Shown piece after piece: positions 1-64,000 of a DNA stretch of 64,000 nt. The notes below the pieces were generated by a model. That model was not told the origin of the DNA and made no database searches. It saw only the letters and a list, made by a program, of their open reading frames with translations. Within the stretch, counting starts at the first letter, position 1. Each line of letters begins with the position of its first letter. The stretch is from NCBI GenBank assembly GCA_014650475.1, contig BMVA01000016.1:124001-188000 (forward strand), in the 5' to 3' direction. The stretch comes from Streptomyces albogriseolus. Its GTDB lineage: Bacteria; Actinomycetota; Actinomycetes; Streptomycetales; Streptomycetaceae. Position numbers and translations under genes: made by a program.

Positions 1-411
1 CGGGTAGCCGAACGCCTCCCGCAGCACGAACACCGCGCGCTCCAGCGGGGAGAGCGTCTCCAGGACGACGAGCACCGCGAGGGACACGGAGTCGGCGAGC
101 ACCGCCCGCTCGGCGGTGTCCGTCACGGTGTCGCCGAAGTCGGTGGCGAAGGGCTCGGGCAGCCAGGGGCCGACGTAGGTCTCGCCGCGTGCCTTGATCT
201 GCCGGAGCCGGTCGACGGCGAGGCGGGTGGTGATCCGCACCAGGAAGCCGCGCGGCTCGCGCACGGCGGTCCGGTCGCCGCCGGACCAGCGCAGCCACGC
301 GTCCTGGACGACGTCCTCGGCGTCGGCCACCCGCCCCAGCATGCGGTAGGCGACGCCCATGAGCACGGGCCGGTGTTCCTCGAAGAGCTCGGTCGCGGTG
401 TCGGCGGTCAC
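1..411 (-). CDS. ECF sigma factor, SigJ/ECF41-like (C-terminus outside window)
   Basis: Only the first 137 codons are in the window; the gene runs off the left edge. The translation from a GTG at 409-411 carries a sigma-70 region 2 (AYRMLGRVADAEDVVQDAW, about residues 21-39) and the beginning of region 4 (LSPLERAVFVLREAFGYP, about 120-137). This spacing and the LSPLERAVFVLRE wording are typical of the SigJ/ECF41 group, which normally has an extra SnoaL-like C-terminal domain instead of a separate anti-sigma gene; that part cannot be seen here. It would direct RNA polymerase to a small regulon. It is transcribed away from the alpha/beta hydrolase at 597. An ATG six bases upstream of the GTG is out of frame and stops at once. 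Confidence 0.9.
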   Translation of the reverse strand, partial: MTADTATELFEEHRPVLMGVAYRMLGRVADAEDVVQDAWLRWSGGDRTAVREPRGFLVRITTRLAVDRLRQIKARGETYVGPWLPEPFATDFGDTVTDTAERAVLADSVSLAVLVVLETLSPLERAVFVLREAFGYP

Positions 412-596
412 GAGGTCATCCCAGCGGACGGGTGCGGGTGTGTCCAGGCGGCGCCGGGGCCTCGAGGGCGGTGGGCGGCGTGATGGGCTACCCGTCGGTA
501 GTAATTGCTGACAAGCTGTCTACGACGTCGGGCGACGTCCCTTTCCGTGAGTCCGTTCCGCGGGTCCGTTCCGCGCGTCCGAACGAGGAGCACCTC

Positions 597-1427
597 ATGT
601 CCGCGACCGTCACCTACCGGGTCACCTCTCCGCGAGGCCCGCAGTCCGTGACCCTGTCCTACGCACGCGTGGGGCGCGGGGAACCGCTGCTCCTGCTGCA
701 CGGCATCGGGCACCACCGGCAGGCCTGGGACCCGGTCGTGGACATCCTGGCCACCGAGCGCGAGGTGATCGCCGTGGACCTGCCCGGCTTCGGCGCCTCG
801 CCCGCCCTGCCCGACGGCCTCGACCACGACCTGCCCACCATGACCGCCGCGCTCGGCGGCCTGTGCGAGGCGCTGGAGCTGGACCGGCCGCACGTCGCCG
901 GCAACTCCCTGGGCGGGCTGCTCGCCCTGGAGATGGGGCGGGCGCGGCTGGTGCGGTCGGTGACGGCGCTGTCCCCCGCCGGGTTCTGGACGCCGGCCGA
1001 ACGGCGGTACGCGTTCGCCGTGCTGTCCGCCATGCGGGGGATCGCGGAGCGGATGCCGGCGCGGGTGGTCGAGGGGCTGGCCCGGTCCGCGGTCGGGCGG
1101 TCCGTGCTGACCAGTACGATCTACGCCCGGCCCGGGCGGCGTGCGCCGGAGGCGGTGGTCGCCGAGACGCGCGCGCTGGCCGAGGCGACCGGGTTCGCCC
1201 GGACGCTGCGGGCGGGCGGGTCCGTGCGGTTCACGGAGGACGTGCGGGGTGTTCCGGTGACGGTGGCGTGGGGGGCTCGGGACCGTCTGCTGATTCCGCG
1301 GCAGGGGGTGCGGGCGAAGCAGATCATTCCGCGGGCGCGGTTGGTTCGGTTGCCGGGGTGCGGGCATGTGCCGATGAATGACGATCCGGCGTTGGTGGCG
1401 CGGGTTCTGCTGGACGGGAGTCGCTAG
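597..1427 (+). CDS. alpha/beta hydrolase
   Basis: A 276-residue alpha/beta-hydrolase fold enzyme. The oxyanion strand LLLLHGIG lies near residues 31-38, the nucleophile elbow GNSLGG puts the catalytic Ser at about 104, a candidate acid Asp is in WGARDRLL and the His in GCGHVPMND near the C-terminus. All triad residues are therefore present. No signal peptide, so probably cytoplasmic; substrate unknown. The reading frame is open upstream, but the ATG at 597 was chosen because GAGGAG at 585-590 sits 6 nt ahead of it. It is divergent from the sigma factor, so it could belong to that regulon, but nothing in the sequence proves it. Confidence 0.9.
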   Translation: MSATVTYRVTSPRGPQSVTLSYARVGRGEPLLLLHGIGHHRQAWDPVVDILATEREVIAVDLPGFGASPALPDGLDHDLPTMTAALGGLCEALELDRPHVAGNSLGGLLALEMGRARLVRSVTALSPAGFWTPAERRYAFAVLSAMRGIAERMPARVVEGLARSAVGRSVLTSTIYARPGRRAPEAVVAETRALAEATGFARTLRAGGSVRFTEDVRGVPVTVAWGARDRLLIPRQGVRAKQIIPRARLVRLPGCGHVPMNDDPALVARVLLDGSR

Positions 1428-1463
1428 GCCGGTTCTTCACCGCTGGCCGGTGAGGGGCTTGTC

Positions 1464-1483
1464 GCGCAGTTCCCCGCGCCCCT
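1464..1483 (+). repeat. copy 1 of a 20-bp intergenic repeat
   Basis: The sequence GCGCAGTTCCCCGCGCCCCT. The same 20 bases recur exactly at 21368-21387, 25370-25389 and 25492-25511, and in reverse complement at 21415-21434, 21498-21517 and 25569-25588. This copy lies between two co-directional genes, 37 nt after the hydrolase stop. Confidence 0.9.
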
Positions 1484-1520
1484 CCGGGCGTGTTGTTCAT
1501 CCGGCGTTTCCATGGTCGGC

Positions 1521-1543
1521 GTAGGTGTGGGGTGCACACCTAC
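1521..1543 (+). promoter_or_regulatory. perfect 8-bp inverted repeat upstream of phoD-like gene
   Basis: GTAGGTGT (1521-1528) and ACACCTAC (1536-1543) flank a 7-nt spacer, ending 8 nt before the GGAGG ribosome binding site at 1552-1556. It is either an operator or a 5'-leader hairpin that could control access to the ribosome binding site. PhoP boxes in Streptomyces are direct repeats, so this is not an obvious PhoP site. Confidence 0.5.
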
Positions 1544-1563
1544 CGACCTACGGAGGCGTACTC

Positions 1564-3129
1564 ATGGCAATCCGTCCGCTGCCCGGCCGTCGCTCCCTGC
1601 TGAAGGGGTCGCTCGCCGCCTCGGCGGGGCTGGCCCTGCCCGCGTTCACCCGGTCGGGGCGCCCCACGGCCGAGTGGGGCGTCCAGACCGGCGACGTCAC
1701 CCGTGACTCCGCGCTGGTGTGGGTGCGGTCGGACCGGCCGGCGCGGATGATCGTCGAGACCTCGGCCACGGAGTCGTTCCGCGACGTACGCCGGATGCGG
1801 GGCCCCTTGATCGGCCCCGGCACCGACTTCACCGGCACCACCCGGCTGCGCGGGCTGCCGCCGGGCGAGCAGATCCACTACCGGGTGCTGCTCGCCGATC
1901 CCGACGACCCGCGCCGTACGAGCGCGCCGGTCGCCGGCGCCTTCCGTACCGTGCCGGACCGGCGGCGGGACGGGGTGCGGTTCGTGTGGTCGGGCGACCT
2001 GGCCGGGCAGGGCTGGGGCATCAACCCGGAGTTCGGCGGCTACCGCATCTTCGACGCGATGGCCCGGCTCGACCCGGACTTCTTCCTGTTCAGCGGGGAC
2101 ACCGTCTACGCCGACGGGCCCATCGCGGCGTCCGCGGAACTGCCGGACGGCAGCCTCTGGCGGAACATCACCACCGAGGAGAAGTCCAAGGTCGCGGAGA
2201 GCCTGGCGGAGTTCCGCGGCGCCTTCCGCTACAACCTGCTGGACGAGCACCTGCGCCGGTTCAACGCCCGCGTCCCGTCGATCGTGCAGTGGGACGACCA
2301 CGAGGTGCGCAACAACTGGTACCCGGGACAGCGGATCGCGGACACCGACACCCGGTACACCGAGAAGAGCGTCGACGTGCTGGCGGCCCGCGCCCGGCGG
2401 GCGTTCGGGGAGTACTTCCCCATGTCGACGCCGCGGCCCGGCGCCCGGGAGGGGCGCGTCCACCGGGTGGTGCGGCAAGGCCCGCTGCTCGACATCTTCG
2501 TGCTGGACATGCGGACGTACCGGAACGCCAACTCGCCCGGCGACCAGACCGTCGACCCGCAGGGCATCCTGGGCCGGGAGCAACTGGACTGGCTGAAGCG
2601 GGAGCTGGCGCGGTCGCGGGCGGTGTGGAAGGTGATCGCCGCCGACATGCCGATCGGCCTGGTCGTGCCCGACACCACCGAGGGCCGCCCGCACGTCGAG
2701 GCGGTGGCGCAGGGCGATCCGGGGGCGCCGCTGGGGCGCGAGCTGCAGATCGCGGAGCTGCTGCGGTTCATCAAGCACCGGAGGATCACCGGGACGGTGT
2801 GGCTGACGGCCGACGTGCACCACACCTCGGCGCAGCACTACCAGCCCGCGCGGGCCGCGTTCGGCGATTTCGAGCCGTTCTGGGAGTTCGTCTCGGGGCC
2901 GCTCAACGCGGGCGCGTTCCCGGCCACGGAGCTGGACGCGACGTTCGGTCCGGAGCGGGTGTGGGTGAAGGCGCCCACCACCGCCAACGTCTCCCCCGCC
3001 GACGGACACCAGTTCTTCGGCGAGGTGGAGATCGACGGCGGCAGCGGCGAACTGACCGTGCGGCTGCGGGAGATGGACGGCACGGTGCTGTTCAGAAAGA
3101 CGCTGCAGCCGGGCCTCGTCGGCCAGTAA
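1564..3129 (+). CDS. Tat-exported PhoD-family alkaline phosphatase/phosphodiesterase
   Basis: 521 residues. The N-terminus has a twin-arginine motif (RRSLLKGS, residues 9-16) followed by an Ala/Leu-rich stretch, so export by Tat is expected. A PhoD_N domain is followed by the metallophosphoesterase core: SGDTVYADG (about 177-185), WDDHEVRNNW (about 244-253) and TADVHHTSAQHY (about 416-427). PhoD enzymes are extracellular Ca/Fe-dependent phosphomono- or diesterases used to scavenge phosphate. The start was set at the ATG preceded by GGAGG (1552-1556, 7-nt spacing), which places the RR motif correctly; an in-frame upstream start at 1525 would bury it. Single-gene unit with its own inverted repeat upstream. 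Confidence 0.93.
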   Translation: MAIRPLPGRRSLLKGSLAASAGLALPAFTRSGRPTAEWGVQTGDVTRDSALVWVRSDRPARMIVETSATESFRDVRRMRGPLIGPGTDFTGTTRLRGLPPGEQIHYRVLLADPDDPRRTSAPVAGAFRTVPDRRRDGVRFVWSGDLAGQGWGINPEFGGYRIFDAMARLDPDFFLFSGDTVYADGPIAASAELPDGSLWRNITTEEKSKVAESLAEFRGAFRYNLLDEHLRRFNARVPSIVQWDDHEVRNNWYPGQRIADTDTRYTEKSVDVLAARARRAFGEYFPMSTPRPGAREGRVHRVVRQGPLLDIFVLDMRTYRNANSPGDQTVDPQGILGREQLDWLKRELARSRAVWKVIAADMPIGLVVPDTTEGRPHVEAVAQGDPGAPLGRELQIAELLRFIKHRRITGTVWLTADVHHTSAQHYQPARAAFGDFEPFWEFVSGPLNAGAFPATELDATFGPERVWVKAPTTANVSPADGHQFFGEVEIDGGSGELTVRLREMDGTVLFRKTLQPGLVGQ

Positions 3130-3166
3130 CGCAGCATTTCGGACAGAAGCGGGCTTTACCCGTCAG

Positions 3167-3209
3167 TCACAGTGCGTTCGTGATCACGAAACACGATTCC
3201 TTCACAGTG
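3167..3209 (+). promoter_or_regulatory. 14-bp palindrome flanked by direct repeats (candidate operator)
   Basis: TTCGTGATCACGAA (3177-3190) is a perfect 14-bp palindrome. The octamer TCACAGTG occurs on both sides, at 3167-3174 and 3202-3209. The composite ends 5 nt before the ATG at 3215, where a repressor would block the ACT-GNAT gene. The binding protein is unknown. Confidence 0.55.
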
Positions 3210-3214
3210 ACGGT

Positions 3215-4483
3215 ATGAGTCGAGACATGTTTGACGTGACGAACGACCGTGACGGAGGGCGCACGCCCCGCTGGAACCCGCTCGCCCGTGCCGCGCGCTG
3301 CGGGGAGGCGCTGCACGCATGGCGGACACGCCGCCACGGCCACGCGCCGCCGGCACACGATACCGGCGGCGCTCCGCCGTCGCCCGAGCCGGCAGCGGTC
3401 GAGAGCGCGCTGTGGCGGATGCGGACGACGGTGCGGGACGAGCCGGGCGCGCTGGCGGCCCTGTGCACGGCGCTGGCCGAGCGGCGGGTCGACATCCTGA
3501 GCCTCCAGACGCACCCGCTGGGCGCGCATACCGTCGACGAGTTCCTGCTGCGCGTGCCGGCCGGCACGGACCTCGTCGCGGCGGTGACCGCGGGCGGGGG
3601 CACGGACACCTGGGCCGAGCGGGCCGACGCCCACGACCTGGTGGACGGCCCGACGCGGATGCTGGGGCTGGCCGCCCGCACCGCGACGGACGCCGCGGAA
3701 CTGCCTCTGGTGCTGCGCCAGTTGCTGGGGCGTTGCACGATCCGCTCCCAGCCCGCCGCGGCGGCCGGCGCCGGAGCGGCGGCCGTGCCGCCGGAGGGCG
3801 TCCTGGAGGACACCGTCATCCGGCTGCGCGACCCTGAGGGCGGCGTCCTCACGGTGGAGCGGCCGTATCTGCCGTTCACCCCCACGGAGTTCGCCCGTGC
3901 CCGGGCGCTGGTGGAGCTGGACGCCCGGCTCGGTCCGCGGATGCCGCGCGGCCGTGACGTGCTGACGCTGTCCGAGGGCGGTCACGTCTCCGTGCGCCGC
4001 GCGGACACCGCCGACCTGGACGCGGCGCGGGCGATGCACGAGCGGTGCTCCGCCGAGACGCTGCGGCGCCGGTACCACGGCCCGGTCGGTGACGCGAGCC
4101 GCTACCTCAACCACCTGCTCAGCCCGCGCTTCGGCCGCACGCTCGCCGCGCAGACCGCGTCCGGCGAGATCGTCGCCCTCGGCCACCTGCTGTGGGACGG
4201 CGACGAGACCGAGGTGGCGCTGATCGTCGAGGACGCGTGGCAGCGGCGGGGCATCGGCGCGGAACTGCTGTCCCGGCTGGTGGGCATGGCGGTCGAGGCG
4301 GACTGCGCCCATGTGTACGCCGTGACGCAGGCGTCCAACACGGGCATGGTCGCCGCGATGCGGGGCCTGGGCCTCCCCCTCGACTACCAGGTCGAGGAGG
4401 GCACCCTCGTCATCACCGCCCGCCTGACCCCCACCCCGGCCGCCCGCACCCCGGAGACCGGCGGGAGGGTCGCCCGCCACTGA
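3215..4483 (+). CDS. ACT-domain / GNAT N-acetyltransferase fusion
   Basis: 422 residues with two recognisable parts. An ACT-like regulatory domain begins near residue 65 (MRTTVRDEPGALAALCTALA) and is followed by a probable second, weaker ACT-like repeat up to about 210. A GNAT fold occupies about 257-405, with the acetyl-CoA loop in EDAWQRRGIGAELLSRL (about 338-354). This suggests an acetyltransferase controlled by a small ligand, most likely an amino acid, as in other ACT-GNAT proteins. Start: ATG 3215 gives the longest sensible product; ATG 3227 is possible and neither has a strong ribosome binding site. A palindrome lies immediately upstream. Confidence 0.85.
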   Translation: MSRDMFDVTNDRDGGRTPRWNPLARAARCGEALHAWRTRRHGHAPPAHDTGGAPPSPEPAAVESALWRMRTTVRDEPGALAALCTALAERRVDILSLQTHPLGAHTVDEFLLRVPAGTDLVAAVTAGGGTDTWAERADAHDLVDGPTRMLGLAARTATDAAELPLVLRQLLGRCTIRSQPAAAAGAGAAAVPPEGVLEDTVIRLRDPEGGVLTVERPYLPFTPTEFARARALVELDARLGPRMPRGRDVLTLSEGGHVSVRRADTADLDAARAMHERCSAETLRRRYHGPVGDASRYLNHLLSPRFGRTLAAQTASGEIVALGHLLWDGDETEVALIVEDAWQRRGIGAELLSRLVGMAVEADCAHVYAVTQASNTGMVAAMRGLGLPLDYQVEEGTLVITARLTPTPAARTPETGGRVARH

Positions 4484-4497
4484 CCCGACGACGGAAA

Positions 4498-4528
4498 ACG
4501 GCCCGGCACGCAGCGCGTGCCGGGCCGT
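4498..4528. terminator. bidirectional hairpin between convergent genes
   Basis: A 14-bp perfect stem, ACGGCCCGGCACGC (4498-4511) with GCGTGCCGGGCCGT (4515-4528), around a 3-nt loop, 14 nt after the stop of the ACT-GNAT gene and 22 nt from the stop of the PLP enzyme on the other strand. Position and symmetry fit a shared terminator. Confidence 0.85.
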
Positions 4529-4549
4529 CCCCCGTCCATGGGCGGTCCG

Positions 4550-5737
4550 TCAGCCCTGGGCCATGGCCTCTGTCCGGGCCGGGTGCGCGGACGGCGTGCC
4601 CAGGGCCTGGTCGAGGTCCGCCCAGAGGTCCTCGACGTCCTCCAGGCCGACCGAGAGGCGGAGCAGGCGGTCGGAGACGCCCGCGTCCCTGCGGTCGTCG
4701 GCGTCGACGATGCGGTGGCTGATGGACGCCGGGTGCTGGATCAGGGAGTCCACGCTGCCGAGGCTCACCGCCGGGGTGATCAGGCGGACGCCGGCGATCA
4801 CCGCGTGCGGGTCGCCGTGCACCTCGAAGGCGACCATCGCGCCGCCGACGCTCGGGTAGTGCACCCGGGCCACGCGCGGGTCCGCGGCGAGGCGGGCCGC
4901 CAGTCCTGCGGCGTTCGCGGACGCCGCCCGTACCCGGACCGGCAGCGTCGACAGGCCGCGCAGCAGCAGGTAGCCGGCCAGCGGATGCAGCACCCCGCCG
5001 GTGGCGAACCGCACCTGCCGCAGCCGCCCGGCGAACTCCTCGTCGCAGGCGACCACACCGGCCAGCACGTCGCCGTGCCCGCCGAGGTACTTGGTGGCGC
5101 TGTGCAGCACCAGCCGCGCCCCCTGCTCGACGGGACGCTGCAGCACCGGCGTGGCGAAGGTGTTGTCGACGAGCAGCGGCACGGAGCCGCAGGCGTGGGC
5201 GACGGCCCGCAGGTCGATCTCGGCGAGCGTGGGGTTGGCGGGCGACTCCACCAGCACCAGTCCGGTGTCCGGGCGGAGCGCGTCGGCGACCCCGGCCGGG
5301 TCGGTCCAGGTGACCTCGGAGCCGAGCAGCCCGGCGGTCAGCAGATGGTCGCTGCACCCGTACAGCGGGCGTACGGCGACGACGTGCCGCAGCCCCATGG
5401 AGCCGCGGACCAGCAGGACGGCGCTGAGCGCGGCCATGCCGCTGGCGAAGGCGACCGCCGACTCGGTGCCCTCCAGACGGGCGAGCGCGGTCTCGAAGCG
5501 TGCGACGGTCGGGTTGCCGAGCCGCCCGTAGACCGGCGGGCCGTCCGGTTCGGCGCCGGTGGTGGCGAAGGCGTCGATGCGCGCGGCCTCGGCCCGGCTG
5601 TCGTAGGAGGGATAGGTGGTGGACAGGTCGATCGGCGGGGCGTGCAGTCCGAGTCCGGCGAGATCGTCCCGGCCGGCGTGCACGGCCTCGGTGGCGAGTG
5701 CTCTGGTGGTGCGTCGCGTGTCCATGCCGTTGTCCAT
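4550..5737 (-). CDS. trans-sulfuration family PLP enzyme (cystathionine gamma-synthase/lyase-like)
   Basis: 395 residues of the Cys/Met-metabolism PLP family. Visible hallmarks: YGRLGNPT near the N-terminus, the VFASGMAAL-type motif (FASGMAALSAVLL), VDNTFATP, and the PLP-binding Lys in SATKYLGGHGDVLAG (near residue 215). Members catalyse gamma-elimination or gamma-replacement on homoserine- or methionine-type substrates; which one cannot be read directly. It is divergent from an Lrp-type regulator with only 60 bp between starts, a common arrangement in which the regulator controls the enzyme in response to an amino acid. ATG at 5737 was used; ATG at 5725 (MDTRRTTRAL) is equally possible. Confidence 0.9.
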   Translation of the reverse strand: MDNGMDTRRTTRALATEAVHAGRDDLAGLGLHAPPIDLSTTYPSYDSRAEAARIDAFATTGAEPDGPPVYGRLGNPTVARFETALARLEGTESAVAFASGMAALSAVLLVRGSMGLRHVVAVRPLYGCSDHLLTAGLLGSEVTWTDPAGVADALRPDTGLVLVESPANPTLAEIDLRAVAHACGSVPLLVDNTFATPVLQRPVEQGARLVLHSATKYLGGHGDVLAGVVACDEEFAGRLRQVRFATGGVLHPLAGYLLLRGLSTLPVRVRAASANAAGLAARLAADPRVARVHYPSVGGAMVAFEVHGDPHAVIAGVRLITPAVSLGSVDSLIQHPASISHRIVDADDRRDAGVSDRLLRLSVGLEDVEDLWADLDQALGTPSAHPARTEAMAQG

Positions 5738-5785
5738 GGCGCACAGGGTGAACACCGGCCGGTTCTGTACGGCCGGATCCCGTGC

Positions 5786-5791
5786 TACGTT
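5786..5791 (+). promoter_or_regulatory. -10 element of a probable leaderless Lrp gene
   Basis: TACGTT lies 6 nt before the ATG at 5798 and there is no Shine-Dalgarno, so transcription should begin at or next to the start codon. The 60-bp divergent gap also contains GGCCGG twice (5747-5752 and 5761-5766), possible half-sites for the regulator. Confidence 0.55.
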
Positions 5792-5797
5792 CGGCCG

Positions 5798-6289
5798 ATG
5801 GCCGAATCTGTCGCACTGGATCCGGTGGACCTCCATCTGCTGCGGCTGTTGCAGAACGACGCCCGGACCACGTACCGGGACCTCGCCGCGCAGGTCGGGG
5901 TCGCACCGTCGACCTGCCTGGACCGGGTGACCCGCCTGCGCCGCTCGGGCGTGATCCTCGGGCACCGCCTGCGGCTGGACCCGGCGAAGCTCGGCCGGGG
6001 TCTGCAGGCGCTGCTGTCGGTACAGGTGAGACCGCACCGGCGGGAGCTGGTGGGGCCGTTCGTGGAGCGGATCCGGGCGCTGCCGGAGTCGCTGACGGTG
6101 TTCCATCTGACCGGTCCGGACGACTATCTGGTGCATGTCGCGGTCGCGGACATGGCGGATCTGCAGCGGCTGGTGCTGGACGAGTTCACCGCCCGGCGGG
6201 AGGTGGCGCGGGTGGAGACGCGGCTGATCTTCCAGCAGTGGGACTGCGGTCCGGTCATGCCGCCTTCGCCCTCGGCTCAATCCGCGTGA
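5798..6289 (+). CDS. Lrp/AsnC family regulator
   Basis: 163 residues: an N-terminal winged helix-turn-helix (about 8-60, ARTTYRDLAAQVGVAPSTC is the HTH) and a C-terminal RAM/ligand domain with the typical GPDDYLVHVAVADM segment (about 107-120). Lrp/AsnC proteins form octamers that bind an amino acid. Its divergent neighbour is a trans-sulfuration enzyme, so a sulfur amino acid or a related substrate is the likely signal; that is inference. Start ATG has no ribosome binding site but a -10 box 6 nt upstream, implying a leaderless mRNA. Confidence 0.92.
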   Translation: MAESVALDPVDLHLLRLLQNDARTTYRDLAAQVGVAPSTCLDRVTRLRRSGVILGHRLRLDPAKLGRGLQALLSVQVRPHRRELVGPFVERIRALPESLTVFHLTGPDDYLVHVAVADMADLQRLVLDEFTARREVARVETRLIFQQWDCGPVMPPSPSAQSA

Positions 6290-6321
6290 CGTGCGGCGGA
6301 CGCCGTACCAGGATGGTCCGC

Positions 6322-8010
6322 ATGTCACCAACCAACAGCGCGCTTCCCCGTCAGGTCGCCGACGCCTATGTCGACGAGCTCATCGCCCTCGATCCGATCA
6401 CCGGGACGTACCTCGGCGTCGAAGGGAGTTCCTCCCGGCTGCCCGATCTCTCGCCCGCCGGTCAGGAGGCGGTCGCCGACCTGCTCCGGGCGACCCTCGC
6501 GCGGCTCGACGAGGCCGAGCGCCTGCCCGGCGCGGACAGCGACGCCGAACGCCGCTGCGCCCGGCTGCTGCGGGAGCGGCTGACCGCCGAACTGGCGGTG
6601 CACGAGGCCGACGAGCATCTGCGCGCGGTGGGCAACCTGGGCACGGTCGCGCACGCGGTGCGCGAGGTGTTCACGGTGACCCCGGCGGAGACGGAGAAGG
6701 ACTGGCGGGCGATCGCGGAGCGGCTGCGCGCGGTCCCTGCCGCGCTGGCCGGGTACCGGGAGTCGCTGGCGCTGGGCCTGGAACGCAAGCTGTACGCCGG
6801 GCCGCGCCCCACGCGGACGTTCGTCGGGCAGCTCGGCGAGTGGGCGGACACCGGCGAGGGCCGCGGCTGGTTCGAGGACTTCGCCGCCGCGGGCCCGGAC
6901 GCGCTGCGCGCGGAGCTGGACGAGGCCGCCCGCGCGGCGACCGCCGCCGTGGCGGAGCTGCGGGACTGGCTGCGGGACGTGTACGCCCCGGCGGTCGAGG
7001 GCGCGCCGGACACGGTGGGGCGGGAGCGCTACGCCCGCTGGTCGCGCTACTACAACGGCACCGACCTGGACCTGGACGAGGCGTACGCGTACGGCTGGTC
7101 CGAGTACTTCCGGCTGCTGGGCGAGATGAGGAAGGAGGCCGAGAAGATCCTGCCGGGGGCCGGGACCCCGTGGGTGGCGCTGGCCCACCTCGACGAGCAC
7201 GGCCGGCACATCGAGGGCGTGGACGAGGTCCGCGACTGGCTGCAGGGCCTGATGGACCAGGCGATCGACGCCCTGGACGGCACGCACTTCGACCTGGCCG
7301 AGCGGGTGCGGAAGGTGGAGTCGCGGATCGCCCCGGCGGGCAGCGCGGCGGCGCCGTACTACACGCCGCCGTCGGAGGACTTCTCCCGGCCGGGCTGCAC
7401 CTGGCTGCCCACGATGGGCATGACCCGCTTCCCGGTCTACGACCTGGTGTCCACCTGGTACCACGAGGGCGTCCCCGGCCATCACCTCCAGCTGGCGCAG
7501 TGGGTGCACGTGGCGGAGAACCTCTCCCGCTACCAGGCCACCGTCGGCATGGTCAGCGCCAACTGCGAGGGCTGGGCGCTGTACGCGGAGCGGCTGATGG
7601 ACGAGCTGGGCTTCCTCACGGACGCGGAGCAGCGGCTCGGGTACCTGGACGCGCAGATGATGCGGGCGACCCGGGTCATCGTCGACATCGGCATGCACCT
7701 GGAGCTGGAGATCCCCGCGGACTCGCCGTTCCACCCGGGTGAGCGGTGGACGCCGGAGCTGGCGCAGGAGTTCTTCGGCGCGCACAGCAGCCGCCCGGCG
7801 GACTTCGTGGAGAGCGAGCTGACCCGCTATCTCACGATTCCCGGCCAGGCCATCGGCTACAAGCTCGGCGAGCGGGCCTGGCTGCTGGGCCGGGAGAAGG
7901 CCCGCGAGCGGCACGGCGACGCCTTCGACCTGAAGGCCTGGCACATGGCCGCGCTGTCCCAGGGGTCGCTGGGCCTGGACGACCTGGTGGACGAACTGGC
8001 GGCGCTGTAG
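6322..8010 (+). CDS. DUF885 family putative metallopeptidase
   Basis: 562 residues matching DUF885 in length and layout. The conserved HExGxPGH-type motif is seen as WYHEGVPGHHLQ (about 378-389), followed by NCEGWALYAERL (about 414-425), whose Glu could be the third metal ligand. The family resembles zinc peptidases but most members have no defined substrate. No signal peptide or membrane segment. ATG 6322 was chosen over ATG 6313; a weak -10-like CAGGAT (6309-6314) lies 7 nt upstream of 6322. Transcribed towards the SDR gene on the opposite strand with 7 nt between stops. Confidence 0.88.
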   Translation: MSPTNSALPRQVADAYVDELIALDPITGTYLGVEGSSSRLPDLSPAGQEAVADLLRATLARLDEAERLPGADSDAERRCARLLRERLTAELAVHEADEHLRAVGNLGTVAHAVREVFTVTPAETEKDWRAIAERLRAVPAALAGYRESLALGLERKLYAGPRPTRTFVGQLGEWADTGEGRGWFEDFAAAGPDALRAELDEAARAATAAVAELRDWLRDVYAPAVEGAPDTVGRERYARWSRYYNGTDLDLDEAYAYGWSEYFRLLGEMRKEAEKILPGAGTPWVALAHLDEHGRHIEGVDEVRDWLQGLMDQAIDALDGTHFDLAERVRKVESRIAPAGSAAAPYYTPPSEDFSRPGCTWLPTMGMTRFPVYDLVSTWYHEGVPGHHLQLAQWVHVAENLSRYQATVGMVSANCEGWALYAERLMDELGFLTDAEQRLGYLDAQMMRATRVIVDIGMHLELEIPADSPFHPGERWTPELAQEFFGAHSSRPADFVESELTRYLTIPGQAIGYKLGERAWLLGREKARERHGDAFDLKAWHMAALSQGSLGLDDLVDELAAL

Positions 8011-8017
8011 GGCGGGT

Positions 8018-8863
8018 TCAGCGCCTGAAGCCGCCCTCGGAGTCGATGACCTGACCGGTGATCCAGCCCGCCTCGTCGGTGGCCAGCCACGCGAGGAGGC
8101 GGGCCGGGTCGTCGGGCATGCCCCAGCGCCCGGCGGGGAAGCGGGCGGCGATCGCGTCGTAGACCTCGCCGGTCAGGTAGTCGGTGTCCACGGGGCCGGG
8201 GTTGACGGTGTTCACGGTGACCGCGTGGTCGGCCAGCGCGGTCGCCAGGGAGCGGGTGACCGAGGCCAGGGCGCCCTTCTGAAGGGCGTAGGCGATCTCG
8301 CCGGGCATGCCGCCGGCGATGTCCTGCCCGGACGTCATCATCAGCACGCGTCCGCCGGGGGTGCCGGGCGGGAGCGCGGCGCGGTGCCGGGCGTGGGCCT
8401 GGACGAGCAGCAGCACGGAGCGGGCGTCGACGGCCCAGTGCGCGTCGAGCATGGCGGCGTCGACGGTGTCGAGGTCGCCGTCGGAGCCGCTGAGGGCGTG
8501 GTTGGCGACGAGGACGTCGAGGCGTCCGCCGAGCGCCTCGACGGCGCGGGCGTGCAGAGCGGCCGGTTCCGCCGGGTCGCTCAGGTCGCCGGGTCCGGCG
8601 AGCACGCGCGCGCCGGGGTCGCCGAGCGCCTCGCGTACGGAGGCGGTGACGTCGTCGATCCGGTCGGCGCCCCAGGGCATCGCGGCGTCGTGCGGCACAT
8701 GGTGGTGCAGGTAGACGCTCGCGCCGTACGCGGCCAGCCGGCGGGCCACGGCGTGTCCGATGCCGCCGCGCCGGCTCGCTCCGGTCACCAGGGCGGTGCG
8801 GCCCCGCAGCGGCAGGGGGTCACGGCGGAGTTCCTCGGGCGGGGGCGGGGGAAGCTTCGGCAT
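8018..8863 (-). CDS. short-chain dehydrogenase/reductase
   Basis: 281 residues with a Rossmann fold. The nucleotide motif is TGASRRGGIGHA (about 24-35), slightly expanded relative to the usual TGxxxGIG, the structural motif is NHAL instead of NNAG, and the catalytic pair is YALQK (about 192-196). The C-terminal WITGQVIDSEGGF is typical of FabG-like enzymes. The expanded glycine loop and NHALS are features of a Streptomyces SDR subgroup close to 3-oxoacyl reductases; substrate unknown. ATG 8863 has GGGGAT ahead of it; other in-frame ATGs lie upstream. Confidence 0.88.
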   Translation of the reverse strand: MPKLPPPPPEELRRDPLPLRGRTALVTGASRRGGIGHAVARRLAAYGASVYLHHHVPHDAAMPWGADRIDDVTASVREALGDPGARVLAGPGDLSDPAEPAALHARAVEALGGRLDVLVANHALSGSDGDLDTVDAAMLDAHWAVDARSVLLLVQAHARHRAALPPGTPGGRVLMMTSGQDIAGGMPGEIAYALQKGALASVTRSLATALADHAVTVNTVNPGPVDTDYLTGEVYDAIAARFPAGRWGMPDDPARLLAWLATDEAGWITGQVIDSEGGFRR

Positions 8864-8918
8864 GATCCCCATGATGGGCCGCGTGACCGGCCCGGGCACG
8901 CGAATAACGGCGCCCGGC

Positions 8919-9431
8919 TCAGGGCAGCGGCCGGAGCTGCACCAGGACCAGCCAGGTCTCCGGGCCGGGGGTGACCTGCGCGGCGCGCACGGCGTAGCGG
9001 CCGGCGCCGAGGGCGAGGCGGGTGTGGTCGGTGCCGGTGGCCTGGGCGCCGGGCCAGGCCGCGTCGAACAGGACGACCGGGCCTGGCACCTTCCACTGTG
9101 TCTCCTGCTGCCACCGCGCGCCGGCGAGCGCGGCGGGGACGCTCGCCAGCAGGTCGTCCTCCGTGTGTCCGGCGACCCAGCGGACGAGGAGGGAGTGCTC
9201 GGGGAGGTAGGCCGTCGCGGCGGGTTCGTCGCCCAGGACGAGGGCGGCGGCGTCGCCGACCGGGAGGAGCCCGACGAGTCCGTCGACCTCGCAGGCCCGG
9301 TCGTAGTCCGAGGCGAACTCCTCGCCGTCGGCTCCCGTCCAGAACGGCAGCACCGTCTCCGGCACCGCGACGAGCGGCCCGCCGCCCGTCTCCACCCACT
9401 CGACCGTCCCCGGCTCCGCGTATCGCTCCAT
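8919..9431 (-). CDS. Imm21-like immunity-family protein
   Basis: 170 residues resembling the Imm21 family of polymorphic-toxin immunity proteins: an N-terminal VEWVETGGGPL, a central segment DYDRACEVDGLVGLLPVGD and LVLGDEPAATAYLP. No toxin, WXG, RHS or secretion gene is nearby, so this is either an orphan immunity gene or a family member with a housekeeping role. Cytoplasmic, no signal peptide. Upstream there is no Shine-Dalgarno but a -10-like element 8 nt before the ATG. Confidence 0.7.
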   Translation of the reverse strand: MERYAEPGTVEWVETGGGPLVAVPETVLPFWTGADGEEFASDYDRACEVDGLVGLLPVGDAAALVLGDEPAATAYLPEHSLLVRWVAGHTEDDLLASVPAALAGARWQQETQWKVPGPVVLFDAAWPGAQATGTDHTRLALGAGRYAVRAAQVTPGPETWLVLVQLRPLP

Positions 9432-9439
9432 GGCGGAGA

Positions 9440-9445
9440 AACCTA
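9440..9445 (-). promoter_or_regulatory. -10 element for the Imm21-like gene
   Basis: TAGGTT on the minus strand, 8 nt before the ATG at 9431, with no ribosome binding site between them. Suggests a leaderless or nearly leaderless transcript. Confidence 0.45.
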
Positions 9446-9476
9446 TCGGCTCGATCCCCTTACCGGACGGGCGGGT

Positions 9477-9953
9477 TCAGCATCCGCACGCGCCACCGTC
9501 CACGACGGTGGTCAGCGGGTCGGCGGCCCGGCGCTCACGGCCCTCCGGCGTCGCGTACGCGTAGCCCTCGCGCACCCAGTACTCGAACCCGCCGAGCATC
9601 TCCTTGACGCGGTACCCGAGTTCGGCGAGGGCGAGCGCGGCGCGGGCGGCCCCGTCGCAGCCGGGTCCCCAGCAGTACGTCACGACCGGCACGGCCGGAT
9701 CGAGGAGGTCGGCGGCCCGCTCGGCGATCCGCGCGGTGGGCAGGTGCAGGGCGCCGGGCACATGGCCCTGGTCCCAGGCCTCGGACGCCCGGGAGTCCAC
9801 CAGGACGAATCCGGGGTCGCCGCCGGACGCGAGCGCGGCGGCCACGTCGGAGACGTCGGTGTACAGGGCGAGGCTCGCGCGGAAGTGCGCGGCGGCCACG
9901 GCCGGGGAGGCGGGGGCGACCCGCAGGACGGTGTTCACGGTGGTCGTCGTCAT
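9477..9953 (-). CDS. rhodanese-domain sulfurtransferase
   Basis: 158 residues. A single rhodanese domain spans about 35-145; the active-site loop is CWGPGCDGA with the catalytic Cys at 94, preceded by VLVDSRASEAWDQGHVPGAL. The C-terminus ends in GGACGC, adding two cysteines that could take part in sulfur relay. It probably transfers sulfane sulfur. It is divergent from a second Lrp-type regulator at 10048 (94 bp between starts), which is therefore the likely controller. Confidence 0.9.
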   Translation of the reverse strand: MTTTTVNTVLRVAPASPAVAAAHFRASLALYTDVSDVAAALASGGDPGFVLVDSRASEAWDQGHVPGALHLPTARIAERAADLLDPAVPVVTYCWGPGCDGAARAALALAELGYRVKEMLGGFEYWVREGYAYATPEGRERRAADPLTTVVDGGACGC

Positions 9954-10047
9954 GACAGAGAAACTACGGGCGCGGGCGGCGGTCCTGAAGGGACGAAGCC
10001 CGGTGCGGGGCTTGCCCCGCCGGGGATTTCCCTGCTACTTCTCGGCG

Positions 10048-10494
10048 ATGACCGTGTATTCCCCGGACGCCACCGACTGGCGCATCCTCGACGTCCTCCA
10101 GAGGGACGGACGCGCCAGCTACGCCGAACTCGCCCGCGCCGTGTCGATGTCCGCGAGCGCGGTCACCGAGCGGGTGCGACGGCTGGAGGAGGCCGGGATC
10201 ATCCAGGGCTACGCGGCGGTGGTGGACCCGGAGCGGATCGGGCTCCCGGTCCTGGCGTTCGTCCGGCTGCGCTACCCGACCGGCAACTACAAGCCGTTCC
10301 ACGACCTCGTCGCCGCCACGCCGGAGATCCTGGAGGCGCACCACGTGACGGGCGACGACTGCTTCGTCCTGAAGGTGGCCGCGCGGTCGATGCGGCACCT
10401 GGAGGAGGTGTCGGGACGGATCGGCGCGCTCGGTTCGGTGACCACCAGCGTGGTGTACTCCTCGCCGCTGCCGCGCCGTCCCGTGGGGCGGTGA
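10048..10494 (+). CDS. Lrp/AsnC family regulator
   Basis: 148 residues: winged HTH (about 8-58, ASYAELARAVSMSASAVTERV) and a C-terminal ligand-binding RAM domain containing HHVTGDDCFVLKVAARS. Divergent from the rhodanese gene; such Lrp/rhodanese pairs recur in actinobacteria and suggest a sulfur-amino-acid response, which is inference. The ATG at 10048 starts the conserved domain directly; the open frame upstream has no plausible domain. Confidence 0.92.
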   Translation: MTVYSPDATDWRILDVLQRDGRASYAELARAVSMSASAVTERVRRLEEAGIIQGYAAVVDPERIGLPVLAFVRLRYPTGNYKPFHDLVAATPEILEAHHVTGDDCFVLKVAARSMRHLEEVSGRIGALGSVTTSVVYSSPLPRRPVGR

Positions 10495-10507
10495 CCCGGC
10501 CGCCCCG

Positions 10508-13498
10508 TCAGGTCCCGCGCTGCCGCAGCCGGGAGCCGGAGCGGTCCTTCTCGACCTCCAGCTGGGCGTGTATGCGGCGGCGCAGGTCGGGGACGTGGCT
10601 GACGATGCCGACGCTGCGGTCGCGTTCGCGCAGCGAGTCCAGGACGTCGAGCACCTCGTCGAGGGTCTGGTCGTCGAGGCTGCCGAAGCCCTCGTCGATG
10701 AAGAGCGTGTCCAGCCGCACTCCGCCCGCCTCGTCGGTCACCACGTCGGCGAGGCCGAGCGCGAGGGCGAGGGAGGCGAAGAAGGTCTCGCCGCCGGAGA
10801 GGGTGGCTGTGTCGCGCTCCCGGCCGGTCCAGGCGTCCACGACGTGCAGCCCGAGGCCGCTGCGGCCGCGGCCGGTGCGGTCGTCGGAGTGGACGAGGGT
10901 GTAGCGGCCGGACGACATACGGCGCAGCCGGACGGTCGCGGCGGCGGCGACCTGCTCCAGGCGCGCGGCGAGCACGTACGACTCCAGGCGCATCCGGCGT
11001 TCGTTCTCCGCCGAGGTGCCGGCGGTGAGGGCGGCCATGCGGGCCACCCGGTCGTACTCCTCGCGCAGCGGTCCGAGCCGGCGCACGGAGGCGGCGGCGC
11101 GGGCGGAGAGCCGGTCGAGTTCGGCGCAGCGGCGGGCGGCGGCGTCGCGCGCGGAGGCGGCTTCGCGGACGGCGCGGTCGGCGTCCTCGGCGGCCCGCTG
11201 GGCGGCGGCGAGGTCCGCGGCGGGCTCGCGGGCGGCGGCCGCGGTCTCCGGTTCGGCGAGGACGGCGCGGACGGCGGCCTCCTCGTCGTGCCAGGCGTCG
11301 AGCCGTCGTTGCAGCTGCCGGTGGGCGTCGTCGTCGAGGAGGGCGTCGGCGGCGGCCCGCGGGGTGTCGAAGCCCGCGCGGAAGGCGGCGTCGGCAAGGC
11401 GGGCGTCGGCGTCCTTGAGTCGCCGGGCGGCCTCCTCGGCGGTGCGGGCTGCCCCGGCGGCGTCGGTGAGCAGCGCCGCCTGGCGTTCGAGCTGCCCGGC
11501 GCGTGCGGCGACACTGGGTGCGTTTCCGCGCGCCTGCGCCAACTCCTCTTCCAGTGCGGCGCGTTCGAGGTCGAGGCGCTCCCGGTGGCCGACGCGGGCG
11601 GCGGCGCGGACAGCCGCGTCGCGCTGGGCGGCGGTGCGCAGTTCGTGTTCGCGTTCGGCGGCGCGCAGCTCCTCCTGGGCGGCGTGCAGCGCGGAGGCGG
11701 CCTCCCGTGCCCGGGCGTACTCCCGCTCCGCCTCGTCGAGTTCACGGGCGAGCTGCTCGGCCGGGGTGTCCCCGGCCCCGGCGCCGGCGGCGGCCAGCTC
11801 CTCCCGTACGGCGGCGAGGCGCCGGTCCGCCTCGGCGCGCCGGTCCTCGGCGTCCTGGTAGCCGGTGAGGGCGCGTTCCTCGGTCTCGCGGTCGACGTGT
11901 CCGGCGACCCTGCGAGCCGGGGCCGGGTGTTCGGTGGCGCCGCAGACCGCGCAGGGGGTGCCGTCGGTGAGGCCGGCGGCGAGTTCGGCGGCGATGCCGC
12001 CCAGCCGCTGTTCCTTGAGGTCGAGCCAGTGCTGCCGGGCGGCGAGGGCCTGTTCGCGGGCGGCGCCGGCCTGCTCGGCGGCGGTCTCGGCGTCCCGGGT
12101 GAGCCGGTCGCGGGTGCGGGCGGCCTCCAGCCGGTGGCGGGCGGTGTCGCGCCGTGCCGCGAGCTCCCCGGCGCGGGTCGCGGCCTGCTGGGCGGTCGCG
12201 ATGCGGTCCTGGAGGGCGGTGCGGGTGGCCTCCCAGTCGGCGAGCCAGGCCTCGGCGTCCTCGCGGACCTCCTCGTCGGCGCGTTCCTGGCGCTCCAGTC
12301 CGGCCCGCTCGTCGAGGAGTTCGGCGAGGCGGCGCTCCGCGCGGCGGGCCGACTCCAGTCCGCCCAGTTCCTCGGCGGCGCGGCGGGCCGCCGCGGCGAG
12401 CCCGTCCGGCCCGGCGTCCGCCAGGGAGGCGGGGAGCAGGGCGCGGGCGCGCTCCTCGGCGGCGGCCGCGCGGCGGTGCTCGGCGTCGGCGGAGTCCCGC
12501 AGCTCCAGGGCGGGGGCGACGGTCTCGGCCTTGCGGGCCCGCTCCATGCGGGCCTGGTCCTCGTCGTGGGCGCCGGACCGCTCGCGCAGCCTCTCCGCCC
12601 GCTCCCGCGCCTCGGCGAACCGGCGTTGCAGCCGGTGCCGTTCGCGCGCCTCGTCCAGGGCGCGGCCCGCCCCGGCGCGGACGGACTCGGCGGTGGCGAG
12701 CCGGCAGTGGGCGGCGGTGAGCTGTTCGCGGGCGGTGCTGCGGGCGACGGCGGCCGCGGTGAGCACGGCGTCGGCGAGGCCGGGTTGGCCCGGTGACAGT
12801 TCGGGCAGTTCCATGGCGCCGCTCGCGGCCTGCTGCATGCGGTGGGCGTCGGCGAGCAGGTCGGCGTCGCCGTCGCGCACGCGGGCCTCGGCGGCGCGGC
12901 GGCGGTCGGCGAGGCGCTTCTCCACCTCGGCGAAGCGGTGGGTGTCGAACAGGCGGCCGAGCAGCTTGCCGCGGGCCTCGGCGTCGGCGCGCAGGAAGCG
13001 CGCGAAGTCGCCCTGCGGCAACAGCACCACCTGGCAGAACTGCTCCCGGCTCATGCCGAGCAGCTGGGTGACCTCCTCGCCGATCTCCTGGTGCGAGCGG
13101 CTCAGGTCCTTCCAGGCGCCGGTGGCGGCGTCGCGCTCCCGCAGCCAGGTCTGCGCCTTGTCGACGGTGGTGCCGGCGCCGCGCTTCTTCGGGCGTTCCC
13201 ACGGCGGCTGCCGGGTGATCTCCAGGCGGCGTCCGGCGACGGTGAGTTCGAGGGTGACGGAGGTACGGGTGGCGGGCGCGGCGTGGTCGCTGCGCAGGGT
13301 GGTGCCCTGGCCGCCCTGGCGGGCGCCGGGGACGGAGCCGTAGAGGGCGTAGCAGACGGCGTCCAGGACGGAGGTCTTGCCGGCGCCGGTGGGGCCGTGC
13401 AGCAGGAACAGCCCTGCGGCGGACAGGGCGTCGAAGTCGACGCTCTGGGTGGTGCCGAACGGCCCGAAGGCGGTGATGTCCAGGCGGTGCAGCCTCAT
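10508..13498 (-). CDS. sbcC: exonuclease subunit SbcC (Rad50-like)
   Basis: 996 residues. Walker A is GPTGAGKTS (35-43), followed by a long Ala/Arg/Glu-rich coiled coil, a CAVC zinc hook near 516-519, the returning coiled coil, then the ABC signature LSGGETFFASLALALG and Walker B LDTLFIDEGFGSLD (about 935-948). This is the SMC-like ATPase of SbcCD, which opens hairpins and processes protein-blocked DNA ends together with the nuclease SbcD. ATG 13498 overlaps the sbcD stop by four bases (ATGA), so the two are translationally coupled. An open frame continues upstream to 14329 but is only a shadow of sbcD. Confidence 0.97.
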   Translation of the reverse strand: MRLHRLDITAFGPFGTTQSVDFDALSAAGLFLLHGPTGAGKTSVLDAVCYALYGSVPGARQGGQGTTLRSDHAAPATRTSVTLELTVAGRRLEITRQPPWERPKKRGAGTTVDKAQTWLRERDAATGAWKDLSRSHQEIGEEVTQLLGMSREQFCQVVLLPQGDFARFLRADAEARGKLLGRLFDTHRFAEVEKRLADRRRAAEARVRDGDADLLADAHRMQQAASGAMELPELSPGQPGLADAVLTAAAVARSTAREQLTAAHCRLATAESVRAGAGRALDEARERHRLQRRFAEARERAERLRERSGAHDEDQARMERARKAETVAPALELRDSADAEHRRAAAAEERARALLPASLADAGPDGLAAAARRAAEELGGLESARRAERRLAELLDERAGLERQERADEEVREDAEAWLADWEATRTALQDRIATAQQAATRAGELAARRDTARHRLEAARTRDRLTRDAETAAEQAGAAREQALAARQHWLDLKEQRLGGIAAELAAGLTDGTPCAVCGATEHPAPARRVAGHVDRETEERALTGYQDAEDRRAEADRRLAAVREELAAAGAGAGDTPAEQLARELDEAEREYARAREAASALHAAQEELRAAEREHELRTAAQRDAAVRAAARVGHRERLDLERAALEEELAQARGNAPSVAARAGQLERQAALLTDAAGAARTAEEAARRLKDADARLADAAFRAGFDTPRAAADALLDDDAHRQLQRRLDAWHDEEAAVRAVLAEPETAAAAREPAADLAAAQRAAEDADRAVREAASARDAAARRCAELDRLSARAAASVRRLGPLREEYDRVARMAALTAGTSAENERRMRLESYVLAARLEQVAAAATVRLRRMSSGRYTLVHSDDRTGRGRSGLGLHVVDAWTGRERDTATLSGGETFFASLALALGLADVVTDEAGGVRLDTLFIDEGFGSLDDQTLDEVLDVLDSLRERDRSVGIVSHVPDLRRRIHAQLEVEKDRSGSRLRQRGT

Positions 13499-14658
13499 CG
13501 GGCCACCTCCCGCGCGGTGTCGTCGGCGCGGACGGCGTCGAAGGCGTCCCGCAGCACGGTGCGCTCGTGCGGGTCGGGTCCCGCGCCGCGCACATGGGCG
13601 ACGAAGTCCTCGGCGATCTGCTGGTCGTCGCGGCCGGCGAGGCGGCGGGCGTAGGACACGTCGGGGTCGTCCGGCGGCCGGTCGGGGTCGAAGACGAGGG
13701 CGAGGGTGTGCGGGAAGCGCTCGGCCAGCCGGGCCATGGGGTCGGCGGGGCGGACCGGGTCCGTGAGGGTCGCCTCGACCCACGCCTCCTCGTGCGGGGC
13801 GAGCGCCGGGTCGGCGAGCAGTTCCTCGAGGGTGCCGCGGAGGCGGGCGAGCGGGCGCGGCACGGGGCAGTCCACGCGCTCGGCGGTGACGCTCCCGTCG
13901 GCGGCCAGGTCGACCAGCCACATGGACTTGCGGTGCCCGGCCTCCGAGAAGGAGTACGGCAGCGGGGAACCGGAGTAGCGGACGCGGTCGGTGAGCGTCT
14001 GGCAGCCGTGCAGATGGCCGAGCGCCACGTAGTCGACGCCGTCGAACACGGCGGCGGACACGGACGCGACGCCGCCGACGGCGATGTCCCGTTCGCTGTC
14101 GCTCGGTTCGCCGCCGGTGACGAAGGCGTGGGCGAGGACGACGGAGCGGGTGCCGGCCGGGCGGGCGGCGAGGTCGGCGCGCACCCGGTCCATGGCGGCG
14201 GCGAGGACCGTCTCGTGCCCGGCCCGCTCCACGCCGAACTCGTCCCGCACCAGGGCGGGCTCCAGATAGGGCAGGCCGTAGAAGGCGACGTCCCCGTGCG
14301 CGTCGGGCAGCAGGACGGGGGTGCCGCACGCGGCGGGTTCGGTGCGCAGATGGATGCCGGCGCGGCCCATGAGTCCCGCGCCGACGCCGAGGCGGCGGGC
14401 CGAGTCGTGGTTCCCGGAGATCATCACCGTCGGCACGCCGAGGCCGGCCAGCCGGTGCAGCGCGTCGTCGAACAGCTCGACCGCGGCGAGCGGCGGCACC
14501 GCCCGGTCGTACACGTCCCCCGACACCACCACCGCGTCCACCTCGCGCTCGCGCACGGTGGAGACGAGGTGGCCGATGAACTCGGCCTGGGCGCCGAGCA
14601 TGCCGACCCGGTGGAAGGACCGGCCGAGGTGCCAGTCGGACGTGTGCAGGAATCTCAT
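13495..14658 (-). CDS. sbcD: exonuclease subunit SbcD (Mre11-like)
   Basis: 387 residues, the Mn-dependent nuclease of the SbcCD complex. All phosphoesterase motifs are present: DWHLG (8-12), SGDVYDR (about 46-52), GNHDSA (about 80-85), AHAF and ALGHLHG. ATG 14658 starts the MRFLHTSDWHLG signature exactly; the frame is open further upstream without meaning. TACGCT on the minus strand, 9 nt before the ATG, may be the promoter. First gene of the sbcDC operon. Confidence 0.97.
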   Translation of the reverse strand: MRFLHTSDWHLGRSFHRVGMLGAQAEFIGHLVSTVREREVDAVVVSGDVYDRAVPPLAAVELFDDALHRLAGLGVPTVMISGNHDSARRLGVGAGLMGRAGIHLRTEPAACGTPVLLPDAHGDVAFYGLPYLEPALVRDEFGVERAGHETVLAAAMDRVRADLAARPAGTRSVVLAHAFVTGGEPSDSERDIAVGGVASVSAAVFDGVDYVALGHLHGCQTLTDRVRYSGSPLPYSFSEAGHRKSMWLVDLAADGSVTAERVDCPVPRPLARLRGTLEELLADPALAPHEEAWVEATLTDPVRPADPMARLAERFPHTLALVFDPDRPPDDPDVSYARRLAGRDDQQIAEDFVAHVRGAGPDPHERTVLRDAFDAVRADDTAREVAR

Positions 14659-14728
14659 GGTCCCGGCAGCGTATCGGGCGCCTCCGACAGCGCGGGCGGT
14701 TCCTCCCGTATCACCCGTCACGTCCCGG

Positions 14729-15355
14729 TCAGGCGTCCCCGTAGGCCTCCCCGCCCAGTTCGAGGCGGGCGGCGCCGGAGGTGGCGTCGGCGAGCCAGGC
14801 GCGGAAGGCGTCCACGTCGGCGTCGGGCAGGCCGATCTCGATCGTGACCTCCTCGCCGTAGCGCACGTCACGCACCTCGCGGCCGGTCGAGCGCAGGTCG
14901 TTCTGCACCTTGCCGGCCCGCTGGTGGTCGACGGTCACGGTGGCCAGCCGGAAGCGGCGCCGGGTGCGGGTGCCGAGCGCGTCCAGGGCCTCGCCGACCG
15001 AGCCGCCGTAGGCGCGGATGAGACCGCCCGCGCCGAGCTTCACGCCGCCGAAGTAGCGGGTGACGACGGCGACGACGTAGCGCATGTCGCGGCGCAGCAG
15101 CATCTGCAGCATGGGGGCGCCGGCGGTGCCGCCGGGCTCCCCGTCGTCACTGGCCTTCTGGACGGAGGCGTCCGCGCCGATGACGTACGCCCAGCAGTTG
15201 TGGGTGGCGTCGGCGTGCTCCTTGCGGACGGCGGCGATGAAGTCCTGCGCCTCCCGCTCGGTGGCCGCCGGGGCGAGGGCGCACAGGAAGCGGGAGCGGT
15301 TGATCTCGGTCTCGTGCACACCCGCGCGGGCCACGGTGCGGTACTCGTCCTGCAT
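14729..15355 (-). CDS. YigZ/IMPACT family protein
   Basis: 208 residues. N-terminal UPF0029/IMPACT domain with the signature RYFGGVKLGAGGLIRAY (about 100-116) and SDDGEPGGTAGAPML, then a DUF1949-type C-terminal domain. Homologues associate with translation and ribosomes; the exact role in bacteria is not settled. No ribosome binding site; a -10 box lies 6 nt upstream. Lies 70 nt upstream of sbcD on the same strand, but the sbcD promoter candidate makes it a separate unit. Confidence 0.92.
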   Translation of the reverse strand: MQDEYRTVARAGVHETEINRSRFLCALAPAATEREAQDFIAAVRKEHADATHNCWAYVIGADASVQKASDDGEPGGTAGAPMLQMLLRRDMRYVVAVVTRYFGGVKLGAGGLIRAYGGSVGEALDALGTRTRRRFRLATVTVDHQRAGKVQNDLRSTGREVRDVRYGEEVTIEIGLPDADVDAFRAWLADATSGAARLELGGEAYGDA

Positions 15356-15361
15356 CCGGCC

Positions 15362-15367
15362 AGCCTA
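15362..15367 (-). promoter_or_regulatory. -10 element of the leaderless yigZ-type gene
   Basis: TAGGCT on the minus strand with 6 nt to the ATG at 15355 and no Shine-Dalgarno. Confidence 0.6.
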
Positions 15368-15378
15368 TGCCGCCCCGG

Positions 15379-15918
15379 TCAGCGCCTGCCGCGCGGGACG
15401 GCGACCGACGTGAGCAGGGCGCCGCCGGGGACCAGGTCGCGCCAGGCCGCGCCGCGCCAGTCGAGCACCGCGACGGCGGAGGTCGGGAACTTGGCGCGGA
15501 CCCGGTCCAGGGTGTCGTCGAGGCCGTCGTCGGCGAGGGTCAGCACCAGGTCCTCGAGACCCGGGTTGTGGCCGACGAGCAGCAGCGTCTCGACCTCCGC
15601 GGGCGTCTCCCGGATCACGTCGAGCAGGCCGGGGACGTCCGCGTGGTACAGACGCGGGTCGAACCGGACCGGCGGGGGCGTGCCCCACTGCGCGGCGGCC
15701 AGCTCCCAGGTGCGGCGGGCGCGGACGGCCGTGGAGCACAGGGCGAGGCCGGGCAGGCAGTCCATGTCGGCGAGGGCCCGTCCGGCGGCGGGGGCGTCCC
15801 GGCGGCCGCGCGCGGCGAGCGGACGCTCGTGGTCGGCGACGCCCTCGGGCCGGGCGGACTTGGCGTGCCGCAGCACCACCAGCCGGCGCAGGGGGCCGGC
15901 CGCCGCGCGCTCGATCAT
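15379..15918 (-). CDS. SixA-type phosphohistidine phosphatase
   Basis: 179 residues of the histidine phosphatase superfamily. The catalytic RHAK motif is at 17-20 (VVLRHAKSARP), CSTAVRARRTWE supplies the second arginine and VGHNPGLED (about 115-123) the second catalytic His. SixA-like enzymes remove phosphate from phosphohistidine, for example in phosphorelays or PTS proteins; substrate here unknown. ATG 15918 overlaps the stop of the upstream gene by four bases (ATGA), giving translational coupling with the CysS-like protein, whose role may therefore be linked. Confidence 0.9.
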   Translation of the reverse strand: MIERAAAGPLRRLVVLRHAKSARPEGVADHERPLAARGRRDAPAAGRALADMDCLPGLALCSTAVRARRTWELAAAQWGTPPPVRFDPRLYHADVPGLLDVIRETPAEVETLLLVGHNPGLEDLVLTLADDGLDDTLDRVRAKFPTSAVAVLDWRGAAWRDLVPGGALLTSVAVPRGRR

Positions 15919-16637
15919 GCGGGGTTCCCGAGGTCGCGGGCGAGGTGGAGGCCGAGCAGCCGGTCGGCATAGGCGTACGTCTCGAAGCGGGCGCCGTCCG
16001 CCACCCCGGGGTCGCTCTCCACCGCGCGGAGCGCGCCGAGCACTCCAGCGGTGTCCAGGTCGTCCTCCCACGCGGCGCGCAGCTCGGCGCGCACCTCGTC
16101 GGGCACGGGGCGGGACGGCCGCCGCGCCCAGCCGGCGACCGCCGTCCGCCAGCGGCCGAGGGTGTCACCGGCCTGCTTGAGCGCGTCCGCGTCGATCACC
16201 ACGGGCGCGGTCCTCGGGTGGGCGAGCAGTGCGAGGCGCAGGGCGGCCCGGTCGGCCGCGTCGGGCGCACCGGGGGCCGACCAGGTCACGGGCGCGACCG
16301 CGACCCGTACACCGTCGGGTTCGGCGCCGCCCTCGTCCACGACGTGCAGCACCTGGGCCTCACCCAGTCCGGCGGCGCCCTCGCCGTCCTCGAAGGGGCG
16401 GATCCCGAGCGCGTCGGCCGCCGCGCGCAGCTCCTCCTGCTGCCGCTCGGCGGCGAGCAGCGCCCACACCGGGGTGCCGCCGAGCTCCAGGGCGCGCACG
16501 AGCAGGTCGGCGGCCAGCAGCACGCGCAGGCCGGTGATGTCGAGCCCCCGTGGGTGGGCCTCGACACGGGTCAGGCCCCGGCGGGAGGGGGCGGCGTCCA
16601 CGAGTTCGCCGGTTCGGGCGTCGGTGATGCGCAGCAC
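15915..16637 (-). CDS. degenerate cysteinyl-tRNA-synthetase-like protein
   Basis: 240 residues from a GTG. The N-terminus (LRITDARTGELVDAAPSRRG) and the C-terminal segment LRAAWEDDLDTAGVLGALRA resemble the beginning and the helical end of cysteinyl-tRNA synthetase/MshC proteins. The HIGH and KMSKS ATP-binding motifs and the zinc-binding cysteines are absent, and the protein is about half the usual length, so it cannot be an active synthetase. It is translationally coupled to the SixA phosphatase. The resemblance is faint and the protein could be called hypothetical. Confidence 0.6.
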   Translation of the reverse strand: MLRITDARTGELVDAAPSRRGLTRVEAHPRGLDITGLRVLLAADLLVRALELGGTPVWALLAAERQQEELRAAADALGIRPFEDGEGAAGLGEAQVLHVVDEGGAEPDGVRVAVAPVTWSAPGAPDAADRAALRLALLAHPRTAPVVIDADALKQAGDTLGRWRTAVAGWARRPSRPVPDEVRAELRAAWEDDLDTAGVLGALRAVESDPGVADGARFETYAYADRLLGLHLARDLGNPA

Positions 16638-16643
16638 GAGGCG

Positions 16644-16649
16644 AGCGTA
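16644..16649 (-). promoter_or_regulatory. -10 element of the CysS-like/sixA unit
   Basis: TACGCT on the minus strand, 6 nt before the GTG at 16637; no ribosome binding site. Supports the GTG start and a leaderless mRNA. Confidence 0.55.
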
Positions 16650-16824
16650 GGCGCGCGAGCGGGCGCACGCAGGTATCTCGCACGCTTTCCGCGCCGTCGC
16701 TTGCGCGGCGCCGCCCGTCGTGGCAGGCGCACGGCGCCGGGAATCACCGTGGCGCGCGCCTGGTTGTCGCAGGCGCCGGCTCATGTTCAGATCCGGTCCG
16801 TTCCAGACCCACAGGAGGCCGACG

Positions 16825-17238
16825 GTGTACGGCGACGACGCAACGGTCCGCAAGATTCTCACCCGGTCCGGTGACACCTGGGCCGTGGTCGGCCTGTCCT
16901 CCAACCGGCAGCGCGCCGCGTACGGGGTCGCGCAGGTGCTCCAGCGGTTCGGCAAGCGCGTGGTGCCGGTGCACCCCAAGGCGGAGACGGTGCACGGGGA
17001 GCAGGGGTACGCCTCGCTCGCGGACGTCCCCTTCGACGTGGACGTGGTGGACGTGTTCGTCAACAGCGACCTGGCGGGCGCGGTCGCGGACGAGGCGGTG
17101 GCCAAGGGCGCCAAGGCCGTGTGGTTCCAGCTCGGGGTGGTCGACGAGGAGGCGTACGGGCGCACGCGTGCGGCGGGTGTGGACATGGTGATGGACCGCT
17201 GTCCCGCCATCGAGATCCCGCGGCTGGGTCTCGGCTAG
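16825..17238 (+). CDS. CoA-binding (YccU-type) protein
   Basis: 137 residues forming a single CoA-binding Rossmann domain: WAVVGLSSNRQRAAYGVA (about 19-36), VDVVDVFVN, VWFQLGVVDEEA and a C-terminal DRCPAIE. These correspond to the stand-alone succinyl-CoA-synthetase alpha-like family, of unknown role. The GTG start is fixed by AGGAGG at 16813-16818 with 6-nt spacing. Confidence 0.9.
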   Translation: MYGDDATVRKILTRSGDTWAVVGLSSNRQRAAYGVAQVLQRFGKRVVPVHPKAETVHGEQGYASLADVPFDVDVVDVFVNSDLAGAVADEAVAKGAKAVWFQLGVVDEEAYGRTRAAGVDMVMDRCPAIEIPRLGLG

Positions 17239-17291
17239 ACCGTCGGTTTGAAACGCCCCTTCGCGACCGGTGCCGGACGGACGGGTGACGC

Positions 17292-17297
17292 CATAAT
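17292..17297 (+). promoter_or_regulatory. -10 element of the pobA-like gene
   Basis: CATAAT, 6 nt before the ATG at 17304, with no ribosome binding site in the gap. Confidence 0.55.
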
Positions 17298-17303
17298 GGC
17301 GCG

Positions 17304-18524
17304 ATGACCGAGACACCCGCCTTCCCCAACTCCCCTGCGCCGCAACGGTTTCCGGTCGTCGTGGTGGGCGCGGGGCCCGCGGGGCTCACCGTGGGGTGCG
17401 TGCTGCGGGCGGCCGGGGTGGACTGCCTGGTGCTGGAGACCGCGACGCGGGAGTTCGTCGAGGGACGGCCGCGGGCCGGGGTGATCGAGGAACCGGTGGT
17501 GCGCGGCCTGGAGCGGCGGGGCCTCGCCGGGAACCTGCTGGAGCGGGCGCGGCGGCACACCGCGTGCGAGTTCCGCTTCGAGGGCGGGCGTCACCCCTTC
17601 GCGTACCACGAGCTGACGGGTCGCCATCACTGGGTGTATCCGCAGCAGTTCCTGGTCACGGATCTGGTGCGGGAGTACGCGGACGTGCGCGGCGGGGCCG
17701 TGCGGTTCGGGGTGCGCGACGTACGGCTGCACGACCTGGACGGGGACCGTCCGTCGGTGTCGTACGTCTGCCCGGAGAGCGGGCGGCGGGAGGTCGCTGC
17801 CTGCGCGTTCGTCGCGGGCTGCGACGGCGCGCGCGGGGTGACCAGGGCGGCCGTCGCCGGGCGGGCCCGGGTGGCGCGGCACGACTACGGCATCGGCTGG
17901 CTGGCCCTGCTCGCTCAGGCGCCGCCGTCCGCCGACCGGGTGCTGTTCGGCTGCCACCCGGACGGGTTCGCCGGGCAGATGCCCCGCAGTCCCGAGGTGA
18001 CCCGCTACTACCTTCAGTGCCCGCCGGGCGACGACCCGGAGAACTGGCCGCACGAGCGGGTGTGGGCGGAGCTGCGCCGCCGGCTGGACGCGGCGGGCGC
18101 GGAGCCGCCGGCCGAGGGGCGGCTGATCGAGAAGCGCGTGCTGGACATGCACGACTACGTCACCGAGCCGATGTCCTTCGGCCGTCTCCATCTGGCGGGG
18201 GACGCGGCTCACCTGGTCGCGCCGATCGCCGCCAAGGGCCTGAACCTGGCGCTGCACGACGCGTTCGCCCTGGGCGACGCGCTCGTCGCGCGGCTGGTGA
18301 AGGGCGACGGGACCGGTCTGGCCGGCTACTCGGAGGGCTGTCTGCGGCGGGTGTGGGACTACCAGGAGTTCTCTCAGTGGCTCTCCGAGCTGTACCACGG
18401 GGGCGCGGCGGGCGATCCGTTCCGTGCGGGCACCGCCCTGGCGCGGCTGCGCCGCCTGTTCAGCTCGCCGGCCGCCGCCACGGCCTTCGCGGAGCAGTAC
18501 CTGGGCACGGCCGTACGGTACTGA
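17304..18524 (+). CDS. pobA: FAD-dependent 4-hydroxybenzoate 3-monooxygenase-like enzyme
   Basis: 406 residues, close to the length of PobA. FAD-binding GAGPAG (22-27), the CDGARG motif, and LAGDAAHLVAPIAAKG (about 297-312) are in order, and RPRAGVIEEPVVRGL and the HHWVYPQQF segment match p-hydroxybenzoate hydroxylase better than other group A flavoprotein hydroxylases. It would convert 4-hydroxybenzoate to protocatechuate with NAD(P)H and oxygen. No pca gene is in the window, so its pathway partners lie elsewhere. Leaderless promoter signature upstream. Exact substrate remains an inference from family resemblance. Confidence 0.8.
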   Translation: MTETPAFPNSPAPQRFPVVVVGAGPAGLTVGCVLRAAGVDCLVLETATREFVEGRPRAGVIEEPVVRGLERRGLAGNLLERARRHTACEFRFEGGRHPFAYHELTGRHHWVYPQQFLVTDLVREYADVRGGAVRFGVRDVRLHDLDGDRPSVSYVCPESGRREVAACAFVAGCDGARGVTRAAVAGRARVARHDYGIGWLALLAQAPPSADRVLFGCHPDGFAGQMPRSPEVTRYYLQCPPGDDPENWPHERVWAELRRRLDAAGAEPPAEGRLIEKRVLDMHDYVTEPMSFGRLHLAGDAAHLVAPIAAKGLNLALHDAFALGDALVARLVKGDGTGLAGYSEGCLRRVWDYQEFSQWLSELYHGGAAGDPFRAGTALARLRRLFSSPAAATAFAEQYLGTAVRY

Positions 18525-18549
18525 TGCCGGGCGGTCCGCCCCGGCCGGA

Positions 18550-19113
18550 TCAGGCGGCGGGCCTGCCCAGCCCCTCCAGCACGACCGCGCCCGGCAGTTC
18601 CGCGAACGCCTTGCCCGGCACCAGCAGCTTCCCGCGCCGCCGCCCGCTGCCGACCAGCACGTACGGCAGGTCCACCACGGCCGCGTCCACCAGCACGGGC
18701 CAGCCCTCGGGCAGCCCGACAGGGGTGATGCCGCCGTACTCCATGCCGGTCTCCCCCGTCGCCGTGTCCATCGGCGCGAACGACGCCTTGCGGACGCCGA
18801 GGTGGCGGCGCACCACCCCGTTCACGTCGGCCCGGGTGGTGGACAGCACGACGCACGCGGCGAGCGTGGACTCGCCGCCGCGCTTGCCCGCCACCACCAC
18901 GCAGTTCGCCGACCGCTCCAGCAGGTCGCTGCCGTAGTGCTCGACGAAGACGGCGGTGTCGGCCCAGCGCGGGTCCGTCTCGACGTAGAGGATCTGGTCG
19001 GCGGGGACGCCGCCGCTCCAGCCGCGGACCGCTTCCGCGACGGGGGCGGTCAGCTCGTCGAGGCAGTCGGGGGCGGGGGTGGCCCGGTCGAAGTCTCCGA
19101 TGGGTGCGCGCAT
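18550..19113 (-). CDS. YbaK/ProX-type aminoacyl-tRNA deacylase
   Basis: 187 residues with the YbaK fold: CVVVAGKRGGE, SFAPMDTATGETGMEYGGIT and the signature GGITPVGLP (about 127-135), then YVLVGSGRRRGKLLVPG. These proteins hydrolyse mischarged aminoacyl-tRNAs (for example Cys-tRNA-Pro) in trans. Convergent with the hydroxylase gene, with 25 nt between stops containing a GC-rich imperfect hairpin. No Shine-Dalgarno; -10 box 6 nt upstream. Confidence 0.9.
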   Translation of the reverse strand: MRAPIGDFDRATPAPDCLDELTAPVAEAVRGWSGGVPADQILYVETDPRWADTAVFVEHYGSDLLERSANCVVVAGKRGGESTLAACVVLSTTRADVNGVVRRHLGVRKASFAPMDTATGETGMEYGGITPVGLPEGWPVLVDAAVVDLPYVLVGSGRRRGKLLVPGKAFAELPGAVVLEGLGRPAA

Positions 19114-19119
19114 GGCGGC

Positions 19120-19125
19120 ACGGTA
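19120..19125 (-). promoter_or_regulatory. -10 element of the leaderless ybaK-type gene
   Basis: TACCGT on the minus strand, 6 nt before the ATG at 19113. Confidence 0.55.
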
Positions 19126-19156
19126 ACAGCGGGCGGTGCGGGTGCCGAAGGGTGTC

Positions 19157-19729
19157 TCACTGCACGGGCGGCACCGACACCGTCATGAACATCCGCACCG
19201 GCTCGTCCCCGGCGTTGCCGTACGTGTGGGGCGTGTTGGCCTCGAAGGAGGCGCTGGCGCCGGCCGGCACCCGGTGCTCCGTCCCGTCGACGGTGAGCGT
19301 CAGCTCCCCGGCGGTGACATGGACGAGTTCCACCGTGCCGGCGGGGTGCGGGTCGGAGTCGCTGCTCTCCCCCGGCATCAGCCGCCACTCCCACATCTCC
19401 AGCGGTCCCGGCGCCTCGGTGCCGGCGAGCAGCCGGCTGTAGCTGCCGCGCCCGGTCTCCCACAGACGGACCGTCTGGTCGGCGGGGACGACCCGCACCT
19501 GCGGGCCCCGCTCGTAGTCGAGCAGCGTGGGCACGCTGACGCCGAGCGCGTCGCCGATCTTGACGATCGTGCCGATGCTCGGGTTGGTGCGGGCCTGTTC
19601 GATCTGGATGAGCATGCCGCGGCTGACGCCCGCCCGGGCCGCGAGCATGTCCAGGGTGAAGCCGCGCTCGGTGCGCCAGCGCTTGACGTTGCGCGCCAGG
19701 GACCGGGTCAGCAGGTCGAGGTCCGCCAC
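19157..19729 (-). CDS. XRE-family regulator with C-terminal cupin
   Basis: 190 residues from a GTG. HTH_XRE domain at about 10-65 (LDMLAARAGVSRGMLIQIEQ contains the HTH) and a cupin_2 fold at about 105-185 with GTVELVHVTAGELTLTV and FEANTPHTYGNAG. One-component sensors of this build usually regulate an adjacent amine, alcohol or transport gene; here no obvious target is next door. ACGGA just upstream is a weak ribosome binding site. Its promoter region contains a tandem 12-mer and a separate inverted repeat, both plausible self-regulatory sites. Confidence 0.9.
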   Translation of the reverse strand: MADLDLLTRSLARNVKRWRTERGFTLDMLAARAGVSRGMLIQIEQARTNPSIGTIVKIGDALGVSVPTLLDYERGPQVRVVPADQTVRLWETGRGSYSRLLAGTEAPGPLEMWEWRLMPGESSDSDPHPAGTVELVHVTAGELTLTVDGTEHRVPAGASASFEANTPHTYGNAGDEPVRMFMTVSVPPVQ

Positions 19730-19743
19730 GTTCCGTCCGTTTC

Positions 19744-19767
19744 GACTGTCCGGATGACTGTCCGGAT
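19744..19767 (-). repeat. tandem 12-bp direct repeat upstream of the XRE-cupin gene
   Basis: GACTGTCCGGAT occurs twice head to tail (19744-19755 and 19756-19767) with no mismatch, 15 nt upstream of the GTG. Spacing of slightly more than one helical turn suits a dimer or two adjacent monomers of the XRE protein. Confidence 0.6.
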
Positions 19768-19810
19768 GCCCGGGGCCGGCCCGTGCGGCTGCGGTGCGGT
19801 GCACCCGGTG

Positions 19811-19826
19811 GTACACCGCACTGTAC
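19811..19826 (-). promoter_or_regulatory. inverted repeat GTACA-N6-TGTAC
   Basis: On the minus strand GTACA and TGTAC flank 6 nt, 81 nt upstream of the XRE-cupin start. Candidate operator or part of the promoter. Confidence 0.4.
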
Positions 19827-19855
19827 TGCGAGGCCGGGCGGGTACGGCGCGGGCG

Positions 19856-20689
19856 TCAGGCGCCGGGTTCCACCTCGGCCAGCCGCGCGGCGGCGCTCGC
19901 GTCCTTCGGCTCGGCCTCGTCCAGCAGCCCGGCCTCGTCCAGCTCGGCGAGGCGGGCCGCGCTCTCCTCGTCGAGCTGCGACAGCGCCCGCAGCTGGTCG
20001 GGCGTGATGTCGTCGGGGAGCGGCACGGGCGGCGGGGTGCGCAGCGGCGGCTGCCAGCCCTCGTCGGGCGTCCAGCGGCGTACGACCCGGGCGGGCGCGC
20101 CCGCGACCACGCAGTGGTCCGGCACCTCGCCCCGGACGACCGCGCCCGCGGCCACCACCACGTTCCGCCCGACGCGGGCGCCCGGCAGGATCACCGCGCC
20201 GGTGCCGATCCAGCAGCCGGGGCCGATCTCCACCGGCTCCATCCGCGGCCACTGCCTGCCGATGGGCTCGTGCGGGTCGTCGTAGGAGTGGTTGGTGGAG
20301 GTGACGTAGACGTACGGGCCGAAGTAGCAGTCGCTGCCGATGGTCACGGTGGTGTCGGCGATGACGTGGCTGCCGCGGCCGAGGACGACGCCGTCGCCGA
20401 TGCGCAGGATGGGCTCGGGGCCAAGGTCGAGGCCGGGCATGAGTCCGGCGGTGAGGGTGACCTGCTCGCCGACGATGCAGTGCGCGCCGATCCGGATCCA
20501 GGGCTCGCCGAAGATCGTGCCGAGCGGGAAGGCGAGTCTGGTACCTGTTCCCATCGCGCCGAAGCGGAAGCGGCCGGGCTGTTCGGCGGTCACCGAGCCC
20601 GTGCGCTGCACCCAGGCCCAGCCCGCGTGGACCGCGCGCTGGGCGAGGCGGCGCGGCCAGTACGAGAACGTGTTCTTGCGCTTCGGCAC
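19856..20689 (-). CDS. left-handed beta-helix acyltransferase
   Basis: 277 residues with many hexapeptide repeats between about 55 and 215 (IRIGAHCIVGEQVTL, VVLGRGSHVIADTTV, VEIGPGCWIGTGAVIL, ARVGRNVVVAAGAVV, VPDHCVVAGAPARVV) and the active-site segment TSTNHSYDDPHEP. It belongs to the maltose/galactoside O-acetyltransferase-like group; acceptor unknown, often a sugar of the envelope or a glycan. The C-terminal 60 residues are Glu/Ala-rich and variable. GTG 20689 (VPKRKNTFSYW) was chosen with GGTGAGCG upstream; GTG 20722 is an alternative. Divergent from another hexapeptide protein, the carbonic anhydrase at 20796. Confidence 0.87.
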   Translation of the reverse strand: MPKRKNTFSYWPRRLAQRAVHAGWAWVQRTGSVTAEQPGRFRFGAMGTGTRLAFPLGTIFGEPWIRIGAHCIVGEQVTLTAGLMPGLDLGPEPILRIGDGVVLGRGSHVIADTTVTIGSDCYFGPYVYVTSTNHSYDDPHEPIGRQWPRMEPVEIGPGCWIGTGAVILPGARVGRNVVVAAGAVVRGEVPDHCVVAGAPARVVRRWTPDEGWQPPLRTPPPVPLPDDITPDQLRALSQLDEESAARLAELDEAGLLDEAEPKDASAAARLAEVEPGA

Positions 20690-20795
20690 CCGCTCACCGT
20701 AGTCCGCGGGCGCGACGGGCACGGCCCGGCGCCCCTGTGATCTTCACCCCACCGGGTGGCGTACCGTTCCCCCGACGTTCGACTAGGAGGCGACG

Positions 20796-21326
20796 ATGAC
20801 GCACCAGGCTCTGATCACCGGTATCGGCGGCAGGGAGCCGCGGATCGACGAGGGGGCGTTCGTGGCGCCCACGGCGAGCGTGATCGGCGACGTGACGCTG
20901 CACGCCGGGGCCAGCGTCTGGTACGGCGCGGTGCTGCGCGGCGACGTGGAGTCGATCGCGGTGGGCGCGAGCAGCAACGTCCAGGACAACTGCACGCTGC
21001 ACGCCGACCCCGGGTTCCCGGTCACCGTGGGCGAGCGGGTGTCCGTCGGGCACAACGCGGTGGTGCACGGGGCGACCGTCGAGGACGACTGCCTGATCGG
21101 TATGGGCGCGACGGTCCTGAACGGCGCGGTGATCGGCGCGGGCTCGCTCGTCGCCGCGCAGGCGCTGGTGCCGCAGGGGATGCGGGTGCCGCCGGGCTCC
21201 CTGGTCGCGGGCGTCCCGGCGAAGGTGCGGCGGGAGCTGACGCGGGAGGAGCGGGAGGGGCTGACCCTCAACGGGACGATGTACGCGGAGCTGGCGGCGG
21301 CGCATCGGGATCAGCACGGGGGCTGA
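20796..21326 (+). CDS. gamma-class carbonic anhydrase family protein
   Basis: 176 residues of hexapeptide beta-helix. The metal ligands expected for gamma carbonic anhydrases are present: His69 (NCTLHAD), His86 and His91 (VGHNAVVHG). RGDVESIAVG and QDNCTLHAD are family signatures. It may hydrate CO2 or be one of the many inactive homologues; the histidines favour metal binding. AGGAGG 7 nt upstream fixes the ATG. Confidence 0.9.
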   Translation: MTHQALITGIGGREPRIDEGAFVAPTASVIGDVTLHAGASVWYGAVLRGDVESIAVGASSNVQDNCTLHADPGFPVTVGERVSVGHNAVVHGATVEDDCLIGMGATVLNGAVIGAGSLVAAQALVPQGMRVPPGSLVAGVPAKVRRELTREEREGLTLNGTMYAELAAAHRDQHGG

Positions 21327-21367
21327 GACACGGTCGCATGTCGGCCTGCGGGCCGGTGGGGCCGTTC

Positions 21368-21517
21368 GCGCAGTTCCCCGCGCCCCTTCGGGGCGCCGGT
21401 CGGGCAGCCCGCCCAGGGGCGCGGGGAACTGCGCGACCAGCCCCCACCGGCCCGCACGGGCGGCTGCGGGATCGCCGGGTTCGTCCTGGCGCCCCGAAGG
21501 GGCGCGGGGAACTGCGC
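21368..21517. repeat. three copies of the 20-bp repeat between convergent genes
   Basis: Copies at 21368-21387 (plus) and at 21415-21434 and 21498-21517 (reverse complement). The plus copy and the first minus copy can pair over at least 20 bp into a long stem-loop with a 27-nt loop. The block fills the 210-bp gap between the convergent carbonic anhydrase and DedA genes, so a bidirectional terminator is the simplest reading. Confidence 0.75.
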
Positions 21518-21536
21518 GGCCGGCCCCCTGCCGGGG

Positions 21537-22187
21537 TCAGTCGCCCACGGAGGCCGGGGCCGGTGCCGTGGCCGTCGTGGCCGCCGCCGTCTTCTTCGCC
21601 TTGCGCTTCAGGACCAGCATCGAGGTCAGACCGATCAGCACCGCCAGCACCAGGCCGAGCCACGAGAACCGCTTGAGCCAGGACTCGGCGACGATGCCCA
21701 CGTAGTAGATGACCGCCGTCGTGCCGCCCGCCCAGAGGATGCCGCCGAGGACGTTGGCGGTGAGGAACTTCCAGTACGGCATGTGCAGCACGCCCGCGAG
21801 CGGGCCCGCGAAGATCCGCAGCAGGGCGACGAAGCGGCCGAAGAAGACCGCCCACATGCCCCACTTCTGGAAGGACCGCTCGGCGGTGGCGATGTGCGCC
21901 TCGCTGAAGTGGCGGGGGAACTTCCCGCCCAGCCAGGCCAGCAGCGGGCGTCCGCCCTTGCGGCCGATGGCGTAGCCGATCGAGTCGCCGATGATCGCGC
22001 CGGCGGTGGCGCAGGCGCCGAGGATCACCGGGTCGATGTCGCCGTGCTGGGAGGCGAGCAGCGCCGAGGAGACCAGGATGATCTCGCCGGGCAGCGGGAT
22101 GCCCAGGCTCTCCAGCCCGATGACGATGCCCACCAGCGCGTACACGGCGACCGCGGGTACGGTCTCGAGCCATTCCTGGACGTGCAA
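21537..22187 (-). CDS. DedA family membrane protein
   Basis: 216 residues with about five hydrophobic segments. The DedA/VTT signature is complete: ESLGIPLPGEIIL near the N-terminus, IGDSIGYAIGRKGG and FFGRFVALLRIFAGPLAGVL. DedA proteins flip lipids such as undecaprenyl phosphate or phosphatidylethanolamine. The start appears to be a TTG at 22187 preceded by GGAGG; no ATG or GTG fits the N-terminus. Lys/Ala-rich cytoplasmic tail. Divergent from a cNMP-binding protein with a 222-bp gap in which I see only a CTGGAGA direct repeat near 22350-22370. Confidence 0.88.
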   Translation of the reverse strand: MHVQEWLETVPAVAVYALVGIVIGLESLGIPLPGEIILVSSALLASQHGDIDPVILGACATAGAIIGDSIGYAIGRKGGRPLLAWLGGKFPRHFSEAHIATAERSFQKWGMWAVFFGRFVALLRIFAGPLAGVLHMPYWKFLTANVLGGILWAGGTTAVIYYVGIVAESWLKRFSWLGLVLAVLIGLTSMLVLKRKAKKTAAATTATAPAPASVGD

Positions 22188-22409
22188 CGCCTCTTCCTCC
22201 GGTCCGCCGATGCCGTGTGCGTGCGTGTGCGCCCCGTCGGGGGGCACGGTCGGGAAGCCTACCGGGTCGGGGTGATCCGTCCGGTCGGGGCCGTATGCCG
22301 TGCCGCGGGGGCCGGTCGGCCCATGCGGGCGGCGGCGGACGGGGGGACTCTGGAGACAGCCACTGGAGATACCGACGACGGCCCACACTTCGCTCCCGGG
22401 AGGCCCGCC

Positions 22410-22874
22410 ATGTTCGCTCCTACGTCGCCCAGCCTGCCGCGTGCCCTGCCCGCAGAGCACCGGGAGCGGCTCATGGCCGCCGCGCGCGAGGTGTCCTTCC
22501 CGCAGGGGACCCGGTTGTTCGAGGAGGGCGGCCGGGCCGACCGGTTCTGGGTCATCCGGACCGGCACCGTGGAGCTGGACATGCGGGTGCCGGGCCGCCG
22601 GCCCGTCACCATCGAGCGGCTCGGGCACAACGAGCTGATCGGCTGGTCCTGGCTGTTCCGCCCGCACGTCTGGCACCTGGGCGCCGAGGCGGCCACCCCG
22701 GTACGGGCGTACGAGTTCGACGCCGCGTCCGTCCTCGCCCTGTGCGAGAGGGACGCGGAGTTGGGCCGGGAGGTGACCCGCTGGGTGGGCGAGGTGGTGG
22801 CCCACCGGCTGCACTCCGCCCGGGTCCGGCTGCTCGACCTGTTCGGTCCGTACGGCGCCGGCGCCGGCGTGTGA
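22410..22874 (+). CDS. cyclic-nucleotide-binding domain protein without HTH
   Basis: 154 residues. A CAP_ED/cNMP-binding fold covers about 18-120 (FPQGTRLFEEGGRADRFWVI, ERLGHNELIGWSWLF). Unlike Crp/Fnr regulators there is no C-terminal winged helix, so it probably does not bind DNA; a sensor or structural role is more likely. The phosphate-binding RxA arginine of true cAMP binders is not obvious. GGGAGG at 22398-22403 marks the ATG. Confidence 0.85.
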   Translation: MFAPTSPSLPRALPAEHRERLMAAAREVSFPQGTRLFEEGGRADRFWVIRTGTVELDMRVPGRRPVTIERLGHNELIGWSWLFRPHVWHLGAEAATPVRAYEFDAASVLALCERDAELGREVTRWVGEVVAHRLHSARVRLLDLFGPYGAGAGV

Positions 22875-22940
22875 GGGAGGCCGCCCGCGCTTGCTACGTC
22901 CCCGTCAAAGGGCAGTGACCGAATCGTGTCAGGGCGCGGC

Positions 22941-22946
22941 TAGGGT
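22941..22946 (+). promoter_or_regulatory. -10 element upstream of the QQP-repeat protein
   Basis: TAGGGT, 8 nt before the ATG at 22955, with no Shine-Dalgarno. Confidence 0.45.
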
Positions 22947-22954
22947 GACTGCCC

Positions 22955-23965
22955 ATGTGGCCAGGACAGCAGCCGCCCGGGGGCGAGCAGAACCCGCAGT
23001 CGAACAATCCGTACCAGCAGCCGGGGTACCAGCAGCCGAATCCTTACCAGCAACCCGGCTATCAGCAGCCGAACCCGTACCAGCAGCAGCCGCAGTGGGG
23101 CGAACCGTCCACCGTGGGCATGCCGCAGCCCGGGGACGGCGGCGGTGGCGGGAACCGTACGAAGCTGGTGGCGATCATCGCGGCGACGGCGGTGGTCGTG
23201 GCCGCGGGCGTGACCGGTTTCCTGGTGCTCGGCGGCGACAAGGACGACGAGGCCGACGGCAAGAAGCCCGCCAAGCCGAGCGCGACCGCGTCCAAGGACG
23301 CCTCCGCCGATCCGGCCCCCTCGGCCTCGGGGGGCAACCCGCGCGGCGGCGAGGGCGAGAAGGCGACGATCCCGGGCTGGCAGGTCGTCGTGAACACCCG
23401 CTTCGGCACCAAGTTCGACGTCCCGGCCGACTGGGAGATCGAGACGCCGGACACCTCCGTGGGCTTCGAATGGGAGGAGAAGAACGGTGAGATGGGCCGC
23501 ACCACCGTCACCGCCCCCGCCTATCTGAAGTCCAAGTGGTGCACCGCCGACGAGAACAAGGACGGCCGCACCGAGGACACCGCGCTCGCCACCGCCGGCA
23601 CCCGCGGCGAGAACGGCGCGAAGGACACCAAGGAGGCGGCCGAGACCCGCGTGCCGTGGTGGATCTTCGGCGGTTACACGCAGCCCGACAAGAAGAGCGT
23701 GAAGTACGACGCGCCGAAGCCGTACACCACGAAGTCCGGGGTCACCGGGCATGTGGCCACGGCGCATTCGGAGGGCACGCCGCAGAAGGGCAAGTGCGAC
23801 AGCGAGGGCAAGGCGATCACGTTCGCGTTCAAGAACGGCGCGGGCGACTTCATCACCTGGAACCTGTACGGCGCGGCGGGCGTGAAGGACGAGATCCCCG
23901 AGGCGACCGTGCAGAAGATCCTCAGCACGGTCCGGCTGACCGAGGAAGCGCCGACGGAGTCGTGA
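22955..23965 (+). CDS. membrane-anchored protein with QQP repeats
   Basis: 336 residues. Residues 1-65 are Pro/Gln/Tyr-rich with tandem GYQQPNPYQQP units; one transmembrane helix follows at about 69-93 (VAIIAATAVVVAAGVTGFLV); then a charged Lys/Ala/Ser linker and a soluble extracellular domain (about 125-336) with two cysteines far apart that could form a disulfide. Topology: low-complexity segment inside, domain outside. Proteins of this build are common in Streptomyces; function unknown. The DNA encoding the repeats (about 23007-23100) is itself imperfectly tandem. Confidence 0.85.
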   Translation: MWPGQQPPGGEQNPQSNNPYQQPGYQQPNPYQQPGYQQPNPYQQQPQWGEPSTVGMPQPGDGGGGGNRTKLVAIIAATAVVVAAGVTGFLVLGGDKDDEADGKKPAKPSATASKDASADPAPSASGGNPRGGEGEKATIPGWQVVVNTRFGTKFDVPADWEIETPDTSVGFEWEEKNGEMGRTTVTAPAYLKSKWCTADENKDGRTEDTALATAGTRGENGAKDTKEAAETRVPWWIFGGYTQPDKKSVKYDAPKPYTTKSGVTGHVATAHSEGTPQKGKCDSEGKAITFAFKNGAGDFITWNLYGAAGVKDEIPEATVQKILSTVRLTEEAPTES

Positions 23966-23969
23966 CGGT

Positions 23970-23995
23970 CCGGGCCCGCACATGAGCGGGCCCGG
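23970..23995 (+). terminator. hairpin terminator after the QQP-repeat gene
   Basis: CCGGGCCCGC (23970-23979) pairs perfectly with GCGGGCCCGG (23986-23995) across a 6-nt loop, 4 nt after the stop codon. The loop contains an ATG in frame with the next gene; because it sits in a terminator it was rejected as that gene's start. Confidence 0.8.
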
Positions 23996-24038
23996 AACCC
24001 ATTTGGCAAGTCGGCCCCCTCCCGGCGATAGTCACCGG

Positions 24039-25331
24039 GTGCCGACCTCCGCCGACCGCCGCCGCCCCGCCTGGGCCGGCCGCAACTACACGCTGCTGAC
24101 CGCCTCCGCCGTGGTGACCAACCTGGGCAGCCACGGCGCGCTGATCGCCGCCGCGTTCGCCGTGCTGGCCGCGGGCGGCGACGGCGGGGACGTGGGCCTG
24201 GTGGCCGCCGCCCGCACCCTGCCGCTCGTGCTGTTCCTGCTGATCGGCGGCGCCGTGGCGGACCGGCTGCCGCGGCACCGGGTGATGGTCGCGGCCAACG
24301 TCCTGAACTGCGTCTCGCAGGCCGCGTTCGCCGCGCTGGTCCTCGCGGGCGAGCCGCGACTGTGGCAGATGATGCTGCTCAGCGCGCTCGGCGGCACCGG
24401 GCAGGCGTTCTTCAACCCCGCCGCCGAGGGCATGCTGCTCTCCTCCGTCGACGGCGAGCAGGCCGGCCGCGCGTTCGCGGTGTTCCGGATGGCGATGCAC
24501 GGGGCGACCCTGGGCGGCGCCGCGCTCGGCGGGGCGATGGTCGCCGCGATCGGGCCGGGCTGGGTGCTGGCGGCGGACGCGGCGGCCTTCGCGGTCGCGG
24601 CGGTGCTGCGGACGTTCCTCGACGTGAAGCACATACCGCCGCGCGAGCCGGGGGGCGGGATGCTCGCCGATCTGCGGGACGGCTGGCGGGAGTTCACCGG
24701 CCGGCCGTGGCTGTGGGGCATCGTCGTGCAGTTCTCCGTCGCCAACGCGGTCGTCGGCGCGGCCGACGCGGTCTACGGTCCGCTCGTCGCCCGGGACCAC
24801 CTGGGCGGGGCGGCCCCCTGGGGTGTCGCGCTGGCCTTCTTCGGCGGCGGCACGGTGGCGGGCGCGCTGCTGATGACCCGCTGGCAGCCGCGCCGTCTGC
24901 TGCTGGTGGGCACCCTGTGCGTGTTCCCGCTGGCGCTGCCGTCCGCCGCGCTCGCGGTGCCCGTGCCGGTGGCGGTGCTGTGCGCGGTGATGTTCCTGAC
25001 GGGGCTGTCCGTGGAGGTGTTCGGCGTCTCCTGGATGACCGCGCTGCACCAGGAGATACCCGAGGAGAAGCTGTCCCGGGTGTCCGCCTACGACTGGTTC
25101 GGCTCGGTCGCCCTGGTCCCGGCGGCGATGGCCCTCGCGGGGCCGGCGGAGTCGGCGTTCGGCCGCCCGGAGGCGCTGTGGGGCTGCGCGGCGCTGGTCG
25201 TCGTGGTGACGGCGGCGGTCCTGACGGTCCCGGACGTCCGCAATCTGCGCCGCCGCACGAAGCAGGTCACGGCGGTGCCCGCACCGACGCTCGGCGCGGA
25301 CGCCCCGCTCTCGGCGAGGGAACAGGGCTGA
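24039..25331 (+). CDS. major facilitator superfamily transporter
   Basis: 430 residues with 10-12 hydrophobic helices. GGAVADRLPRHRVMVAANV (about 65-83) is the loop-2 MFS signature, and the family resembles the MFS_3/enterobactin-exporter type, hinting at efflux of a drug or siderophore; substrate unknown. GTG 24039 was chosen because the earlier ATG at 23982 lies in the loop of the preceding terminator. Basic C-terminal tail. Ends in front of a dense repeat block, convergent with the next gene. Confidence 0.85.
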   Translation: MPTSADRRRPAWAGRNYTLLTASAVVTNLGSHGALIAAAFAVLAAGGDGGDVGLVAAARTLPLVLFLLIGGAVADRLPRHRVMVAANVLNCVSQAAFAALVLAGEPRLWQMMLLSALGGTGQAFFNPAAEGMLLSSVDGEQAGRAFAVFRMAMHGATLGGAALGGAMVAAIGPGWVLAADAAAFAVAAVLRTFLDVKHIPPREPGGGMLADLRDGWREFTGRPWLWGIVVQFSVANAVVGAADAVYGPLVARDHLGGAAPWGVALAFFGGGTVAGALLMTRWQPRRLLLVGTLCVFPLALPSAALAVPVPVAVLCAVMFLTGLSVEVFGVSWMTALHQEIPEEKLSRVSAYDWFGSVALVPAAMALAGPAESAFGRPEALWGCAALVVVVTAAVLTVPDVRNLRRRTKQVTAVPAPTLGADAPLSAREQG

Positions 25332-25351
25332 GCCCCTGTGACCGACCCGCG

Positions 25352-25588
25352 GCCCGGCGGGGGCTGAGCGCGCAGTTCCCCGCGCCCCTGAAGGGGCGGG
25401 CACCACCGTCGCCTTCCAGGGGACCCGGGGACCCCTGAGGGGGGCGGCGCCACCGTCGCCCTCCAACACCACCGCCCGGCGGGGGCTGAGCGCGCAGTTC
25501 CCCGCGCCCCTGAAGGGGCGGGCACCACCGTCGCCTTCCAGGCGGGGCGGCGCCACCGTCGCCCTCCAAGGGGCGCGGGGAACTGCGC
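25352..25588. repeat. composite repeat block with three more 20-bp copies
   Basis: A 69-bp unit is present twice without mismatch (25352-25420 and 25474-25542), each time containing one plus-strand 20-mer (25370-25389, 25492-25511). A second 26-bp unit is also present twice (25441-25466 and 25544-25569). A reverse-complement 20-mer closes the block at 25569-25588. The arrangement is A-B-A-B followed by an inverted copy, filling the gap between convergent genes. It looks like a local duplication of a terminator-like element. Confidence 0.85.
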
Positions 25589-25618
25589 GAGCGACCACGA
25601 CGGCGTCGCGGCCGCCCC

Positions 25619-26464
25619 CTAACCGATCGCGAACGCCCCCGAAGGCGGCAGTGGCGACGGCACCGCCGTCCCTTCGTGGACCGGGGGCGCGTCGCCCACC
25701 AGCCGGCGCAGGGACGACCCGTGCTCCACCCGCGCCGGGAACGGGTCGCCGGCGACCGCGCGGGTCAGGGCCGGGATGTCCAGCGGGCGGTCCGAGGCAG
25801 CCAGGACCACATTGCCGAACCGCCGCCCCCGCAACACCGCCGGCTCGGCGATCAACGCGCACTCCGCGAACCGCGTCCCCACCGTCGCCAGCTGCGAGCG
25901 CACGAAGGCGAACGGCGCCGCGTCCGCGAGGTTGGCGAGGTACACCCCGCCGGGCCGCAGCACCCGCGCGACCTCGTCGACGTAGCCGACGGTGGTCAGG
26001 TGCGCGGGCACCTGCGAGCCGCCGAAGACGTCGGCGACCAGGACGTCCGCGCTGTCCTCGGGCGCCGCCTCCAGCCAGGCGCGCGCGTCCGCGGTGTGCA
26101 CGGTGACACCGGCGCCGGCCGGCAGCGGCAGGTGCTCGGCGACGAGGTCCGCGAGCCCCGCGTCGGCCTCCACCACGTGCTGACGTGACCCGGGCCGGGT
26201 GGCGGCCAGATACCGCGGCAGCGTCATCGCCCCGCCGCCGAGGTGCACGACGTCCAGCGGGCCGCCGGGTTCGCCGGCCACGTCGAGGACGTGCCCGAGC
26301 CGCCGGGCGTACTCGAACTCCAGGTGCTCCGGCTCGTCCAGGTCGACGTAGGACTGCGGCGCGCCGTCGACGGTCAGCAGCCAGGCCCGTTCCCGGTCGA
26401 CGTCAGGCATCAGCTTGGCGGTGCCGTGGTCGACGGCGCGGGACACGGGGACGGGCTCGCTCAC
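25619..26464 (-). CDS. spermidine-synthase-like methyltransferase-fold protein
   Basis: 281 residues with the Rossmann fold of spermidine/spermine synthases: VVHLGGGAMTLPRYLAATRP (about 73-92, nucleotide loop), VVEADAGLADLVAEHL, TADARAWLE and DVLVADVFGGSQVP. The polyamine-site residues are not clearly conserved, so a polyamine product should not be assumed; NCBI-style names for such proteins are fused-MFS spermidine synthase or methyltransferase. GTG 26464 is supported by a -10 box 6 nt upstream. Confidence 0.82.
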   Translation of the reverse strand: MSEPVPVSRAVDHGTAKLMPDVDRERAWLLTVDGAPQSYVDLDEPEHLEFEYARRLGHVLDVAGEPGGPLDVVHLGGGAMTLPRYLAATRPGSRQHVVEADAGLADLVAEHLPLPAGAGVTVHTADARAWLEAAPEDSADVLVADVFGGSQVPAHLTTVGYVDEVARVLRPGGVYLANLADAAPFAFVRSQLATVGTRFAECALIAEPAVLRGRRFGNVVLAASDRPLDIPALTRAVAGDPFPARVEHGSSLRRLVGDAPPVHEGTAVPSPLPPSGAFAIG

Positions 26465-26470
26465 CGTCCC

Positions 26471-26476
26471 ATTGTG
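26471..26476 (-). promoter_or_regulatory. -10 element for the spermidine-synthase-like gene
   Basis: CACAAT on the minus strand, 6 nt before the GTG at 26464; no ribosome binding site. Confidence 0.45.
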
Positions 26477-26544
26477 CCGCCGCCCCGGGCGGCACGGCCG
26501 CCCGCCCCCGGTCACGGGAGCGGGCAGCCGTGCGCGTCGGAGGC

Positions 26545-27714
26545 TCAGCCGACCTCCGTCACCGTCCCGGCCCCGACCGTGCGCCCGCCCTCGCGGACGG
26601 CGAAGCCGAGCCCCGGCTCGAGCGGCACGTCACGCCCCAGCTCCACGGTGACGGTCACCGTGTCACCGGGCCGCGCCACCGCCGCCTCGCCGAGGTCGAC
26701 GTTCCCGACGACGTCCGCGGTGCGGATGTAGAACTGCGGCCGGTAGCCGGTCGACAGCGGTGTCGTCCGGCCGCCCTCGCGGGCCGACAGCACGTACAGA
26801 CGCGCGGTGAACCGCCGGCTGGGCGTCACGCTTCCCGGCGCGGCCACCACGTGTCCGCGCCGGACCGCGTCACGCGGCACCCCGCGCAGCAGCAGCGCCA
26901 CGTTGTCCCCGGCCTGCGCCTCCTCCATGGGCCTGCCGAAGGTCTCCAGGCCGGTCACCACGGTCTCGGTGTCCGCGCCGAGCACCCGCACCCGGTCGCC
27001 GACCCGTACCGTGCCACGCTCCACCGCGCCGGTGACGACGGTGCCGCGGCCGGTGATGGTGAGCACGTTCTCCACCGGCAGCAGGAACGGCGCGTCCAGA
27101 TACCGCTCCGGCACGGGCACATAGGTGTCGACCGCGTCGAGCAGCGCCTCGATCGACGCGGTCCAGCGCGGGTCGCCCTCCAGCGCCTTGAGTCCGGAGA
27201 CCCGGACGACGGGCGCCGTGTCACCGCCGTAGCCGTGCGCGGTGAGCAGCTCGCGGACCTCCAGCTCGACCAGGTCGGTCAGCTCCTCGTCGCCCGCGTC
27301 GGCCTTGTTGAGGGCGACGACGATGTGGTCGACGCCCACCTGACGGGCGAGCAGCACGTGCTCGGCGGTCTGCGGCATGATCCCGTCCAGCGCGGAGACG
27401 ACGAGGATCGCCCCGTCGAGCTGGGCGGCGCCGGTGACCATGTTCTTCACGTAGTCGGCGTGGCCGGGCATGTCGACGTGCGCGTAGTGCCGGGTGCCGG
27501 TCTCGTACTCGACGTGCGCGATGTTGATGGTGATGCCGCGGGCGGCCTCCTCCGGGGCCCGGTCGATGCGGTCGAACGGGACGAAGGTGCCGGCGCCCCG
27601 CTCGGCGAGGACCTTGGTGATGGCGGCGGTCAGGGTGGTCTTGCCGTGGTCGACATGGCCCATCGTGCCGATGTTGAGGTGCGGTTTGGTGCGGACGTAC
27701 GCCGTCTTGGACAT
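26545..27714 (-). CDS. tuf3: divergent elongation factor Tu (EF-Tu3 type)
   Basis: 389 residues, all three EF-Tu domains. G1 GHVDHGKT (19-26), switch [16 protein letters not shown]3 DMPGHADY (81-88; Met replaces the usual Cys), G4 NKAD (136-139; usual NKCD), G5 SGLKALEGD. The housekeeping copy in Streptomyces lies in the str operon beside fusA; this one is isolated and clearly diverged, as known for tuf3, which is induced by amino-acid starvation in S. coelicolor. The residue equivalent to E. coli Tyr160, a kirromycin-resistance position, is His160, whereas the equivalents of Leu120, Gln124, Gly316, Gln329 and Ala375 are unchanged. A short ORF and a hairpin precede it on the same strand. Confidence 0.93.
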
Positions 27715-27809
27715 GGCGGTACCTGGAAGCCTCTCAGGTGATGACGCGTCAGGCCCCGGGCGCGGCGGATCGGCGCGCGGCCGGGACGGGGACCCCGGGA
27801 ACCTGGCCG

Positions 27810-27850
27810 ACCCTCCCCCTGCGGGGTCCGCCGGACGATCCGGGGAGGGT
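27810..27850 (-). promoter_or_regulatory. hairpin in the tuf3 leader (candidate attenuator or terminator)
   Basis: On either strand ACCCTCCCC (27810-27818) pairs with GGGGAGGGT (27842-27850), 9 bp with a 23-nt GC-rich loop that can itself pair (CCGGCGGACC). The distal arm ends on the stop codon of the 33-residue ORF, and the hairpin finishes 95 nt before the tuf3 ATG. Confidence 0.5.
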
Positions 27851-27951
27851 CAGCTTCGGGCGCCGTCGACTGCGGCGACGAGAACGGTGACGGCAGCCTT
27901 CGGGGCATCCGCGACGGCGGATGCTGCGAGAAGGAAGGCGTACCGGAACAT
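27850..27951 (-). CDS. 33-residue hydrophobic micro-ORF upstream of tuf3
   Basis: Encodes a 33-residue peptide starting MFRYAFLLAASAVADAPKAA and ending VAAVDGARS: one hydrophobic helix with a short basic start. AAGGA 8 nt before the ATG is a good ribosome binding site, and codon third positions are mostly G or C. It could be a small membrane peptide or a leader peptide for tuf3, whose ATG is 136 nt downstream. No homologue is known to me; presence in related genomes would decide. Confidence 0.4.
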   Translation of the reverse strand: MFRYAFLLAASAVADAPKAAVTVLVAAVDGARS

Positions 27952-28022
27952 GGGGACGATCCTTGCCGATGCCGCGCCGGGCGTCGAACGATTTTCCGCG
28001 CAGCGGAAGACCGCCCTGCGGT

Positions 28023-28769
28023 TCACCGGCCGACGGGCCGGCTCACGCCGATGTTCTTCGACGCCTCCCGCACCGACAGCGGCGCGAACCGGTCGCCCTC
28101 CCGCGCGATGAAGTCCCGCACCGCGTCCGGGTCGGTCTTGGCGTACTCGCGCAGGGCCCAGCCGATGGCCTTGCGGACGAAGAAGTCGGGGTGTCCTGAC
28201 TGGCGCAGGCAGTAGCCGAAGAGCCGCTCGGTGTCGGTGCGTTCCTTGTGGCGGAGCTGGTGCAGCAGCGCGGTCCGCACCAGCCACATGTCGGCGTCGG
28301 CGCTCCACCGGTCCATCTCGGCGGCGAGCGCGGGGTCGGCGGCGACCAGCGCCCCGACGACGTGCGCGGCGAGCGGGTCGACGGTGTCCCACCAGGGCAC
28401 GGTGGTGACGAGGTACCGGGTCACGGGCAGGAAGCCGGAGGAGCACCGTCGTACGTGCCGGCGCAGGTAGTCGACGGCGAAGTAGTGGTACTCCCGCTCG
28501 GGCAGCTCCCAGCAGCGCAGGGCGACGGCCGTGCAGTCGGCCTCGGACGGGCGGGGAAGTCCGGCCTCGACGGTGCGGGACAGGGCACGGCGCACCGGGG
28601 TCTTCAGCCCCAGGAAGGGCGCGACGTCCTTCATGTACGCCCGCATGGCGGCGGCCGCGACGGGGTCGGAGGCGGACGCGTACGCGGCGGTGAGCCGCTC
28701 CAGCACCGTGTCGGCCGTGGTGCTGTCCGGCACCCGCGGCGGCGCCGGGCCGTCCTCTGTGACGCGCAT
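28023..28769 (-). CDS. alkD: DNA alkylation repair protein, AlkD family
   Basis: 248 residues of helical HEAT-like repeats. The family signature FFVRKAIGWALREYAKTDP (about 200-218) is nearly exact, with conserved Trp and Asp residues in WWDTVD and DMWLVRTALLHQL that contact the lesion in AlkD. It excises positively charged alkylated bases such as 7-methylguanine. No Shine-Dalgarno, but TAGTGT lies 7 nt before the ATG. Divergent from the VTT protein at 28819, with 49 bp between starts. Confidence 0.93.
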   Translation of the reverse strand: MRVTEDGPAPPRVPDSTTADTVLERLTAAYASASDPVAAAAMRAYMKDVAPFLGLKTPVRRALSRTVEAGLPRPSEADCTAVALRCWELPEREYHYFAVDYLRRHVRRCSSGFLPVTRYLVTTVPWWDTVDPLAAHVVGALVAADPALAAEMDRWSADADMWLVRTALLHQLRHKERTDTERLFGYCLRQSGHPDFFVRKAIGWALREYAKTDPDAVRDFIAREGDRFAPLSVREASKNIGVSRPVGR

Positions 28770-28776
28770 GAGACGA

Positions 28777-28782
28777 ACACTA
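28777..28782 (-). promoter_or_regulatory. -10 element of the leaderless alkD gene
   Basis: TAGTGT on the minus strand, 7 nt before the ATG at 28769. Confidence 0.55.
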
Positions 28783-28806
28783 CGGCGATCTCGCACATAT
28801 GTCGGT

Positions 28807-28812
28807 TAGTGT
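28807..28812 (+). promoter_or_regulatory. -10 element of the leaderless VTT gene
   Basis: TAGTGT on the plus strand, 6 nt before the ATG at 28819. Identical to the hexamer serving alkD on the other strand, 24 bp away, so the two promoters overlap back to back. Confidence 0.55.
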
Positions 28813-28818
28813 CACCGG

Positions 28819-29607
28819 ATGCTCGATGCCACCAACCGCTCTGGGGGCACCGCCGCGGCCCCTCCCCGGGCCGGCTCGTCCGACCTCGCGGTCGCCGTCC
28901 CCACGGCCGCTCCCGTTCTCGCGCCCGCTCCCGGTTTCGCCGGCCGCTGCGCGAGAGCCCTGCTGTCGCCGTGGTCCCGGCTGTCCCTGCTGGTCGTGCT
29001 GCTCGCGTCGGCGGCGGCGGTCATGGTGGTGCTGGAGCCGCAGCGGCTGCTGACCGACGGCCTGCCGGCCCGGCTCGGCGGCGTCGTCGGCGTCGTCGCC
29101 TACGCGGTGGCGTACGGGGCGTGCACGGTGGCGTTCGTGCCGCGCCCGCTGCTCAACCTGGCCGCGGGGGCGCTGTTCGGCTCCCAGTTCGGCCTGGTCG
29201 CGGCGCTGGGCGGCACGGTGCTGGGGGCCGGTCTCGCGTTCTGTCTGGGCCGGGTGCTCGGCCAGGAGGCGCTGCGTCCGCTGCTGCGCGGGCGCTGGCT
29301 GAAGGCCGCGGACAACCAGCTCAGCCGGCACGGTTTCCGGTCGATGCTGGCGGCGCGGCTGTTCCCCGGGATCCCGTTCGCGGCGGCCAACTACTGCGCC
29401 TCGGTCTCCCGGATGGGCCTGCTGCCGTTCCTGCTGGCGACGGCGCTCGGCTCGATCCCGAACACCGCCGCCTACGCGGTGGCGGGCGCCCGCGCCTCCA
29501 CCCCGACGTCCCCGGCCTTCCTGATCGCGCTGGCCTGCATCGCCGTACCGGGTCTGGCGGGCGCGGTGGTGGCGTGGCGCAAGCGGCACCGGCTGCGCGC
29601 ACGCTAG
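28819..29607 (+). CDS. TVP38/TMEM64 (VTT domain) membrane protein
   Basis: 262 residues. About 45 N-terminal Ala/Pro-rich residues precede five or so membrane segments; the VTT signature is seen in AAGALFGSQFGLVAALGGTV and RLFPGIPFAAANYCASVS, with the motif FxxRPxPxxP-like FVPRPLLNLAAG. The family is related to DedA and to eukaryotic lipid scramblases. Basic C-terminus inside. Leaderless promoter signature. Convergent with the thiolase gene with a hairpin between. Confidence 0.88.
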   Translation: MLDATNRSGGTAAAPPRAGSSDLAVAVPTAAPVLAPAPGFAGRCARALLSPWSRLSLLVVLLASAAAVMVVLEPQRLLTDGLPARLGGVVGVVAYAVAYGACTVAFVPRPLLNLAAGALFGSQFGLVAALGGTVLGAGLAFCLGRVLGQEALRPLLRGRWLKAADNQLSRHGFRSMLAARLFPGIPFAAANYCASVSRMGLLPFLLATALGSIPNTAAYAVAGARASTPTSPAFLIALACIAVPGLAGAVVAWRKRHRLRAR

Positions 29608-29612
29608 GGCCG

Positions 29613-29635
29613 CGAGCGGACCTCAGATCCGCTCG
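29613..29635. terminator. hairpin between convergent VTT and thiolase genes
   Basis: CGAGCGGA (29613-29620) and TCCGCTCG (29628-29635), 8 bp with a 7-nt loop, overlapping the last codons of the thiolase gene. Confidence 0.55.
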
Positions 29636-30792
29636 AGGATCATCGCGTTGGCGAGCCCGCCGGCCTCGCACATGGTCTGCAGGGCGTAGCGCGCGCCGCG
29701 CTCCCGCATGGCGTGGACCAGGGTGGTCGTCAGCCGGGTGCCGCTCGCGCCGAGCGGGTGGCCGAGGGCGACGGCCCCGCCGTGGACGTTGACCTTGTCC
29801 AGGTCGGCGCCGGTCTCCTGCTGCCAGGCGAGGACCACGCTGGAGAAGGCCTCGTTGACCTCGAACAGGTCGATGTCGTCCAGGGAGAGCCCGGCCCGGC
29901 GCAGTACCTTCTCGGTGGCCGGGACGACGCCGGTGAGCATCAGCAGCGGGTCGGAGCCGGTGACGGCGAAGCTGTGCAGCCGGGCGAGGGGACGCAGGCC
30001 GAGCCTGGCGGCCGTCTCCCCGGCCATGACGAGGACGGCGGACGCGCCGTCGTTGACGGGGCTGGCGTTGCCGGCGGTGACGTTCCACTCGATCTGCGGG
30101 AAGCGCTCGGCGAAGCCCGGGTCGTGGTAGGCGGGGCGGAGCCCGGCCAGGACCTCGGTGCTGGTGCCGGGGCGCACGCACTCGTCGCGCGTGATGCCCT
30201 CCAGCGGCGCGACCTCGGCGTCGAACAGCCCGGCGTCCCACGCCGCGGCGGCCCGGCGGTGCGAGGACACGGCGAAGGCGTCCATCTGCTCACGGGTGAC
30301 CGACCACTTGGCGGCGATGAGTTCGGCGCTGATGCCCTGCGGGACGAGCCCCTCCGGGTAGCGCGCGGCGATCCCGGGGCCGAACGGGTCCTTGCCCTCG
30401 GGCACGTTGGACCACATCGGCACCCGGCTCATGGACTCCACGCCACAGGCGACGGCGATGTCGTACGCGCCGGAGATGACGCCCTGGGCCGCGAAGTGCA
30501 CGGCCTGCCGGGAGGAGCCGCACTGACGGTCGACGGTGGTGGCGGGCACGGACTCGGGCAGTCCGGCGGAGAGGGCGGCGTAGCGGGTGGTGTTCATGGC
30601 CTGCTCGCCGACCTGGTCGACGGTGCCGCCGATGACGTCGTCGATCAGCTCCGGGTCCACGCCGGAGCGTTCCACGAGGGTGCGCAGGGTGTGGGCGAGC
30701 AGTTCGACCGGGTGGACATGGGCGAGGGCGCCGTTGGGCTTGCCCTTGCCGATGGGCGTGCGTACGGCTTCGACGACGACTGCGTCACGCAT
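29623..30792 (-). CDS. acetyl-CoA acetyltransferase (thiolase)
   Basis: 389 residues, normal thiolase length. Catalytic residues are all present: Cys91 in DRQCGSS (nucleophile), His345 in ALGHPLGASG and Cys375 in TMCEAGG. It either condenses two acetyl-CoA or cleaves 3-ketoacyl-CoA; no other beta-oxidation gene is adjacent. AAGGAGG 7 nt upstream marks the ATG. It is divergent from an HxlR-family regulator across a 137-bp gap with a perfect inverted repeat, so regulation by that protein is likely. Confidence 0.93.
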   Translation of the reverse strand: MRDAVVVEAVRTPIGKGKPNGALAHVHPVELLAHTLRTLVERSGVDPELIDDVIGGTVDQVGEQAMNTTRYAALSAGLPESVPATTVDRQCGSSRQAVHFAAQGVISGAYDIAVACGVESMSRVPMWSNVPEGKDPFGPGIAARYPEGLVPQGISAELIAAKWSVTREQMDAFAVSSHRRAAAAWDAGLFDAEVAPLEGITRDECVRPGTSTEVLAGLRPAYHDPGFAERFPQIEWNVTAGNASPVNDGASAVLVMAGETAARLGLRPLARLHSFAVTGSDPLLMLTGVVPATEKVLRRAGLSLDDIDLFEVNEAFSSVVLAWQQETGADLDKVNVHGGAVALGHPLGASGTRLTTTLVHAMRERGARYALQTMCEAGGLANAMILERI

Positions 30793-30846
30793 GGTGCGGG
30801 CCTCCTTGGCCGGGCCGGTTCGGACGGTCACCAGGGTCGGGCTACC

Positions 30847-30871
30847 GGTGAGTAGGAAATTCGGACTCACC
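30847..30871. promoter_or_regulatory. inverted repeat GGTGAGT-N11-ACTCACC (candidate HxlR operator)
   Basis: GGTGAGT (30847-30853) and ACTCACC (30865-30871) are perfect complements 11 nt apart, in the middle of the thiolase/HxlR divergent gap, which is locally AT-rich. It is 54 nt from the thiolase start and 58 nt from the regulator start. Confidence 0.6.
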
Positions 30872-30917
30872 ATAACGCGGCGCGTTGGAAAATCAAACCC
30901 ACTTCTGGGCATGCCCG

Positions 30918-30923
30918 TAAACT
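30918..30923 (+). promoter_or_regulatory. -10 element of the leaderless hxlR-type gene
   Basis: TAAACT, 6 nt before the ATG at 30930, with no ribosome binding site. Confidence 0.6.
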
Positions 30924-30929
30924 GGCCCC

Positions 30930-31400
30930 ATGGCCGCCTCCAAAGACCCGCGCCCCTGCTCGATCGCCGACGCCCTCGCCCTCGTCGGCGAGAAGTACTC
31001 CCTGCTCGTGCTGCGCGAGGTGTGCCTCGGCAACGGCCGCTTCGACCAGCTCGTGCGCAACATCGGCGCGCCGCGCGACATCCTGGCCACGCGGCTGCGC
31101 CGGCTGGTCGACGCCGGGATCCTCACCAAGCGCCCGTACAGCGAGCGCCCGCAGCGCTTCGAGTACCGGCCCACCCAGGCGGGTCTCGAACTGGAGCCGG
31201 TGCTGTGGACCCTGAAGGAGTGGGGCGACCGGCATCTGCGGGCGGACAGCGGCACGCCGATGGTGCTGGAGCACCACTGCGGCAACGAGTTCGTGCCGGT
31301 CGTCACCTGCCGGGCCTGCGGCGAGGAGGCGCGGCACCAGGAGCTGACCGCGCACCCCCAGGTCCCCGGCTGGACGGTGGGCGGTCCCGCGGCCGCCTGA
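30930..31400 (+). CDS. HxlR-family winged-helix regulator
   Basis: 156 residues. HxlR winged HTH at about 8-100 (CSIADALALVGEKYSLLVLRE, RNIGAPRDILATRLRRLVDAG, EYRPTQAGLEL). The C-terminal 50 residues add HHCGNEFVPVVTCRACGEEA, three cysteines and histidines that could bind a metal or act as a redox switch, as in several HxlR regulators. Its divergent partner is the thiolase gene and the inverted repeat between them is the probable operator. Confidence 0.92.
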   Translation: MAASKDPRPCSIADALALVGEKYSLLVLREVCLGNGRFDQLVRNIGAPRDILATRLRRLVDAGILTKRPYSERPQRFEYRPTQAGLELEPVLWTLKEWGDRHLRADSGTPMVLEHHCGNEFVPVVTCRACGEEARHQELTAHPQVPGWTVGGPAAA

Positions 31401-31566
31401 GCGTCACCCGGAAGGACGCGTGGGGCCATCGCACCTTTGCCGGGGCTTCATCTCCGGGCGCTACAGTTCGCCCTCGGCGCGCCCGATGATCGACAGCACC
31501 GCACCCGGCGGTGGGGGTGTGCCCTTCGACCTTTCCGCGATCGGCACTTGGATACCCCGCTGCCCT

Positions 31567-32442
31567 ATGTCTTGGTTCGAATCCCTGATCCTCGGCCTCG
31601 TCCAGGGTCTGACCGAGTTCCTGCCCGTCTCCTCCAGCGCGCATCTGCGGCTGACCGCGGCCTTCTCCGGCTGGGAGGACCCCGGCGCGGCCTTCACCGC
31701 GATCACCCAGATCGGCACGGAGACGGCGGTGCTGATCTACTTCCGCAAGGACATCGGACGCATCCTGTCCGCGTGGTCCCGCTCGCTGACCGACAAGGAG
31801 ATGCGCCGGGACCAAGACGCCCGCATGGGCTGGCTGGTCATCGTCGGCTCCATCCCGATCGGCGTGCTCGGAGTGACCCTCAAGGACCAGATCGAGGGCC
31901 CGTTCCGCGATCTGCGGCTGACGGCGGCGATGCTCATCGGCATGGGCATCGTCCTGGGCGTCGCCGACCGGCTCGCGGCGCGCGCGGAGAGCGGCGGCCG
32001 GCACCGGGTGGCCGCGCCCCGCAAGGAGCTGGGCGACCTGACGGTCCGGGACGGCCTGATCTACGGCGTGTGCCAGGCGATGGCCCTGATCCCGGGCGTC
32101 TCCCGCTCCGGGGCCACCATCAGCGGCGGTCTGTTCATGGGCTACCGGCGCGAGGCCGCGGCCCGTTACTCGTTCCTCCTCGCCATCCCGGCCGTGCTGG
32201 CGTCCGGCCTGTTCGAGCTGAAGGACGCGGCGGACGGCGGGCACGTCTCCTGGGGGCCGACGCTCTTCGCCACGGTGATCGCGTTCGTCACCGGGTACGC
32301 GGTGATCGCCTGGTTCATGAAGTTCATCTCGACCAAGAGCTTCATGCCGTTCGTCTGGTACCGGATCGCGCTCGGCGTCGTGATCATCGTCCTGGTCGCG
32401 ACCGGCGCGCTCAGCCCGCACGCGGCGGAGTCGGCGGGCTGA
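31567..32442 (+). CDS. uppP: undecaprenyl-diphosphatase UppP (BacA)
   Basis: 291 residues, multi-pass membrane protein. Both active-site motifs are present: GLTEFLPVSSSAHL (about 16-29) and PGVSRSGATI (about 176-185). It recycles undecaprenyl pyrophosphate to the monophosphate for peptidoglycan synthesis and can raise bacitracin tolerance. The ATG at 31567 begins the conserved MSWFESLILGLVQG; no clear ribosome binding site. TACAGT at 31464-31469 may be part of the promoter, giving a leader of about 90 nt. Confidence 0.96.
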   Translation: MSWFESLILGLVQGLTEFLPVSSSAHLRLTAAFSGWEDPGAAFTAITQIGTETAVLIYFRKDIGRILSAWSRSLTDKEMRRDQDARMGWLVIVGSIPIGVLGVTLKDQIEGPFRDLRLTAAMLIGMGIVLGVADRLAARAESGGRHRVAAPRKELGDLTVRDGLIYGVCQAMALIPGVSRSGATISGGLFMGYRREAAARYSFLLAIPAVLASGLFELKDAADGGHVSWGPTLFATVIAFVTGYAVIAWFMKFISTKSFMPFVWYRIALGVVIIVLVATGALSPHAAESAG

Positions 32443-32609
32443 GCGCCCACGCGAGTCCGCGGCTCGGACCGCACGGCACCGCACGGCACGAATTGGGCAT
32501 GCGGAAACGGTTCTGCCGCGGAACGTCCACCCGGGACGTGTCCGCGGCACGTGACCGAACCCATACGGGTCCCGTAGCCGTCCGGTAGCGCACCGTCAGT
32601 CCATGGCCC

Positions 32610-32615
32610 TAGGCT
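32610..32615 (+). promoter_or_regulatory. -10 element of the leaderless TTA-codon gene
   Basis: TAGGCT, 7 nt before the ATG at 32623, and no Shine-Dalgarno. It supports the start that places the TTA codon inside the gene. Confidence 0.55.
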
Positions 32616-32622
32616 TGTCCGC

Positions 32623-32802
32623 ATGTCCCCCGATTTAACGCCCCCTGGTTCCGTGCGGTCCGCCGCCGAGGTGAACGAGCAGATCCGCGCCCTGTGGCTG
32701 CGGGCCGGCGGCTCCCTGTCCGCCCAGGAGCGCGAGGAGTACGAGATGCTGGTCGTCGAGTGGGCGGCCGCGATCCGCGGACGGGTCGTCGAGGCGGCCT
32801 GA
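32623..32802 (+). CDS. 59-residue conserved-looking protein with a TTA codon
   Basis: A 59-residue acidic, mostly helical protein (segments VRSAAEVNEQIRALWLR and SAQEREEYEMLVVEWAAAI). Codon 5 (32635-32637) is TTA, the rare leucine codon read only by the bldA tRNA in Streptomyces; it is the only in-frame TTA I found in any gene of the window. The protein may therefore be made only late in development. The next possible start is GTG 32653, which would exclude the TTA, but the -10 box fits ATG 32623. Function unknown. 180 nt separate it from uppP. Confidence 0.7.
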   Translation: MSPDLTPPGSVRSAAEVNEQIRALWLRAGGSLSAQEREEYEMLVVEWAAAIRGRVVEAA

Positions 32803-32827
32803 CGCCCGTCCGTCCCGCGTTCCCCTG

Positions 32828-33568
32828 TCAGCGTCCGCCCGCGACCCTCAGCACCGTCCCCGTGGTGTACGAGGCCTCCGGCGACATCAGCCAGGCGACC
32901 GCCGCCGCGATCTCCTCCGCCCGTCCCGCCCGCCGGAGCGGAATGGTCCCGGCCATCTCCCGGACCCGGTCCGGCGCCCCCATCGCGGCGTGCATCTCCG
33001 TGTCGATCAGGCCCGGCGCGACCGCGTTGACCCGCACCCCGGCCGGCCCGAGCTCCTTCGACAGCCCCAGGGTCAGCGCGTCCACGGCCGCCTTGGTCGC
33101 CGCGTAGTGCACGTACTCGCCGGGGCTGCCCAACGTCGCGGCGCCCGACGAGATGTTCACGATCACGCCCTCGCCGCGCGGCGTCATCAACTGGGCGGCC
33201 CGCCGCGCGCACAGCAGCGTGCCGACGACGTTGACGTCGACGACCCGTCGCAGGGTGTCCGTGCCCACCTCGGTGAAGGGTCCCAGCGGCCCGGTCACCG
33301 CCGCGTTGTTCACCAGCCCCGTCAGCGGCCCGAGTTCGCTCTCCGTCACCTCGAACAGCCGCTCCACGTCGGCCTCGACGGACGTGTCCGCCCGCACGGT
33401 CACCGCCCGCGCCCCCGCGGCCCGCACGTCCTCGGCCACCTTCTCGGCGGCGTCGGCGTCCCGGACGTAGTTCACCGCCACGTCGTGCCCCTCCGCCGCC
33501 AGCCGGCGGCAGGTCGCGGCGCCGATGCCCCGGCTTCCCCCGGTGACCACCGTGACCAAACGCTTCAT
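32828..33568 (-). CDS. short-chain dehydrogenase/reductase (FabG-like)
   Basis: 246 residues, classical SDR: TGGSRGIGAA (9-18), NNAAVTG, ISSGAATLGSPGEYVHYAATK containing the catalytic Ser, Tyr and Lys (YAATK), and PGLIDTEMH. C-terminus TTGTVLRVAGGR typical. Substrate unknown. CAGGAGG 5 nt before the ATG is a strong ribosome binding site. Convergent with the small TTA gene, divergent from the SnoaL-like gene. Confidence 0.92.
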   Translation of the reverse strand: MKRLVTVVTGGSRGIGAATCRRLAAEGHDVAVNYVRDADAAEKVAEDVRAAGARAVTVRADTSVEADVERLFEVTESELGPLTGLVNNAAVTGPLGPFTEVGTDTLRRVVDVNVVGTLLCARRAAQLMTPRGEGVIVNISSGAATLGSPGEYVHYAATKAAVDALTLGLSKELGPAGVRVNAVAPGLIDTEMHAAMGAPDRVREMAGTIPLRRAGRAEEIAAAVAWLMSPEASYTTGTVLRVAGGR

Positions 33569-33710
33569 GGGTACCTCCTGGCGCAGAACGCGGGACGAAG
33601 ATCCCCAGACTCGCAGACGCGCCCGCGGGCGTCGCCCCCGGGCCCGGGGGCCGGGGGAATGTCCGCGCACGCCCCTTGGCTGCGCTCCCCGCATGGTCAA
33701 CACTGAGCCG

Positions 33711-34196
33711 ATGACGCAGCGTGTGGAGCTCGCGACCGTACGGGACCGGCTGGCCCTGGACGGACTCGTCACCGACTACGCGGTGGCCGTCGACGACGGC
33801 GACTGGGCGGCGTACCGGCGGCTGTTCACCCCGGACGGCCGGGCGGACTACCGCGCCGCGGGCGGCATCGAAGGGGACGCCGGGACGGTGGCCGGATGGC
33901 TGGCCGAGCGGTGCGCGGAGTTCCCCGTGCGGCAGCACCTGTTCGTCAACCGCCGGGTGCGGCTGGGCACGTGGGAACAGGACACCGGGGACACGGCCGA
34001 GGTGCGGACCGACTACGTCAGCCCCGCCTCCCGCGGCGGGGACGGGGCCGCGGCCGCCGGGCTCGACCTGCTGAGCGGCGGCCGGTGCGTGTTCACGGTG
34101 GTGCGCACGCCCGACGGCTGGCGGCTGAGCCGGGTCGTCGTGCGGGAGAAGTGGCGGCGCCCGACCGGCGGACGGGCGGACGGTGTGATCCACTGA
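33711..34196 (+). CDS. SnoaL/NTF2-like protein
   Basis: 161 residues with a cone-shaped NTF2/SnoaL_4 fold: LALDGLVTDYAVAVDDGDWAA followed by YRRLFTPDGRADYRAAGGIEG and a C-terminal RCVFTVVRTPDGWRLSRVVV. Family members are small hydrolases, isomerases or dehydratases, and catalytic residues cannot be assigned. ATG 33711 preferred; ATG 33693 is in frame. Divergent from the SDR, which may act with it. Confidence 0.8.
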   Translation: MTQRVELATVRDRLALDGLVTDYAVAVDDGDWAAYRRLFTPDGRADYRAAGGIEGDAGTVAGWLAERCAEFPVRQHLFVNRRVRLGTWEQDTGDTAEVRTDYVSPASRGGDGAAAAGLDLLSGGRCVFTVVRTPDGWRLSRVVVREKWRRPTGGRADGVIH

Positions 34197-34255
34197 ACCC
34201 GCGTCCGGCCGGGCCGGGACGCACACTGGAGGCATCACGGGGTAGGGAGGCGCCC

Positions 34256-35824
34256 ATGAAGAACGTCGGCCACCACCTCGCCTCCCCGTGGCGCCGCTCG
34301 ACCGCCGCCGCGGTCGCGGGCGCGCTGCCCGTCCTGGCCTTCCCCGCCCCGAGCCTGTGGTGGATCGCCTATGTCGCCCTGGTCCCCTGGCTGCTGCTGA
34401 TCCGCTCCGCGCCGACCGGGCGCCGGGCCGCGTTCGACGGCTGGTGGGGCGGGTTCGGGTTCATGCTGGCCATGCACCACTGGCTGCTGCCCAGCCTGCA
34501 CGTGTTCACGTTCGTCATCGCCGCGCTGCTGGGCGCGCTGTGGGCGCCGTGGGGGTGGCTGGTGCGCCGGACCCTGGGCGGCTCGCCGTCCGCGGGCCGG
34601 GTGGCGGCCGCCCTGCTGGTGGTGCCGTCGGGCTGGCTGACGATCGAGCTGATCCGCTCCTGGCAGGGGCTCGGCGGTCCCTGGGGCGTGCTGGGCGCGA
34701 GCCAGTGGCAGGTGGAGGCGGCGCTGCGGCTGGCGTCGGTGGGCGGGGTGTGGCTGCCCAGCTTCCTGGTGGTGGCGCTGAACGTCGCGGTGGCCGTGCT
34801 GGTCGCGGTGCGCCGGGCACGGGTGCCGGCCGTGGCGGGGCTGATCGCCGTGGCCGCCGCCGGGTCCGCCGCGTGGGCGGGCGCGCCCCGCCCGGACCAG
34901 ACCGGGGAGCGGACGCGGATCGCACTCGTCCAGCCGGGGGTCGTCGCGGGACCGGACAGCCCCGACCGCCGCTTCGACCGCGAGGAGCAGCTCACGCGTG
35001 AGCTGGCCGGACAGGACGTCGACCTGGTGGTCTGGGGGGAGAGCAGCGTCGGCTTCGACCTGGGCGACCGCCCCGACCTGGCCCGGCGGCTGGCCGCGCT
35101 GTCCCGCGAGACGGACGCGGAGATCCTGGTCAACGTGGACGCGCGCCGCTCGGACAAGCCCGGCATCTACAAGAGCTCGGTGCTGATCGGCCCCGACGGA
35201 CCGACCGGCGACCGCTACGACAAGATGCGGCTGGTGCCCTTCGGGGAGTACGTCCCGGCCCGCTCGCTGCTGGGCTGGGCGACCTCCGTCGGCAAGGCGG
35301 CCGGCGAGGACCGCAGGCGCGGTTCCGAGCAGGTCGTCATGGACCTGGGCGACGGTCTGCGGATCGGGCCGATGGTGTGCTTCGAGACGGCGTTCCCCGA
35401 CATGAGCCGCCATCTCGTCCAGGACGGCGCGGGCGTGCTGCTCGCGCAGTCGTCCACGTCGACGTTCCAGCAGAGCTGGGCGCCCGAGCAGCACGCCTCG
35501 CTGGCCGCGCTGCGCGCCGCCGAGACCGGACGCCCGATGGTGCACGCGACCCTGACCGGGGTGTCCGCCGTGTACGGCGCGGACGGCGGGCGCATCGGCC
35601 CGTGGCTCGGCACGGACGCCTCGGCCGCGCAGGTCTACGACGTGCCGTCGGCGCGGGGCACCACGCTGTACGTCCGGTTCGGCGACTGGCCCCCGCAGGC
35701 GGCGCTCGTCGTTCTCGCGGTCTACGGCGCGGTGGGCCTGGTGCGGTTCAGGCGGGGCGCCCGTCGACCGCTCGTACCACCCGTTCGCACAGCTCATGGG
35801 TCGCCAGTGCGTCACGGGCGCTGA
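34256..35824 (+). CDS. lnt: apolipoprotein N-acyltransferase (Lnt family)
   Basis: 522 residues. About six transmembrane segments (residues 15-220) precede a nitrilase-like domain with an intact Glu-Lys-Cys triad: WGESS (about 260), DKMRLVPFGEY (about 322-332) and MVCFETAFPD (Cys about 374). It N-acylates the diacyl-glyceryl cysteine of lipoproteins in the membrane, and several lipoproteins are encoded in this window. GGGAGG 7 nt upstream fixes the ATG. Its last 77 bases overlap the antisense end of the oxidoreductase gene. Confidence 0.9.
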   Translation: MKNVGHHLASPWRRSTAAAVAGALPVLAFPAPSLWWIAYVALVPWLLLIRSAPTGRRAAFDGWWGGFGFMLAMHHWLLPSLHVFTFVIAALLGALWAPWGWLVRRTLGGSPSAGRVAAALLVVPSGWLTIELIRSWQGLGGPWGVLGASQWQVEAALRLASVGGVWLPSFLVVALNVAVAVLVAVRRARVPAVAGLIAVAAAGSAAWAGAPRPDQTGERTRIALVQPGVVAGPDSPDRRFDREEQLTRELAGQDVDLVVWGESSVGFDLGDRPDLARRLAALSRETDAEILVNVDARRSDKPGIYKSSVLIGPDGPTGDRYDKMRLVPFGEYVPARSLLGWATSVGKAAGEDRRRGSEQVVMDLGDGLRIGPMVCFETAFPDMSRHLVQDGAGVLLAQSSTSTFQQSWAPEQHASLAALRAAETGRPMVHATLTGVSAVYGADGGRIGPWLGTDASAAQVYDVPSARGTTLYVRFGDWPPQAALVVLAVYGAVGLVRFRRGARRPLVPPVRTAHGSPVRHGR

Positions 35825-36653
35825 GCGTCTTCCCCGCGCGCACCGCGTCCAGGAAGGCGAGCACCGCCTGCTCGATGCCGCGCTGCCGGGACACCGGCAC
35901 CCAGTCGCCGCGCCGCCGCACGGTCGGCTGGCCCTTGTGGTCGATCACCTCGGCGAGGTTGACCACCTGGCGCTTGGTGTCCTGGCCGGACACCTCGAGT
36001 ATCTCCTCGGTGGAGCCGCTGAGCCGGTTCATCACGCCGAGGGCGGTGAAGCCGTCGCCGGCGAGCTGGAGCACCACGTGGTGCAGCAGCCCGTCCTCGG
36101 TGCGGGCGCGGACGGTCACGTCGTCGACCTGGCCGGGCACCAGGAAGCGCAGGGTGTCCACGACGTGGATGAAGTCGTCGAGGATCATCCGGCGCGGCTC
36201 CTCGGGCAGCCCGACCCGGTTCTTCTGCATGAGGATCAGCTCGCGCGGGTGGTCGGCGCACTGCGCGTAGCCGGGGGCGTGGCGCCGGTTGAAGCCGACG
36301 GCGAGGCTGACGCCGCGCTCCTCGGCGAGCGTCACCAGCCGCTCGGAGTCGGCGAGTTCGTAGGCGAGCGGCTTGTCGACGTACGTCGGCACGCCCGCCT
36401 CCAGCAGCCGGGTCACGATCCGCGGGTGGACGTCGGTCGGGGCGTGCACGAAGGCCGCGTCGAGGCCGGCGCCGATGAGCGCGTCGAGGTCGGCGTGCCG
36501 CTGCGCGGCCGGCAGATGGAGGGCGTCGCCGACCCGGGCCAGGGTGGCCGGGGTGCGGGTCTGCAGATGGAGTTCCACGCCGGGCTGGACGGCGAGCACC
36601 GGAAGATAGGCCTTCTGCGCGATGTCGCCGAGCCCGATGCAGCCGACCTTCAC
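35748..36653 (-). CDS. Gfo/Idh/MocA family oxidoreductase
   Basis: 301 residues from a GTG. N-terminal NAD(P) Rossmann motif CIGLGDIAQKAYLPVL (4-19), the family EKP-type motif as DKPLAYE (about 94-100) and a C-terminal substrate domain with FIHVVDTLRFLV. Substrates of this family are usually sugars or cyclitols. GAGGAG 8 nt upstream, and the GTG overlaps the stop of the monooxygenase gene (GTGA), so the two are translationally coupled and should share TetR control. Its 3' end overlaps lnt tail to tail by 77 bp. Confidence 0.9.
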   Translation of the reverse strand: MKVGCIGLGDIAQKAYLPVLAVQPGVELHLQTRTPATLARVGDALHLPAAQRHADLDALIGAGLDAAFVHAPTDVHPRIVTRLLEAGVPTYVDKPLAYELADSERLVTLAEERGVSLAVGFNRRHAPGYAQCADHPRELILMQKNRVGLPEEPRRMILDDFIHVVDTLRFLVPGQVDDVTVRARTEDGLLHHVVLQLAGDGFTALGVMNRLSGSTEEILEVSGQDTKRQVVNLAEVIDHKGQPTVRRRGDWVPVSRQRGIEQAVLAFLDAVRAGKTLSARDALATHELCERVVRAVDGRPA

Positions 36654-37930
36654 GGTGTGTTCTCCTCTGGTCCTCGCCTGCCGTGGTCCGCTGCGAGCAT
36701 ACGGGGTGCCCCGGAGCCGTCCCCGTCCGCACCGGACGGCCCTCCCGGCGGCCGCCAGTCGGCGACCCCGTCGAACCCGCGCAGGAACAGCGACGGCGCC
36801 GCCTTCGACAGCGCGGCCAGCGCGGTGTCCCGTACGGCTGGGCCGACGCGGCCGGTCATCAGGTTGAGGCGGGCCACCCGTACCGCGCGGCGGGAGACGG
36901 CCATGGTGCGCGGGAGGCGGACGGCGGTGTAGCCGGGGAGGCCGTCGGCGACCGGTTCGACCGCGGACGGGGGCATGCCCGGGCGGGGGAAGGCCAGGGT
37001 GATCGCGTCCTCGACGGCCTGGTTGCCGCCCTGGCCGAGGGTGGGCGGCATGGCGTGCGCGGCGTCGCCGACGAGGGCCACGCGGCCCCGGTGGAAGGCG
37101 GGCAGCGGCTCGGCGATGTGGTGGACGTCGTGCCGCAGGACGTCCTCGGGACGGACGGCGGCCAGCACCTCGGGGACGGGACTGTGCCAGTCGCCGTAGC
37201 GGCGCAGCAGTTCCGCCCGTTCGTCGTCCGGGGCCCGCTCCCCCGCGGGCGCGACGGCGGCGGCGTAGGCGTACACCCGGCCGTCCTTGAGCGGGTGGGT
37301 GCCCCAGATGCGGCCACGGCCCCAGGTCTCGTGCGAGCAGAACGCGACGCCGGGCAACGGGATCACCACGCGCCAGGTGGTGAAGCCGCTGTGGACCGTG
37401 CCGGGGTGGCCGGGGAAGAGGGCGCCGCGCACGGCGGAGCGGATGCCGTCGGCGGCCACCACCAGGTCGGCCTCCAGTTCCCCGTCCGGCGTCTCCACAC
37501 GGGCCGGCCTGCGGCGGTCGCCCGGGACACCGGGGTCGGTCAGGCGGGCGGGGGTGCCGGTGCGGACGGCGCCGGACGGGAGCAGCCCTGCCAGGCGGTC
37601 GACGAGGGTGGCGCGGTGCAGCAGGACGAGCGGGCCGCCGAAGCGTTCGGCCGCGGCGGCCGCCTCGGCGCGGGCCAGCCACCGGCCGCTCGGCGTCCGC
37701 AGCCCGCCGTCGCCCTGCCAGGCGGACAGGGCGCGGATGTCGTCGCCCAGGCCGATGACGTCCAGGGCGCGGAGCGCGTTGGGGGACAGCGAGATCGCGG
37801 CGCCCACCGGCTCCAGGGAGGGGGCGCGCTCCAGCACGGTCACCCGCGCCCCGCGCAGACGCAGGGCGGCCGCCGCCGTCAGTCCGCCGATGCCCCCGCC
37901 GATCACGATCGCCCGCTCGGCCGCTGCCAT
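36650..37930 (-). CDS. FAD-dependent monooxygenase
   Basis: 426 residues of the salicylate-hydroxylase-like group: GGGIGGL (about 11-17), ADGIRSAVR (DG motif), and GDAAHAMPPTLGQGGNQA (about 290-307). CAGGAGGAGCC before the ATG is a strong ribosome binding site. It is coupled to the Gfo/Idh/MocA gene and divergent from a TetR regulator with two operators in between, an arrangement typical of an inducible detoxification or catabolic unit for an aromatic or antibiotic-like compound. Substrate unknown. Confidence 0.92.
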   Translation of the reverse strand: MAAAERAIVIGGGIGGLTAAAALRLRGARVTVLERAPSLEPVGAAISLSPNALRALDVIGLGDDIRALSAWQGDGGLRTPSGRWLARAEAAAAAERFGGPLVLLHRATLVDRLAGLLPSGAVRTGTPARLTDPGVPGDRRRPARVETPDGELEADLVVAADGIRSAVRGALFPGHPGTVHSGFTTWRVVIPLPGVAFCSHETWGRGRIWGTHPLKDGRVYAYAAAVAPAGERAPDDERAELLRRYGDWHSPVPEVLAAVRPEDVLRHDVHHIAEPLPAFHRGRVALVGDAAHAMPPTLGQGGNQAVEDAITLAFPRPGMPPSAVEPVADGLPGYTAVRLPRTMAVSRRAVRVARLNLMTGRVGPAVRDTALAALSKAAPSLFLRGFDGVADWRPPGGPSGADGDGSGAPRMLAADHGRRGPEENTP

Positions 37931-37952
37931 GGCTCCTCCTGGAGGCTTTCCG

Positions 37953-37999
37953 ACTACATCTGTAGTGACCCCTCGCCTCCACCGTACTACAGCCGTAGT
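37953..37999. promoter_or_regulatory. two TetR-type operators between monooxygenase and tetR genes
   Basis: ACTACATCTGTAGT (37953-37966) is a perfect palindrome with 6-bp arms; ACTACAGCCGTAGT (37986-37999) is the same with one arm mismatch. Centres are 33 bp apart, about three helical turns. The first lies 23 nt from the monooxygenase ATG and the second 22 nt from the regulator ATG, so each gene has one site over its promoter. Confidence 0.85.
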
Positions 38000-38007
38000 G
38001 AACCGGG

Positions 38008-38013
38008 TAGGTT
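38008..38013 (+). promoter_or_regulatory. -10 element of the leaderless tetR-type gene
   Basis: TAGGTT, 7 nt before the ATG at 38021, directly following operator 2. Confidence 0.6.
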
Positions 38014-38020
38014 GACCCCT

Positions 38021-38626
38021 ATGCCCGAACGCCCCACAACCACCGCCGCCCGCGCCGACCTCGTCGCCGACACCGCCCTCGCCCTGCTCGCCGAGCGGGG
38101 CATGCGGGGCCTGACCCACCGGGCGGTGGACGAGGCGGCCGGACTCCCCCAGGGCTCCACGTCCAACGTGGCGCGCACCCGGCAGGCGCTGCTGGAACTG
38201 GCGGTACGCCGGCTCGCCGACCGGGAGGAGCGGGTCCTGGCCCTCCAGGAACTCCCCGACCCCCACGAGGGCGCCGACGCCCTCCTGGACGCCCTGGCCC
38301 TCACCGCCCACCGCGCCCTGACCCACAACCGCGAACTGACCCTGGCCCGCTACGAACTCGCCCTGGAGGCCACCCGCCGCCCGGAACTCCGCGCCCACTT
38401 CGACGCGGCGGGCGCCCGCTTCCGCGCCCAGCTGACCGCCCTGGTCACCGCACTGGGCTCCCCGTCCCCCGACCGCCACGCCCTCACCCTGATCGCGTGG
38501 GCCGACGGCCTCCTGTTCTCCTGCGTCGCGGGCTCCTACCATGCCGAGATCCCGCCGGTCCCGGACATCCGGGCGGACCTACGGGAGATCATCGCGGGGA
38601 TGCTGGGGACGCGGTCGGCGGAGTGA
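38021..38626 (+). CDS. TetR-family repressor
   Basis: 201 residues. HTH at about 11-57, with LTHRAVDEAAGLPQGSTSNV as the recognition region, and a C-terminal helical ligand domain (about 75-195) rich in Ala/Arg/Leu. Divergent from the monooxygenase/oxidoreductase operon; the two palindromes between them almost certainly bind this protein and give both autoregulation and operon repression. The ligand is probably the monooxygenase substrate. Confidence 0.93.
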   Translation: MPERPTTTAARADLVADTALALLAERGMRGLTHRAVDEAAGLPQGSTSNVARTRQALLELAVRRLADREERVLALQELPDPHEGADALLDALALTAHRALTHNRELTLARYELALEATRRPELRAHFDAAGARFRAQLTALVTALGSPSPDRHALTLIAWADGLLFSCVAGSYHAEIPPVPDIRADLREIIAGMLGTRSAE

Positions 38627-38666
38627 CGGCTGTTCTCAGGGCGGCGGCACCGGGCACCAGCCCCGT

Positions 38667-39059
38667 ATGAAGCCCTCACCGCGATTCACGTTGGCCGCCT
38701 GCACGCTCGATGCGCCGAACGCCCGACACCTGGCGGACTTCTACGAGAGCCTGCTCGGGTGGCCGAGGCGGAGTGACGCACCGGAGTGGGTCGAGCTCGC
38801 CCCGTCCGACGGCGGTACGGGACTGTCGTTCCAGACGGAGCCGCTCTTCTCGCCTCCGCGATGGCCGTCCGGAGCGTCCGAACAGCAGATGATGACGCAC
38901 CTGGACATCGAGGTCGACGATCTGACGTCGGCGGTCGAGCGCGCCGTCGCGCTGGGGGCGACGGAGGCGGACTACCAGCCCCAGGACGACGTACGGGTCC
39001 TGTTCGACCCGGTGGGGCACCCGTTCTGCCTCTTCGTGCGCACCGACGGCGGCACCTGA
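38667..39059 (+). CDS. VOC (glyoxalase-like) family protein
   Basis: 130 residues, one vicinal-oxygen-chelate domain: LDAPNARHLADFYESLLGW, THLDIEVDDLTSAVERAVALG and DPVGHPFCLF. The second-half His and the metal-side residues are present, but the enzyme class (dioxygenase, lyase or resistance protein) cannot be told. No clear ribosome binding site before the ATG; start set at the conserved N-terminus. Confidence 0.87.
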   Translation: MKPSPRFTLAACTLDAPNARHLADFYESLLGWPRRSDAPEWVELAPSDGGTGLSFQTEPLFSPPRWPSGASEQQMMTHLDIEVDDLTSAVERAVALGATEADYQPQDDVRVLFDPVGHPFCLFVRTDGGT

Positions 39060-39148
39060 CCGCGGCGCCGGCGTCGCACCGCCCTCCGCCCCGCCGGCAC
39101 CCTGAAAACCCCTGGTGTGACCCCCCGTCAGCGGGAAAGGATGCCGGG

Positions 39149-39661
39149 ATGACGACCCAGCGCACCGAACCCGCCCAGAACGCCGATGAACGGACCATGC
39201 TCGAAGGGTGGCTCGACTATCACCGGGCGACGCTCGCCCGGAAGTGCGAAGGGCTGACCGACGAGCAGCTGCGGGCCGCTTCCGTGGCGCCGTCGGAGCT
39301 GTCGCTGATGGGGCTGGTGCGGCACATGGCGGAGGTGGAACGCTCGTGGTTCCGCCGGGTGTTCGCCGGTGAGGACGCGGGGCCGCTCTACTACGGGGAG
39401 GCCGACCCGGACGGGGAGTTCCACCCCGGCGAGGCGGACACCTGGAAGGACGCCTACGAGACCTGGCAGGGCGAGATCGAGGCCGCCCGGCGCGCCGCCG
39501 CCGGTCACGCCCTCGACGAGCGCTCCCAGGGCCGTCACCATTCACACTCCGGGCCGTGCTCCCTGCGCTGGATCTACACGCACATGATCGAGGAGTACGC
39601 CCGGCACAACGGCCACGCGGACCTGATCCGGCAGGCGATCGACGGCGCCACCGGCGAGTGA
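39149..39661 (+). CDS. DinB/DUF664 family protein
   Basis: 170 residues, four-helix DinB fold: LMGLVRHMAEVERSWFRRVF (about 52-71) and IYTHMIEEYARHNGHADLIR (about 144-163) hold the histidines of the metal triad. Many members are thiol-dependent S-transferases using mycothiol or bacillithiol, which would fit an actinomycete, but the specific function is unknown. GGAAAGGA upstream serves as ribosome binding site. Confidence 0.87.
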   Translation: MTTQRTEPAQNADERTMLEGWLDYHRATLARKCEGLTDEQLRAASVAPSELSLMGLVRHMAEVERSWFRRVFAGEDAGPLYYGEADPDGEFHPGEADTWKDAYETWQGEIEAARRAAAGHALDERSQGRHHSHSGPCSLRWIYTHMIEEYARHNGHADLIRQAIDGATGE

Positions 39662-39774
39662 CGTCACCCGCCGCGCCGACGGGGCCCTCGAAGGTGGGCG
39701 GACATCACCCGTGCGGAGGACGGCCGCGCCTGTCCGTCCACCGCCCGGCGGGCCGAGCCAGCAAAGTGGCGGGG

Positions 39775-40278
39775 GTGCAGCGAACGACGACCACAGCAAC
39801 GCTTCTGGTGACCGTGGCGGTCGCCGCCCTCTCGGGCTGTGTGACGGTCCAGCGTCCCCTCGCACCGGGCCCGGCGACCGCGCCGCCGCCGGGGGCCGGG
39901 CACGACGCGGCGGGGCGCGACGCCTCACCGGTGGTGCAGGCGCCGGCGCGCGAGGCCCTGCGGCGGGTGCCGGCCGACTCCCCCGAGGCGTCGCCGCCGG
40001 ACCGGGCCACCCCGAGGACCACGCCCCCGGAGCGGGACGTGCCCTCCGACGCACGCGACGGGCAGGCGCCGCGCGCGGAGCGGCCCCTGAGCCCCGAGCG
40101 GGCGCAGCCGACCCGGCGCGTCCCGGCCCCGCGCCCGCCGGCGCAGCTCCCTGGCGGCGGGTCGCCGGCCGGGGGCTCCTCCGGCGGCTCGGACATCTGC
40201 GCGCTGGGCAGGGAGTACGGCGGCTGGCCGGCGGACAGCGCACAGGCGCACATCTGCCGGGACACCTACGGCCGCTGA
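39775..40278 (+). CDS. small Pro-rich lipoprotein
   Basis: 167 residues from a GTG. Signal peptide with lipobox LSGC (Cys about 22), then about 100 low-complexity residues rich in Pro, Ala, Arg, and a conserved-looking C-terminal segment SDICALGREYGGWPADSAQA with two cysteines. The conserved tail is displayed beyond the wall on a flexible stalk. Function unknown. Its gene ends 13 nt before the stop of the next, convergent gene. Confidence 0.8.
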   Translation: MQRTTTTATLLVTVAVAALSGCVTVQRPLAPGPATAPPPGAGHDAAGRDASPVVQAPAREALRRVPADSPEASPPDRATPRTTPPERDVPSDARDGQAPRAERPLSPERAQPTRRVPAPRPPAQLPGGGSPAGGSSGGSDICALGREYGGWPADSAQAHICRDTYGR

Positions 40279-40291
40279 GCCGCACCCCGCC

Positions 40292-40801
40292 TCATCTCTG
40301 CCGGGGCGGTCCCGGTGCGCCGGGCGGCCTGCCGTCCTCACCCAGCCGTGCCTCCAGCCGGCGGACCGCGGCCCGGAGGCCCTCGCCGTACCGGTCGTCG
40401 GCGAGGGTGCGGGCGGCGCCCCGGGCCCGGTCCAGATGGGCGCGGGCCGCGTCGGGGCGGCCGAGGCGGAGGTAGTCGGCGGCCAGGTTCAGATGCAGCG
40501 ACGGGTACAGGGCGCGCACCGCCGGGGCACCGGCGTGGGCCGGGGTCCCGCCCGCCTCCTCGGCCGCCGTCAGCGCGCGCAGGTCCCAGGCCAGTTCGTC
40601 CTCGGGGTCGTCCTGGGTGTCGGCGAGGTAGTGGGCGAGGGTGCAGCGGTGCAGCGGGTCGCCGTGCTCGCCGATCTCCGCCCACAGGCCGAGGAGGCGG
40701 TGCCGGGCCTCCTCCCGGTCCCCCGCGTGGTGCAGCATCACGACCTGGCCGATCCGGGTGAGCAGGGCGTCCGGCGCCGCCTGCTCCTGTCGCTCCGTCA
40801 C
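40292..40801 (-). CDS. helical repeat (TPR-like) protein
   Basis: 169 residues from a GTG with GGAGGA upstream. Predominantly helical, Ala/Leu/Arg-rich, with segments such as LHLNLAADYLRLGRPDAARAHL that resemble tetratricopeptide repeats. Pro-rich C-terminal tail. No enzymatic motif; a scaffold role is possible. Confidence 0.75.
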   Translation of the reverse strand: MTERQEQAAPDALLTRIGQVVMLHHAGDREEARHRLLGLWAEIGEHGDPLHRCTLAHYLADTQDDPEDELAWDLRALTAAEEAGGTPAHAGAPAVRALYPSLHLNLAADYLRLGRPDAARAHLDRARGAARTLADDRYGEGLRAAVRRLEARLGEDGRPPGAPGPPRQR

Positions 40802-40907
40802 CGCGTCCTCCGCACCGTCGCCCGCTGTCGCCCCCGACGCTAACCGCAGACGGGGACGATTCCGGACAGGCCGCCCCGCGACGTGCCGGGGGCGGAGGCG
40901 AGGGCGA

Positions 40908-41609
40908 TCAGCCCAGGTTCGGGATGGTCCAGTCGATCGGCTGGTGCCCCTGCGCGGCCACCGCCTCGTCGATCTGCGAGAACGGCCGGGAGCCGAAGAA
41001 CTTCTTCGCGGACAGCGGCGAGGGGTGCGCCCCCTTCACCACCACGTGCCGGCTCTCGTCGATCAGCGGCAGCTTCTTCTGCGCGTAGTTCCCCCACAGC
41101 ACGAAGACCGCCGGGTCGGGCCGGCCGGCCACCGCGCGGATCACCGCGTCGGTGAACAGCTCCCAGCCCCGCCCCTTGTGCGAGTTGGCCTCGCCCGCGC
41201 GGACCGTGAGCACCGCGTTGAGCAGCAGCACGCCCTGCCGGGCCCACGGCATCAGATAGCCGTTGTCCGGGACGGGCGTGCCCAGGTCGGCGTGCAGCTC
41301 CTTGTAGATGTTCCGCAGGGACGGCGGGATCTTCACCCCGGGCCGGACCGAGAAGCACAGCCCGTGCCCCTGGCCCTCCCCGTGGTACGGGTCCTGGCCG
41401 AGCACCAGGACCTTCACCTCGTCGTACGGCGTGGCCTCCAGCGCCGCGAAGACCTCCTCGCGGGGCGGATAGACGGGACCGCGCGCCCGCTCCTCCTCGA
41501 CGAACTCGGTCAGCTCCTTGAAGTAGGGCTGCTGCAGCTCGTCACCCAGAACCCCGCGCCAGGACTCGGGCAGCATGGCGATGTCGGTCACGTCGATTCC
41601 CTTGCTCAC
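40908..41609 (-). CDS. ung: uracil-DNA glycosylase
   Basis: 233 residues, family 1 UDG. GQDPYHGEGQGHGLCFSV carries the catalytic Asp (73) and the uracil pocket, LLLNAVLTVRAGEANSHKG is the second motif and HPSPLSAKKFFG (about 194-205) the DNA-intercalating loop with the catalytic His. Removes uracil arising from cytosine deamination or misincorporation. GTG start; ribosome binding site weak (GGAAA). Confidence 0.97.
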   Translation of the reverse strand: MSKGIDVTDIAMLPESWRGVLGDELQQPYFKELTEFVEEERARGPVYPPREEVFAALEATPYDEVKVLVLGQDPYHGEGQGHGLCFSVRPGVKIPPSLRNIYKELHADLGTPVPDNGYLMPWARQGVLLLNAVLTVRAGEANSHKGRGWELFTDAVIRAVAGRPDPAVFVLWGNYAQKKLPLIDESRHVVVKGAHPSPLSAKKFFGSRPFSQIDEAVAAQGHQPIDWTIPNLG

Positions 41610-41646
41610 GTGGTCGTTTCCAGCTCTCAGAACCTACCGGCGACCA

Positions 41647-41676
41647 CTGACAGCCGGCCTCGCGGCCGGCTGTCAG
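41647..41676 (-). terminator. hairpin terminator after the peptide-binding protein gene
   Basis: CTGACAGCCGGCC (41647-41659) and GGCCGGCTGTCAG (41664-41676), a perfect 13-bp stem with a 4-nt loop, 6 nt after the stop codon of the minus-strand gene. Confidence 0.85.
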
Positions 41677-41682
41677 GGCGCT

Positions 41683-43269
41683 CTACCAGCTGGTCTTCCG
41701 GGAGAGCTGCCAGAGCATCATGATCGTGGAGGGGTCCAGGGCACGCTCGGCGCCCGAGATGTCCCGGCTCACCGCCACGTACTGCCGGCCCTGCCACAGC
41801 GGGAGCAGCCGCGCGTCGTTCACCAGGATCTGCTGGGCCTCCTCGAACTGCTTCACCACGTTGCCCCGGTCGCTCTCGCGGCGGGAGCTGGGCAGCAGGT
41901 CGTTGACGATCTTCTTCGCCTCGTACGGCGTGCCGAGCGCGTTCTGCTTGCCGACGAACGGGGCGATGAAGTTGTCCGCGTCGGGGAAGTCGGGGAACCA
42001 GCCACGGCCGAACACCGGGTACTCGCCCTTCTGGTAGCCCTCGACGTAGGTCTTCCAGGGGCGGTTCTTCAGCGTGACGTCGAACAGCTCCGACGCCTCC
42101 AGCTGCCGCTCCAGCTCCTTGAACTCCAGGGCGGTCTCGGAACCGTAGCGGTCCGAGGTGTACCAGAGGGTGAGCGGCACCCGCTCGGTGATGCCGGCGT
42201 CGCGGAGGATCTCGCGGGCCTTGCCTGCGTCGGGCTCGCCGAAGTCGTCGAAGAAGCCGGTGGTGTGTCCGGTCAGGCCCTTGGGGACCATCGAGTACAG
42301 GGGGTCGACGGTGTCCTTGTACACCTTGTGCGCGATCGCGGCGCGGTCGACGAGCTGCGCGATGGCCTGGCGCACCGCCTTCTTCCCGGCCCACGGGTCC
42401 TTCGGGTTGAAGACCAGGTAGTTGATGTCGGTCCCGGTGCCCTCGATGAGCTGGATCTCCTCCTCCTTGGAGGTCCTGCCCTGCAGCTCGACGATGTCGC
42501 CCGCGGCCAGACCCCGGTAGGTGAGATCGATGCGCTTGTTACGCAGCGCCTTCACCATCGTGCCGGAGTCCTGGTAGTAGCGGATGGTGACCGCGTTGTT
42601 GTTCCGCTCGGCGTAGCCCTTGTACTTGTCGTTGCGGACCAGCCGGGCCTCCTTGCCCTCCTCGTACGACTGGAGGGTGTACGGGCCCGATCCGACGACG
42701 CTCTGGTCCTCGCGGAGCGACCCCGCCGGGTAGGAGTCGGGGTCGACGATCGACATCGCGGGGGTCGCGAGCACGAACGGGAACGTGGCGTCGGGCTTGT
42801 TGAGGTAGAAGACCACCTCGCGCTCGCTCGGCGCCTGGACCCGCTCGAGGCTGCCCAGCAGACCGGCCGGACCGCCGTTCACGTTGATCTGGCGGATGCG
42901 GTCGATCGAGTGCTTGACCGCCTTCGCGTCCAGTTTGCCGCCGTCGGAGAAGGTGAGTCCTTCGCGCAGCTCGCAGCGGAACACCTGGTTGGAGGTGTCG
43001 GAGAACTCGCAGTTCTCCGCCGCGTCCGGCTGTGGGGTCGTCGCGCCGACCGGGTAACTCAGCAGCGTTTGGTAGATGTTGCGGAACAGCTCCCAGGAGC
43101 TGTCCCAGGACGCGGCAGGATCCAGCGTGCTCGGCGAGCTGGTGGTTCCCACGACGATGGGGCCCTCGTCCTCCGGGCTGTCGGACGACAGGACGCCGCA
43201 TCCGGTCACCAGGGACGATATGGACGCGATGGCCGCCACCCGCCGCAGGCATCGATTCCGGTTGAACAC
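41683..43269 (-). CDS. ABC-type peptide-binding lipoprotein (SBP family 5)
   Basis: 528 residues. Signal peptide with lipobox LVTGC, then a large type-C solute-binding fold: FRNIYQTLLSYPVGAT, FRCELREGLTFSDG, KAVKHSIDRI and GSGPYTLQSYEEGKEARLVR are hallmarks of oligopeptide/nickel-binding proteins. No permease or ATPase genes are adjacent, so it is an orphan or uses a transporter encoded elsewhere. GTG 43269 is placed by GAGGAG with 7-nt spacing; GTG 43275 lies too close to it. Own terminator on both sides. Confidence 0.92.
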   Translation of the reverse strand: MFNRNRCLRRVAAIASISSLVTGCGVLSSDSPEDEGPIVVGTTSSPSTLDPAASWDSSWELFRNIYQTLLSYPVGATTPQPDAAENCEFSDTSNQVFRCELREGLTFSDGGKLDAKAVKHSIDRIRQINVNGGPAGLLGSLERVQAPSEREVVFYLNKPDATFPFVLATPAMSIVDPDSYPAGSLREDQSVVGSGPYTLQSYEEGKEARLVRNDKYKGYAERNNNAVTIRYYQDSGTMVKALRNKRIDLTYRGLAAGDIVELQGRTSKEEEIQLIEGTGTDINYLVFNPKDPWAGKKAVRQAIAQLVDRAAIAHKVYKDTVDPLYSMVPKGLTGHTTGFFDDFGEPDAGKAREILRDAGITERVPLTLWYTSDRYGSETALEFKELERQLEASELFDVTLKNRPWKTYVEGYQKGEYPVFGRGWFPDFPDADNFIAPFVGKQNALGTPYEAKKIVNDLLPSSRRESDRGNVVKQFEEAQQILVNDARLLPLWQGRQYVAVSRDISGAERALDPSTIMMLWQLSRKTSW

Positions 43270-43406
43270 GCGCACGCTCCTCGATCTGCCATACCAAGGG
43301 TCGGCGAACGATACCGCAGTGACACGCCCCCTGACCCACCCCGGAACGGGCCGTGAGATCAACTGGCGGATGACTACGTTGTCACGGGCGTTTCGTGCCC
43401 AAAACG

Positions 43407-43446
43407 CCGACACGGACGCCGTTTTCGTCAACGGCGTCCGTGTCGG
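43407..43446 (-). terminator. strong intrinsic terminator after the SDR gene
   Basis: A perfect 17-bp stem (43407-43423 with 43430-43446; left arm CCGACACGGACGCCGTT) and a 6-nt loop. On the minus strand it is followed by GCGTTTTGGG, a short T-run. It insulates the SDR operon from the peptide-binding gene. Confidence 0.88.
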
Positions 43447-43499
43447 ACGGGGCGGTGGTGACCGGTGCGCACGCGTGATGCGCGATCGGTGCGTACGGA

Positions 43500-44258
43500 T
43501 CAGCCGACGCCGGCGTTGAGGAAGATGCCGCCGTCGACGACCAGGGTCTGGCCGGTGACCCAGTCCGACTGGTCCGAGGTGAGGAACGCGGCCGCCCCGC
43601 CGATGTCGGACGGCACACCGAGCCGGCCGAGCGGGTAGGACGCGGCGGCCTCCTCCTCGCGGCCCTCGTACAGCGCCTGGGCGAACTTGGTCTTCACCAC
43701 CGCCGGGGCGATGGCGTTGACCCGGACCCTGGGCGCGAACTCGTGCGCCAGCTGCTGGGTGAGGTTGATCAGCGCGGCCTTGCTGACGCCGTAGGCGGCG
43801 ATGAAGGGCGAGGGCGCGATGCCCGCGACGGAGGCGATGTTGACGATCGCCCCGCCGTTGTCCTTCTGCCAGGCGTGCCAGGTCTTCTGCGCGAAGCCGA
43901 GCGCGGAGATCACGTTGGTCTCGAAGACCTTGCGCGCCACGTTCAGGTCGAGGTCGGCGATCGGCCCGAACACGGGGTTGGTGCCCGCGTTGTTGACCAG
44001 GTAGTCGACCCGGCCGAAGGCCTCCATCACGCGCTCGACGGCGAGTGCCTGGTGGGCCTCGTCGTGCGCCTTGCCGGCCACGTACACGGCCCGGTCGGCG
44101 CCGAGCTGCTCCACGGCCTCCTTGAGGGCGTCCTCGTTGCGTCCGGTGATGCAGACCCGGTCGCCGCGCGCGACCAGCGCCTCGGCGACGCCGTAGCCGA
44201 TGCCGCGGCTGGCGCCCGTGATCAGGGCGACCTTGCCGGTGGGTTCCACTGTCGTCAT
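43500..44258 (-). CDS. short-chain dehydrogenase (FabG-like)
   Basis: 252 residues: TGASRGIGYG (14-23), NNAGTNP, catalytic YGVSK (about 157-161) and VTGQTLVVDGGIF. Second gene of a two-gene unit, 11 nt downstream of another SDR. The NPVFGPI segment after NNAG matches a group annotated as 3-ketoacyl reductase or fatty-acyl metabolism SDRs; substrate not determined. Confidence 0.92.
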   Translation of the reverse strand: MTTVEPTGKVALITGASRGIGYGVAEALVARGDRVCITGRNEDALKEAVEQLGADRAVYVAGKAHDEAHQALAVERVMEAFGRVDYLVNNAGTNPVFGPIADLDLNVARKVFETNVISALGFAQKTWHAWQKDNGGAIVNIASVAGIAPSPFIAAYGVSKAALINLTQQLAHEFAPRVRVNAIAPAVVKTKFAQALYEGREEEAAASYPLGRLGVPSDIGGAAAFLTSDQSDWVTGQTLVVDGGIFLNAGVG

Positions 44259-44269
44259 GTCCGGGTCCT

Positions 44270-45031
44270 TTAGTCGAGCGGTCCGCCGGCCACGTACAGC
44301 ACCTGGCCGGAGACGAAGCCTGCCGCGTCCGCGGTGAAGAAGGCGATGGCGTTGGCGATGTCCTCGGGCTCGCCGACGCGGGCGACCGGGATCTGGGTGG
44401 CCGCGGCGGCCTTGAAGTCCTCGAAGCCCATGCCGACGCGGTCGGCGGTGGCCTTGGTCATCTCGGTCGCGATGAAGCCGGGGGCGACGGCGTTGGCGGT
44501 GACGCCGAACTTGCCGAGCTCCTTGGCCAGGGTCTTGGTGAAGCCCTGCAGGCCGGCCTTGGCCGCGGAGTAGTTGACCTGGCCGCGGTTGCCGAGCGCG
44601 GAGGAGGACGACAGGTTGACGATGCGGCCGAAGCCGGCGTCCACCATGTGCTTCTGGCAGGCCTTGGACATCAGGAAGGCGCCGCGCAGGTGCACGTTCA
44701 TGACGGTGTCCCAGTCGGAGACGCTCATCTTGAACAGCAGGTTGTCGCGCAGCACGCCCGCGTTGTTGACCAGGATCGTCGGGGCGCCGAGCTCCTCGGT
44801 GACGCGGGCGACGGCAGCCTCGACCTGCGCCTCGTCGGAGACGTCGCAGCCGACCGCGAGCGCCTTGCCGCCGGCGGCGGTGATCTTCTCGACGGTGTCC
44901 TTGCAGGCGGCCTCGTCGAGGTCCAGCACGGCGACCGCGCGGCCCTCGGCGGCCAGTCGTACGGCGGTGGCGGCGCCGATGCCGCGCGCGGCGCCGGTGA
45001 CGACCGCGACCCGCTGCTCAGTGGTGGACAT
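44270..45031 (-). CDS. fabG: 3-oxoacyl-ACP/CoA reductase (FabG-like)
   Basis: 253 residues: TGAARGIGAA (12-21), NNAGVLRDNLLFKM, SSSSALGNRGQVNYSAAKAG with the catalytic Tyr/Lys and PGFIATEMTK, a close FabG pattern. It reduces a 3-ketoacyl thioester with NADPH. GAGGAG 8 nt before the ATG. Leads the operon with the SDR at 43500, and its promoter region has an AGCG/CGCT palindrome resembling sites of TetR-type fatty-acid regulators. Confidence 0.9.
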   Translation of the reverse strand: MSTTEQRVAVVTGAARGIGAATAVRLAAEGRAVAVLDLDEAACKDTVEKITAAGGKALAVGCDVSDEAQVEAAVARVTEELGAPTILVNNAGVLRDNLLFKMSVSDWDTVMNVHLRGAFLMSKACQKHMVDAGFGRIVNLSSSSALGNRGQVNYSAAKAGLQGFTKTLAKELGKFGVTANAVAPGFIATEMTKATADRVGMGFEDFKAAAATQIPVARVGEPEDIANAIAFFTADAAGFVSGQVLYVAGGPLD

Positions 45032-45086
45032 TGCTGCTTCTCCTCGCCCTTGGGATGCGGCTCCTGCGGCCGCCCCCGATGCAATG

Positions 45087-45096
45087 AGCGACCGCT
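45087..45096 (-). promoter_or_regulatory. AGCGACCGCT palindrome upstream of fabG
   Basis: AGCG-AC-CGCT embedded in TGAGCGACCGCTTAGTA, 56 nt upstream of the fabG ATG. It resembles actinobacterial TetR operators of lipid-degradation genes (TAAGCG half-sites). Short, so low confidence. Confidence 0.35.
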
Positions 45097-45308
45097 TAGT
45101 ACCTTCAGCAGACGTGACGCTAGAAGCCCTGGCACCCGGTGTCAACGGCGCACCGCGCGTGTGTGATCCATTCCCCGCGGCCGGGCGGACCTCTCCGGCC
45201 TCCGGTTCACTTCCCCGGCACCCGATCGGCCCAGCGCTGCGCGCCGTGGCGGCCGGCGGAACCTAGCGTCGAAGCGCGAGCTCCCCGCGGCCGGAAAGGA
45301 GGCGCCCG

Positions 45309-45860
45309 ATGCGCCGTCGCACCGGTGCCATAGGCACGCTGATCGCGCTCGCCGCGATCGTGCCGATGGCCGACATCGCCCACGCCCAGGACCTGGACTG
45401 CAGCGACTTCACCTACCAGGAGGACGCGCAGACCTTCTTCGAGATGGACCGCAGCGACCCGCACCGGCTCGACGAGGACGCCGGCCCGGACGACGGCATC
45501 GCCTGCGAGGCGCTGCCCCGCCGCGGCCTGACCTCCTCCACGTTCCGCCCGGCGACCCCGACCATGTCCCCGACGACGGCGGCCCCGACGTCCGCCCGGC
45601 CGACGTCCGCCCCGCCGACCCGGACCCAGACGCCGGCCGCCACGCGGACACCGACGGCCACGGCGTCCCCGACCCGCTCCCCGAGCCCGACGCCCACTCC
45701 CACGCGAACCTCCGCCGCCCCCACCCCGACCCGCGGTGTCCAGGGCGGCCTGGGCGGCGCCTCGGGCAACGGCCCGACGAGCTGGGACATCGGCATCGGC
45801 GCCACGTTCGTGAGCGGCGCGCTGCTGGCCACGGGCTACGTCCTCCGCCGCCGCACCTGA
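45309..45860 (+). CDS. secreted excalibur-domain protein with C-terminal anchor
   Basis: 183 residues. Signal peptide (cleavage near AHAQD), an excalibur-type domain at about 28-70 (DLDCSDFTYQEDAQTFFEMD, then DEDAGPDDGIACEALP) with two cysteines and a Ca-binding-like DxDxGxxxxxxC pattern, a Thr/Pro/Ala stalk of about 75 residues, and a C-terminal hydrophobic helix ending RRRT. Likely a surface protein held by its tail. AAGGAGG precedes the ATG. The upstream gap (45032-45308) is the divergent control region shared with fabG. Confidence 0.85.
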   Translation: MRRRTGAIGTLIALAAIVPMADIAHAQDLDCSDFTYQEDAQTFFEMDRSDPHRLDEDAGPDDGIACEALPRRGLTSSTFRPATPTMSPTTAAPTSARPTSAPPTRTQTPAATRTPTATASPTRSPSPTPTPTRTSAAPTPTRGVQGGLGGASGNGPTSWDIGIGATFVSGALLATGYVLRRRT

Positions 45861-45931
45861 CACACACCGCCTGAGGGCGGCCGCGGGCGCCGCACCTGTT
45901 CGCCCGCGCCCCCGCACGGCGCCCCCGCGTC

Positions 45932-46315
45932 CTACCGGACCAGCAGGTCCAGCAGGCGTTCCGTCTCCGCCCCCGGGTCCGCCGTCAGGCCCGTGTGGAC
46001 CGGGCCCGGCTGGACGATCGTCGAGCGGGGGGCGATCAGCCAGCGGAAGCGGCGGCCGGGGTCGTCGGCGGCCGCCTGGCCCGCCGCGTCGCCGCCCGCG
46101 CAGACGCCCTCGACGGCGCGCAGCGCGGCCCGTACGCCGGGTACGTCGGCGGCGGGGTCGAGGGCCAGCAGCCGTGTCTCGTCGAGGTGGGTGCGGGCCC
46201 CGACGTAGGAGAGGGGCCGGCAGTACACCAGCACCCCCGCGTTGATGCGTTCGCCGCGTTCGACGCGCGGCACGACGTGCAGGAGCGCGTACTCGTAGAC
46301 GTGCAGGTCGCTCAC
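45932..46315 (-). CDS. DUF3037 protein coupled to a HipA-like kinase
   Basis: 127 residues from a GTG, matching DUF3037: YEYALLHVVPRVERGERINA, GVLVYCRP and LDETRLLALDP. The GTG overlaps the stop of the HipA-like gene (GTGA), so the two are translated together in fixed ratio. DUF3037/HipA pairs occur in many actinobacteria, but their function is undefined. Confidence 0.85.
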   Translation of the reverse strand: MSDLHVYEYALLHVVPRVERGERINAGVLVYCRPLSYVGARTHLDETRLLALDPAADVPGVRAALRAVEGVCAGGDAAGQAAADDPGRRFRWLIAPRSTIVQPGPVHTGLTADPGAETERLLDLLVR

Positions 46316-47076
46316 CGGTCCCCCTCGAGGCCCTCGATGCGGTGGTGGATCCCGGCGGCGCGGGCGAGCAGCGGGCGGGCGTAGGCGCGCCGGAGGTCGT
46401 CGGGGCCGTCGAAGCCGGGTTCTCCGGCCAGCCACACGTCGGGGACCTGGGCGGTGACCTCGGCCAGCAGGTCCTCGGTGATGCGCGGGGCGAGGTCCGC
46501 GGCGGCCGCGGCGACGTCCGGCGCGGCGCCCCGGAGGGCGTGGTCGGAGGCGTCGTAGGGGCGGGCGGCGGAGGCCTCGGCGCCGGGCCAGTTGTGGTGC
46601 CAGATCATGGTCGCGCCGTGGTCGATGAGCCATAGCTCGCCGCGCCAGCGCAGCATGTTGGGGTTGCGCCAGGAGCGGTCGACGTTGTTGACCAGCGCGT
46701 CGAACCAGACGATCCGCCCGGCCTCCTCGGGGCCCACCTCGAAGGCGAGCGGATCGAAGCCGAGCGCGCCGGAGAGGAAGTCCGTCCCGAGGTTGGTGCC
46801 GCCGCTGGACTTCAGCAACTGCTGCACCTCCGGGTCGGGTTCGCCGAGCCCGAGCACCGGGTCGAGTTCCACGGTGACCAGGCGCGGCACCCGCAGCCCC
46901 AGCCGGCGGGCCAGTTCCCCGCAGACGACCTCGGAGACGAGCGTCTTGCGGCCCTGTCCGGCGCCGGTGAACTTCAGCGCGTAGGTGCCGAGGTCGTCCG
47001 CCTCGATCAGTCCGGGGAGCGAGCCGCCCTCGCGCAGCGGCGCGATGAATCGGGTCGCGATGACTTCCTTGAGCAT
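46312..47076 (-). CDS. HipA-like kinase
   Basis: 254 residues, about 60 percent of classical HipA. Kinase features: Lys35 in YALKFTG (ATP-binding lysine), DRSWRNPN (133-140, catalytic-loop like with Asp and Asn) and LIDHGATMIWHH (Asp152, metal-binding). The N-terminal HipA subdomain that binds HipB is missing and no HipB-type HTH gene is near; the partner is DUF3037 instead. HipA proteins phosphorylate tRNA synthetases to slow growth; whether this one does is unknown. TAGCCT 6 nt upstream suggests a leaderless mRNA. Confidence 0.85.
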   Translation of the reverse strand: MLKEVIATRFIAPLREGGSLPGLIEADDLGTYALKFTGAGQGRKTLVSEVVCGELARRLGLRVPRLVTVELDPVLGLGEPDPEVQQLLKSSGGTNLGTDFLSGALGFDPLAFEVGPEEAGRIVWFDALVNNVDRSWRNPNMLRWRGELWLIDHGATMIWHHNWPGAEASAARPYDASDHALRGAAPDVAAAAADLAPRITEDLLAEVTAQVPDVWLAGEPGFDGPDDLRRAYARPLLARAAGIHHRIEGLEGDR

Positions 47077-47082
47077 CGCCCC

Positions 47083-47088
47083 AGGCTA
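47083..47088 (-). promoter_or_regulatory. -10 element of the leaderless hipA-like/DUF3037 unit
   Basis: TAGCCT on the minus strand, 6 nt before the ATG at 47076. Confidence 0.6.
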
Positions 47089-47276
47089 CTGGCGTGTCGC
47101 CGCACGTCGGAGGCGGCCCGGTGGCGCGTCGCCGGGGCCGACAGGCAACCGACAGCTGTGGCTTACGCCCCTCCGACCGCACGCAGGCGAAGCTCTCGGC
47201 ACTGCCTGAACGGCCCGGGCCCGCCGACCGTACCTGTTTCCAGATCACGCTTCATCCCCGGAAGGGACACACCGGC

Positions 47277-47771
47277 ATGACCGTATCGTTCCAGCCCGCA
47301 TCGGGACCCGCCCGCCGCACGGTGGTGGCGGCCGCGGGGGCGGCCGGCCTCGCCGTGGCGCTGACCGCCTGCGGAGGTTCCGACGACGACGCGTCCGCCG
47401 CCCCGGCCCAGTCCGGCGGCGCGGCGGACGACACCGCGAACGGCGGCGGCACGGGCGGGAGTTCCGGCGGCGACGCCGCCGGCGGCACGCCGCTCGCCTC
47501 GACCGCCGACATCCCCGAGGGCGGCGGCAAGGTCTTCGCCGACCAGAAGGTGGTGGTCGTGCAGCCGTCGGCGGGCGAGTTCAAGGCGTACTCGGCGACC
47601 TGCACCCACCAGGGCTGCGCGGTGAAGAGCGTCTCCGACGGGCTCATCAACTGCCCCTGTCACAACAGCAACTTCTCCGTCGCCGACGGCAGTGTGAGCA
47701 GCGGCCCCGCGACCAAGCCGCTGCCCGAGGTGGGGATCACCGTCGACGGCGACTCCATCACCCTCGCCTGA
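47277..47771 (+). CDS. Tat-exported Rieske [2Fe-2S] lipoprotein
   Basis: 164 residues. The signal has a twin arginine (ARRTVVAAAG, RR at 13-14) and a lipobox LTAC (Cys32), so a folded cluster-bearing protein would be exported by Tat and lipidated. A Ser/Gly/Asp linker precedes the Rieske domain, with CTHQGC (about 109-114) and CPCHNS (about 127-132) supplying two Cys and two His. Likely an extracytoplasmic electron carrier; no redox partner is adjacent. Confidence 0.92.
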   Translation: MTVSFQPASGPARRTVVAAAGAAGLAVALTACGGSDDDASAAPAQSGGAADDTANGGGTGGSSGGDAAGGTPLASTADIPEGGGKVFADQKVVVVQPSAGEFKAYSATCTHQGCAVKSVSDGLINCPCHNSNFSVADGSVSSGPATKPLPEVGITVDGDSITLA

Positions 47772-47846
47772 ACCGCCGGACCCGTGCACGATGGGGAACC
47801 ACGTGCACGGCACACGCACAGCACGACAGCAGAAGGGGCCGTCCGT

Positions 47847-48317
47847 ATGACCGCCACACAGCGCCGGGGCCGCAAGATCATGATGACGCCCGGGGAGCTG
47901 GACGACTTCCTCACCGAACAGCGCACCTGCCGGGTCGCCACGGTGTCCGCCGACGGCATGCCGCACGTGAGCACCCTGTGGTTCGTGTGGGACGGCGTCT
48001 CGATGTGGCTGTACTCGGTGGTGCGCAGCAGGCGGTTCGCGGATCTGCGGCGCGACCCTCGGGTGGCGGTCGTGGTCGACACGGGCGAGGAGTACGACGA
48101 GCTGCGCGGCGCGGAGCTGTCCGGGCGGGTGGAGTTCGTGGGCGAGATCCCGCGCACCGGCGAGCTGCGGGCGGAACTGGACGTGCCGGAGACGCTGTTC
48201 GCCCGGAAGAACTTCGGCCTGGACGAGATGCCGCACGACGGACGGCACGCGTGGCTGCGGCTGACCCCGGAGAAGATCGTCTCCTGGGACTTCAGGAAGC
48301 TGTCGCAGCTGTCCTGA
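47847..48317 (+). CDS. PPOX-class flavin/F420-dependent oxidoreductase
   Basis: 156 residues with the split-barrel fold: CRVATVSADGMPHVSTLWFV (about 28-47), RRFADLRRDPRVAVVVDTGE and LTPEKIVSWDF. Such small proteins use FMN or F420 to reduce or bind quinones, bilins or drugs. The ATG at 47847 is followed by TATQRRGRKIMMT; ribosome binding site AGAAGGGG is about 10 nt upstream. Ends 26 bp inside the antisense end of the LysR gene. Confidence 0.85.
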   Translation: MTATQRRGRKIMMTPGELDDFLTEQRTCRVATVSADGMPHVSTLWFVWDGVSMWLYSVVRSRRFADLRRDPRVAVVVDTGEEYDELRGAELSGRVEFVGEIPRTGELRAELDVPETLFARKNFGLDEMPHDGRHAWLRLTPEKIVSWDFRKLSQLS

Positions 48318-49305
48318 CGGGAGCGCCGGGCTCCGTCGCGCCGGCCTGCGGGACGCCCGCCTCCGAGGAGCCGTCCACGGGGGCGCCGTCCACGAGTGCG
48401 GCGCCCCCGACCCTCTCCCCCGCCGCCCGCAGCGCCCGCACCGCCGCCCGGATCGACGGGCGGCGGTCGGCGTCGGCGCGCCAGACGACGAACACGTGCC
48501 GCCGGACCCGCTGCCGCAGCGGCACGGTCACCACCCCGCCGGGCAGCGGATCGCGGCCCAGCAGCGGCGCCACGCACACCCCGAGCCCCGCGGCGACCAG
48601 GTTGAGCTGGGTGTGACTCTCGGCCGCGCGGTGCGCGACGATCGGCTCGACGCCCTTGGAGCGCAGGGTGAACATCAGCCACTCATGGCAGAACTCCCCC
48701 TCGCCCCACGTGATCCACTCGTCCTCGGCCAGCTCGGCGAGGTCGATCTCGTCCCGTCCGGCGAGCGGGTGGGCGGCCGGGAGGGCCACGTCGGCCGGGT
48801 CGTCCAGCAGCAGCGCCTTGACCAGCCCGTCGGGCAGCGGCATCGGCTTGTTGTACCAGTCGAGCACCACCGCGAGGTCGAGGTCGCCGCGGACCACGCC
48901 TCGGATGCCGTTCTCGGGCTCCAGCTCCCGCGACCGCACCCGCAGCGCCGGATGGCGTTCCTTCAGCTCGGCCAGCGCGGCCGGGAACAGCCCGCGCGCG
49001 GCGGTCGGGAAGGCGGAGATCCGCAGCTCGCCCGCGACCTGCCCGCGCTGCGCCTCCAGGTCTGCCTGGGCCAGCTCCACCTGGGACAGGATGCGCGCGG
49101 CGTGCTCGGCGAGCAGCCGGCCCGCGTCCGTGAGCCGCACCCCGCGCCCGTGCTTGGCGAGGAGCCGCTGACCCACCTCGCGCTCCAGCTTGGCCATCTG
49201 CTGCGAGACCGCCGAGGTGGTGATGTGCAGCCCCTCCGCCGCCCCGCTGACCGAGCCGTGCCGGGCGAGGGCGTCGAGGGTGCGCAGGCGCTCCAGGTTC
49301 AACAT
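48292..49305 (-). CDS. LysR-family regulator
   Basis: 337 residues. HTH at about 3-60 (SVSGAAEGLHITTSAVSQQM) and a LysR substrate-binding domain (about 90-290, with GELRISAFPTAARGLFPAAL). A 35-residue low-complexity tail (Gly/Ala/Pro) extends past the usual end. Divergent from the EamA exporter at 49381, its probable target. -10 box 7 nt before the ATG and no ribosome binding site. Confidence 0.93.
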   Translation of the reverse strand: MLNLERLRTLDALARHGSVSGAAEGLHITTSAVSQQMAKLEREVGQRLLAKHGRGVRLTDAGRLLAEHAARILSQVELAQADLEAQRGQVAGELRISAFPTAARGLFPAALAELKERHPALRVRSRELEPENGIRGVVRGDLDLAVVLDWYNKPMPLPDGLVKALLLDDPADVALPAAHPLAGRDEIDLAELAEDEWITWGEGEFCHEWLMFTLRSKGVEPIVAHRAAESHTQLNLVAAGLGVCVAPLLGRDPLPGGVVTVPLRQRVRRHVFVVWRADADRRPSIRAAVRALRAAGERVGGAALVDGAPVDGSSEAGVPQAGATEPGAPVRTAATAS

Positions 49306-49312
49306 GTAAGTG

Positions 49313-49355
49313 ATGCTACGAGATACTGCGTGCGATTTCTCGATTGTGCTACGAG
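49313..49355. promoter_or_regulatory. lysR/eamA divergent control region with TGCTACGAG repeats
   Basis: TGCTACGAG occurs at 49314-49322 and 49347-49355, 33 bp apart. The minus-strand -10 of lysR (TAGCAT, 49313-49318) overlaps the first copy, and CATCGT at 49368-49373, 7 nt before the eamA ATG, may be the plus-strand -10. The repeats are likely LysR binding half-sites. Confidence 0.5.
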
Positions 49356-49380
49356 GTAGGTCTGCCCCATCGTTACCGGC

Positions 49381-50331
49381 ATGAGCAGTGTCACCGCGAC
49401 CACCACCACCGCGCCGGATCCGGCCGGCTCCGCGCCCGCCCCCGCCCGTCCGCGCCTCGACTGGCGGCTGCGTTTCGCCGCCCTGTCGCTGATCTGGGGC
49501 TTCAGCTTCCTCCTCATCAAGGTCGGCACACAGGGCTATGCGCCCTTCCAGGTCACCCTGGGCCGCCTGGCCTTCGGCACGGCCGTGCTGGCGGTCGCCA
49601 TGGCGGTACGGCGGGAGGGGCTGCCGCGCGGCGCCCGCACCTGGATGCATCTCGCGGTCGCCGGTTTCCTGCTGAACGCCCTGCCGTTCTCGCTGTTCGC
49701 CTTCGCGGAGCTGACCATCCCGTCCACCCTGGCCGGCATCTGCAACGCGACCTCCCCGCTGTGGGGCATGGCGCTGTCCCTGGTGGCGCTGCGCGAGGAC
49801 CGGCCGACGCGGGTGCGGGTGGCGGGACTGGGCCTGGGCTTCCTCGGGGTGCTGACCGTGCTGGGGGCGTGGCAGGGCTTCCAGGGCCTGGACGCGCGCG
49901 GCACGACGCTGGCCCTGCTCGCCTCCCTGAGCTACCCCGTCGGCTGGATCTACGTCCGCCGTACCCTCGCCGGCAGCAGCCACTCCCACCTGTCGCTGAC
50001 CGGGGGCCAGTTGCTGCTCGCGACGGTCCAGCTGGCCGTCGTCACCCCGCTGTTCACCTCCGTGCCGTCGAGCCTGGCGGTCGGCCCGCTGCTCGCGATC
50101 GCCGCGCTGGGCACGCTGGGCACGGGCCTGGCGGTCCTCGTCCAGTACGGCATCGTCGCCGAGGTCGGCCCGACCACCGGTCAGATGGTCACCTACTTCG
50201 TCCCGGTGATCGCCGCCGCGGCGGGCATCCTGCTGCTGGGCGAGACGCTGACCTGGTCGACACCGGTCGGCGCGGCGGTGGTCCTGGCGGGGGCGGCGCT
50301 CACACAGGTGAGGCCGCGGCGGGCGGAGTAG
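49381..50331 (+). CDS. EamA (DMT superfamily) exporter
   Basis: 316 residues with ten predicted helices in two EamA repeats: LSLIWGFSFLLIKVG (first helix) and the second repeat beginning near GTTLALLASLSYPVGWIYVR. EamA proteins export amino acids or metabolites. Divergent from LysR, which suggests metabolite-induced efflux. N-terminal 25 residues are Thr/Pro/Ala-rich. Confidence 0.9.
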   Translation: MSSVTATTTTAPDPAGSAPAPARPRLDWRLRFAALSLIWGFSFLLIKVGTQGYAPFQVTLGRLAFGTAVLAVAMAVRREGLPRGARTWMHLAVAGFLLNALPFSLFAFAELTIPSTLAGICNATSPLWGMALSLVALREDRPTRVRVAGLGLGFLGVLTVLGAWQGFQGLDARGTTLALLASLSYPVGWIYVRRTLAGSSHSHLSLTGGQLLLATVQLAVVTPLFTSVPSSLAVGPLLAIAALGTLGTGLAVLVQYGIVAEVGPTTGQMVTYFVPVIAAAAGILLLGETLTWSTPVGAAVVLAGAALTQVRPRRAE

Positions 50332-50364
50332 GGAGGTGGGGTGCCCCACGCGCGCCGCGCCCCC

Positions 50365-51702
50365 TCACGCGTACGTCCGCCGGTCCCCCTCCCCGGGCCG
50401 CACCGCCGCCGCGAGCGCCTCGGCCAGCGGCTCGATCTCCGTGTGCGTGAGGGTGGAGACGGTGACGCGGACACCCGGCGGCGTGCTCATCCGGAAGCGC
50501 GCTCCGGGGGCCACCGCCCAGCCGGCGTGCAGCAGCCGGGCGACCGCCCCGGTCTCGTCGGGGACCGGCACCCACAGGTTCATGCCGCTGCGCCCGTGCG
50601 CCGCGACCCCGCGCCGGTTCAGCGCCGCGGCCAGGGCGTCCCGGCGCTCCCCGTAGCGCGCCGCGACGGCCGCCGGGTCCACGGCGCCGTCGGCCCACAG
50701 CCGCGCCACCGCGCGCTGGAGGGTCAGGCTGACCCAGCCGGGCCCGAGCCGCTGCCTGCCGCGCACCCGGTCGAGGGTGAGCGCGTCGCCGGTGAGGACC
50801 GCGAGGCGCAGGTCGGGCCCGTACGCCTTGGCGGCCGAGCGGGAGAAGGCCCAGCGGTGCGTGACGCCCGCGAGGGGGTGCAGGGGCAGGTCGACGATGT
50901 GGTGCCCGTGGTCGTCCTCGATCAGCAGTGTCTCCGGATGGCCGGCGAGCACCGCGCGCAGCGCCTCCGCCCGCTCGGCGCTCAGCGCGGCGCCGGTCGG
51001 GTTCTGGGCGCGGTCGGTGACGATCAGCGCCCGCGCCCCGCCCTCCAGCGCCCTGCGCACGCCGTCGGGGAGGGGCCCTTCGTCGTCGAGGGCCACCGGC
51101 ACGGTGCGCAGGCCGAGCGCCGGGACAAGGTCCAGCAGACTCCCCCACCCGGGGTCCTCCACCGCGACCGCGTCCCCCGGCCGCAGATGGGCGGCGAGCA
51201 CCCGCTCCACCGCGTCCAGCGCACCCGAGGTGACGGCGACCGGCCCGTGCGGCACGCCGTCGGCGTCCAGCCCGGCCCGCGCCAACCGCTCCAGTTCGGG
51301 GTCCACGGGTGCGTGCCCGTACAGCACCGGCTCCTTGTCGCCCTGGGCCGCGGCCGCGGCGAACGCCCCGGCCAGCGCCGGCAGCAGCGCGGGGTCCGGG
51401 TTGCCGTCGGACAGGTCGCGCACGCCCGGTGGGACCTCCACCCGGATCATCTCGCGTGCCGTGGTGGCCGGCTTGGGCCGCACCCGGCTGCCCCGCCGGC
51501 CCGCCGTCTCGATGACCCCGCGCTCGCGCAGGGTCCGGTACGCGGCCGCCACGGTGTTCGGGTTCACCTCGAGCCGCATGGCCAACTCCCGCATGGAAGG
51601 CAGCAGTTCACCCGGCTGCAGGGCGCCCTCCCCCACCGCCCGCTCGATGCTCGCGGAAATCTCCGCCGCGCGCCGCCCACTGATCCGATACTCTCCTAGC
51701 AC
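50365..51702 (-). CDS. MocR/PdxR-type regulator (GntR HTH fused to aminotransferase)
   Basis: 445 residues. N-terminal GntR winged HTH (about 8-75, LLPSMRELAMRLEVNPNTVA) joined to a fold-type I aminotransferase domain with DPGWGSL, the TDRAQNPTGAALS loop and the PLP Lys in SAAKAYGPDLR (near 291). MocR proteins sense PLP or an amino acid. GTG 51702 is preferred: TATAAT-like CATAAT ends 7 nt before it, implying a leaderless mRNA; ATG 51711 would lie inside that -10 box. Divergent from a PNPOx-like gene with only 35 bp between. Confidence 0.9.
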   Translation of the reverse strand: MLGEYRISGRRAAEISASIERAVGEGALQPGELLPSMRELAMRLEVNPNTVAAAYRTLRERGVIETAGRRGSRVRPKPATTAREMIRVEVPPGVRDLSDGNPDPALLPALAGAFAAAAAQGDKEPVLYGHAPVDPELERLARAGLDADGVPHGPVAVTSGALDAVERVLAAHLRPGDAVAVEDPGWGSLLDLVPALGLRTVPVALDDEGPLPDGVRRALEGGARALIVTDRAQNPTGAALSAERAEALRAVLAGHPETLLIEDDHGHHIVDLPLHPLAGVTHRWAFSRSAAKAYGPDLRLAVLTGDALTLDRVRGRQRLGPGWVSLTLQRAVARLWADGAVDPAAVAARYGERRDALAAALNRRGVAAHGRSGMNLWVPVPDETGAVARLLHAGWAVAPGARFRMSTPPGVRVTVSTLTHTEIEPLAEALAAAVRPGEGDRRTYA

Positions 51703-51709
51703 AAACCAC

Positions 51710-51715
51710 ATTATG
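51710..51715 (-). promoter_or_regulatory. -10 element of the leaderless mocR-type gene
   Basis: CATAAT on the minus strand, 7 nt before GTG 51702, in the short gap shared with the PNPOx-like gene. TAGTGCA and TGTGCTA flank it as an imperfect inverted repeat (51697-51720), a candidate operator. Confidence 0.55.
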
Positions 51716-51737
51716 CACTAGTACAAGGGAGTCGGCC

Positions 51738-52424
51738 ATGCAGGGGCCCCAGCCATCGCAGCAGCGACCCGAGACCTCCTACGCGCCCACCGAGCGCACC
51801 GTCCCCACCCGCTCCCCGCAGCGCGCGTCGTACGACAAGGACCTGGTGCACGCGATACTCGACGAGGGCTACGTCTGCCACCTCGGCTTCGTCCGGGACG
51901 GCGCCCCGGTCGTCCTGCCCACGCTCTACGGCCGCGTCGGCGAGGTCCTCTACGTCCACGGCTCCACCGGCTCCCGCCCGCTGCGGGCGGCCGGGCAGAG
52001 CGGCCAAGGACTTCCGGTGTGCCTCACGGTCACCCATGTCGACGGCCTGGTGCTCGCCCGCTCCGCCTTCCACCACTCGGTCAACTACCGCTCCGTGGTG
52101 GTGCACGGCACGGCGTACGACGTGAGCGACCCGGAGGAGAAGCGGCGGGCGCTCGACGCCCTCGTCGACCACGTCGTGCCGGGCCGCGCCGCCGACTCCC
52201 GCCCGGCCGACAAGAAGGAACTGGCCGCCACGGCGGTGCTCCGCCTCCCCCTCGCCGAGGTCTCCGCCAAGCTCCGCACCGGCGGCGTCAACGACGAGCC
52301 CGAGGACCTGTCTTTGCCCCACTGGGCGGGCGTCCTCCCGGTCCGCACGGCCTACGGCACCCCCGAGCCCGCCCCGGACCTGGCCCCCGGCACGAAGGTC
52401 CCCGGCTATCTGACGGCCCTGTGA
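51738..52424 (+). CDS. pyridoxamine 5'-phosphate oxidase family protein
   Basis: 228 residues, FMN-binding split barrel of the PNPOx-like/NimA type: YDKDLVHAILDEGYVCHLGF, HGSTGSRPLRAA and FHHSVNYRSVVVHG. Family members include nitroimidazole reductases and PLP-related enzymes. Its divergent MocR/PdxR partner makes a link with vitamin B6 metabolism plausible, not proven. AAGGGAG 7 nt before the ATG. Confidence 0.88.
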   Translation: MQGPQPSQQRPETSYAPTERTVPTRSPQRASYDKDLVHAILDEGYVCHLGFVRDGAPVVLPTLYGRVGEVLYVHGSTGSRPLRAAGQSGQGLPVCLTVTHVDGLVLARSAFHHSVNYRSVVVHGTAYDVSDPEEKRRALDALVDHVVPGRAADSRPADKKELAATAVLRLPLAEVSAKLRTGGVNDEPEDLSLPHWAGVLPVRTAYGTPEPAPDLAPGTKVPGYLTAL

Positions 52425-52500
52425 CCTGATCGACCCCTCCGGGCGACGTCCACCTTCGCCGGTCACGCCCGGGACGCGGCGGCCCGGGGCCACGTCCCGC

Positions 52501-52528
52501 GGGTGCCCCCGGCCGACCGGAGGCACCC
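52501..52528. terminator. hairpin between convergent PNPOx-like and EamA genes
   Basis: GGGTGCC (52501-52507) with GGCACCC (52522-52528), extended by an inner CCGG/CCGG pair after one mismatch. 9 nt from the stop of the minus-strand gene. Confidence 0.6.
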
Positions 52529-52537
52529 TCGTTCACC

Positions 52538-53497
52538 TCACGCCGGAACGGCGTCCCCCCGCGCCCGTCGCGCCGCCCGCGCGTCCCGGGCCTCGCCTGC
52601 CGCCAGGCCCGCCACCGAGCCCAGCATCAGCAGGGTGCCGACCAGCGTGGCCGCCGTGAGCCGCTCGCCGAGCACAGCGACGGCGAGCACCGCCGCGCTG
52701 ACCGGTTCGAGCAGCATGATCACGGACACCGTCGCCGACCGTACGACCGCGGCGCCCGCGAAGTAGAGGCCGTAGGCCAGCGCGGTCGGCACGGTCGCGA
52801 CGTAGGCGAGCAGGAGCGACAACGCACCCGGGGCGTCGGTGTGCGGCACCAGTCCCTCCACCGCGGCGAACGGCAGGAGCACCAGGCTGGTGACGGCGAA
52901 CGCCCCGACGGTCGCGCCGGACGCGTCGGTGCCGCCGTCGCGCCCCCACCACCGGGTGAGCAGGGTCATCGCGGAGTAGCCGGCGGCGGACAGCAGGGCG
53001 AGCAGGACGCCCACGGGGTCCACCGTCGCGTCCCCGCCGCCGAGGACGAGGACCACGAGCCCGGTGAGCGCGCCCGCGACGGACGCGAGCCCGCCGCGCC
53101 CCAGCCGCTCGCCCATGGTGAGGCGGGCCCCGACGGCGATCAGCACGGGACCGGCGCCCAGGGTGACGACGGTGGCCACGGCCAGCCCCGTCGCCGACAC
53201 GGCGGCGAAGTAGGCCGTCTGGAACACCGCGAGTCCGATGCCGGTGGCCGTCGCCCGCGCCGCCCGGCGGCCCAGCGGTGCCGGAGCGGCGGCGCGGGAG
53301 CGTCCGAAGAGCAGCCGCGCCGCGTACAGCACGGCAAGGCCGACGGCGCAGCGCCAGAAGGACAGGGCGACCGGGCCCATGTCGCTGGTGCGGTACACCA
53401 GCGACGCCGCGGCGCCCGCGGTGCCCCAGGCGGCACCGGCGACGACGAGGTAGATCAGGCCGCGCCCGACGGGCAGGCCGGAGACGTTGTTCGACAC
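52538..53497 (-). CDS. EamA (DMT superfamily) exporter
   Basis: 319 residues, ten hydrophobic segments in two EamA repeats ([20 protein letters not shown] first helix; [20 protein letters not shown] starts the second). Charged Arg/Ala tail. GTG 53497 with GGAGAGA 7 nt upstream. Lies downstream of another EamA gene on the same strand, with a 225-bp gap that contains a 13-codon ORF and a strong hairpin, so its expression may be controlled by attenuation. Confidence 0.88.
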
Positions 53498-53627
53498 GTG
53501 TTCTCTCTCCGCAGAGGCGCGCATCACGCGTGTGCGTGGGCGCGGAAGTTCGGAAGGGAGCCCGGCTCAGGCCCCGCCGGGGCCGAGGGACCGGGATCCG
53601 CGGACTTCGTCTGCGGGCAGCACCGCG

Positions 53628-53650
53628 GCGCCCGGCACGCTGCCGGGCGC
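53628..53650 (-). terminator. perfect 10-bp hairpin between two EamA genes
   Basis: GCGCCCGGCA (53628-53637) and TGCCGGGCGC (53641-53650) with a 3-nt loop. On the minus strand it lies 19 nt after the stop of the 13-codon ORF and 130 nt before the next EamA start. No T-run follows. Either the terminator of the upstream gene or part of an attenuator. Confidence 0.6.
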
Positions 53651-53669
53651 ATCCGCCGGAGGGCCCGCC

Positions 53670-53711
53670 TCAGGCGGCCGGAGGCGGAAGAACACGTGCG
53701 CGCGTATGCAT
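53670..53711 (-). CDS. 13-residue candidate leader peptide MHTRARVLPPPAA
   Basis: A 13-codon ORF starting 10 nt after the stop of the upstream EamA gene. AAGGTG, overlapping that stop codon, is a fair ribosome binding site with 6-nt spacing. The peptide ends in three consecutive prolines, a known ribosome-slowing sequence, and is followed by a strong hairpin and then the second EamA gene. This is the layout of translation-coupled attenuation, but the ORF could be chance. Confidence 0.35.
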   Translation of the reverse strand: MHTRARVLPPPAA

Positions 53712-53721
53712 GACGAGCACC

Positions 53722-54693
53722 TTAGGCGGTGGTTCCGGGCGTGGACAACTCCCGTTCCGGGCCGCCGCTCGCGACGGGCTTCTCCGGGGTCTTCGCCGGG
53801 GCGGAGGACTGGGCGATGAGGGCGCCGGCCAGGACGACCGCGCCGCCGACGATCTGCGGCGCCGACAGATGCTCACCGAGCAGCACCCAGGCGAGAACGG
53901 TGGCGATGACCGCCTCCAGACAGGCGACCACGCCCGCCACCTGCGGTGAGAGGCGGCGCACCGACAGCACGCCGGTGACGTACGCGGCGACCGTGGCGAT
54001 CAGGACGATCCACCCCAGCAGCAGGAAGGCGGCGACGGGCGTGCCGTCCATCGCGGCGGTGCCGGTGAGCACGGACCAGTCCATGGACCAGGGCCGCGCG
54101 ACCACGGTGAGCACGGCGGCGCCGATCAGCAGCCCGTACGCGATGACACCGAGCGGGTCGGGGGACTCCTCGCTGTCGCTGCCCTGGTCGGACAGGACGA
54201 AGTAACCGACCTGACAGCAGGCGGCGCCGAGCGCGAGCGCGAGTCCGAGGGCGTCGAAGCCGAGTCCTGCCCACACCTCGACGACGCAGGCGAGACCCCC
54301 CACGGCGAGCACCACGCCGACGGCGGCGGCACGGGTCACCGGCCGCCGCTGCACGAACCGCACCCAGCCGAGGACGAGGGCGGGCGCCAGGTACTCGACG
54401 AGCAGCGCGACGCCGACGGGGATGCGGGAGATCGCGGCGAAGTAGCAGGCCTGGACGCCGGCCACGGCGAAGAGACCGAACCCGGCGAGCAGCGCGGGCC
54501 GCCGCAGCAGCAGCCTGCGGTGGCGTACGGCGAGCGGCAGCATGACGAGCGCCGCGCCCGCCACCCGCAGCCATACGACGTGCAGCGGATCCAGCCCGGC
54601 CTCGATCAACGGCTTGGCCGCCACACCGGACCCGCCGAAGGCCACGGCGGACACCAGCGCGAGGGTGAGCCCCATGCCCTTGGGGTGAGTCAT
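53722..54693 (-). CDS. EamA (DMT superfamily) exporter
   Basis: 323 residues with ten hydrophobic helices; first repeat LALVSAVAFGGSGVAAKPLI, second around LALALGAACCQVGYFVLSD. The RhtA-like pattern suggests threonine/homoserine or similar efflux, which is only an inference. Uncommonly for this genome the stop is TAA. ATG 54693 used; GTG 54705 is also possible. Confidence 0.88.
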   Translation of the reverse strand: MTHPKGMGLTLALVSAVAFGGSGVAAKPLIEAGLDPLHVVWLRVAGAALVMLPLAVRHRRLLLRRPALLAGFGLFAVAGVQACYFAAISRIPVGVALLVEYLAPALVLGWVRFVQRRPVTRAAAVGVVLAVGGLACVVEVWAGLGFDALGLALALGAACCQVGYFVLSDQGSDSEESPDPLGVIAYGLLIGAAVLTVVARPWSMDWSVLTGTAAMDGTPVAAFLLLGWIVLIATVAAYVTGVLSVRRLSPQVAGVVACLEAVIATVLAWVLLGEHLSAPQIVGGAVVLAGALIAQSSAPAKTPEKPVASGGPERELSTPGTTA

Positions 54694-54766
54694 GAACACC
54701 GCCACATGATGCCAGCCCGCGACAGGACCGTCACCCCCAAGGCACCTGACCGATGGGGGCGCGAAC

Positions 54767-55300
54767 TCACCCCGCAGCCCTTTGATCCACCCCTTTGATC
54801 ACCTCGTGCGGCTCCACTCCCGCCCGCCGCACCACCTCAACGGCCCGAGCCTGCGGCTCCACGACGAGCTCGGCCAGCAGATCGGTCCCCCGCACACCCC
54901 CCTCACCCCGCCGAGCGGCCCGCTCCCGTGCCCGCGCCACGCACACCGCCGCCAGCGGCGAGAACCCGGCCGCCCCCTCCACGACCGGCAGCCCGTCCGA
55001 GTCCTCGACGCTCCCCTGCCACCTCAGCCCGTACCCGATGCTGCGCTGCACCAGATACCCGAGCAGCCGCGCCACCGCGGCCCCCTCGCCGAACGCGGCC
55101 CGCACCTCGGGATCGGACTCGAGCAGGGAGTGCAGCAGATGGGCGGTGTCGATGTGCCGGTCGCCGCCCCGGACCACCCTGCGCCGGGCGCCGGCCACGA
55201 CCTCCGCCAGCTCCGCGCCGAGCCCGGCGTCGTCGTCCGCGCCGCGGGCGGCCTGCGCCTGGGGCCACTGGGCCTGCTGCCGGGGAAGAGGGGATCGCAC
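54767..55300 (-). CDS. Clp N-terminal domain protein
   Basis: 177 residues from a GTG. Two Clp-N-like repeats: ARRRVVRGGDRHIDTAHLLHSLL (about 38-60) and a second around ARERAARRGEGGVRGTDLLAEL. No AAA module or Walker motif, so it is a stand-alone adaptor-like protein, not a ClpC/ClpB chaperone. GGGGAT lies ahead of the GTG; alternative starts upstream. Lies 186 nt downstream of padR on the same strand. Confidence 0.82.
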   Translation of the reverse strand: MRSPLPRQQAQWPQAQAARGADDDAGLGAELAEVVAGARRRVVRGGDRHIDTAHLLHSLLESDPEVRAAFGEGAAVARLLGYLVQRSIGYGLRWQGSVEDSDGLPVVEGAAGFSPLAAVCVARARERAARRGEGGVRGTDLLAELVVEPQARAVEVVRRAGVEPHEVIKGVDQRAAG

Positions 55301-55486
55301 ATCCCCCACCCCATCAGTCCGGGCCGCCCGGCACATCGGCGGCGGGACGCATCTCGGCGTCCCACAGGAAGGGGACGTCGCGTGGCGAAATCTCCTCCTT
55401 GGGAACGAGATCAGGGCGCACACACCCGAGGGGCGCACGCCACGCGGCGTACGCCCCTCAGACTCTCCCGGCCGGCGGCCACCGGC

Positions 55487-56128
55487 TCAGTGCTCGTCCG
55501 CGAGGATCAGATAGAGCTTCTTCCGAGCCTCGTTGATGACCCCGAGGGCCTTCTCCCGCTGTTCCTTGCTCCCCGTCTTCCAGACCTGCCCGAAGGCCTC
55601 CATCAGGCCGAACCCGGCCTGGCGGATCTCGCTCAGCGCCTCCCAGTCGACCCCGCGCGAGGCCTCCTCCCAGGGAGCCTCGGGGCCGTCCTCGGCGGCC
55701 GTGCGGCCGGCCTCGGTGAGGGAGAACAGCTTCTTGCCGCCCTCGGACTCGCTGACGATCAGGCCCTCGTCCTCCAGCAGCTGGAGGGTGGGGTAGACCG
55801 AGCCGGGGCTGGGCTTCCACGCCCCGCCGCTGCGCTCGGCGATCTCCTGGATCATCTCGTAGCCGTGCATCGGGCGGTCCTTCAGCAGGGCCAGGATCGA
55901 CGCGCGGACGTCACCGCGCCGCGCCCTCCCCCTGGGTCCGCCGCGCCCTCGGCCGCCCCAGGGGCCGCCGTGGCCGAAGCCGGGACCCCAGGGGCCGCCG
56001 GGTCCTCCCGGCCCTCCGGGCCCGAAGGGACCGAAGGCGGCACGCAGCCGCTCGAAGTCGCCGCGTCCGCCGCCCCGCGGTCCGCCGTGCCCATGACCGT
56101 GTCCATGCTCATGACCGTAGCCACGCAT
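55487..56128 (-). CDS. PadR-family regulator with His/Gly-rich N-terminal extension
   Basis: 213 residues. A PadR winged helix spans about 70-140 (RASILALLKDRPMHGYEMIQ, PSPGSVYPTLQLLEDEGLI), followed by a C-terminal helical dimerisation region. The first 70 residues are unusual: HEHGHGHGHGG, then Gly/Pro/Arg repeats GPGGPGGPGGPWGPG. The His cluster could bind Ni, Zn or Cu and make the regulator metal-responsive. ATG 56128 has GGAG 8 nt upstream. A perfect palindrome lies in the divergent gap with phzF. Confidence 0.9.
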   Translation of the reverse strand: MRGYGHEHGHGHGHGGPRGGGRGDFERLRAAFGPFGPGGPGGPGGPWGPGFGHGGPWGGRGRGGPRGRARRGDVRASILALLKDRPMHGYEMIQEIAERSGGAWKPSPGSVYPTLQLLEDEGLIVSESEGGKKLFSLTEAGRTAAEDGPEAPWEEASRGVDWEALSEIRQAGFGLMEAFGQVWKTGSKEQREKALGVINEARKKLYLILADEH

Positions 56129-56171
56129 CGCCATCACTCCATCCCATCGTTGATCTATTGCGATGCTTCAA

Positions 56172-56181
56172 CGATATATCG
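56172..56181. promoter_or_regulatory. CGATATATCG palindrome in padR/phzF divergent region
   Basis: A perfect 10-bp AT-centred palindrome in otherwise GC-rich DNA, 44 nt from the padR start and 61 nt from the phzF start. Flanked by TTGATCTATTGCGATGC. PadR operators of Streptomyces often contain ATAT-centred palindromes, so autoregulation is likely. Confidence 0.55.
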
Positions 56182-56229
56182 GAAGAGCTCGCCCGACAAG
56201 GCCCTTGTGCCGGGCGGCCGCCCGCCCTC

Positions 56230-56235
56230 TACCGT
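56230..56235 (+). promoter_or_regulatory. -10 element of the leaderless phzF-type gene
   Basis: TACCGT, 6 nt before the ATG at 56242; no ribosome binding site. Confidence 0.55.
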
Positions 56236-56241
56236 CGGGGC

Positions 56242-57051
56242 ATGCGGATCCGAATCGTCGATGCCTTCACCGACCGTCCCTTCACCGGCAACCCGGCCGG
56301 AGTGCTGCTGCTCGACGCCTTCCCGGAGGACTCCTGGCTGCAGAACGTCGCCCTGGAGGTCAACCACGCCGAGACGGCCTTCGCCCACCCGCTGCCCGAG
56401 GGCGGCGAGGCCGACTGGGCGCTGCGCTGGTTCACACCGGTGACCGAGGTGGCCATGTGCGGCCACGCCACGCTTGCCACCGCACACGTCCTGCACGCCA
56501 CCGGCGCCCACAAGGGCCCGGTGCGGTTCGCCACCCGCAGCGGCGTGCTGGTCGCCGGGACCGCGGAGGACGGCACCGTCGTCCTGGACTTCCCCACGGC
56601 CCCGCTCACCGCCGTCGACGTGCCCGAGGGCGTCGCGGAGGCGCTCGGCGCGCCCGTCCTGGCGGCGTTCGACACCGGCCCGCACGTCGGCGACCTGCTG
56701 GTCGAGCTGGCCGACGAGCGCACCGTGCGCGCCCTGCGCCCCGACCACAAGGCCCTGATGACGTACTCGGAGCGCGGGATCATCGCCACCGCCCGCGCCG
56801 AGGACCCGGCGTCGGAGCACGACTTCGTCTCGCGCTGCTTCTTCCCCAACGTCGGCATCGACGAGGACCCGGTCACCGGCAGCGCGCACACCGCGCTGGC
56901 CCCGTACTGGGCGCAGCGGCTCGGCCGCGCCGCCCTCACCGGGCTCCAGGCCTCACCGCGCTCCGGTCTCGTCCGCACCGAGGTGCGCGGCGCCCGCACC
57001 CTGCTGGGCGGGCGCGCGGTGACGGTCGTCGACGGCGAACTGCTGGCCTGA
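56242..57051 (+). CDS. PhzF family epimerase/isomerase
   Basis: 269 residues. Catalytic Glu in VNHAETAFAHP (about 39-49), the GHATLATAHVL segment and the substrate loop DEDPVTGSAHTALAPYW (about 211-227). PhzF-type proteins are diaminopimelate-epimerase folds; without other phz genes this is a general isomerase of unknown substrate, not evidence of phenazine synthesis. Confidence 0.92.
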   Translation: MRIRIVDAFTDRPFTGNPAGVLLLDAFPEDSWLQNVALEVNHAETAFAHPLPEGGEADWALRWFTPVTEVAMCGHATLATAHVLHATGAHKGPVRFATRSGVLVAGTAEDGTVVLDFPTAPLTAVDVPEGVAEALGAPVLAAFDTGPHVGDLLVELADERTVRALRPDHKALMTYSERGIIATARAEDPASEHDFVSRCFFPNVGIDEDPVTGSAHTALAPYWAQRLGRAALTGLQASPRSGLVRTEVRGARTLLGGRAVTVVDGELLA

Positions 57052-57064
57052 GTCCCGCCTCAGC

Positions 57065-57880
57065 TCACGCCGTCGGCAGCCAGCCGACCTTTCCCACCAG
57101 CAGCGCGTACCCGACGAACGCGCCGATGTCGAGCAGGGTGTGCGCGGCCACCAGCGGCCCGACGCGCCCCCAGCGGCGGTACAGGTGGACGAACACCACG
57201 CCCATGACCATGTTGCCGACGAAGCCGCCGATGCCCTGGTACAGGTGGTACGACCCGCGCAGCACCGCGCTGCCCGCCATGGAGGCGGTGGGCGACCAGC
57301 CGAGCTGGTCGAGCCGGCGCAGCAGATAGCCGACGACGACGACCTCTTCGAGGATCGAGTTCTGCGCGGCCGACAGGATCAGCACGGGGTACTTCCACCA
57401 CACCTCGGGCAGCGCCTCCGGCACCACGGTGAGGTTGAAGCCGAGCGCGCGCACGGCCAGATAGAAGGCGATGCCGCTGCTGCCGATGACCGCGGCGATC
57501 GCGGCGCCCCGGCCGAGGTCGGACCAGGGCCGGGTGCGGTCGAAGCCGATGGTGCGCAGTCCGGCGCCCTCCCGCAGCAGCAGGTGCGCCACCAGGGCCA
57601 CCGGAACCAGCGCGGTGGTGATGCCGAACAGCTGCCAGGCCAGGTCCAGCCAGGGGCGGCCCGGCGCGGCCGAGGCGTTGAGGGTGGCCGCCTGGTCCTT
57701 CAGTCCGCCCGGCCTGGTGACCGAGCCGATGAAGCTGATCAGCGCCGACACTCCGCTCGCGCCGAGCGACAGCGCGAGGACGAGCAGTGTCTCGTCCCGC
57801 AGCGTCCTCCGCGAGAGGGTCCGCTCCGGATACGCATCGGCCCCCGGGCCCGCCGCCTCCGCCTGCACACCTGCCTCCAC
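57065..57880 (-). CDS. CPBP family intramembrane protease
   Basis: 271 residues from a GTG, six to eight membrane helices. Abi/CPBP motifs: NSILEEVVVVGYLLRRL (catalytic Glu-Glu, about 171-187), GSYHLYQG (His) and NMVMGVVFVHLYRR, then AAHTLLDIGAF. Putative glutamic endopeptidase processing membrane substrates or bacteriocins. No Shine-Dalgarno is clear; GGTGAT precedes the GTG. Confidence 0.9.
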   Translation of the reverse strand: MEAGVQAEAAGPGADAYPERTLSRRTLRDETLLVLALSLGASGVSALISFIGSVTRPGGLKDQAATLNASAAPGRPWLDLAWQLFGITTALVPVALVAHLLLREGAGLRTIGFDRTRPWSDLGRGAAIAAVIGSSGIAFYLAVRALGFNLTVVPEALPEVWWKYPVLILSAAQNSILEEVVVVGYLLRRLDQLGWSPTASMAGSAVLRGSYHLYQGIGGFVGNMVMGVVFVHLYRRWGRVGPLVAAHTLLDIGAFVGYALLVGKVGWLPTA

Positions 57881-57968
57881 ATCACCGGTCGGTCCGATCA
57901 GTATGAAGGCAGGACCTGTGCGGCAGGCCGCGGGGCCGGGGCGCCGATCAGTCCCTCAGGGGCACCGG

Positions 57969-59489
57969 TCAGGCCGTCGTCGGCACCGGTTCGGGCAGCC
58001 CCACCGGCCATGTGTGCACGGGCTCGCCCTGCTTGGTCAGCTCGCGGTAGCGGCGGGTGGTGGCCGCCAGCGCCTCGTCCCGGCCGAGTCCCGCGTCCAG
58101 CGCCCGGTGGAAGGTCGCGGCCTGCCAGGACGCGCCGTTCACCCGGCGCCGGCAGCGCTCCTCGATCACCCCGAGGTACCGGTCCCGGTCGGCGGGCTCG
58201 ATCCCCCACGCGTCAAGACCGGCCTCGGCGAGCGGCAGCAGTTCCTCCCGTACGAGGGTGACCGCGTCCACCTCGCCCAGGCCGCCGAGGCGGCCGCGCC
58301 GGGGCCAGGTGAAGCGGGCGTCGATGCCGTCCTTGCAGGCGGCGTCGAAGTTGGCGGCGGCGGCCTCGAAGGGCAGCCGGCTCCACACCGGGCGGGCGTC
58401 CTCGGCGAGGGCGCGGACCACGCCGTAGTAGAAGGCCGCGTTCGCGAGCACGTCGGTCACGGTGGGGCCCGCCGGCAGCACGCGGTTCTCCACGCGCAGG
58501 TGGGGCACGCCGTCGGCGATGCCGTAGACGGGTCGGTTCCAGCGGTAGACGGTGCCGTTGTGCAGGACGAGTTCGGCGAGCGAGGGGACGCCGCCGCGGT
58601 CCAGCACCTCGAGCGGGTCCTCCTCGTCGCAGATGGGCAGCAGGGCGGGGAAGTAGCGCAGGTTTTCCTCGAAGAGGTCGAACGCCGAGGTCACCCAGCG
58701 CTCCCCGAACCAGGTGCGCGGCCGCACGCCCTGCGCCTGCAGCTCGGGCGGGCGGGTGTCGGTGGACTGCTGGAACAGCGGGGGCCGGGACTCGCGCCAC
58801 AGCTCGCGCCCGAACAGGAAGGGCGAGTTGGCGCCGACGGCGATCTGCGCGGCGGCGACCACCTGCGCCGCGTTCCACACGTCGGGAAAGCGTTCCGGCG
58901 TGACCTGGAGGTGCAGCTGCACCGAGGTGCAGGCGGCCTCCGGGGCGATCGACTTCGAGGTGCACCTGAGGTGCTCCACGCCGTCGATGTCGAGGGTGAA
59001 GTCCTCACCGCGCGCGGCCACGATCTGATCGTTGAGCAGGGCGTAGCGGTCGACGTCGGAGAGGTTGGAGGAGACGAGGTCGTCGCGGTCGAGCGTCGGC
59101 AGGATGCCGATCATCACGATGCCCGCGTCCACCTCCTGGGCCTTGCGGTCGGCGTAGGAGAGCGAGGTCCGCAGTTCCTCGTCGAGCCGGTCGAAAACAC
59201 GCCCGCCCAGCCGGTGGGGGGCGATGTTCACTTCCAGATTGAACATGGCGAGTTCCGTTTGGAAGTCACGGCTCGCGATGCGTTCGAGGACTTGCGCATT
59301 CAACATTTTCGGCATGCCGTCGGCGCCCGCGAGATTCAGTTCGATCTCCAGCCCCATCAGGTTCTTGGGGCGGTCGAACCGCTTCTCCTCCAGGAGTCGC
59401 TCCAGGCCCGTCAGGCACCTGCCGAGCTTCTCGCGGTAGCGCTGGCGATCGGACAGGTCGAACTGACCTGCCACGACCTTTTCCCCCAT
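57969..59489 (-). CDS. glutamate-cysteine ligase family (GCS2-like) protein
   Basis: 506 residues. The translation matches the large actinobacterial glutamate--cysteine-ligase-like family: LMGLEIELNLAG near 45-56 (substrate and metal glutamates), TELAMFNLEVNIAPH (about 77-91), CTSVQLHLQVTPERF and GTVYRWNRPVYG. Streptomycetes make mycothiol and not glutathione, so the product may be gamma-glutamylcysteine for ergothioneine (EgtA role) or another gamma-glutamyl amide. ATG 59489 has GAGGAGG upstream. Confidence 0.82.
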   Translation of the reverse strand: MGEKVVAGQFDLSDRQRYREKLGRCLTGLERLLEEKRFDRPKNLMGLEIELNLAGADGMPKMLNAQVLERIASRDFQTELAMFNLEVNIAPHRLGGRVFDRLDEELRTSLSYADRKAQEVDAGIVMIGILPTLDRDDLVSSNLSDVDRYALLNDQIVAARGEDFTLDIDGVEHLRCTSKSIAPEAACTSVQLHLQVTPERFPDVWNAAQVVAAAQIAVGANSPFLFGRELWRESRPPLFQQSTDTRPPELQAQGVRPRTWFGERWVTSAFDLFEENLRYFPALLPICDEEDPLEVLDRGGVPSLAELVLHNGTVYRWNRPVYGIADGVPHLRVENRVLPAGPTVTDVLANAAFYYGVVRALAEDARPVWSRLPFEAAAANFDAACKDGIDARFTWPRRGRLGGLGEVDAVTLVREELLPLAEAGLDAWGIEPADRDRYLGVIEERCRRRVNGASWQAATFHRALDAGLGRDEALAATTRRYRELTKQGEPVHTWPVGLPEPVPTTA

Positions 59490-60054
59490 CGAAGCGTCCC
59501 TCCTCGGATGGCGTACCGAAGATCGGCCGCCGGGGTCCCGGTCCACAAGCAAGGATGCCCCGCGGATGCGATCGATAACGCCCCGGATCCATGTGGCGCG
59601 CGCTACTCTGGTCGAGGTGTCCAGTGGCACATTCACGGGGCAATACGCGGGAACGCGTATCACGGCACGGTTGCGAACTCGTGAAAAACGCCGACCGGAA
59701 TGGGCCGACCGCTCGGCGGTCATTGCCCGAGGTCAGTGCGGTGAACCCTTTGGGAAATCGGCATCTTTTTCGCATATCGCCGACCTGAAATATCCTTGCC
59801 GGAACTGCCGGAGAGAGCTAGACGAAACATAGTCTCAACCCGTGTCGTATAAACTTCGTGCACAAGGCAGAACCAGGTTGGCGCCCACGGTCGAGTGATC
59901 CAGCCGTGAGACGGTGTGCGGCTCTCCTCACCCCCGTCTCCCGCCCAGACCCTCCGGGCCCCCGCCTCTCTGACCTTCGCGAGCTGACAGCGCCGTCCGC
60001 ACCGCCACGCCCCGCCCTCGCGCCACTGTGCCTTCGAATGAGAGGCGACCCACC
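59490..60054. other. 565-bp divergent intergenic region, AT-richer core
   Basis: No convincing gene. Roughly 59560-59860 is noticeably lower in GC than its surroundings, with runs such as CATCTTTTTCGCATATCG and a GCCGG-N4-GCCGG repeat near 59800-59815. A plus-strand frame at 59566-59832 lacks the G/C-ending codon bias and was not accepted. The region must hold promoters for the divergent GCS2-like and 194-residue genes and may encode a small RNA. Confidence 0.5.
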
Positions 60055-60639
60055 ATGCCGCTGCACGTACCCCCGGCTCCCGCGCCCGCACTGCGTTCCG
60101 TCCTGACCGCGCTCTCGTCGCCGACCGCCGTGCGCGACGCCCGAACTCCCTCCCTGCTCCGCGCCCAGGGGCCCGCCTCACCCGAACTCCCGCTGCCCGT
60201 GCACGTCCTCGACCGGGTCACCGCCGACGGCGAGACCTCGACGACGCTCGCCGGGTGGCGCTTCCTGATCCGCACCGGCGACCGCGCGGTGGCCGCCGCC
60301 GACACCGTGCTCACCGCCGACGGATGGACCTTCTCCCGCTTCTTCGAGGGCCCGTACATCACTGCCACCGAACTGGCCCTGCGCCAGGCGGAGACCATGA
60401 CGCAGCCGTACCAGCCCCGCCTGCTGTCGGTGCCCGGCCTGTACATGCTGGCGCTCTGGCTGCACGGCGACACCGAGGCGGACGGCGCCGCCGGCGTCCC
60501 GGCCGCCACCGATCTGCTGGTGCCGCTCGCACCGGCCCCGCCCGGCATCGCGGCCCACCGGCCGCACCGGGTCACCGATCTGCTCCCGGTGCTCACCCAC
60601 CGCGTGACGCCCACCCGGCTGCTCGGCTCACCCGCCTGA
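60055..60639 (+). CDS. uncharacterised 194-residue protein
   Basis: Not recognised. A Pro/Ala-rich N-terminus (about 50 residues) is followed by an alpha/beta-looking domain with VLDRVTADGETSTTLAGWRF and FFEGPYITATELALRQAE, ending in a Leu/Pro-rich segment. No signal peptide, membrane helix or known motif. GAGAGG about 9 nt before the ATG. Followed by a strong terminator, so a single-gene unit. Confidence 0.75.
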   Translation: MPLHVPPAPAPALRSVLTALSSPTAVRDARTPSLLRAQGPASPELPLPVHVLDRVTADGETSTTLAGWRFLIRTGDRAVAAADTVLTADGWTFSRFFEGPYITATELALRQAETMTQPYQPRLLSVPGLYMLALWLHGDTEADGAAGVPAATDLLVPLAPAPPGIAAHRPHRVTDLLPVLTHRVTPTRLLGSPA

Positions 60640-60651
60640 CCCGCCCGCTCC

Positions 60652-60687
60652 CGCACCCCGTCGCCCCCACCCGGGCGGCGGGGTGCG
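60652..60687 (+). terminator. 15-bp hairpin terminator
   Basis: CGCACCCCGTCGCCC (60652-60666) with GGGCGGCGGGGTGCG (60673-60687), one G-T pair, 6-nt loop, 13 nt after the stop. The remaining intergenic stretch to 60968 (about 280 nt) holds no gene I can support, only the presumed promoter of the DUF5999 gene. Confidence 0.85.
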
Positions 60688-60968
60688 CGCGTCGGGTGAC
60701 ACTGCGTACGCATGTGCGGACCAGTCCCGTCCGGCCATTGCGAACCACCCGAAAGGACAGTGCAGTTGGGATGAACCGTCCGCGCGGGTGACGCGTCATG
60801 AACCTGTGAGGGGCGGTGCCGCGAAATGCCTGCGGATCCTCGTCCGTGGGGCAACACTGGATCCCGACCGACTCATCACCACGGGGGGCGGCCATGAACG
60901 ACGATTCACGCCGCGCAACTGACACGACAGCCCACACACAGGTCATCACGGAGCGAGAGAACCCACCC

Positions 60969-61169
60969 ATGTGCCAGCACCAGCCACCGTGCCCCTCAGC
61001 CGACTCCGCCGACCGGGAATCCGCCCGTCTCGTGGCGCACCACCCGGAGCAGGGCTGGAGCCTGCTGTGCAACGGTGTGGTCCTCTTCGAGGACACCGGT
61101 GAACTCCTGCCCGACGGCAGGGTCATCGCCCCGCAGCGGTCCCGGGACGTCACGCTGACGTCCGCCTGA
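60969..61169 (+). CDS. DUF5999 family small protein
   Basis: 66 residues beginning MCQHQPPCPSADSADRESAR, with GWSLLCNGVVLFEDTGELLP in the middle. Three cysteines and the CQH pair could bind metal. The family is small, conserved across Streptomyces and uncharacterised. An in-frame ATG at 60894 with a G-rich ribosome binding site would add 25 residues, but family members start at MCQHQP. Confidence 0.85.
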   Translation: MCQHQPPCPSADSADRESARLVAHHPEQGWSLLCNGVVLFEDTGELLPDGRVIAPQRSRDVTLTSA

Positions 61170-61176
61170 GCACGGC

Positions 61177-61200
61177 CGGGCGGGACGGGGACCGCCCGGG
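61177..61200 (+). terminator. hairpin after DUF5999 gene
   Basis: CCGGGCGG (61177-61184) and CCGCCCGG (61193-61200) with an 8-nt loop, 7 nt after the stop. Confidence 0.65.
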
Positions 61201-61354
61201 GATCACAGGGGCCGGACCGCGGGACGACGCCTCCGCGACCCGGCCCCGAAGCGTGTGCACGGCTCCTCACCCACCGTGTCCCGGCGGAAGGGCACGGTGA
61301 CGGCCGCCGCGCAGGACCCGCGGTGTGACCTGTGCCGCCTTTCCCCACGCGCCC

Positions 61355-61378
61355 GTCTTCCGGAAGACTTCTGGAAGT
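61355..61378 (+). promoter_or_regulatory. two overlapping palindromes upstream of lacI-type gene
   Basis: GTCTTCCGGAAGAC (61355-61368) is a perfect 14-bp palindrome; ACTTCTGGAAGT (61367-61378) is a second with 5-bp arms. LacI-family operators in Streptomyces are palindromes with CG or TG centres, so autoregulation of the gene at 61410 is likely. Confidence 0.65.
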
Positions 61379-61409
61379 TTCGCGGGTTCCCGTCTCGGAG
61401 GAGGGGCAA

Positions 61410-62438
61410 GTGGCAGCACAGGAGACCGACGCCGGGAGCAGGATCACGATCACCGAGATCGCCCGGCAGGCCGGGGTCTCCGTGCCGACCGTCTCCCGCG
61501 TGGTCAACGGCCGCTCCGACGTCTCCCCGCAGACCCGCGCCCGGGTCGAGGACCTGCTGCGCCGTCACGGCTACCGCCGGCGCCCCGCCTCCTCCCCCTC
61601 CCGCGCAGCGCTGCTCGACCTGGTCTTCAACGACCTCGACAGCCCCTGGACCGTGGAGATCATCCGCGGGGTCGAGGAGGAGGCGCACACCGCCGGCGTG
61701 GGCACCGTGGTGTCGGCGGTCCACGGGCGTTCCGGCGACGCGCGCGAGTGGATCCGCACCCTGCGGGCGCGCGCCTCGGACGGCGTCATCCTCGTCACCT
61801 CCGCCCTGGAGTCCTCCCTCCACGAGGAACTGCGCATCCTGGGCGTCCCGGTGGTGGTCGTGGACCCGGGCGGCTCACCCGGCCTGGACGTCCCCACCAT
61901 CGGCGCCGCCAACTGGTCCGGCGGCCTCGCGGCCACCCAGCATCTGCTGTCCCTCGGGCACCGCAGGATCGGCCTGATCGCCGGCCCGCCGCGGCTGCTC
62001 TGCTCCCGTGCCCGTCTCGACGGCTACCGGGCCGCGCTGGAGGGAGCGGGCGTCACTCCCGACGACACGCTCGTGGTGCCCGGCGACTTCCGCCCCGAGT
62101 CCGGCCACGCGGGCTGCCACGCCCTTCTGGATCTGCCGGAGCCGCCCACCGCGGTCTTCGCCGCCGGCGACCAGATGGCGCTCGGGGCGGTCGAGGCGCT
62201 GCGCGGCCGGGGACTGCGGGTGCCGCAGGACATGAGCGTCGTCGGCTTCGACGACCTCCCGGAGGTGCGCTGGTCGGCCCCGCCGCTCACCACGGTCCGC
62301 CAGCCGCTCGCCGACATGGGCGCCCTCGCCGTCCGTACGGTGCTCCGCCTCACCCGCGGCGAGCAGCCGGACTCGCCCCGCGTGGAGCTCGGCACCGACC
62401 TGGTGGTGCGGGCGAGCACGGCACCGCCCGCGTCGTAG
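61410..62438 (+). CDS. LacI-family transcriptional regulator
   Basis: 342 residues from a GTG with GGAGGAGGGG upstream. HTH with hinge at about 11-60 (ITEIARQAGVSVPTVSRVVN) and a periplasmic-binding-like sugar domain (about 68-335, with GHRRIGLIAGPP and VVGFDDLPEVRW). The sugar target genes are not next to it. Two palindromes 31-55 nt upstream. Confidence 0.93.
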   Translation: MAAQETDAGSRITITEIARQAGVSVPTVSRVVNGRSDVSPQTRARVEDLLRRHGYRRRPASSPSRAALLDLVFNDLDSPWTVEIIRGVEEEAHTAGVGTVVSAVHGRSGDAREWIRTLRARASDGVILVTSALESSLHEELRILGVPVVVVDPGGSPGLDVPTIGAANWSGGLAATQHLLSLGHRRIGLIAGPPRLLCSRARLDGYRAALEGAGVTPDDTLVVPGDFRPESGHAGCHALLDLPEPPTAVFAAGDQMALGAVEALRGRGLRVPQDMSVVGFDDLPEVRWSAPPLTTVRQPLADMGALAVRTVLRLTRGEQPDSPRVELGTDLVVRASTAPPAS

Positions 62439-62467
62439 CCGGTACGCCCGCGGCGGCCGCGGCACCC

Positions 62468-62473
62468 TATCGT
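62468..62473 (+). promoter_or_regulatory. -10 element of the leaderless HTH-TOBE gene
   Basis: TATCGT, 7 nt before the ATG at 62481; no ribosome binding site. Confidence 0.55.
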
Positions 62474-62480
62474 GACCGGC

Positions 62481-62876
62481 ATGCAGTCCTACACGATCGG
62501 CCAGGCAGCGCGGCTGCTCGGCGTCAGCCCGGACACCGCACGCCGCTGGGCGGACGCGGGACGCCTCACCACCCGCCGCGACGACGCCGGGCGCAGGGTG
62601 GTCGACGGCCGTGACCTGGCGGCGTTCTCCGTAGAGCTGGCCAAGTCGGCCACGACCGAGGAGGACACCCCGTACACCTCCGCCCGCAACGCGTTCCCCG
62701 GCATCGTCACGGCGATCAAGCTCGGTGACGTCGCCGCCCAGGTGGAGATCCAGGCGGGCCCCCACCGCCTGGTCTCCCTGCTCACGCGGGAGGCGGTCGA
62801 GGAACTGGGCCTGGAGGTCGGTGTGGAGGCCACGGCACGGGTGAAGTCGACGAACGTCCATATCGACCGCACCTGA
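62481..62876 (+). CDS. MerR-like HTH plus TOBE (molybdate-binding) regulator
   Basis: 131 residues. An excisionase/MerR-type HTH at about 4-50 (YTIGQAARLLGVSPDTARRW) is joined to a single TOBE/Mop domain at about 68-130 (ARNAFPGIVTAIKLGDVAAQ, RLVSLLTREAVEELGLEVG). TOBE domains bind molybdate or tungstate, and modA and modB follow directly, so this is a compact ModE substitute. The 155-bp gap to modA contains a 9-bp inverted repeat, its probable target. Confidence 0.9.
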   Translation: MQSYTIGQAARLLGVSPDTARRWADAGRLTTRRDDAGRRVVDGRDLAAFSVELAKSATTEEDTPYTSARNAFPGIVTAIKLGDVAAQVEIQAGPHRLVSLLTREAVEELGLEVGVEATARVKSTNVHIDRT

Positions 62877-62893
62877 GCATCCTGCTCAGGCAC

Positions 62894-62965
62894 GCATCTG
62901 CGAACCCCACACGCCGAACGACCTCGCTCATACGGACGCACAGGTGCCATAGACCTCGCAGATGC
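62894..62965 (+). promoter_or_regulatory. long-spaced inverted repeat upstream of modA
   Basis: GCATCTGCG (62894-62902) and CGCAGATGC (62957-62965) are perfect complements 54 bp apart. They could be paired operators for the HTH-TOBE protein with DNA looping, or a leader stem. The right copy ends 66 nt before the modA ATG. Confidence 0.5.
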
Positions 62966-63031
62966 GCCATGATGAGGAGGCGCGGGGCCGGCGCCCCGCC
63001 GACGCCCGCCGCCGTCAGGGAGTGCCTGCGC

Positions 63032-63820
63032 ATGATCCGTTCCGCCCGCCGCGCCGCCGGCCCGGCCGCCCTCGCACTCCTGACCGCCCTCGGGCTCACC
63101 GCCTGTTCCCCGTCATCCTCGCCGGCGAGCGGCGACGGCGGTCCGAGCGGCACCGTGACCGTCTTCGCCGCCGCCTCGCTGGAGGAGAGCTTCACGGCGC
63201 TGGGCGAACGCTTCGAGAAGGAACACCCCGGCACCGAGGTGACCTTCAACTTCAACGGCAGCGACTCCCTGGCCGCCGGCATCGTGGGCGGCGCCCCCGC
63301 GGACGTCTTCGCCGCCGCCAGCCCCGCCACCATGAAGCGCGTGACGGACGAGAAGCTCACGGCGGGCGACCCGGTCACCTTCGCGCGCAACCGCCTGGCC
63401 ATCGCCACCGCCCCCGGCAACCCGCACGGCGTCGGCTCCCTGAGGGACCTGGCCGCGGCCGGCCTGAAAGTCGTGCTCTGCGACGAGACGGTGCCGTGCG
63501 GAGCCGCTGCCCGAAAGGCCCTCACGGCGGCCGGGGTCGAGGTGACGCCCGCCTCCTACGAGCAGGACGTGAAGAGCGCCCTGACCAAGGTGCGGCTCGA
63601 CGAGGCGGACGCCGCCGTCGTGTACCGCACGGATGTGAGGGCGGCCGGTGACAAGGTGGACGGCGTGGACTTCCCGGAGGCCGCCCAGGCCGTCAACGAC
63701 TACCCGATCGCCCTGCTCGAGCACGCCCCCAACGCCTCGGCCGCGCGGGCCTTCGTCGCGCTCGTGACGTCACCGGAGGGGCAGAAGGTGCTCGGGAAGG
63801 CCGGGTTCCTCGCGCCGTGA
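63032..63820 (+). CDS. modA: molybdate-binding lipoprotein ModA
   Basis: 262 residues. Signal peptide with lipobox LTAC (Cys25), then the ModA fold: VTVFAAASLEESFTALGERF (about 45-64), FNGSDSLAAGIVGGAPADVFA, and the C-terminal VNDYPIALLEHAPN with the oxyanion-contacting Tyr. Delivers molybdate or tungstate to the ModB permease. ATG 63032 has GGGAG 9 nt upstream; an ATG at 62969 would give an implausible N-terminus. Stop overlaps the modB GTG. Confidence 0.95.
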   Translation: MIRSARRAAGPAALALLTALGLTACSPSSSPASGDGGPSGTVTVFAAASLEESFTALGERFEKEHPGTEVTFNFNGSDSLAAGIVGGAPADVFAAASPATMKRVTDEKLTAGDPVTFARNRLAIATAPGNPHGVGSLRDLAAAGLKVVLCDETVPCGAAARKALTAAGVEVTPASYEQDVKSALTKVRLDEADAAVVYRTDVRAAGDKVDGVDFPEAAQAVNDYPIALLEHAPNASAARAFVALVTSPEGQKVLGKAGFLAP

Positions 63821-64000
63821 CCACCACCGCCCCGGACACCCCCCGCAAAGCCCGCCGCCCCCGCGCCCCCGGCCGCGGTGTCCCGCTCGCCCTCCTCGCG
63901 CCCGCCCTCGTCGGCCTGGCGTTCCTCCTGGTGCCCCTCCTGGCCCTCGTCGTCCGGGCGCCCTGGCGCGACCTGCCCGAGCAGCTGACCAGCCCGGCCG
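63817..64000 (+). CDS. modB: molybdate ABC permease ModB (C-terminus outside window)
   Basis: First 61 codons only. GTG 63817 overlaps the modA stop (GTGA). The translation has a basic Pro/Arg-rich N-terminus and the first membrane helix (LALLAPALVGLAFLLVPLLA) followed by WRDLPEQL, as in ModB proteins. Cut by the right edge. Confidence 0.88.
   Translation, partial: MTTTAPDTPRKARRPRAPGRGVPLALLAPALVGLAFLLVPLLALVVRAPWRDLPEQLTSPA

Follow-up and report, generated by a model that had tools for sequence, protein, structure and literature searches.

The seven identical 20-mers found in the window (the whole 64-kb stretch of DNA analyzed here) all represent one 20-bp core, which stays almost unchanged within a short repeat interspersed between genes in the Streptomycetaceae; in its habit, this repeat resembles the REP and BIME elements. 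The core reads GCGCNGTTCCCCGCGCCCCY. An exact search recovered it at 1464, 21368, 25370, and 25492 on the plus strand and at 21415, 21498, and 25569 on the minus strand, as the initial annotation had it, and no window copies with one to three mismatches were found; 100 shuffles of the window gave a mean of 0.05 core matches, with a maximum of 1. All 18-mers present at least three times in the window derive from this element. The copies, together with the arms and neighboring genes considered below, are as follows.

597-1427, plus strand: alpha/beta-hydrolase gene, upstream neighbor of core copy 1
1464..1483, plus strand: core copy 1, exact match, in a tandem gap
1564-3129, plus strand: PhoD-like phosphatase gene, downstream neighbor of core copy 1
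21327-21536: convergent gap, by our own gene calls, between a hexapeptide-repeat protein gene (plus strand) and a VTT-domain protein gene (minus strand)
21368..21387, plus strand: core copy 2, exact match, left half of a tail-to-tail pair with copy 3
21388..21397, plus strand: right arm of copy 2, TCGGGGCGCC
21415..21434, minus strand: core copy 3, exact match, right half of the pair, 47 bp after copy 2
21435..21462, read on the minus strand: left arm of copy 3, about 28 nt, from the flank profile
21498..21517, minus strand: core copy 4, in the same gap as copies 2 and 3, adjoining the 3' end of the minus-strand gene at 21537-22247
25370..25389, plus strand: core copy 5, in the convergent gap 25332-25618, after the plus-strand MFS transporter gene at 24039-25331
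25492..25511, plus strand: core copy 6, repeating copy 5 directly at an offset of 122 bp, with the flanks largely duplicated too
25569..25588, minus strand: core copy 7, opposite in orientation to copy 6 at 77 bp, adjoining the 3' end of the minus-strand gene at 25619-26464

All seven copies are intergenic and six lie between convergent genes, the two clustered gaps being the same in our independent gene calls. Copies in opposite orientation do fold into a stem, as had been suggested: the segment 21360-21440 (copies 2 and 3) folds at -67.8 kcal/mol (z -7.5) and 25485-25595 (copies 6 and 7) at -86.6 kcal/mol (z -7.7), and in neither case was a shuffled sequence equally low. Read from the sequence, the right arm of copy 2 carries GGGGCGC, which could pair with the core's GCGCCCC to close a loop of three bases (TTC); the joint fold of copies 2 and 3 favors the long stem between them over this pairing.

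The genome-wide count that the initial annotation had called for gave 140 exact copies in the genome from which the window comes, with none for a reversed-pattern control. Allowing up to two mismatches raises this to 173 copies (control 3), and at three mismatches the control itself is high (42). Hence, the exactness of the core is strong without being absolute: the perfect conservation first noted holds for all seven window copies and for only about 82% of those genome-wide, and strict invariance was dropped as a description, as about 30 near copies remain at two mismatches. Within the genus, the exact 20-mer is present in 110 of 199 genomes, with as many as 728 copies (G059), and has no exact copy in the other 89. 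Kitasatospora, Streptacidiphilus, and Actinacidiphila are among the named carriers, and the element is also present in S. violaceoruber NRRL S-981 (L112). The 51-nt element consensus had no match in phages; plasmids yielded 10 records, every one from Streptomyces. Searches of one open-access library with the core string and by topic found no description of the element, and neither PMC2267715 nor PMC3733652 mentions Streptomyces in its main text. Thus, although its exact copies can number 728 in one genome, the repeat has no name that we could find in that library, in a group whose genomes have been intensively mined for antibiotics.

Few copies lie in genes or divergent gaps; convergent gaps and the 3' ends of genes are favored, in either orientation. 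The 107 own-genome copies fetched with their surroundings (positional counts cover copies detected through the exact core, and those in clusters are not independent) comprise 102 that are wholly intergenic, three that overlap a called gene end, and two inside genes. Among the 106 with both neighbors, 54 lie between convergent genes, 46 in tandem gaps, five in divergent gaps, and one inside a gene; of the intergenic bases of the window, 18% fall in convergent and 30% in divergent gaps. The positional outcomes that the initial annotation named as refuting, copies scattered inside genes or no enrichment at convergent gene ends, are thus not what these counts show. Tandem-gap copies are mostly nearer to the 3' end of the preceding gene (34 of 46 own and 44 of 57 from other species), and in such gaps the core is sense in 56 cases and antisense in 56. 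The median distance of the own tandem copies to that 3' end is 53.5 nt in the sense (n = 22) and 83.5 nt in the antisense orientation (n = 24).

In each repeat unit, the core is flanked by a loose left arm (about 28 nt; own-copy consensus, GNCGGSTGCGGGYCGGTGGKGGCTGGTC) and a variable right arm. Conservation is much higher in the core than in the arms, the pairwise identity of the left arm being 0.53. The first bases of the right arm often complement the CCCC(GCGC)CCC half of the core, so that DNA or RNA can form a GC hairpin in either direction: a right-arm stem of at least 6 bp is available in 71% of the 107 own copies versus 15% with shuffled right arms, and in 51% of 162 copies from other species versus 10%. 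The left arm adds no folding beyond that of shuffled sequence. No U-tract is apparent in the profile of the 107 copies, T staying at or below 0.30 in every column from +27 to +60. Doublets within 250 bp are tail-to-tail in 23 cases, head-to-head in 12, and direct in 50, and inverted pairs at gene ends are among them. By inspection of the counts rather than a formal test, certain spacings recur, namely, 22 to 23 bp (4 of 23) and 46 to 48 bp (7 of 23) in tail-to-tail pairs and 83 to 85 (4 of 12) and 95 to 98 (3 of 12) in head-to-head pairs.

Changes in the core are not spread evenly. In the DNA used for this count, 25 of 36 single-mismatch copies were altered at position 5 or 20. In G026, a pattern allowing changes at positions 3, 5, 15, and 20 gave 90 copies by hand count, 56 exact and 34 differing; the latter are changed at position 5 in 17 cases, at 20 in 18 (two at both), at 15 in one, and at 3 in none. 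This genome has 112 copies with up to two mismatches (control 1), and 22 of these lie outside the four-position pattern. Across eight genomes, mostly chosen for their low share of exact copies, the pattern covers 43 to 83% of the copies with one or two mismatches. The concentration at positions 5 and 20 suggests a sequence-specific reading of the core.

The REP, BIME, and REPIN elements of enterobacteria and pseudomonads (PMC3116915, PMC3733652) are likewise short, extragenic, and often present in more than 100 copies, and share with the Streptomyces element inverted doublets, direct arrays, hairpins, and turnover between relatives. Many short extragenic copies per genome are thus common to both. 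In the Streptomyces element, by contrast, the 20 bp of the core vary far less than the arms, there is a single loose arm, and several genera have an identical core; further, it lacks a GTAG tag and does not need a Y1 transposase. Within 30 nt of the core, GTAG was seen in 3 of the 107 own copies and in 11 of the 162 from other species, in no fixed column. CGTC is found within this distance in 47 of 107 and 74 of 162, its best single column (10 of 107 and 25 of 162) falling within the left arm. The suggestion of a REP-like element stands as regards copy number, intergenic location, and inverted doublets and, with no GTAG tag and no Y1 transposase, falls as regards REP in the strict sense.

Taking these findings together, we propose, with about even confidence, that this REP/BIME-like repeat without a REP transposase is an orientation-neutral 3'-end hairpin, which is kept near exact by a sequence-specific factor. 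The hairpin of a single copy, or the stem of at least 20 bp of an inverted pair, would assist in terminating transcripts or in protecting the 3' ends. With such a function, the element would be lost from promoters, while sites behind stop codons and between convergent genes would tolerate and retain it. The core would be near exact because the putative factor reads most of its positions, leaving 5 and 20 free, and this factor would also be the likeliest agent of the copying and turnover of the core. No trans-acting factor was found. Counting against the proposal are the lack of a U-tract, the absence of a 6-bp stem from 29% of own copies, a left arm that does not contribute to folding, and the consideration that a plain terminator would need no exact sequence; the 22 G026 copies outside the four-position pattern and the decayed and inexact copies in G132 described below also weigh against it. 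The bidirectional terminator of the initial annotation is retained as the favored role, being compatible with the 3'-end position, either orientation, and the right-arm hairpin, with termination itself being what we infer. If the element does end transcripts, it would mark 3' ends directly for annotation and serve as a natural engineering part; if a dedicated factor reads the core, comparing carriers with non-carriers could reveal it, given a distribution so uneven that 89 of 199 genomes are empty and others hold hundreds of copies.

The principal alternative is a purely structural bidirectional intrinsic terminator, in which the hairpin alone matters and the common sequence reflects descent or recent duplication. 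Intrinsic terminators of Streptomyces, U-less ones included, also place a GC hairpin soon after the stop codon, as the element does, and parts of PMC6742748 and PMC8269248 describe them by structure and U-richness, the fixed 20-mer being a feature of the present element. Among the mapped 3' ends given in PMC8269248, 353 are structured without a U-tract, 182 are structured with one, and 892 are less structured. The complementarity of the right arm and the 3'-end position of the copies fit this alternative, as does one convergent gap where two element-free relatives (L247 and L248) have, by eye, an ordinary long hairpin instead, an observation that also suits our own proposal. The structural alternative does not account for a core so much more conserved than the arms or for the recurrence of an identical 20-mer in several genera; further, structure alone would not require changes to focus on two positions. 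We consider it rather unlikely.

Similarly doubtful is a further reading: a Streptomycetaceae-wide DNA sequence signal of about 18 fixed bases with a putative reader. By analogy with uptake sequences, biased recombination or copying might have distributed this signal to gene ends. Individual genomes would have their own shares of variants at the two positions, and a second, long form would have the AGTTC of the core replaced by about 30 nt of one or more 27-nt hairpin units.

Another possibility, which we regard as improbable, is a chromosomal site for a DNA-binding protein involved in the nucleoid, segregation, or replication, confined to intergenic DNA as it would be harmful in genes or promoters. 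The equal sense and antisense placement in tandem gaps is in keeping with this, as is the absence of a clear strand bias in G093, where a hand count gave 56 plus to 44 minus among 100 of 147 copies listed. By megabase, the same 100 of 147 listed copies increase from 3 in the first to 43 in the fourth. However, the 89 genomes without an exact copy are hard to reconcile with a basic chromosome function, and the right-arm hairpin and paired copies are left unexplained.

Still less probable is a signal for DNA transfer of the type of the Neisseria DUS or Haemophilus USS, which biased uptake or recombination would have spread and whose inverted pairs would serve as terminators. The uptake sequences of Neisseria and Pasteurellaceae (PMC1852404, PMC1590033, PMC2397512) also have a short, near-exact core, a copy number that varies with lineage, and terminator-like inverted pairs at gene ends. 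Copy number and the shares of variants are indeed specific to the genome here (e.g., 310 exact copies in G109 and 1,021 under a relaxed pattern), and the rise in G093, among 100 of 147 copies listed, is toward the chromosome center. The Streptomyces element has a longer core and, on one side, some 28 nt of loose arm. Unlike this element, with just two of 107 copies inside called genes, uptake signals also occur commonly in coding DNA, and we know of no sequence-selective DNA uptake in Streptomyces.

A site acting in RNA, recognized by a chaperone, ribonuclease, or small RNA, finds a basis in the antisense strand of the core, which can form the hairpin GCGCGG-GGAA-CUGCGC with a GNRA-type loop. 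RNAalifold found only a hairpin inside the invariant core, from which no covariation is obtainable, and the core is as often sense as antisense in tandem gaps, so that the RNA-chaperone site offered earlier is not favored and this class of explanation appears very unlikely. Rfam 15 gave no matches in the window and none at the element itself in seven loci with elements or long forms; the one match above the gathering score in those loci is to an L31 leader, which lies some 115 nt away from a core (L102).

Least probable of all, and already largely refuted, is a REP/REPIN mobilized by a REP-associated tyrosine transposase, which the copy number, intergenic location, and inverted doublets would suit but which, besides the missing tag, fails to explain copy number, judging by a Y1_Tnp search (E 0.001) of the own genome, with no matches, and the 199 genus genomes, where 23 of the 40 with at least 50 copies, including the richest, G059 (728 copies), have none. 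By hand tally, the domain is present in 17 of these 40 rich genomes, 19 of the 89 empty ones, and 66 of the 199 in total, making it somewhat commoner in rich genomes.

The sites of the element turn over between species. In the relative G132, the place matching core copy 1 also has a core, and both of the comparable own clusters outside the window (L074 and L078) are decayed. Its 475.5-kb stretch, the contig matching the window and picked without regard to most of these copies, has eight copies with one or two mismatches versus seven exact ones. The decayed clusters and the excess of near copies indicate that per-copy selection is not strict everywhere. Occupied gaps in this stretch (2 of 69 convergent, 2 of 178 tandem, and 1 of 100 divergent) are too few to judge preference. 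The 21327-21536 gap measures 200 bp between aligned flanks versus 31 bp in G132, with unrelated filling, and hence a clean insertion with target duplication is not definable there. At 18 orthologous gaps with an exact core in common, the left-arm identity, using the best pair where a locus has several copies, is 0.32 to 0.93 (mean 0.63), against 0.54 (standard deviation 0.15) for random left-arm pairs; being only somewhat more alike than random, these common sites may be old or refilled. In one pair of loci (L199 and L114), the core is flipped, as judged by the strands.

The seven exact copies of the core, a nearly invariant 20-mer, that the initial annotation had reported in the window are all present, compared with a chance expectation of 0.05 in its 64 kb:

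1464, plus strand: one core copy, in a gap between tandem genes
21368 (plus strand), 21415 and 21498 (minus strand): three core copies, in the convergent gap 21327-21536
25370 and 25492 (plus strand), 25569 (minus strand): three core copies, in the convergent gap 25332-25618

Their intergenic, mostly convergent placement likewise holds with genes called by a purpose-made codon-usage gene finder, and the pairing proposed for copies in opposite orientation is borne out by the window's two inverted pairs, which fold far better than shuffled versions. The 64-kb window contains no further copy at 1 to 3 mismatches and, besides the element, no 18-mer with three occurrences. The adjoining genes are ordinary, coding for an alpha/beta-hydrolase, a PhoD-like phosphatase, a hexapeptide-repeat protein, a VTT-domain protein, and an MFS transporter; one adjoining protein has no Pfam match at 1e-5.

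Genome-wide counts, which the initial annotation had proposed as a check, show that the 20-mer recurs both across its own genome (8.07 Mb, 66 contigs), with 140 exact copies (78 + 62) versus 0 matches to a reversed core pattern used as a control, and in the genus, presumably Streptomyces, where 110 of 199 genomes have at least one exact copy (maximum, 728). In an order-wide set it was found in 114 of 197 genomes, belonging to one family and to two genera of six, and among named genomes in at least 119 stretches, the matches listed including Streptomyces, Kitasatospora, Streptacidiphilus, and Actinacidiphila. By hand count, all 35 close relatives among the matches listed (sharing at least 88% identity with an own gene) carry the core, the tally covering only those also in the 199-genome count; among more distant genomes, both core-empty and very core-rich ones occur. 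Ten plasmid records, all from Streptomyces, contain something similar to the element, and no phage record does. The genome G093 consists of a single 8.27-Mb contig; the 100 of its 147 copies that were listed are sparse toward the listed end, with 3, 15, 28, and 43 in the successive first four megabases.

Scattering inside genes is not seen: 102 of 107 own copies are wholly intergenic, three overlap a called gene end, and two lie inside a gene. By gap, 54 of 106 own copies are convergent, 46 tandem, 5 divergent, and 1 inside a gene, and the 139 copies from other species are distributed similarly (65, 57, 14, and 3, respectively), with sites found via the exact core and neighboring copies counted as independent; convergent gaps make up 18% and divergent gaps 30% of the window's intergenic bases. 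Across three sets, the 112 copies in tandem gaps divide evenly by orientation, 56 having the core sense and 56 antisense.

The core is the center of a larger unit, whose flank profile in 107 of the 140 own copies, fetched with their flanks, agrees with the profile obtained from 162 named-species copies. In both, the left arm spans about 28 nt and carries 0.5 to 1.3 bits at most positions, and the right arm opens with complementary Gs. Own left arms are on average 53% identical, versus 33% for distant flanks. Among own copies, 71% have a right arm that pairs with the 3' half of the core in a stem of at least 6 bp, compared with 15% once right arms are shuffled; for other-species copies, the corresponding values are 51% and 10%. 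Some right arms start with an A-run (with AAA among their first seven bases for 19% of other-species versus 1% of own copies), followed in some copies, such as the locus L102, by what appears by eye to be a separate hairpin and a T-run. Doublets of cores recur at certain spacings. In six own loci (L016, L019, L033, L043, L060, and L065), the usual left arm gives way, by eye, to a hairpin, GGGGGCTTCGCCCCCGGACCCCC or a near version, which resembles a second repeat family attached to the core. In a long form of the element, about 30 nt with a 27-nt hairpin unit, sometimes in tandem, take the place of the core's AGTTC; its marker 21-mer is found in 54 of 199 genomes and is absent from the own genome. 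In the long forms at L304 (G165), L305 and L309 (G096), and L307 (G150), the 27-bp unit GCGGCGGAGCCGCAYATCGACACAGCC is present two or three times in tandem between the same kind of arms, constituting variable-number hairpin repeats within the element.

The core varies in a manner that does not look like plain decay. Across 40 genomes with at least 50 exact copies, and with the control subtracted, the exact share of copies with up to 2 mismatches ranges from about 26% (G037 and G109) to about 95% (G001 and G122), the own genome standing at about 82%. Among 36 single-mismatch copies in the DNA fetched by then, some of which may be copies of one another, position 5 accounts for 13 and position 20 for 12. 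A pattern leaving positions 3, 5, 15, and 20 free matches 90 copies in G026, of which 56 are exact; 17 have a change at position 5 and 18 have one at position 20 (2 copies having both), whereas position 15 is changed in 1 and position 3 in none. A further 22 copies with up to 2 mismatches fall outside it. In G109, which has about 1,200 copies with up to 2 mismatches and its own mix of core versions, the same pattern raises 310 exact cores to 1,021. It covers 43 to 83% of near copies in eight genomes, mostly picked for low exact share, yet permits only 7 of 60 single changes. Such uneven changes, mostly at positions 5 and 20, are expected of a site read at most positions. Counting against such reading is the relative G132, where the 475.5-kb contig matching the window has 7 exact copies and 8 with 1 to 2 mismatches, and where the counterparts of two exact clusters that the own genome has outside the window (L074 and L078) have decayed.

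The element also turns over between relatives. Relative to the own genome, G132 has one window site kept, one rearranged, and one (21327-21536) empty, with flanking genes 92 to 96% identical. At the window's two convergent gaps, 20 loci of other relatives (12 + 8) lack the core at up to 3 mismatches. Among the 28 best-matching loci for the first gap, the core is exact in 6, carries 1 to 2 mismatches in 2, and is absent at up to 2 mismatches in 20; by eye, 4 of 7 core-empty loci viewed there have the long form. The core occupies the same gap in different genomes in 21 locus pairs; in the 18 compared, its orientation is the same in 13 and opposite in 5, and left arms are on average 63% alike, versus 54% in random pairs. 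At the gap matching 25332-25618, L256 (G016:C2:819800-822800) is, by eye, longer by about 1.6 kb, this extra DNA lying between the same neighbors and having a similar stretch at both of its ends.

Considering anatomy and placement together, we propose that the element might function as a 3'-end hairpin working from both sides, which would be needed twice between convergent genes. Hairpins lacking a U-tract are common at mapped Streptomyces 3' ends, with 353 such ends versus 182 with a U-tract in one study (PMC8269248) and 194 of 1,640 ends given as U-rich in another (PMC6742748). The constancy of the core demands more than folding and hence points to a putative reader of the core. A REP transposase (Y1_Tnp) as the general cause of spread is ruled out by searches of the own genome and of 199 genomes of the genus; IS200/IS605-type Y1_Tnp genes, found in 66 of the 199 with a maximum of 12 matches (G145), do not explain the element. 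The earlier guess of a REP-like element survives in part: among known kinds, the element would work most like REP/BIME, but it failed the tag and transposase tests, lacking both of these defining features of REP. Paired uptake sequences doubling as terminators would also be among the closest kinds in their working. We found no published description of the element in the one open-access library searched. Literature text matches to AGTTCCCCGCGC include CRISPR papers, and a stretch of the core, AGTTCCCCGCGCC (window 1464-1483 and other copies), is also part of the E. coli type I-E CRISPR repeat, a likeness that is probably due to chance.
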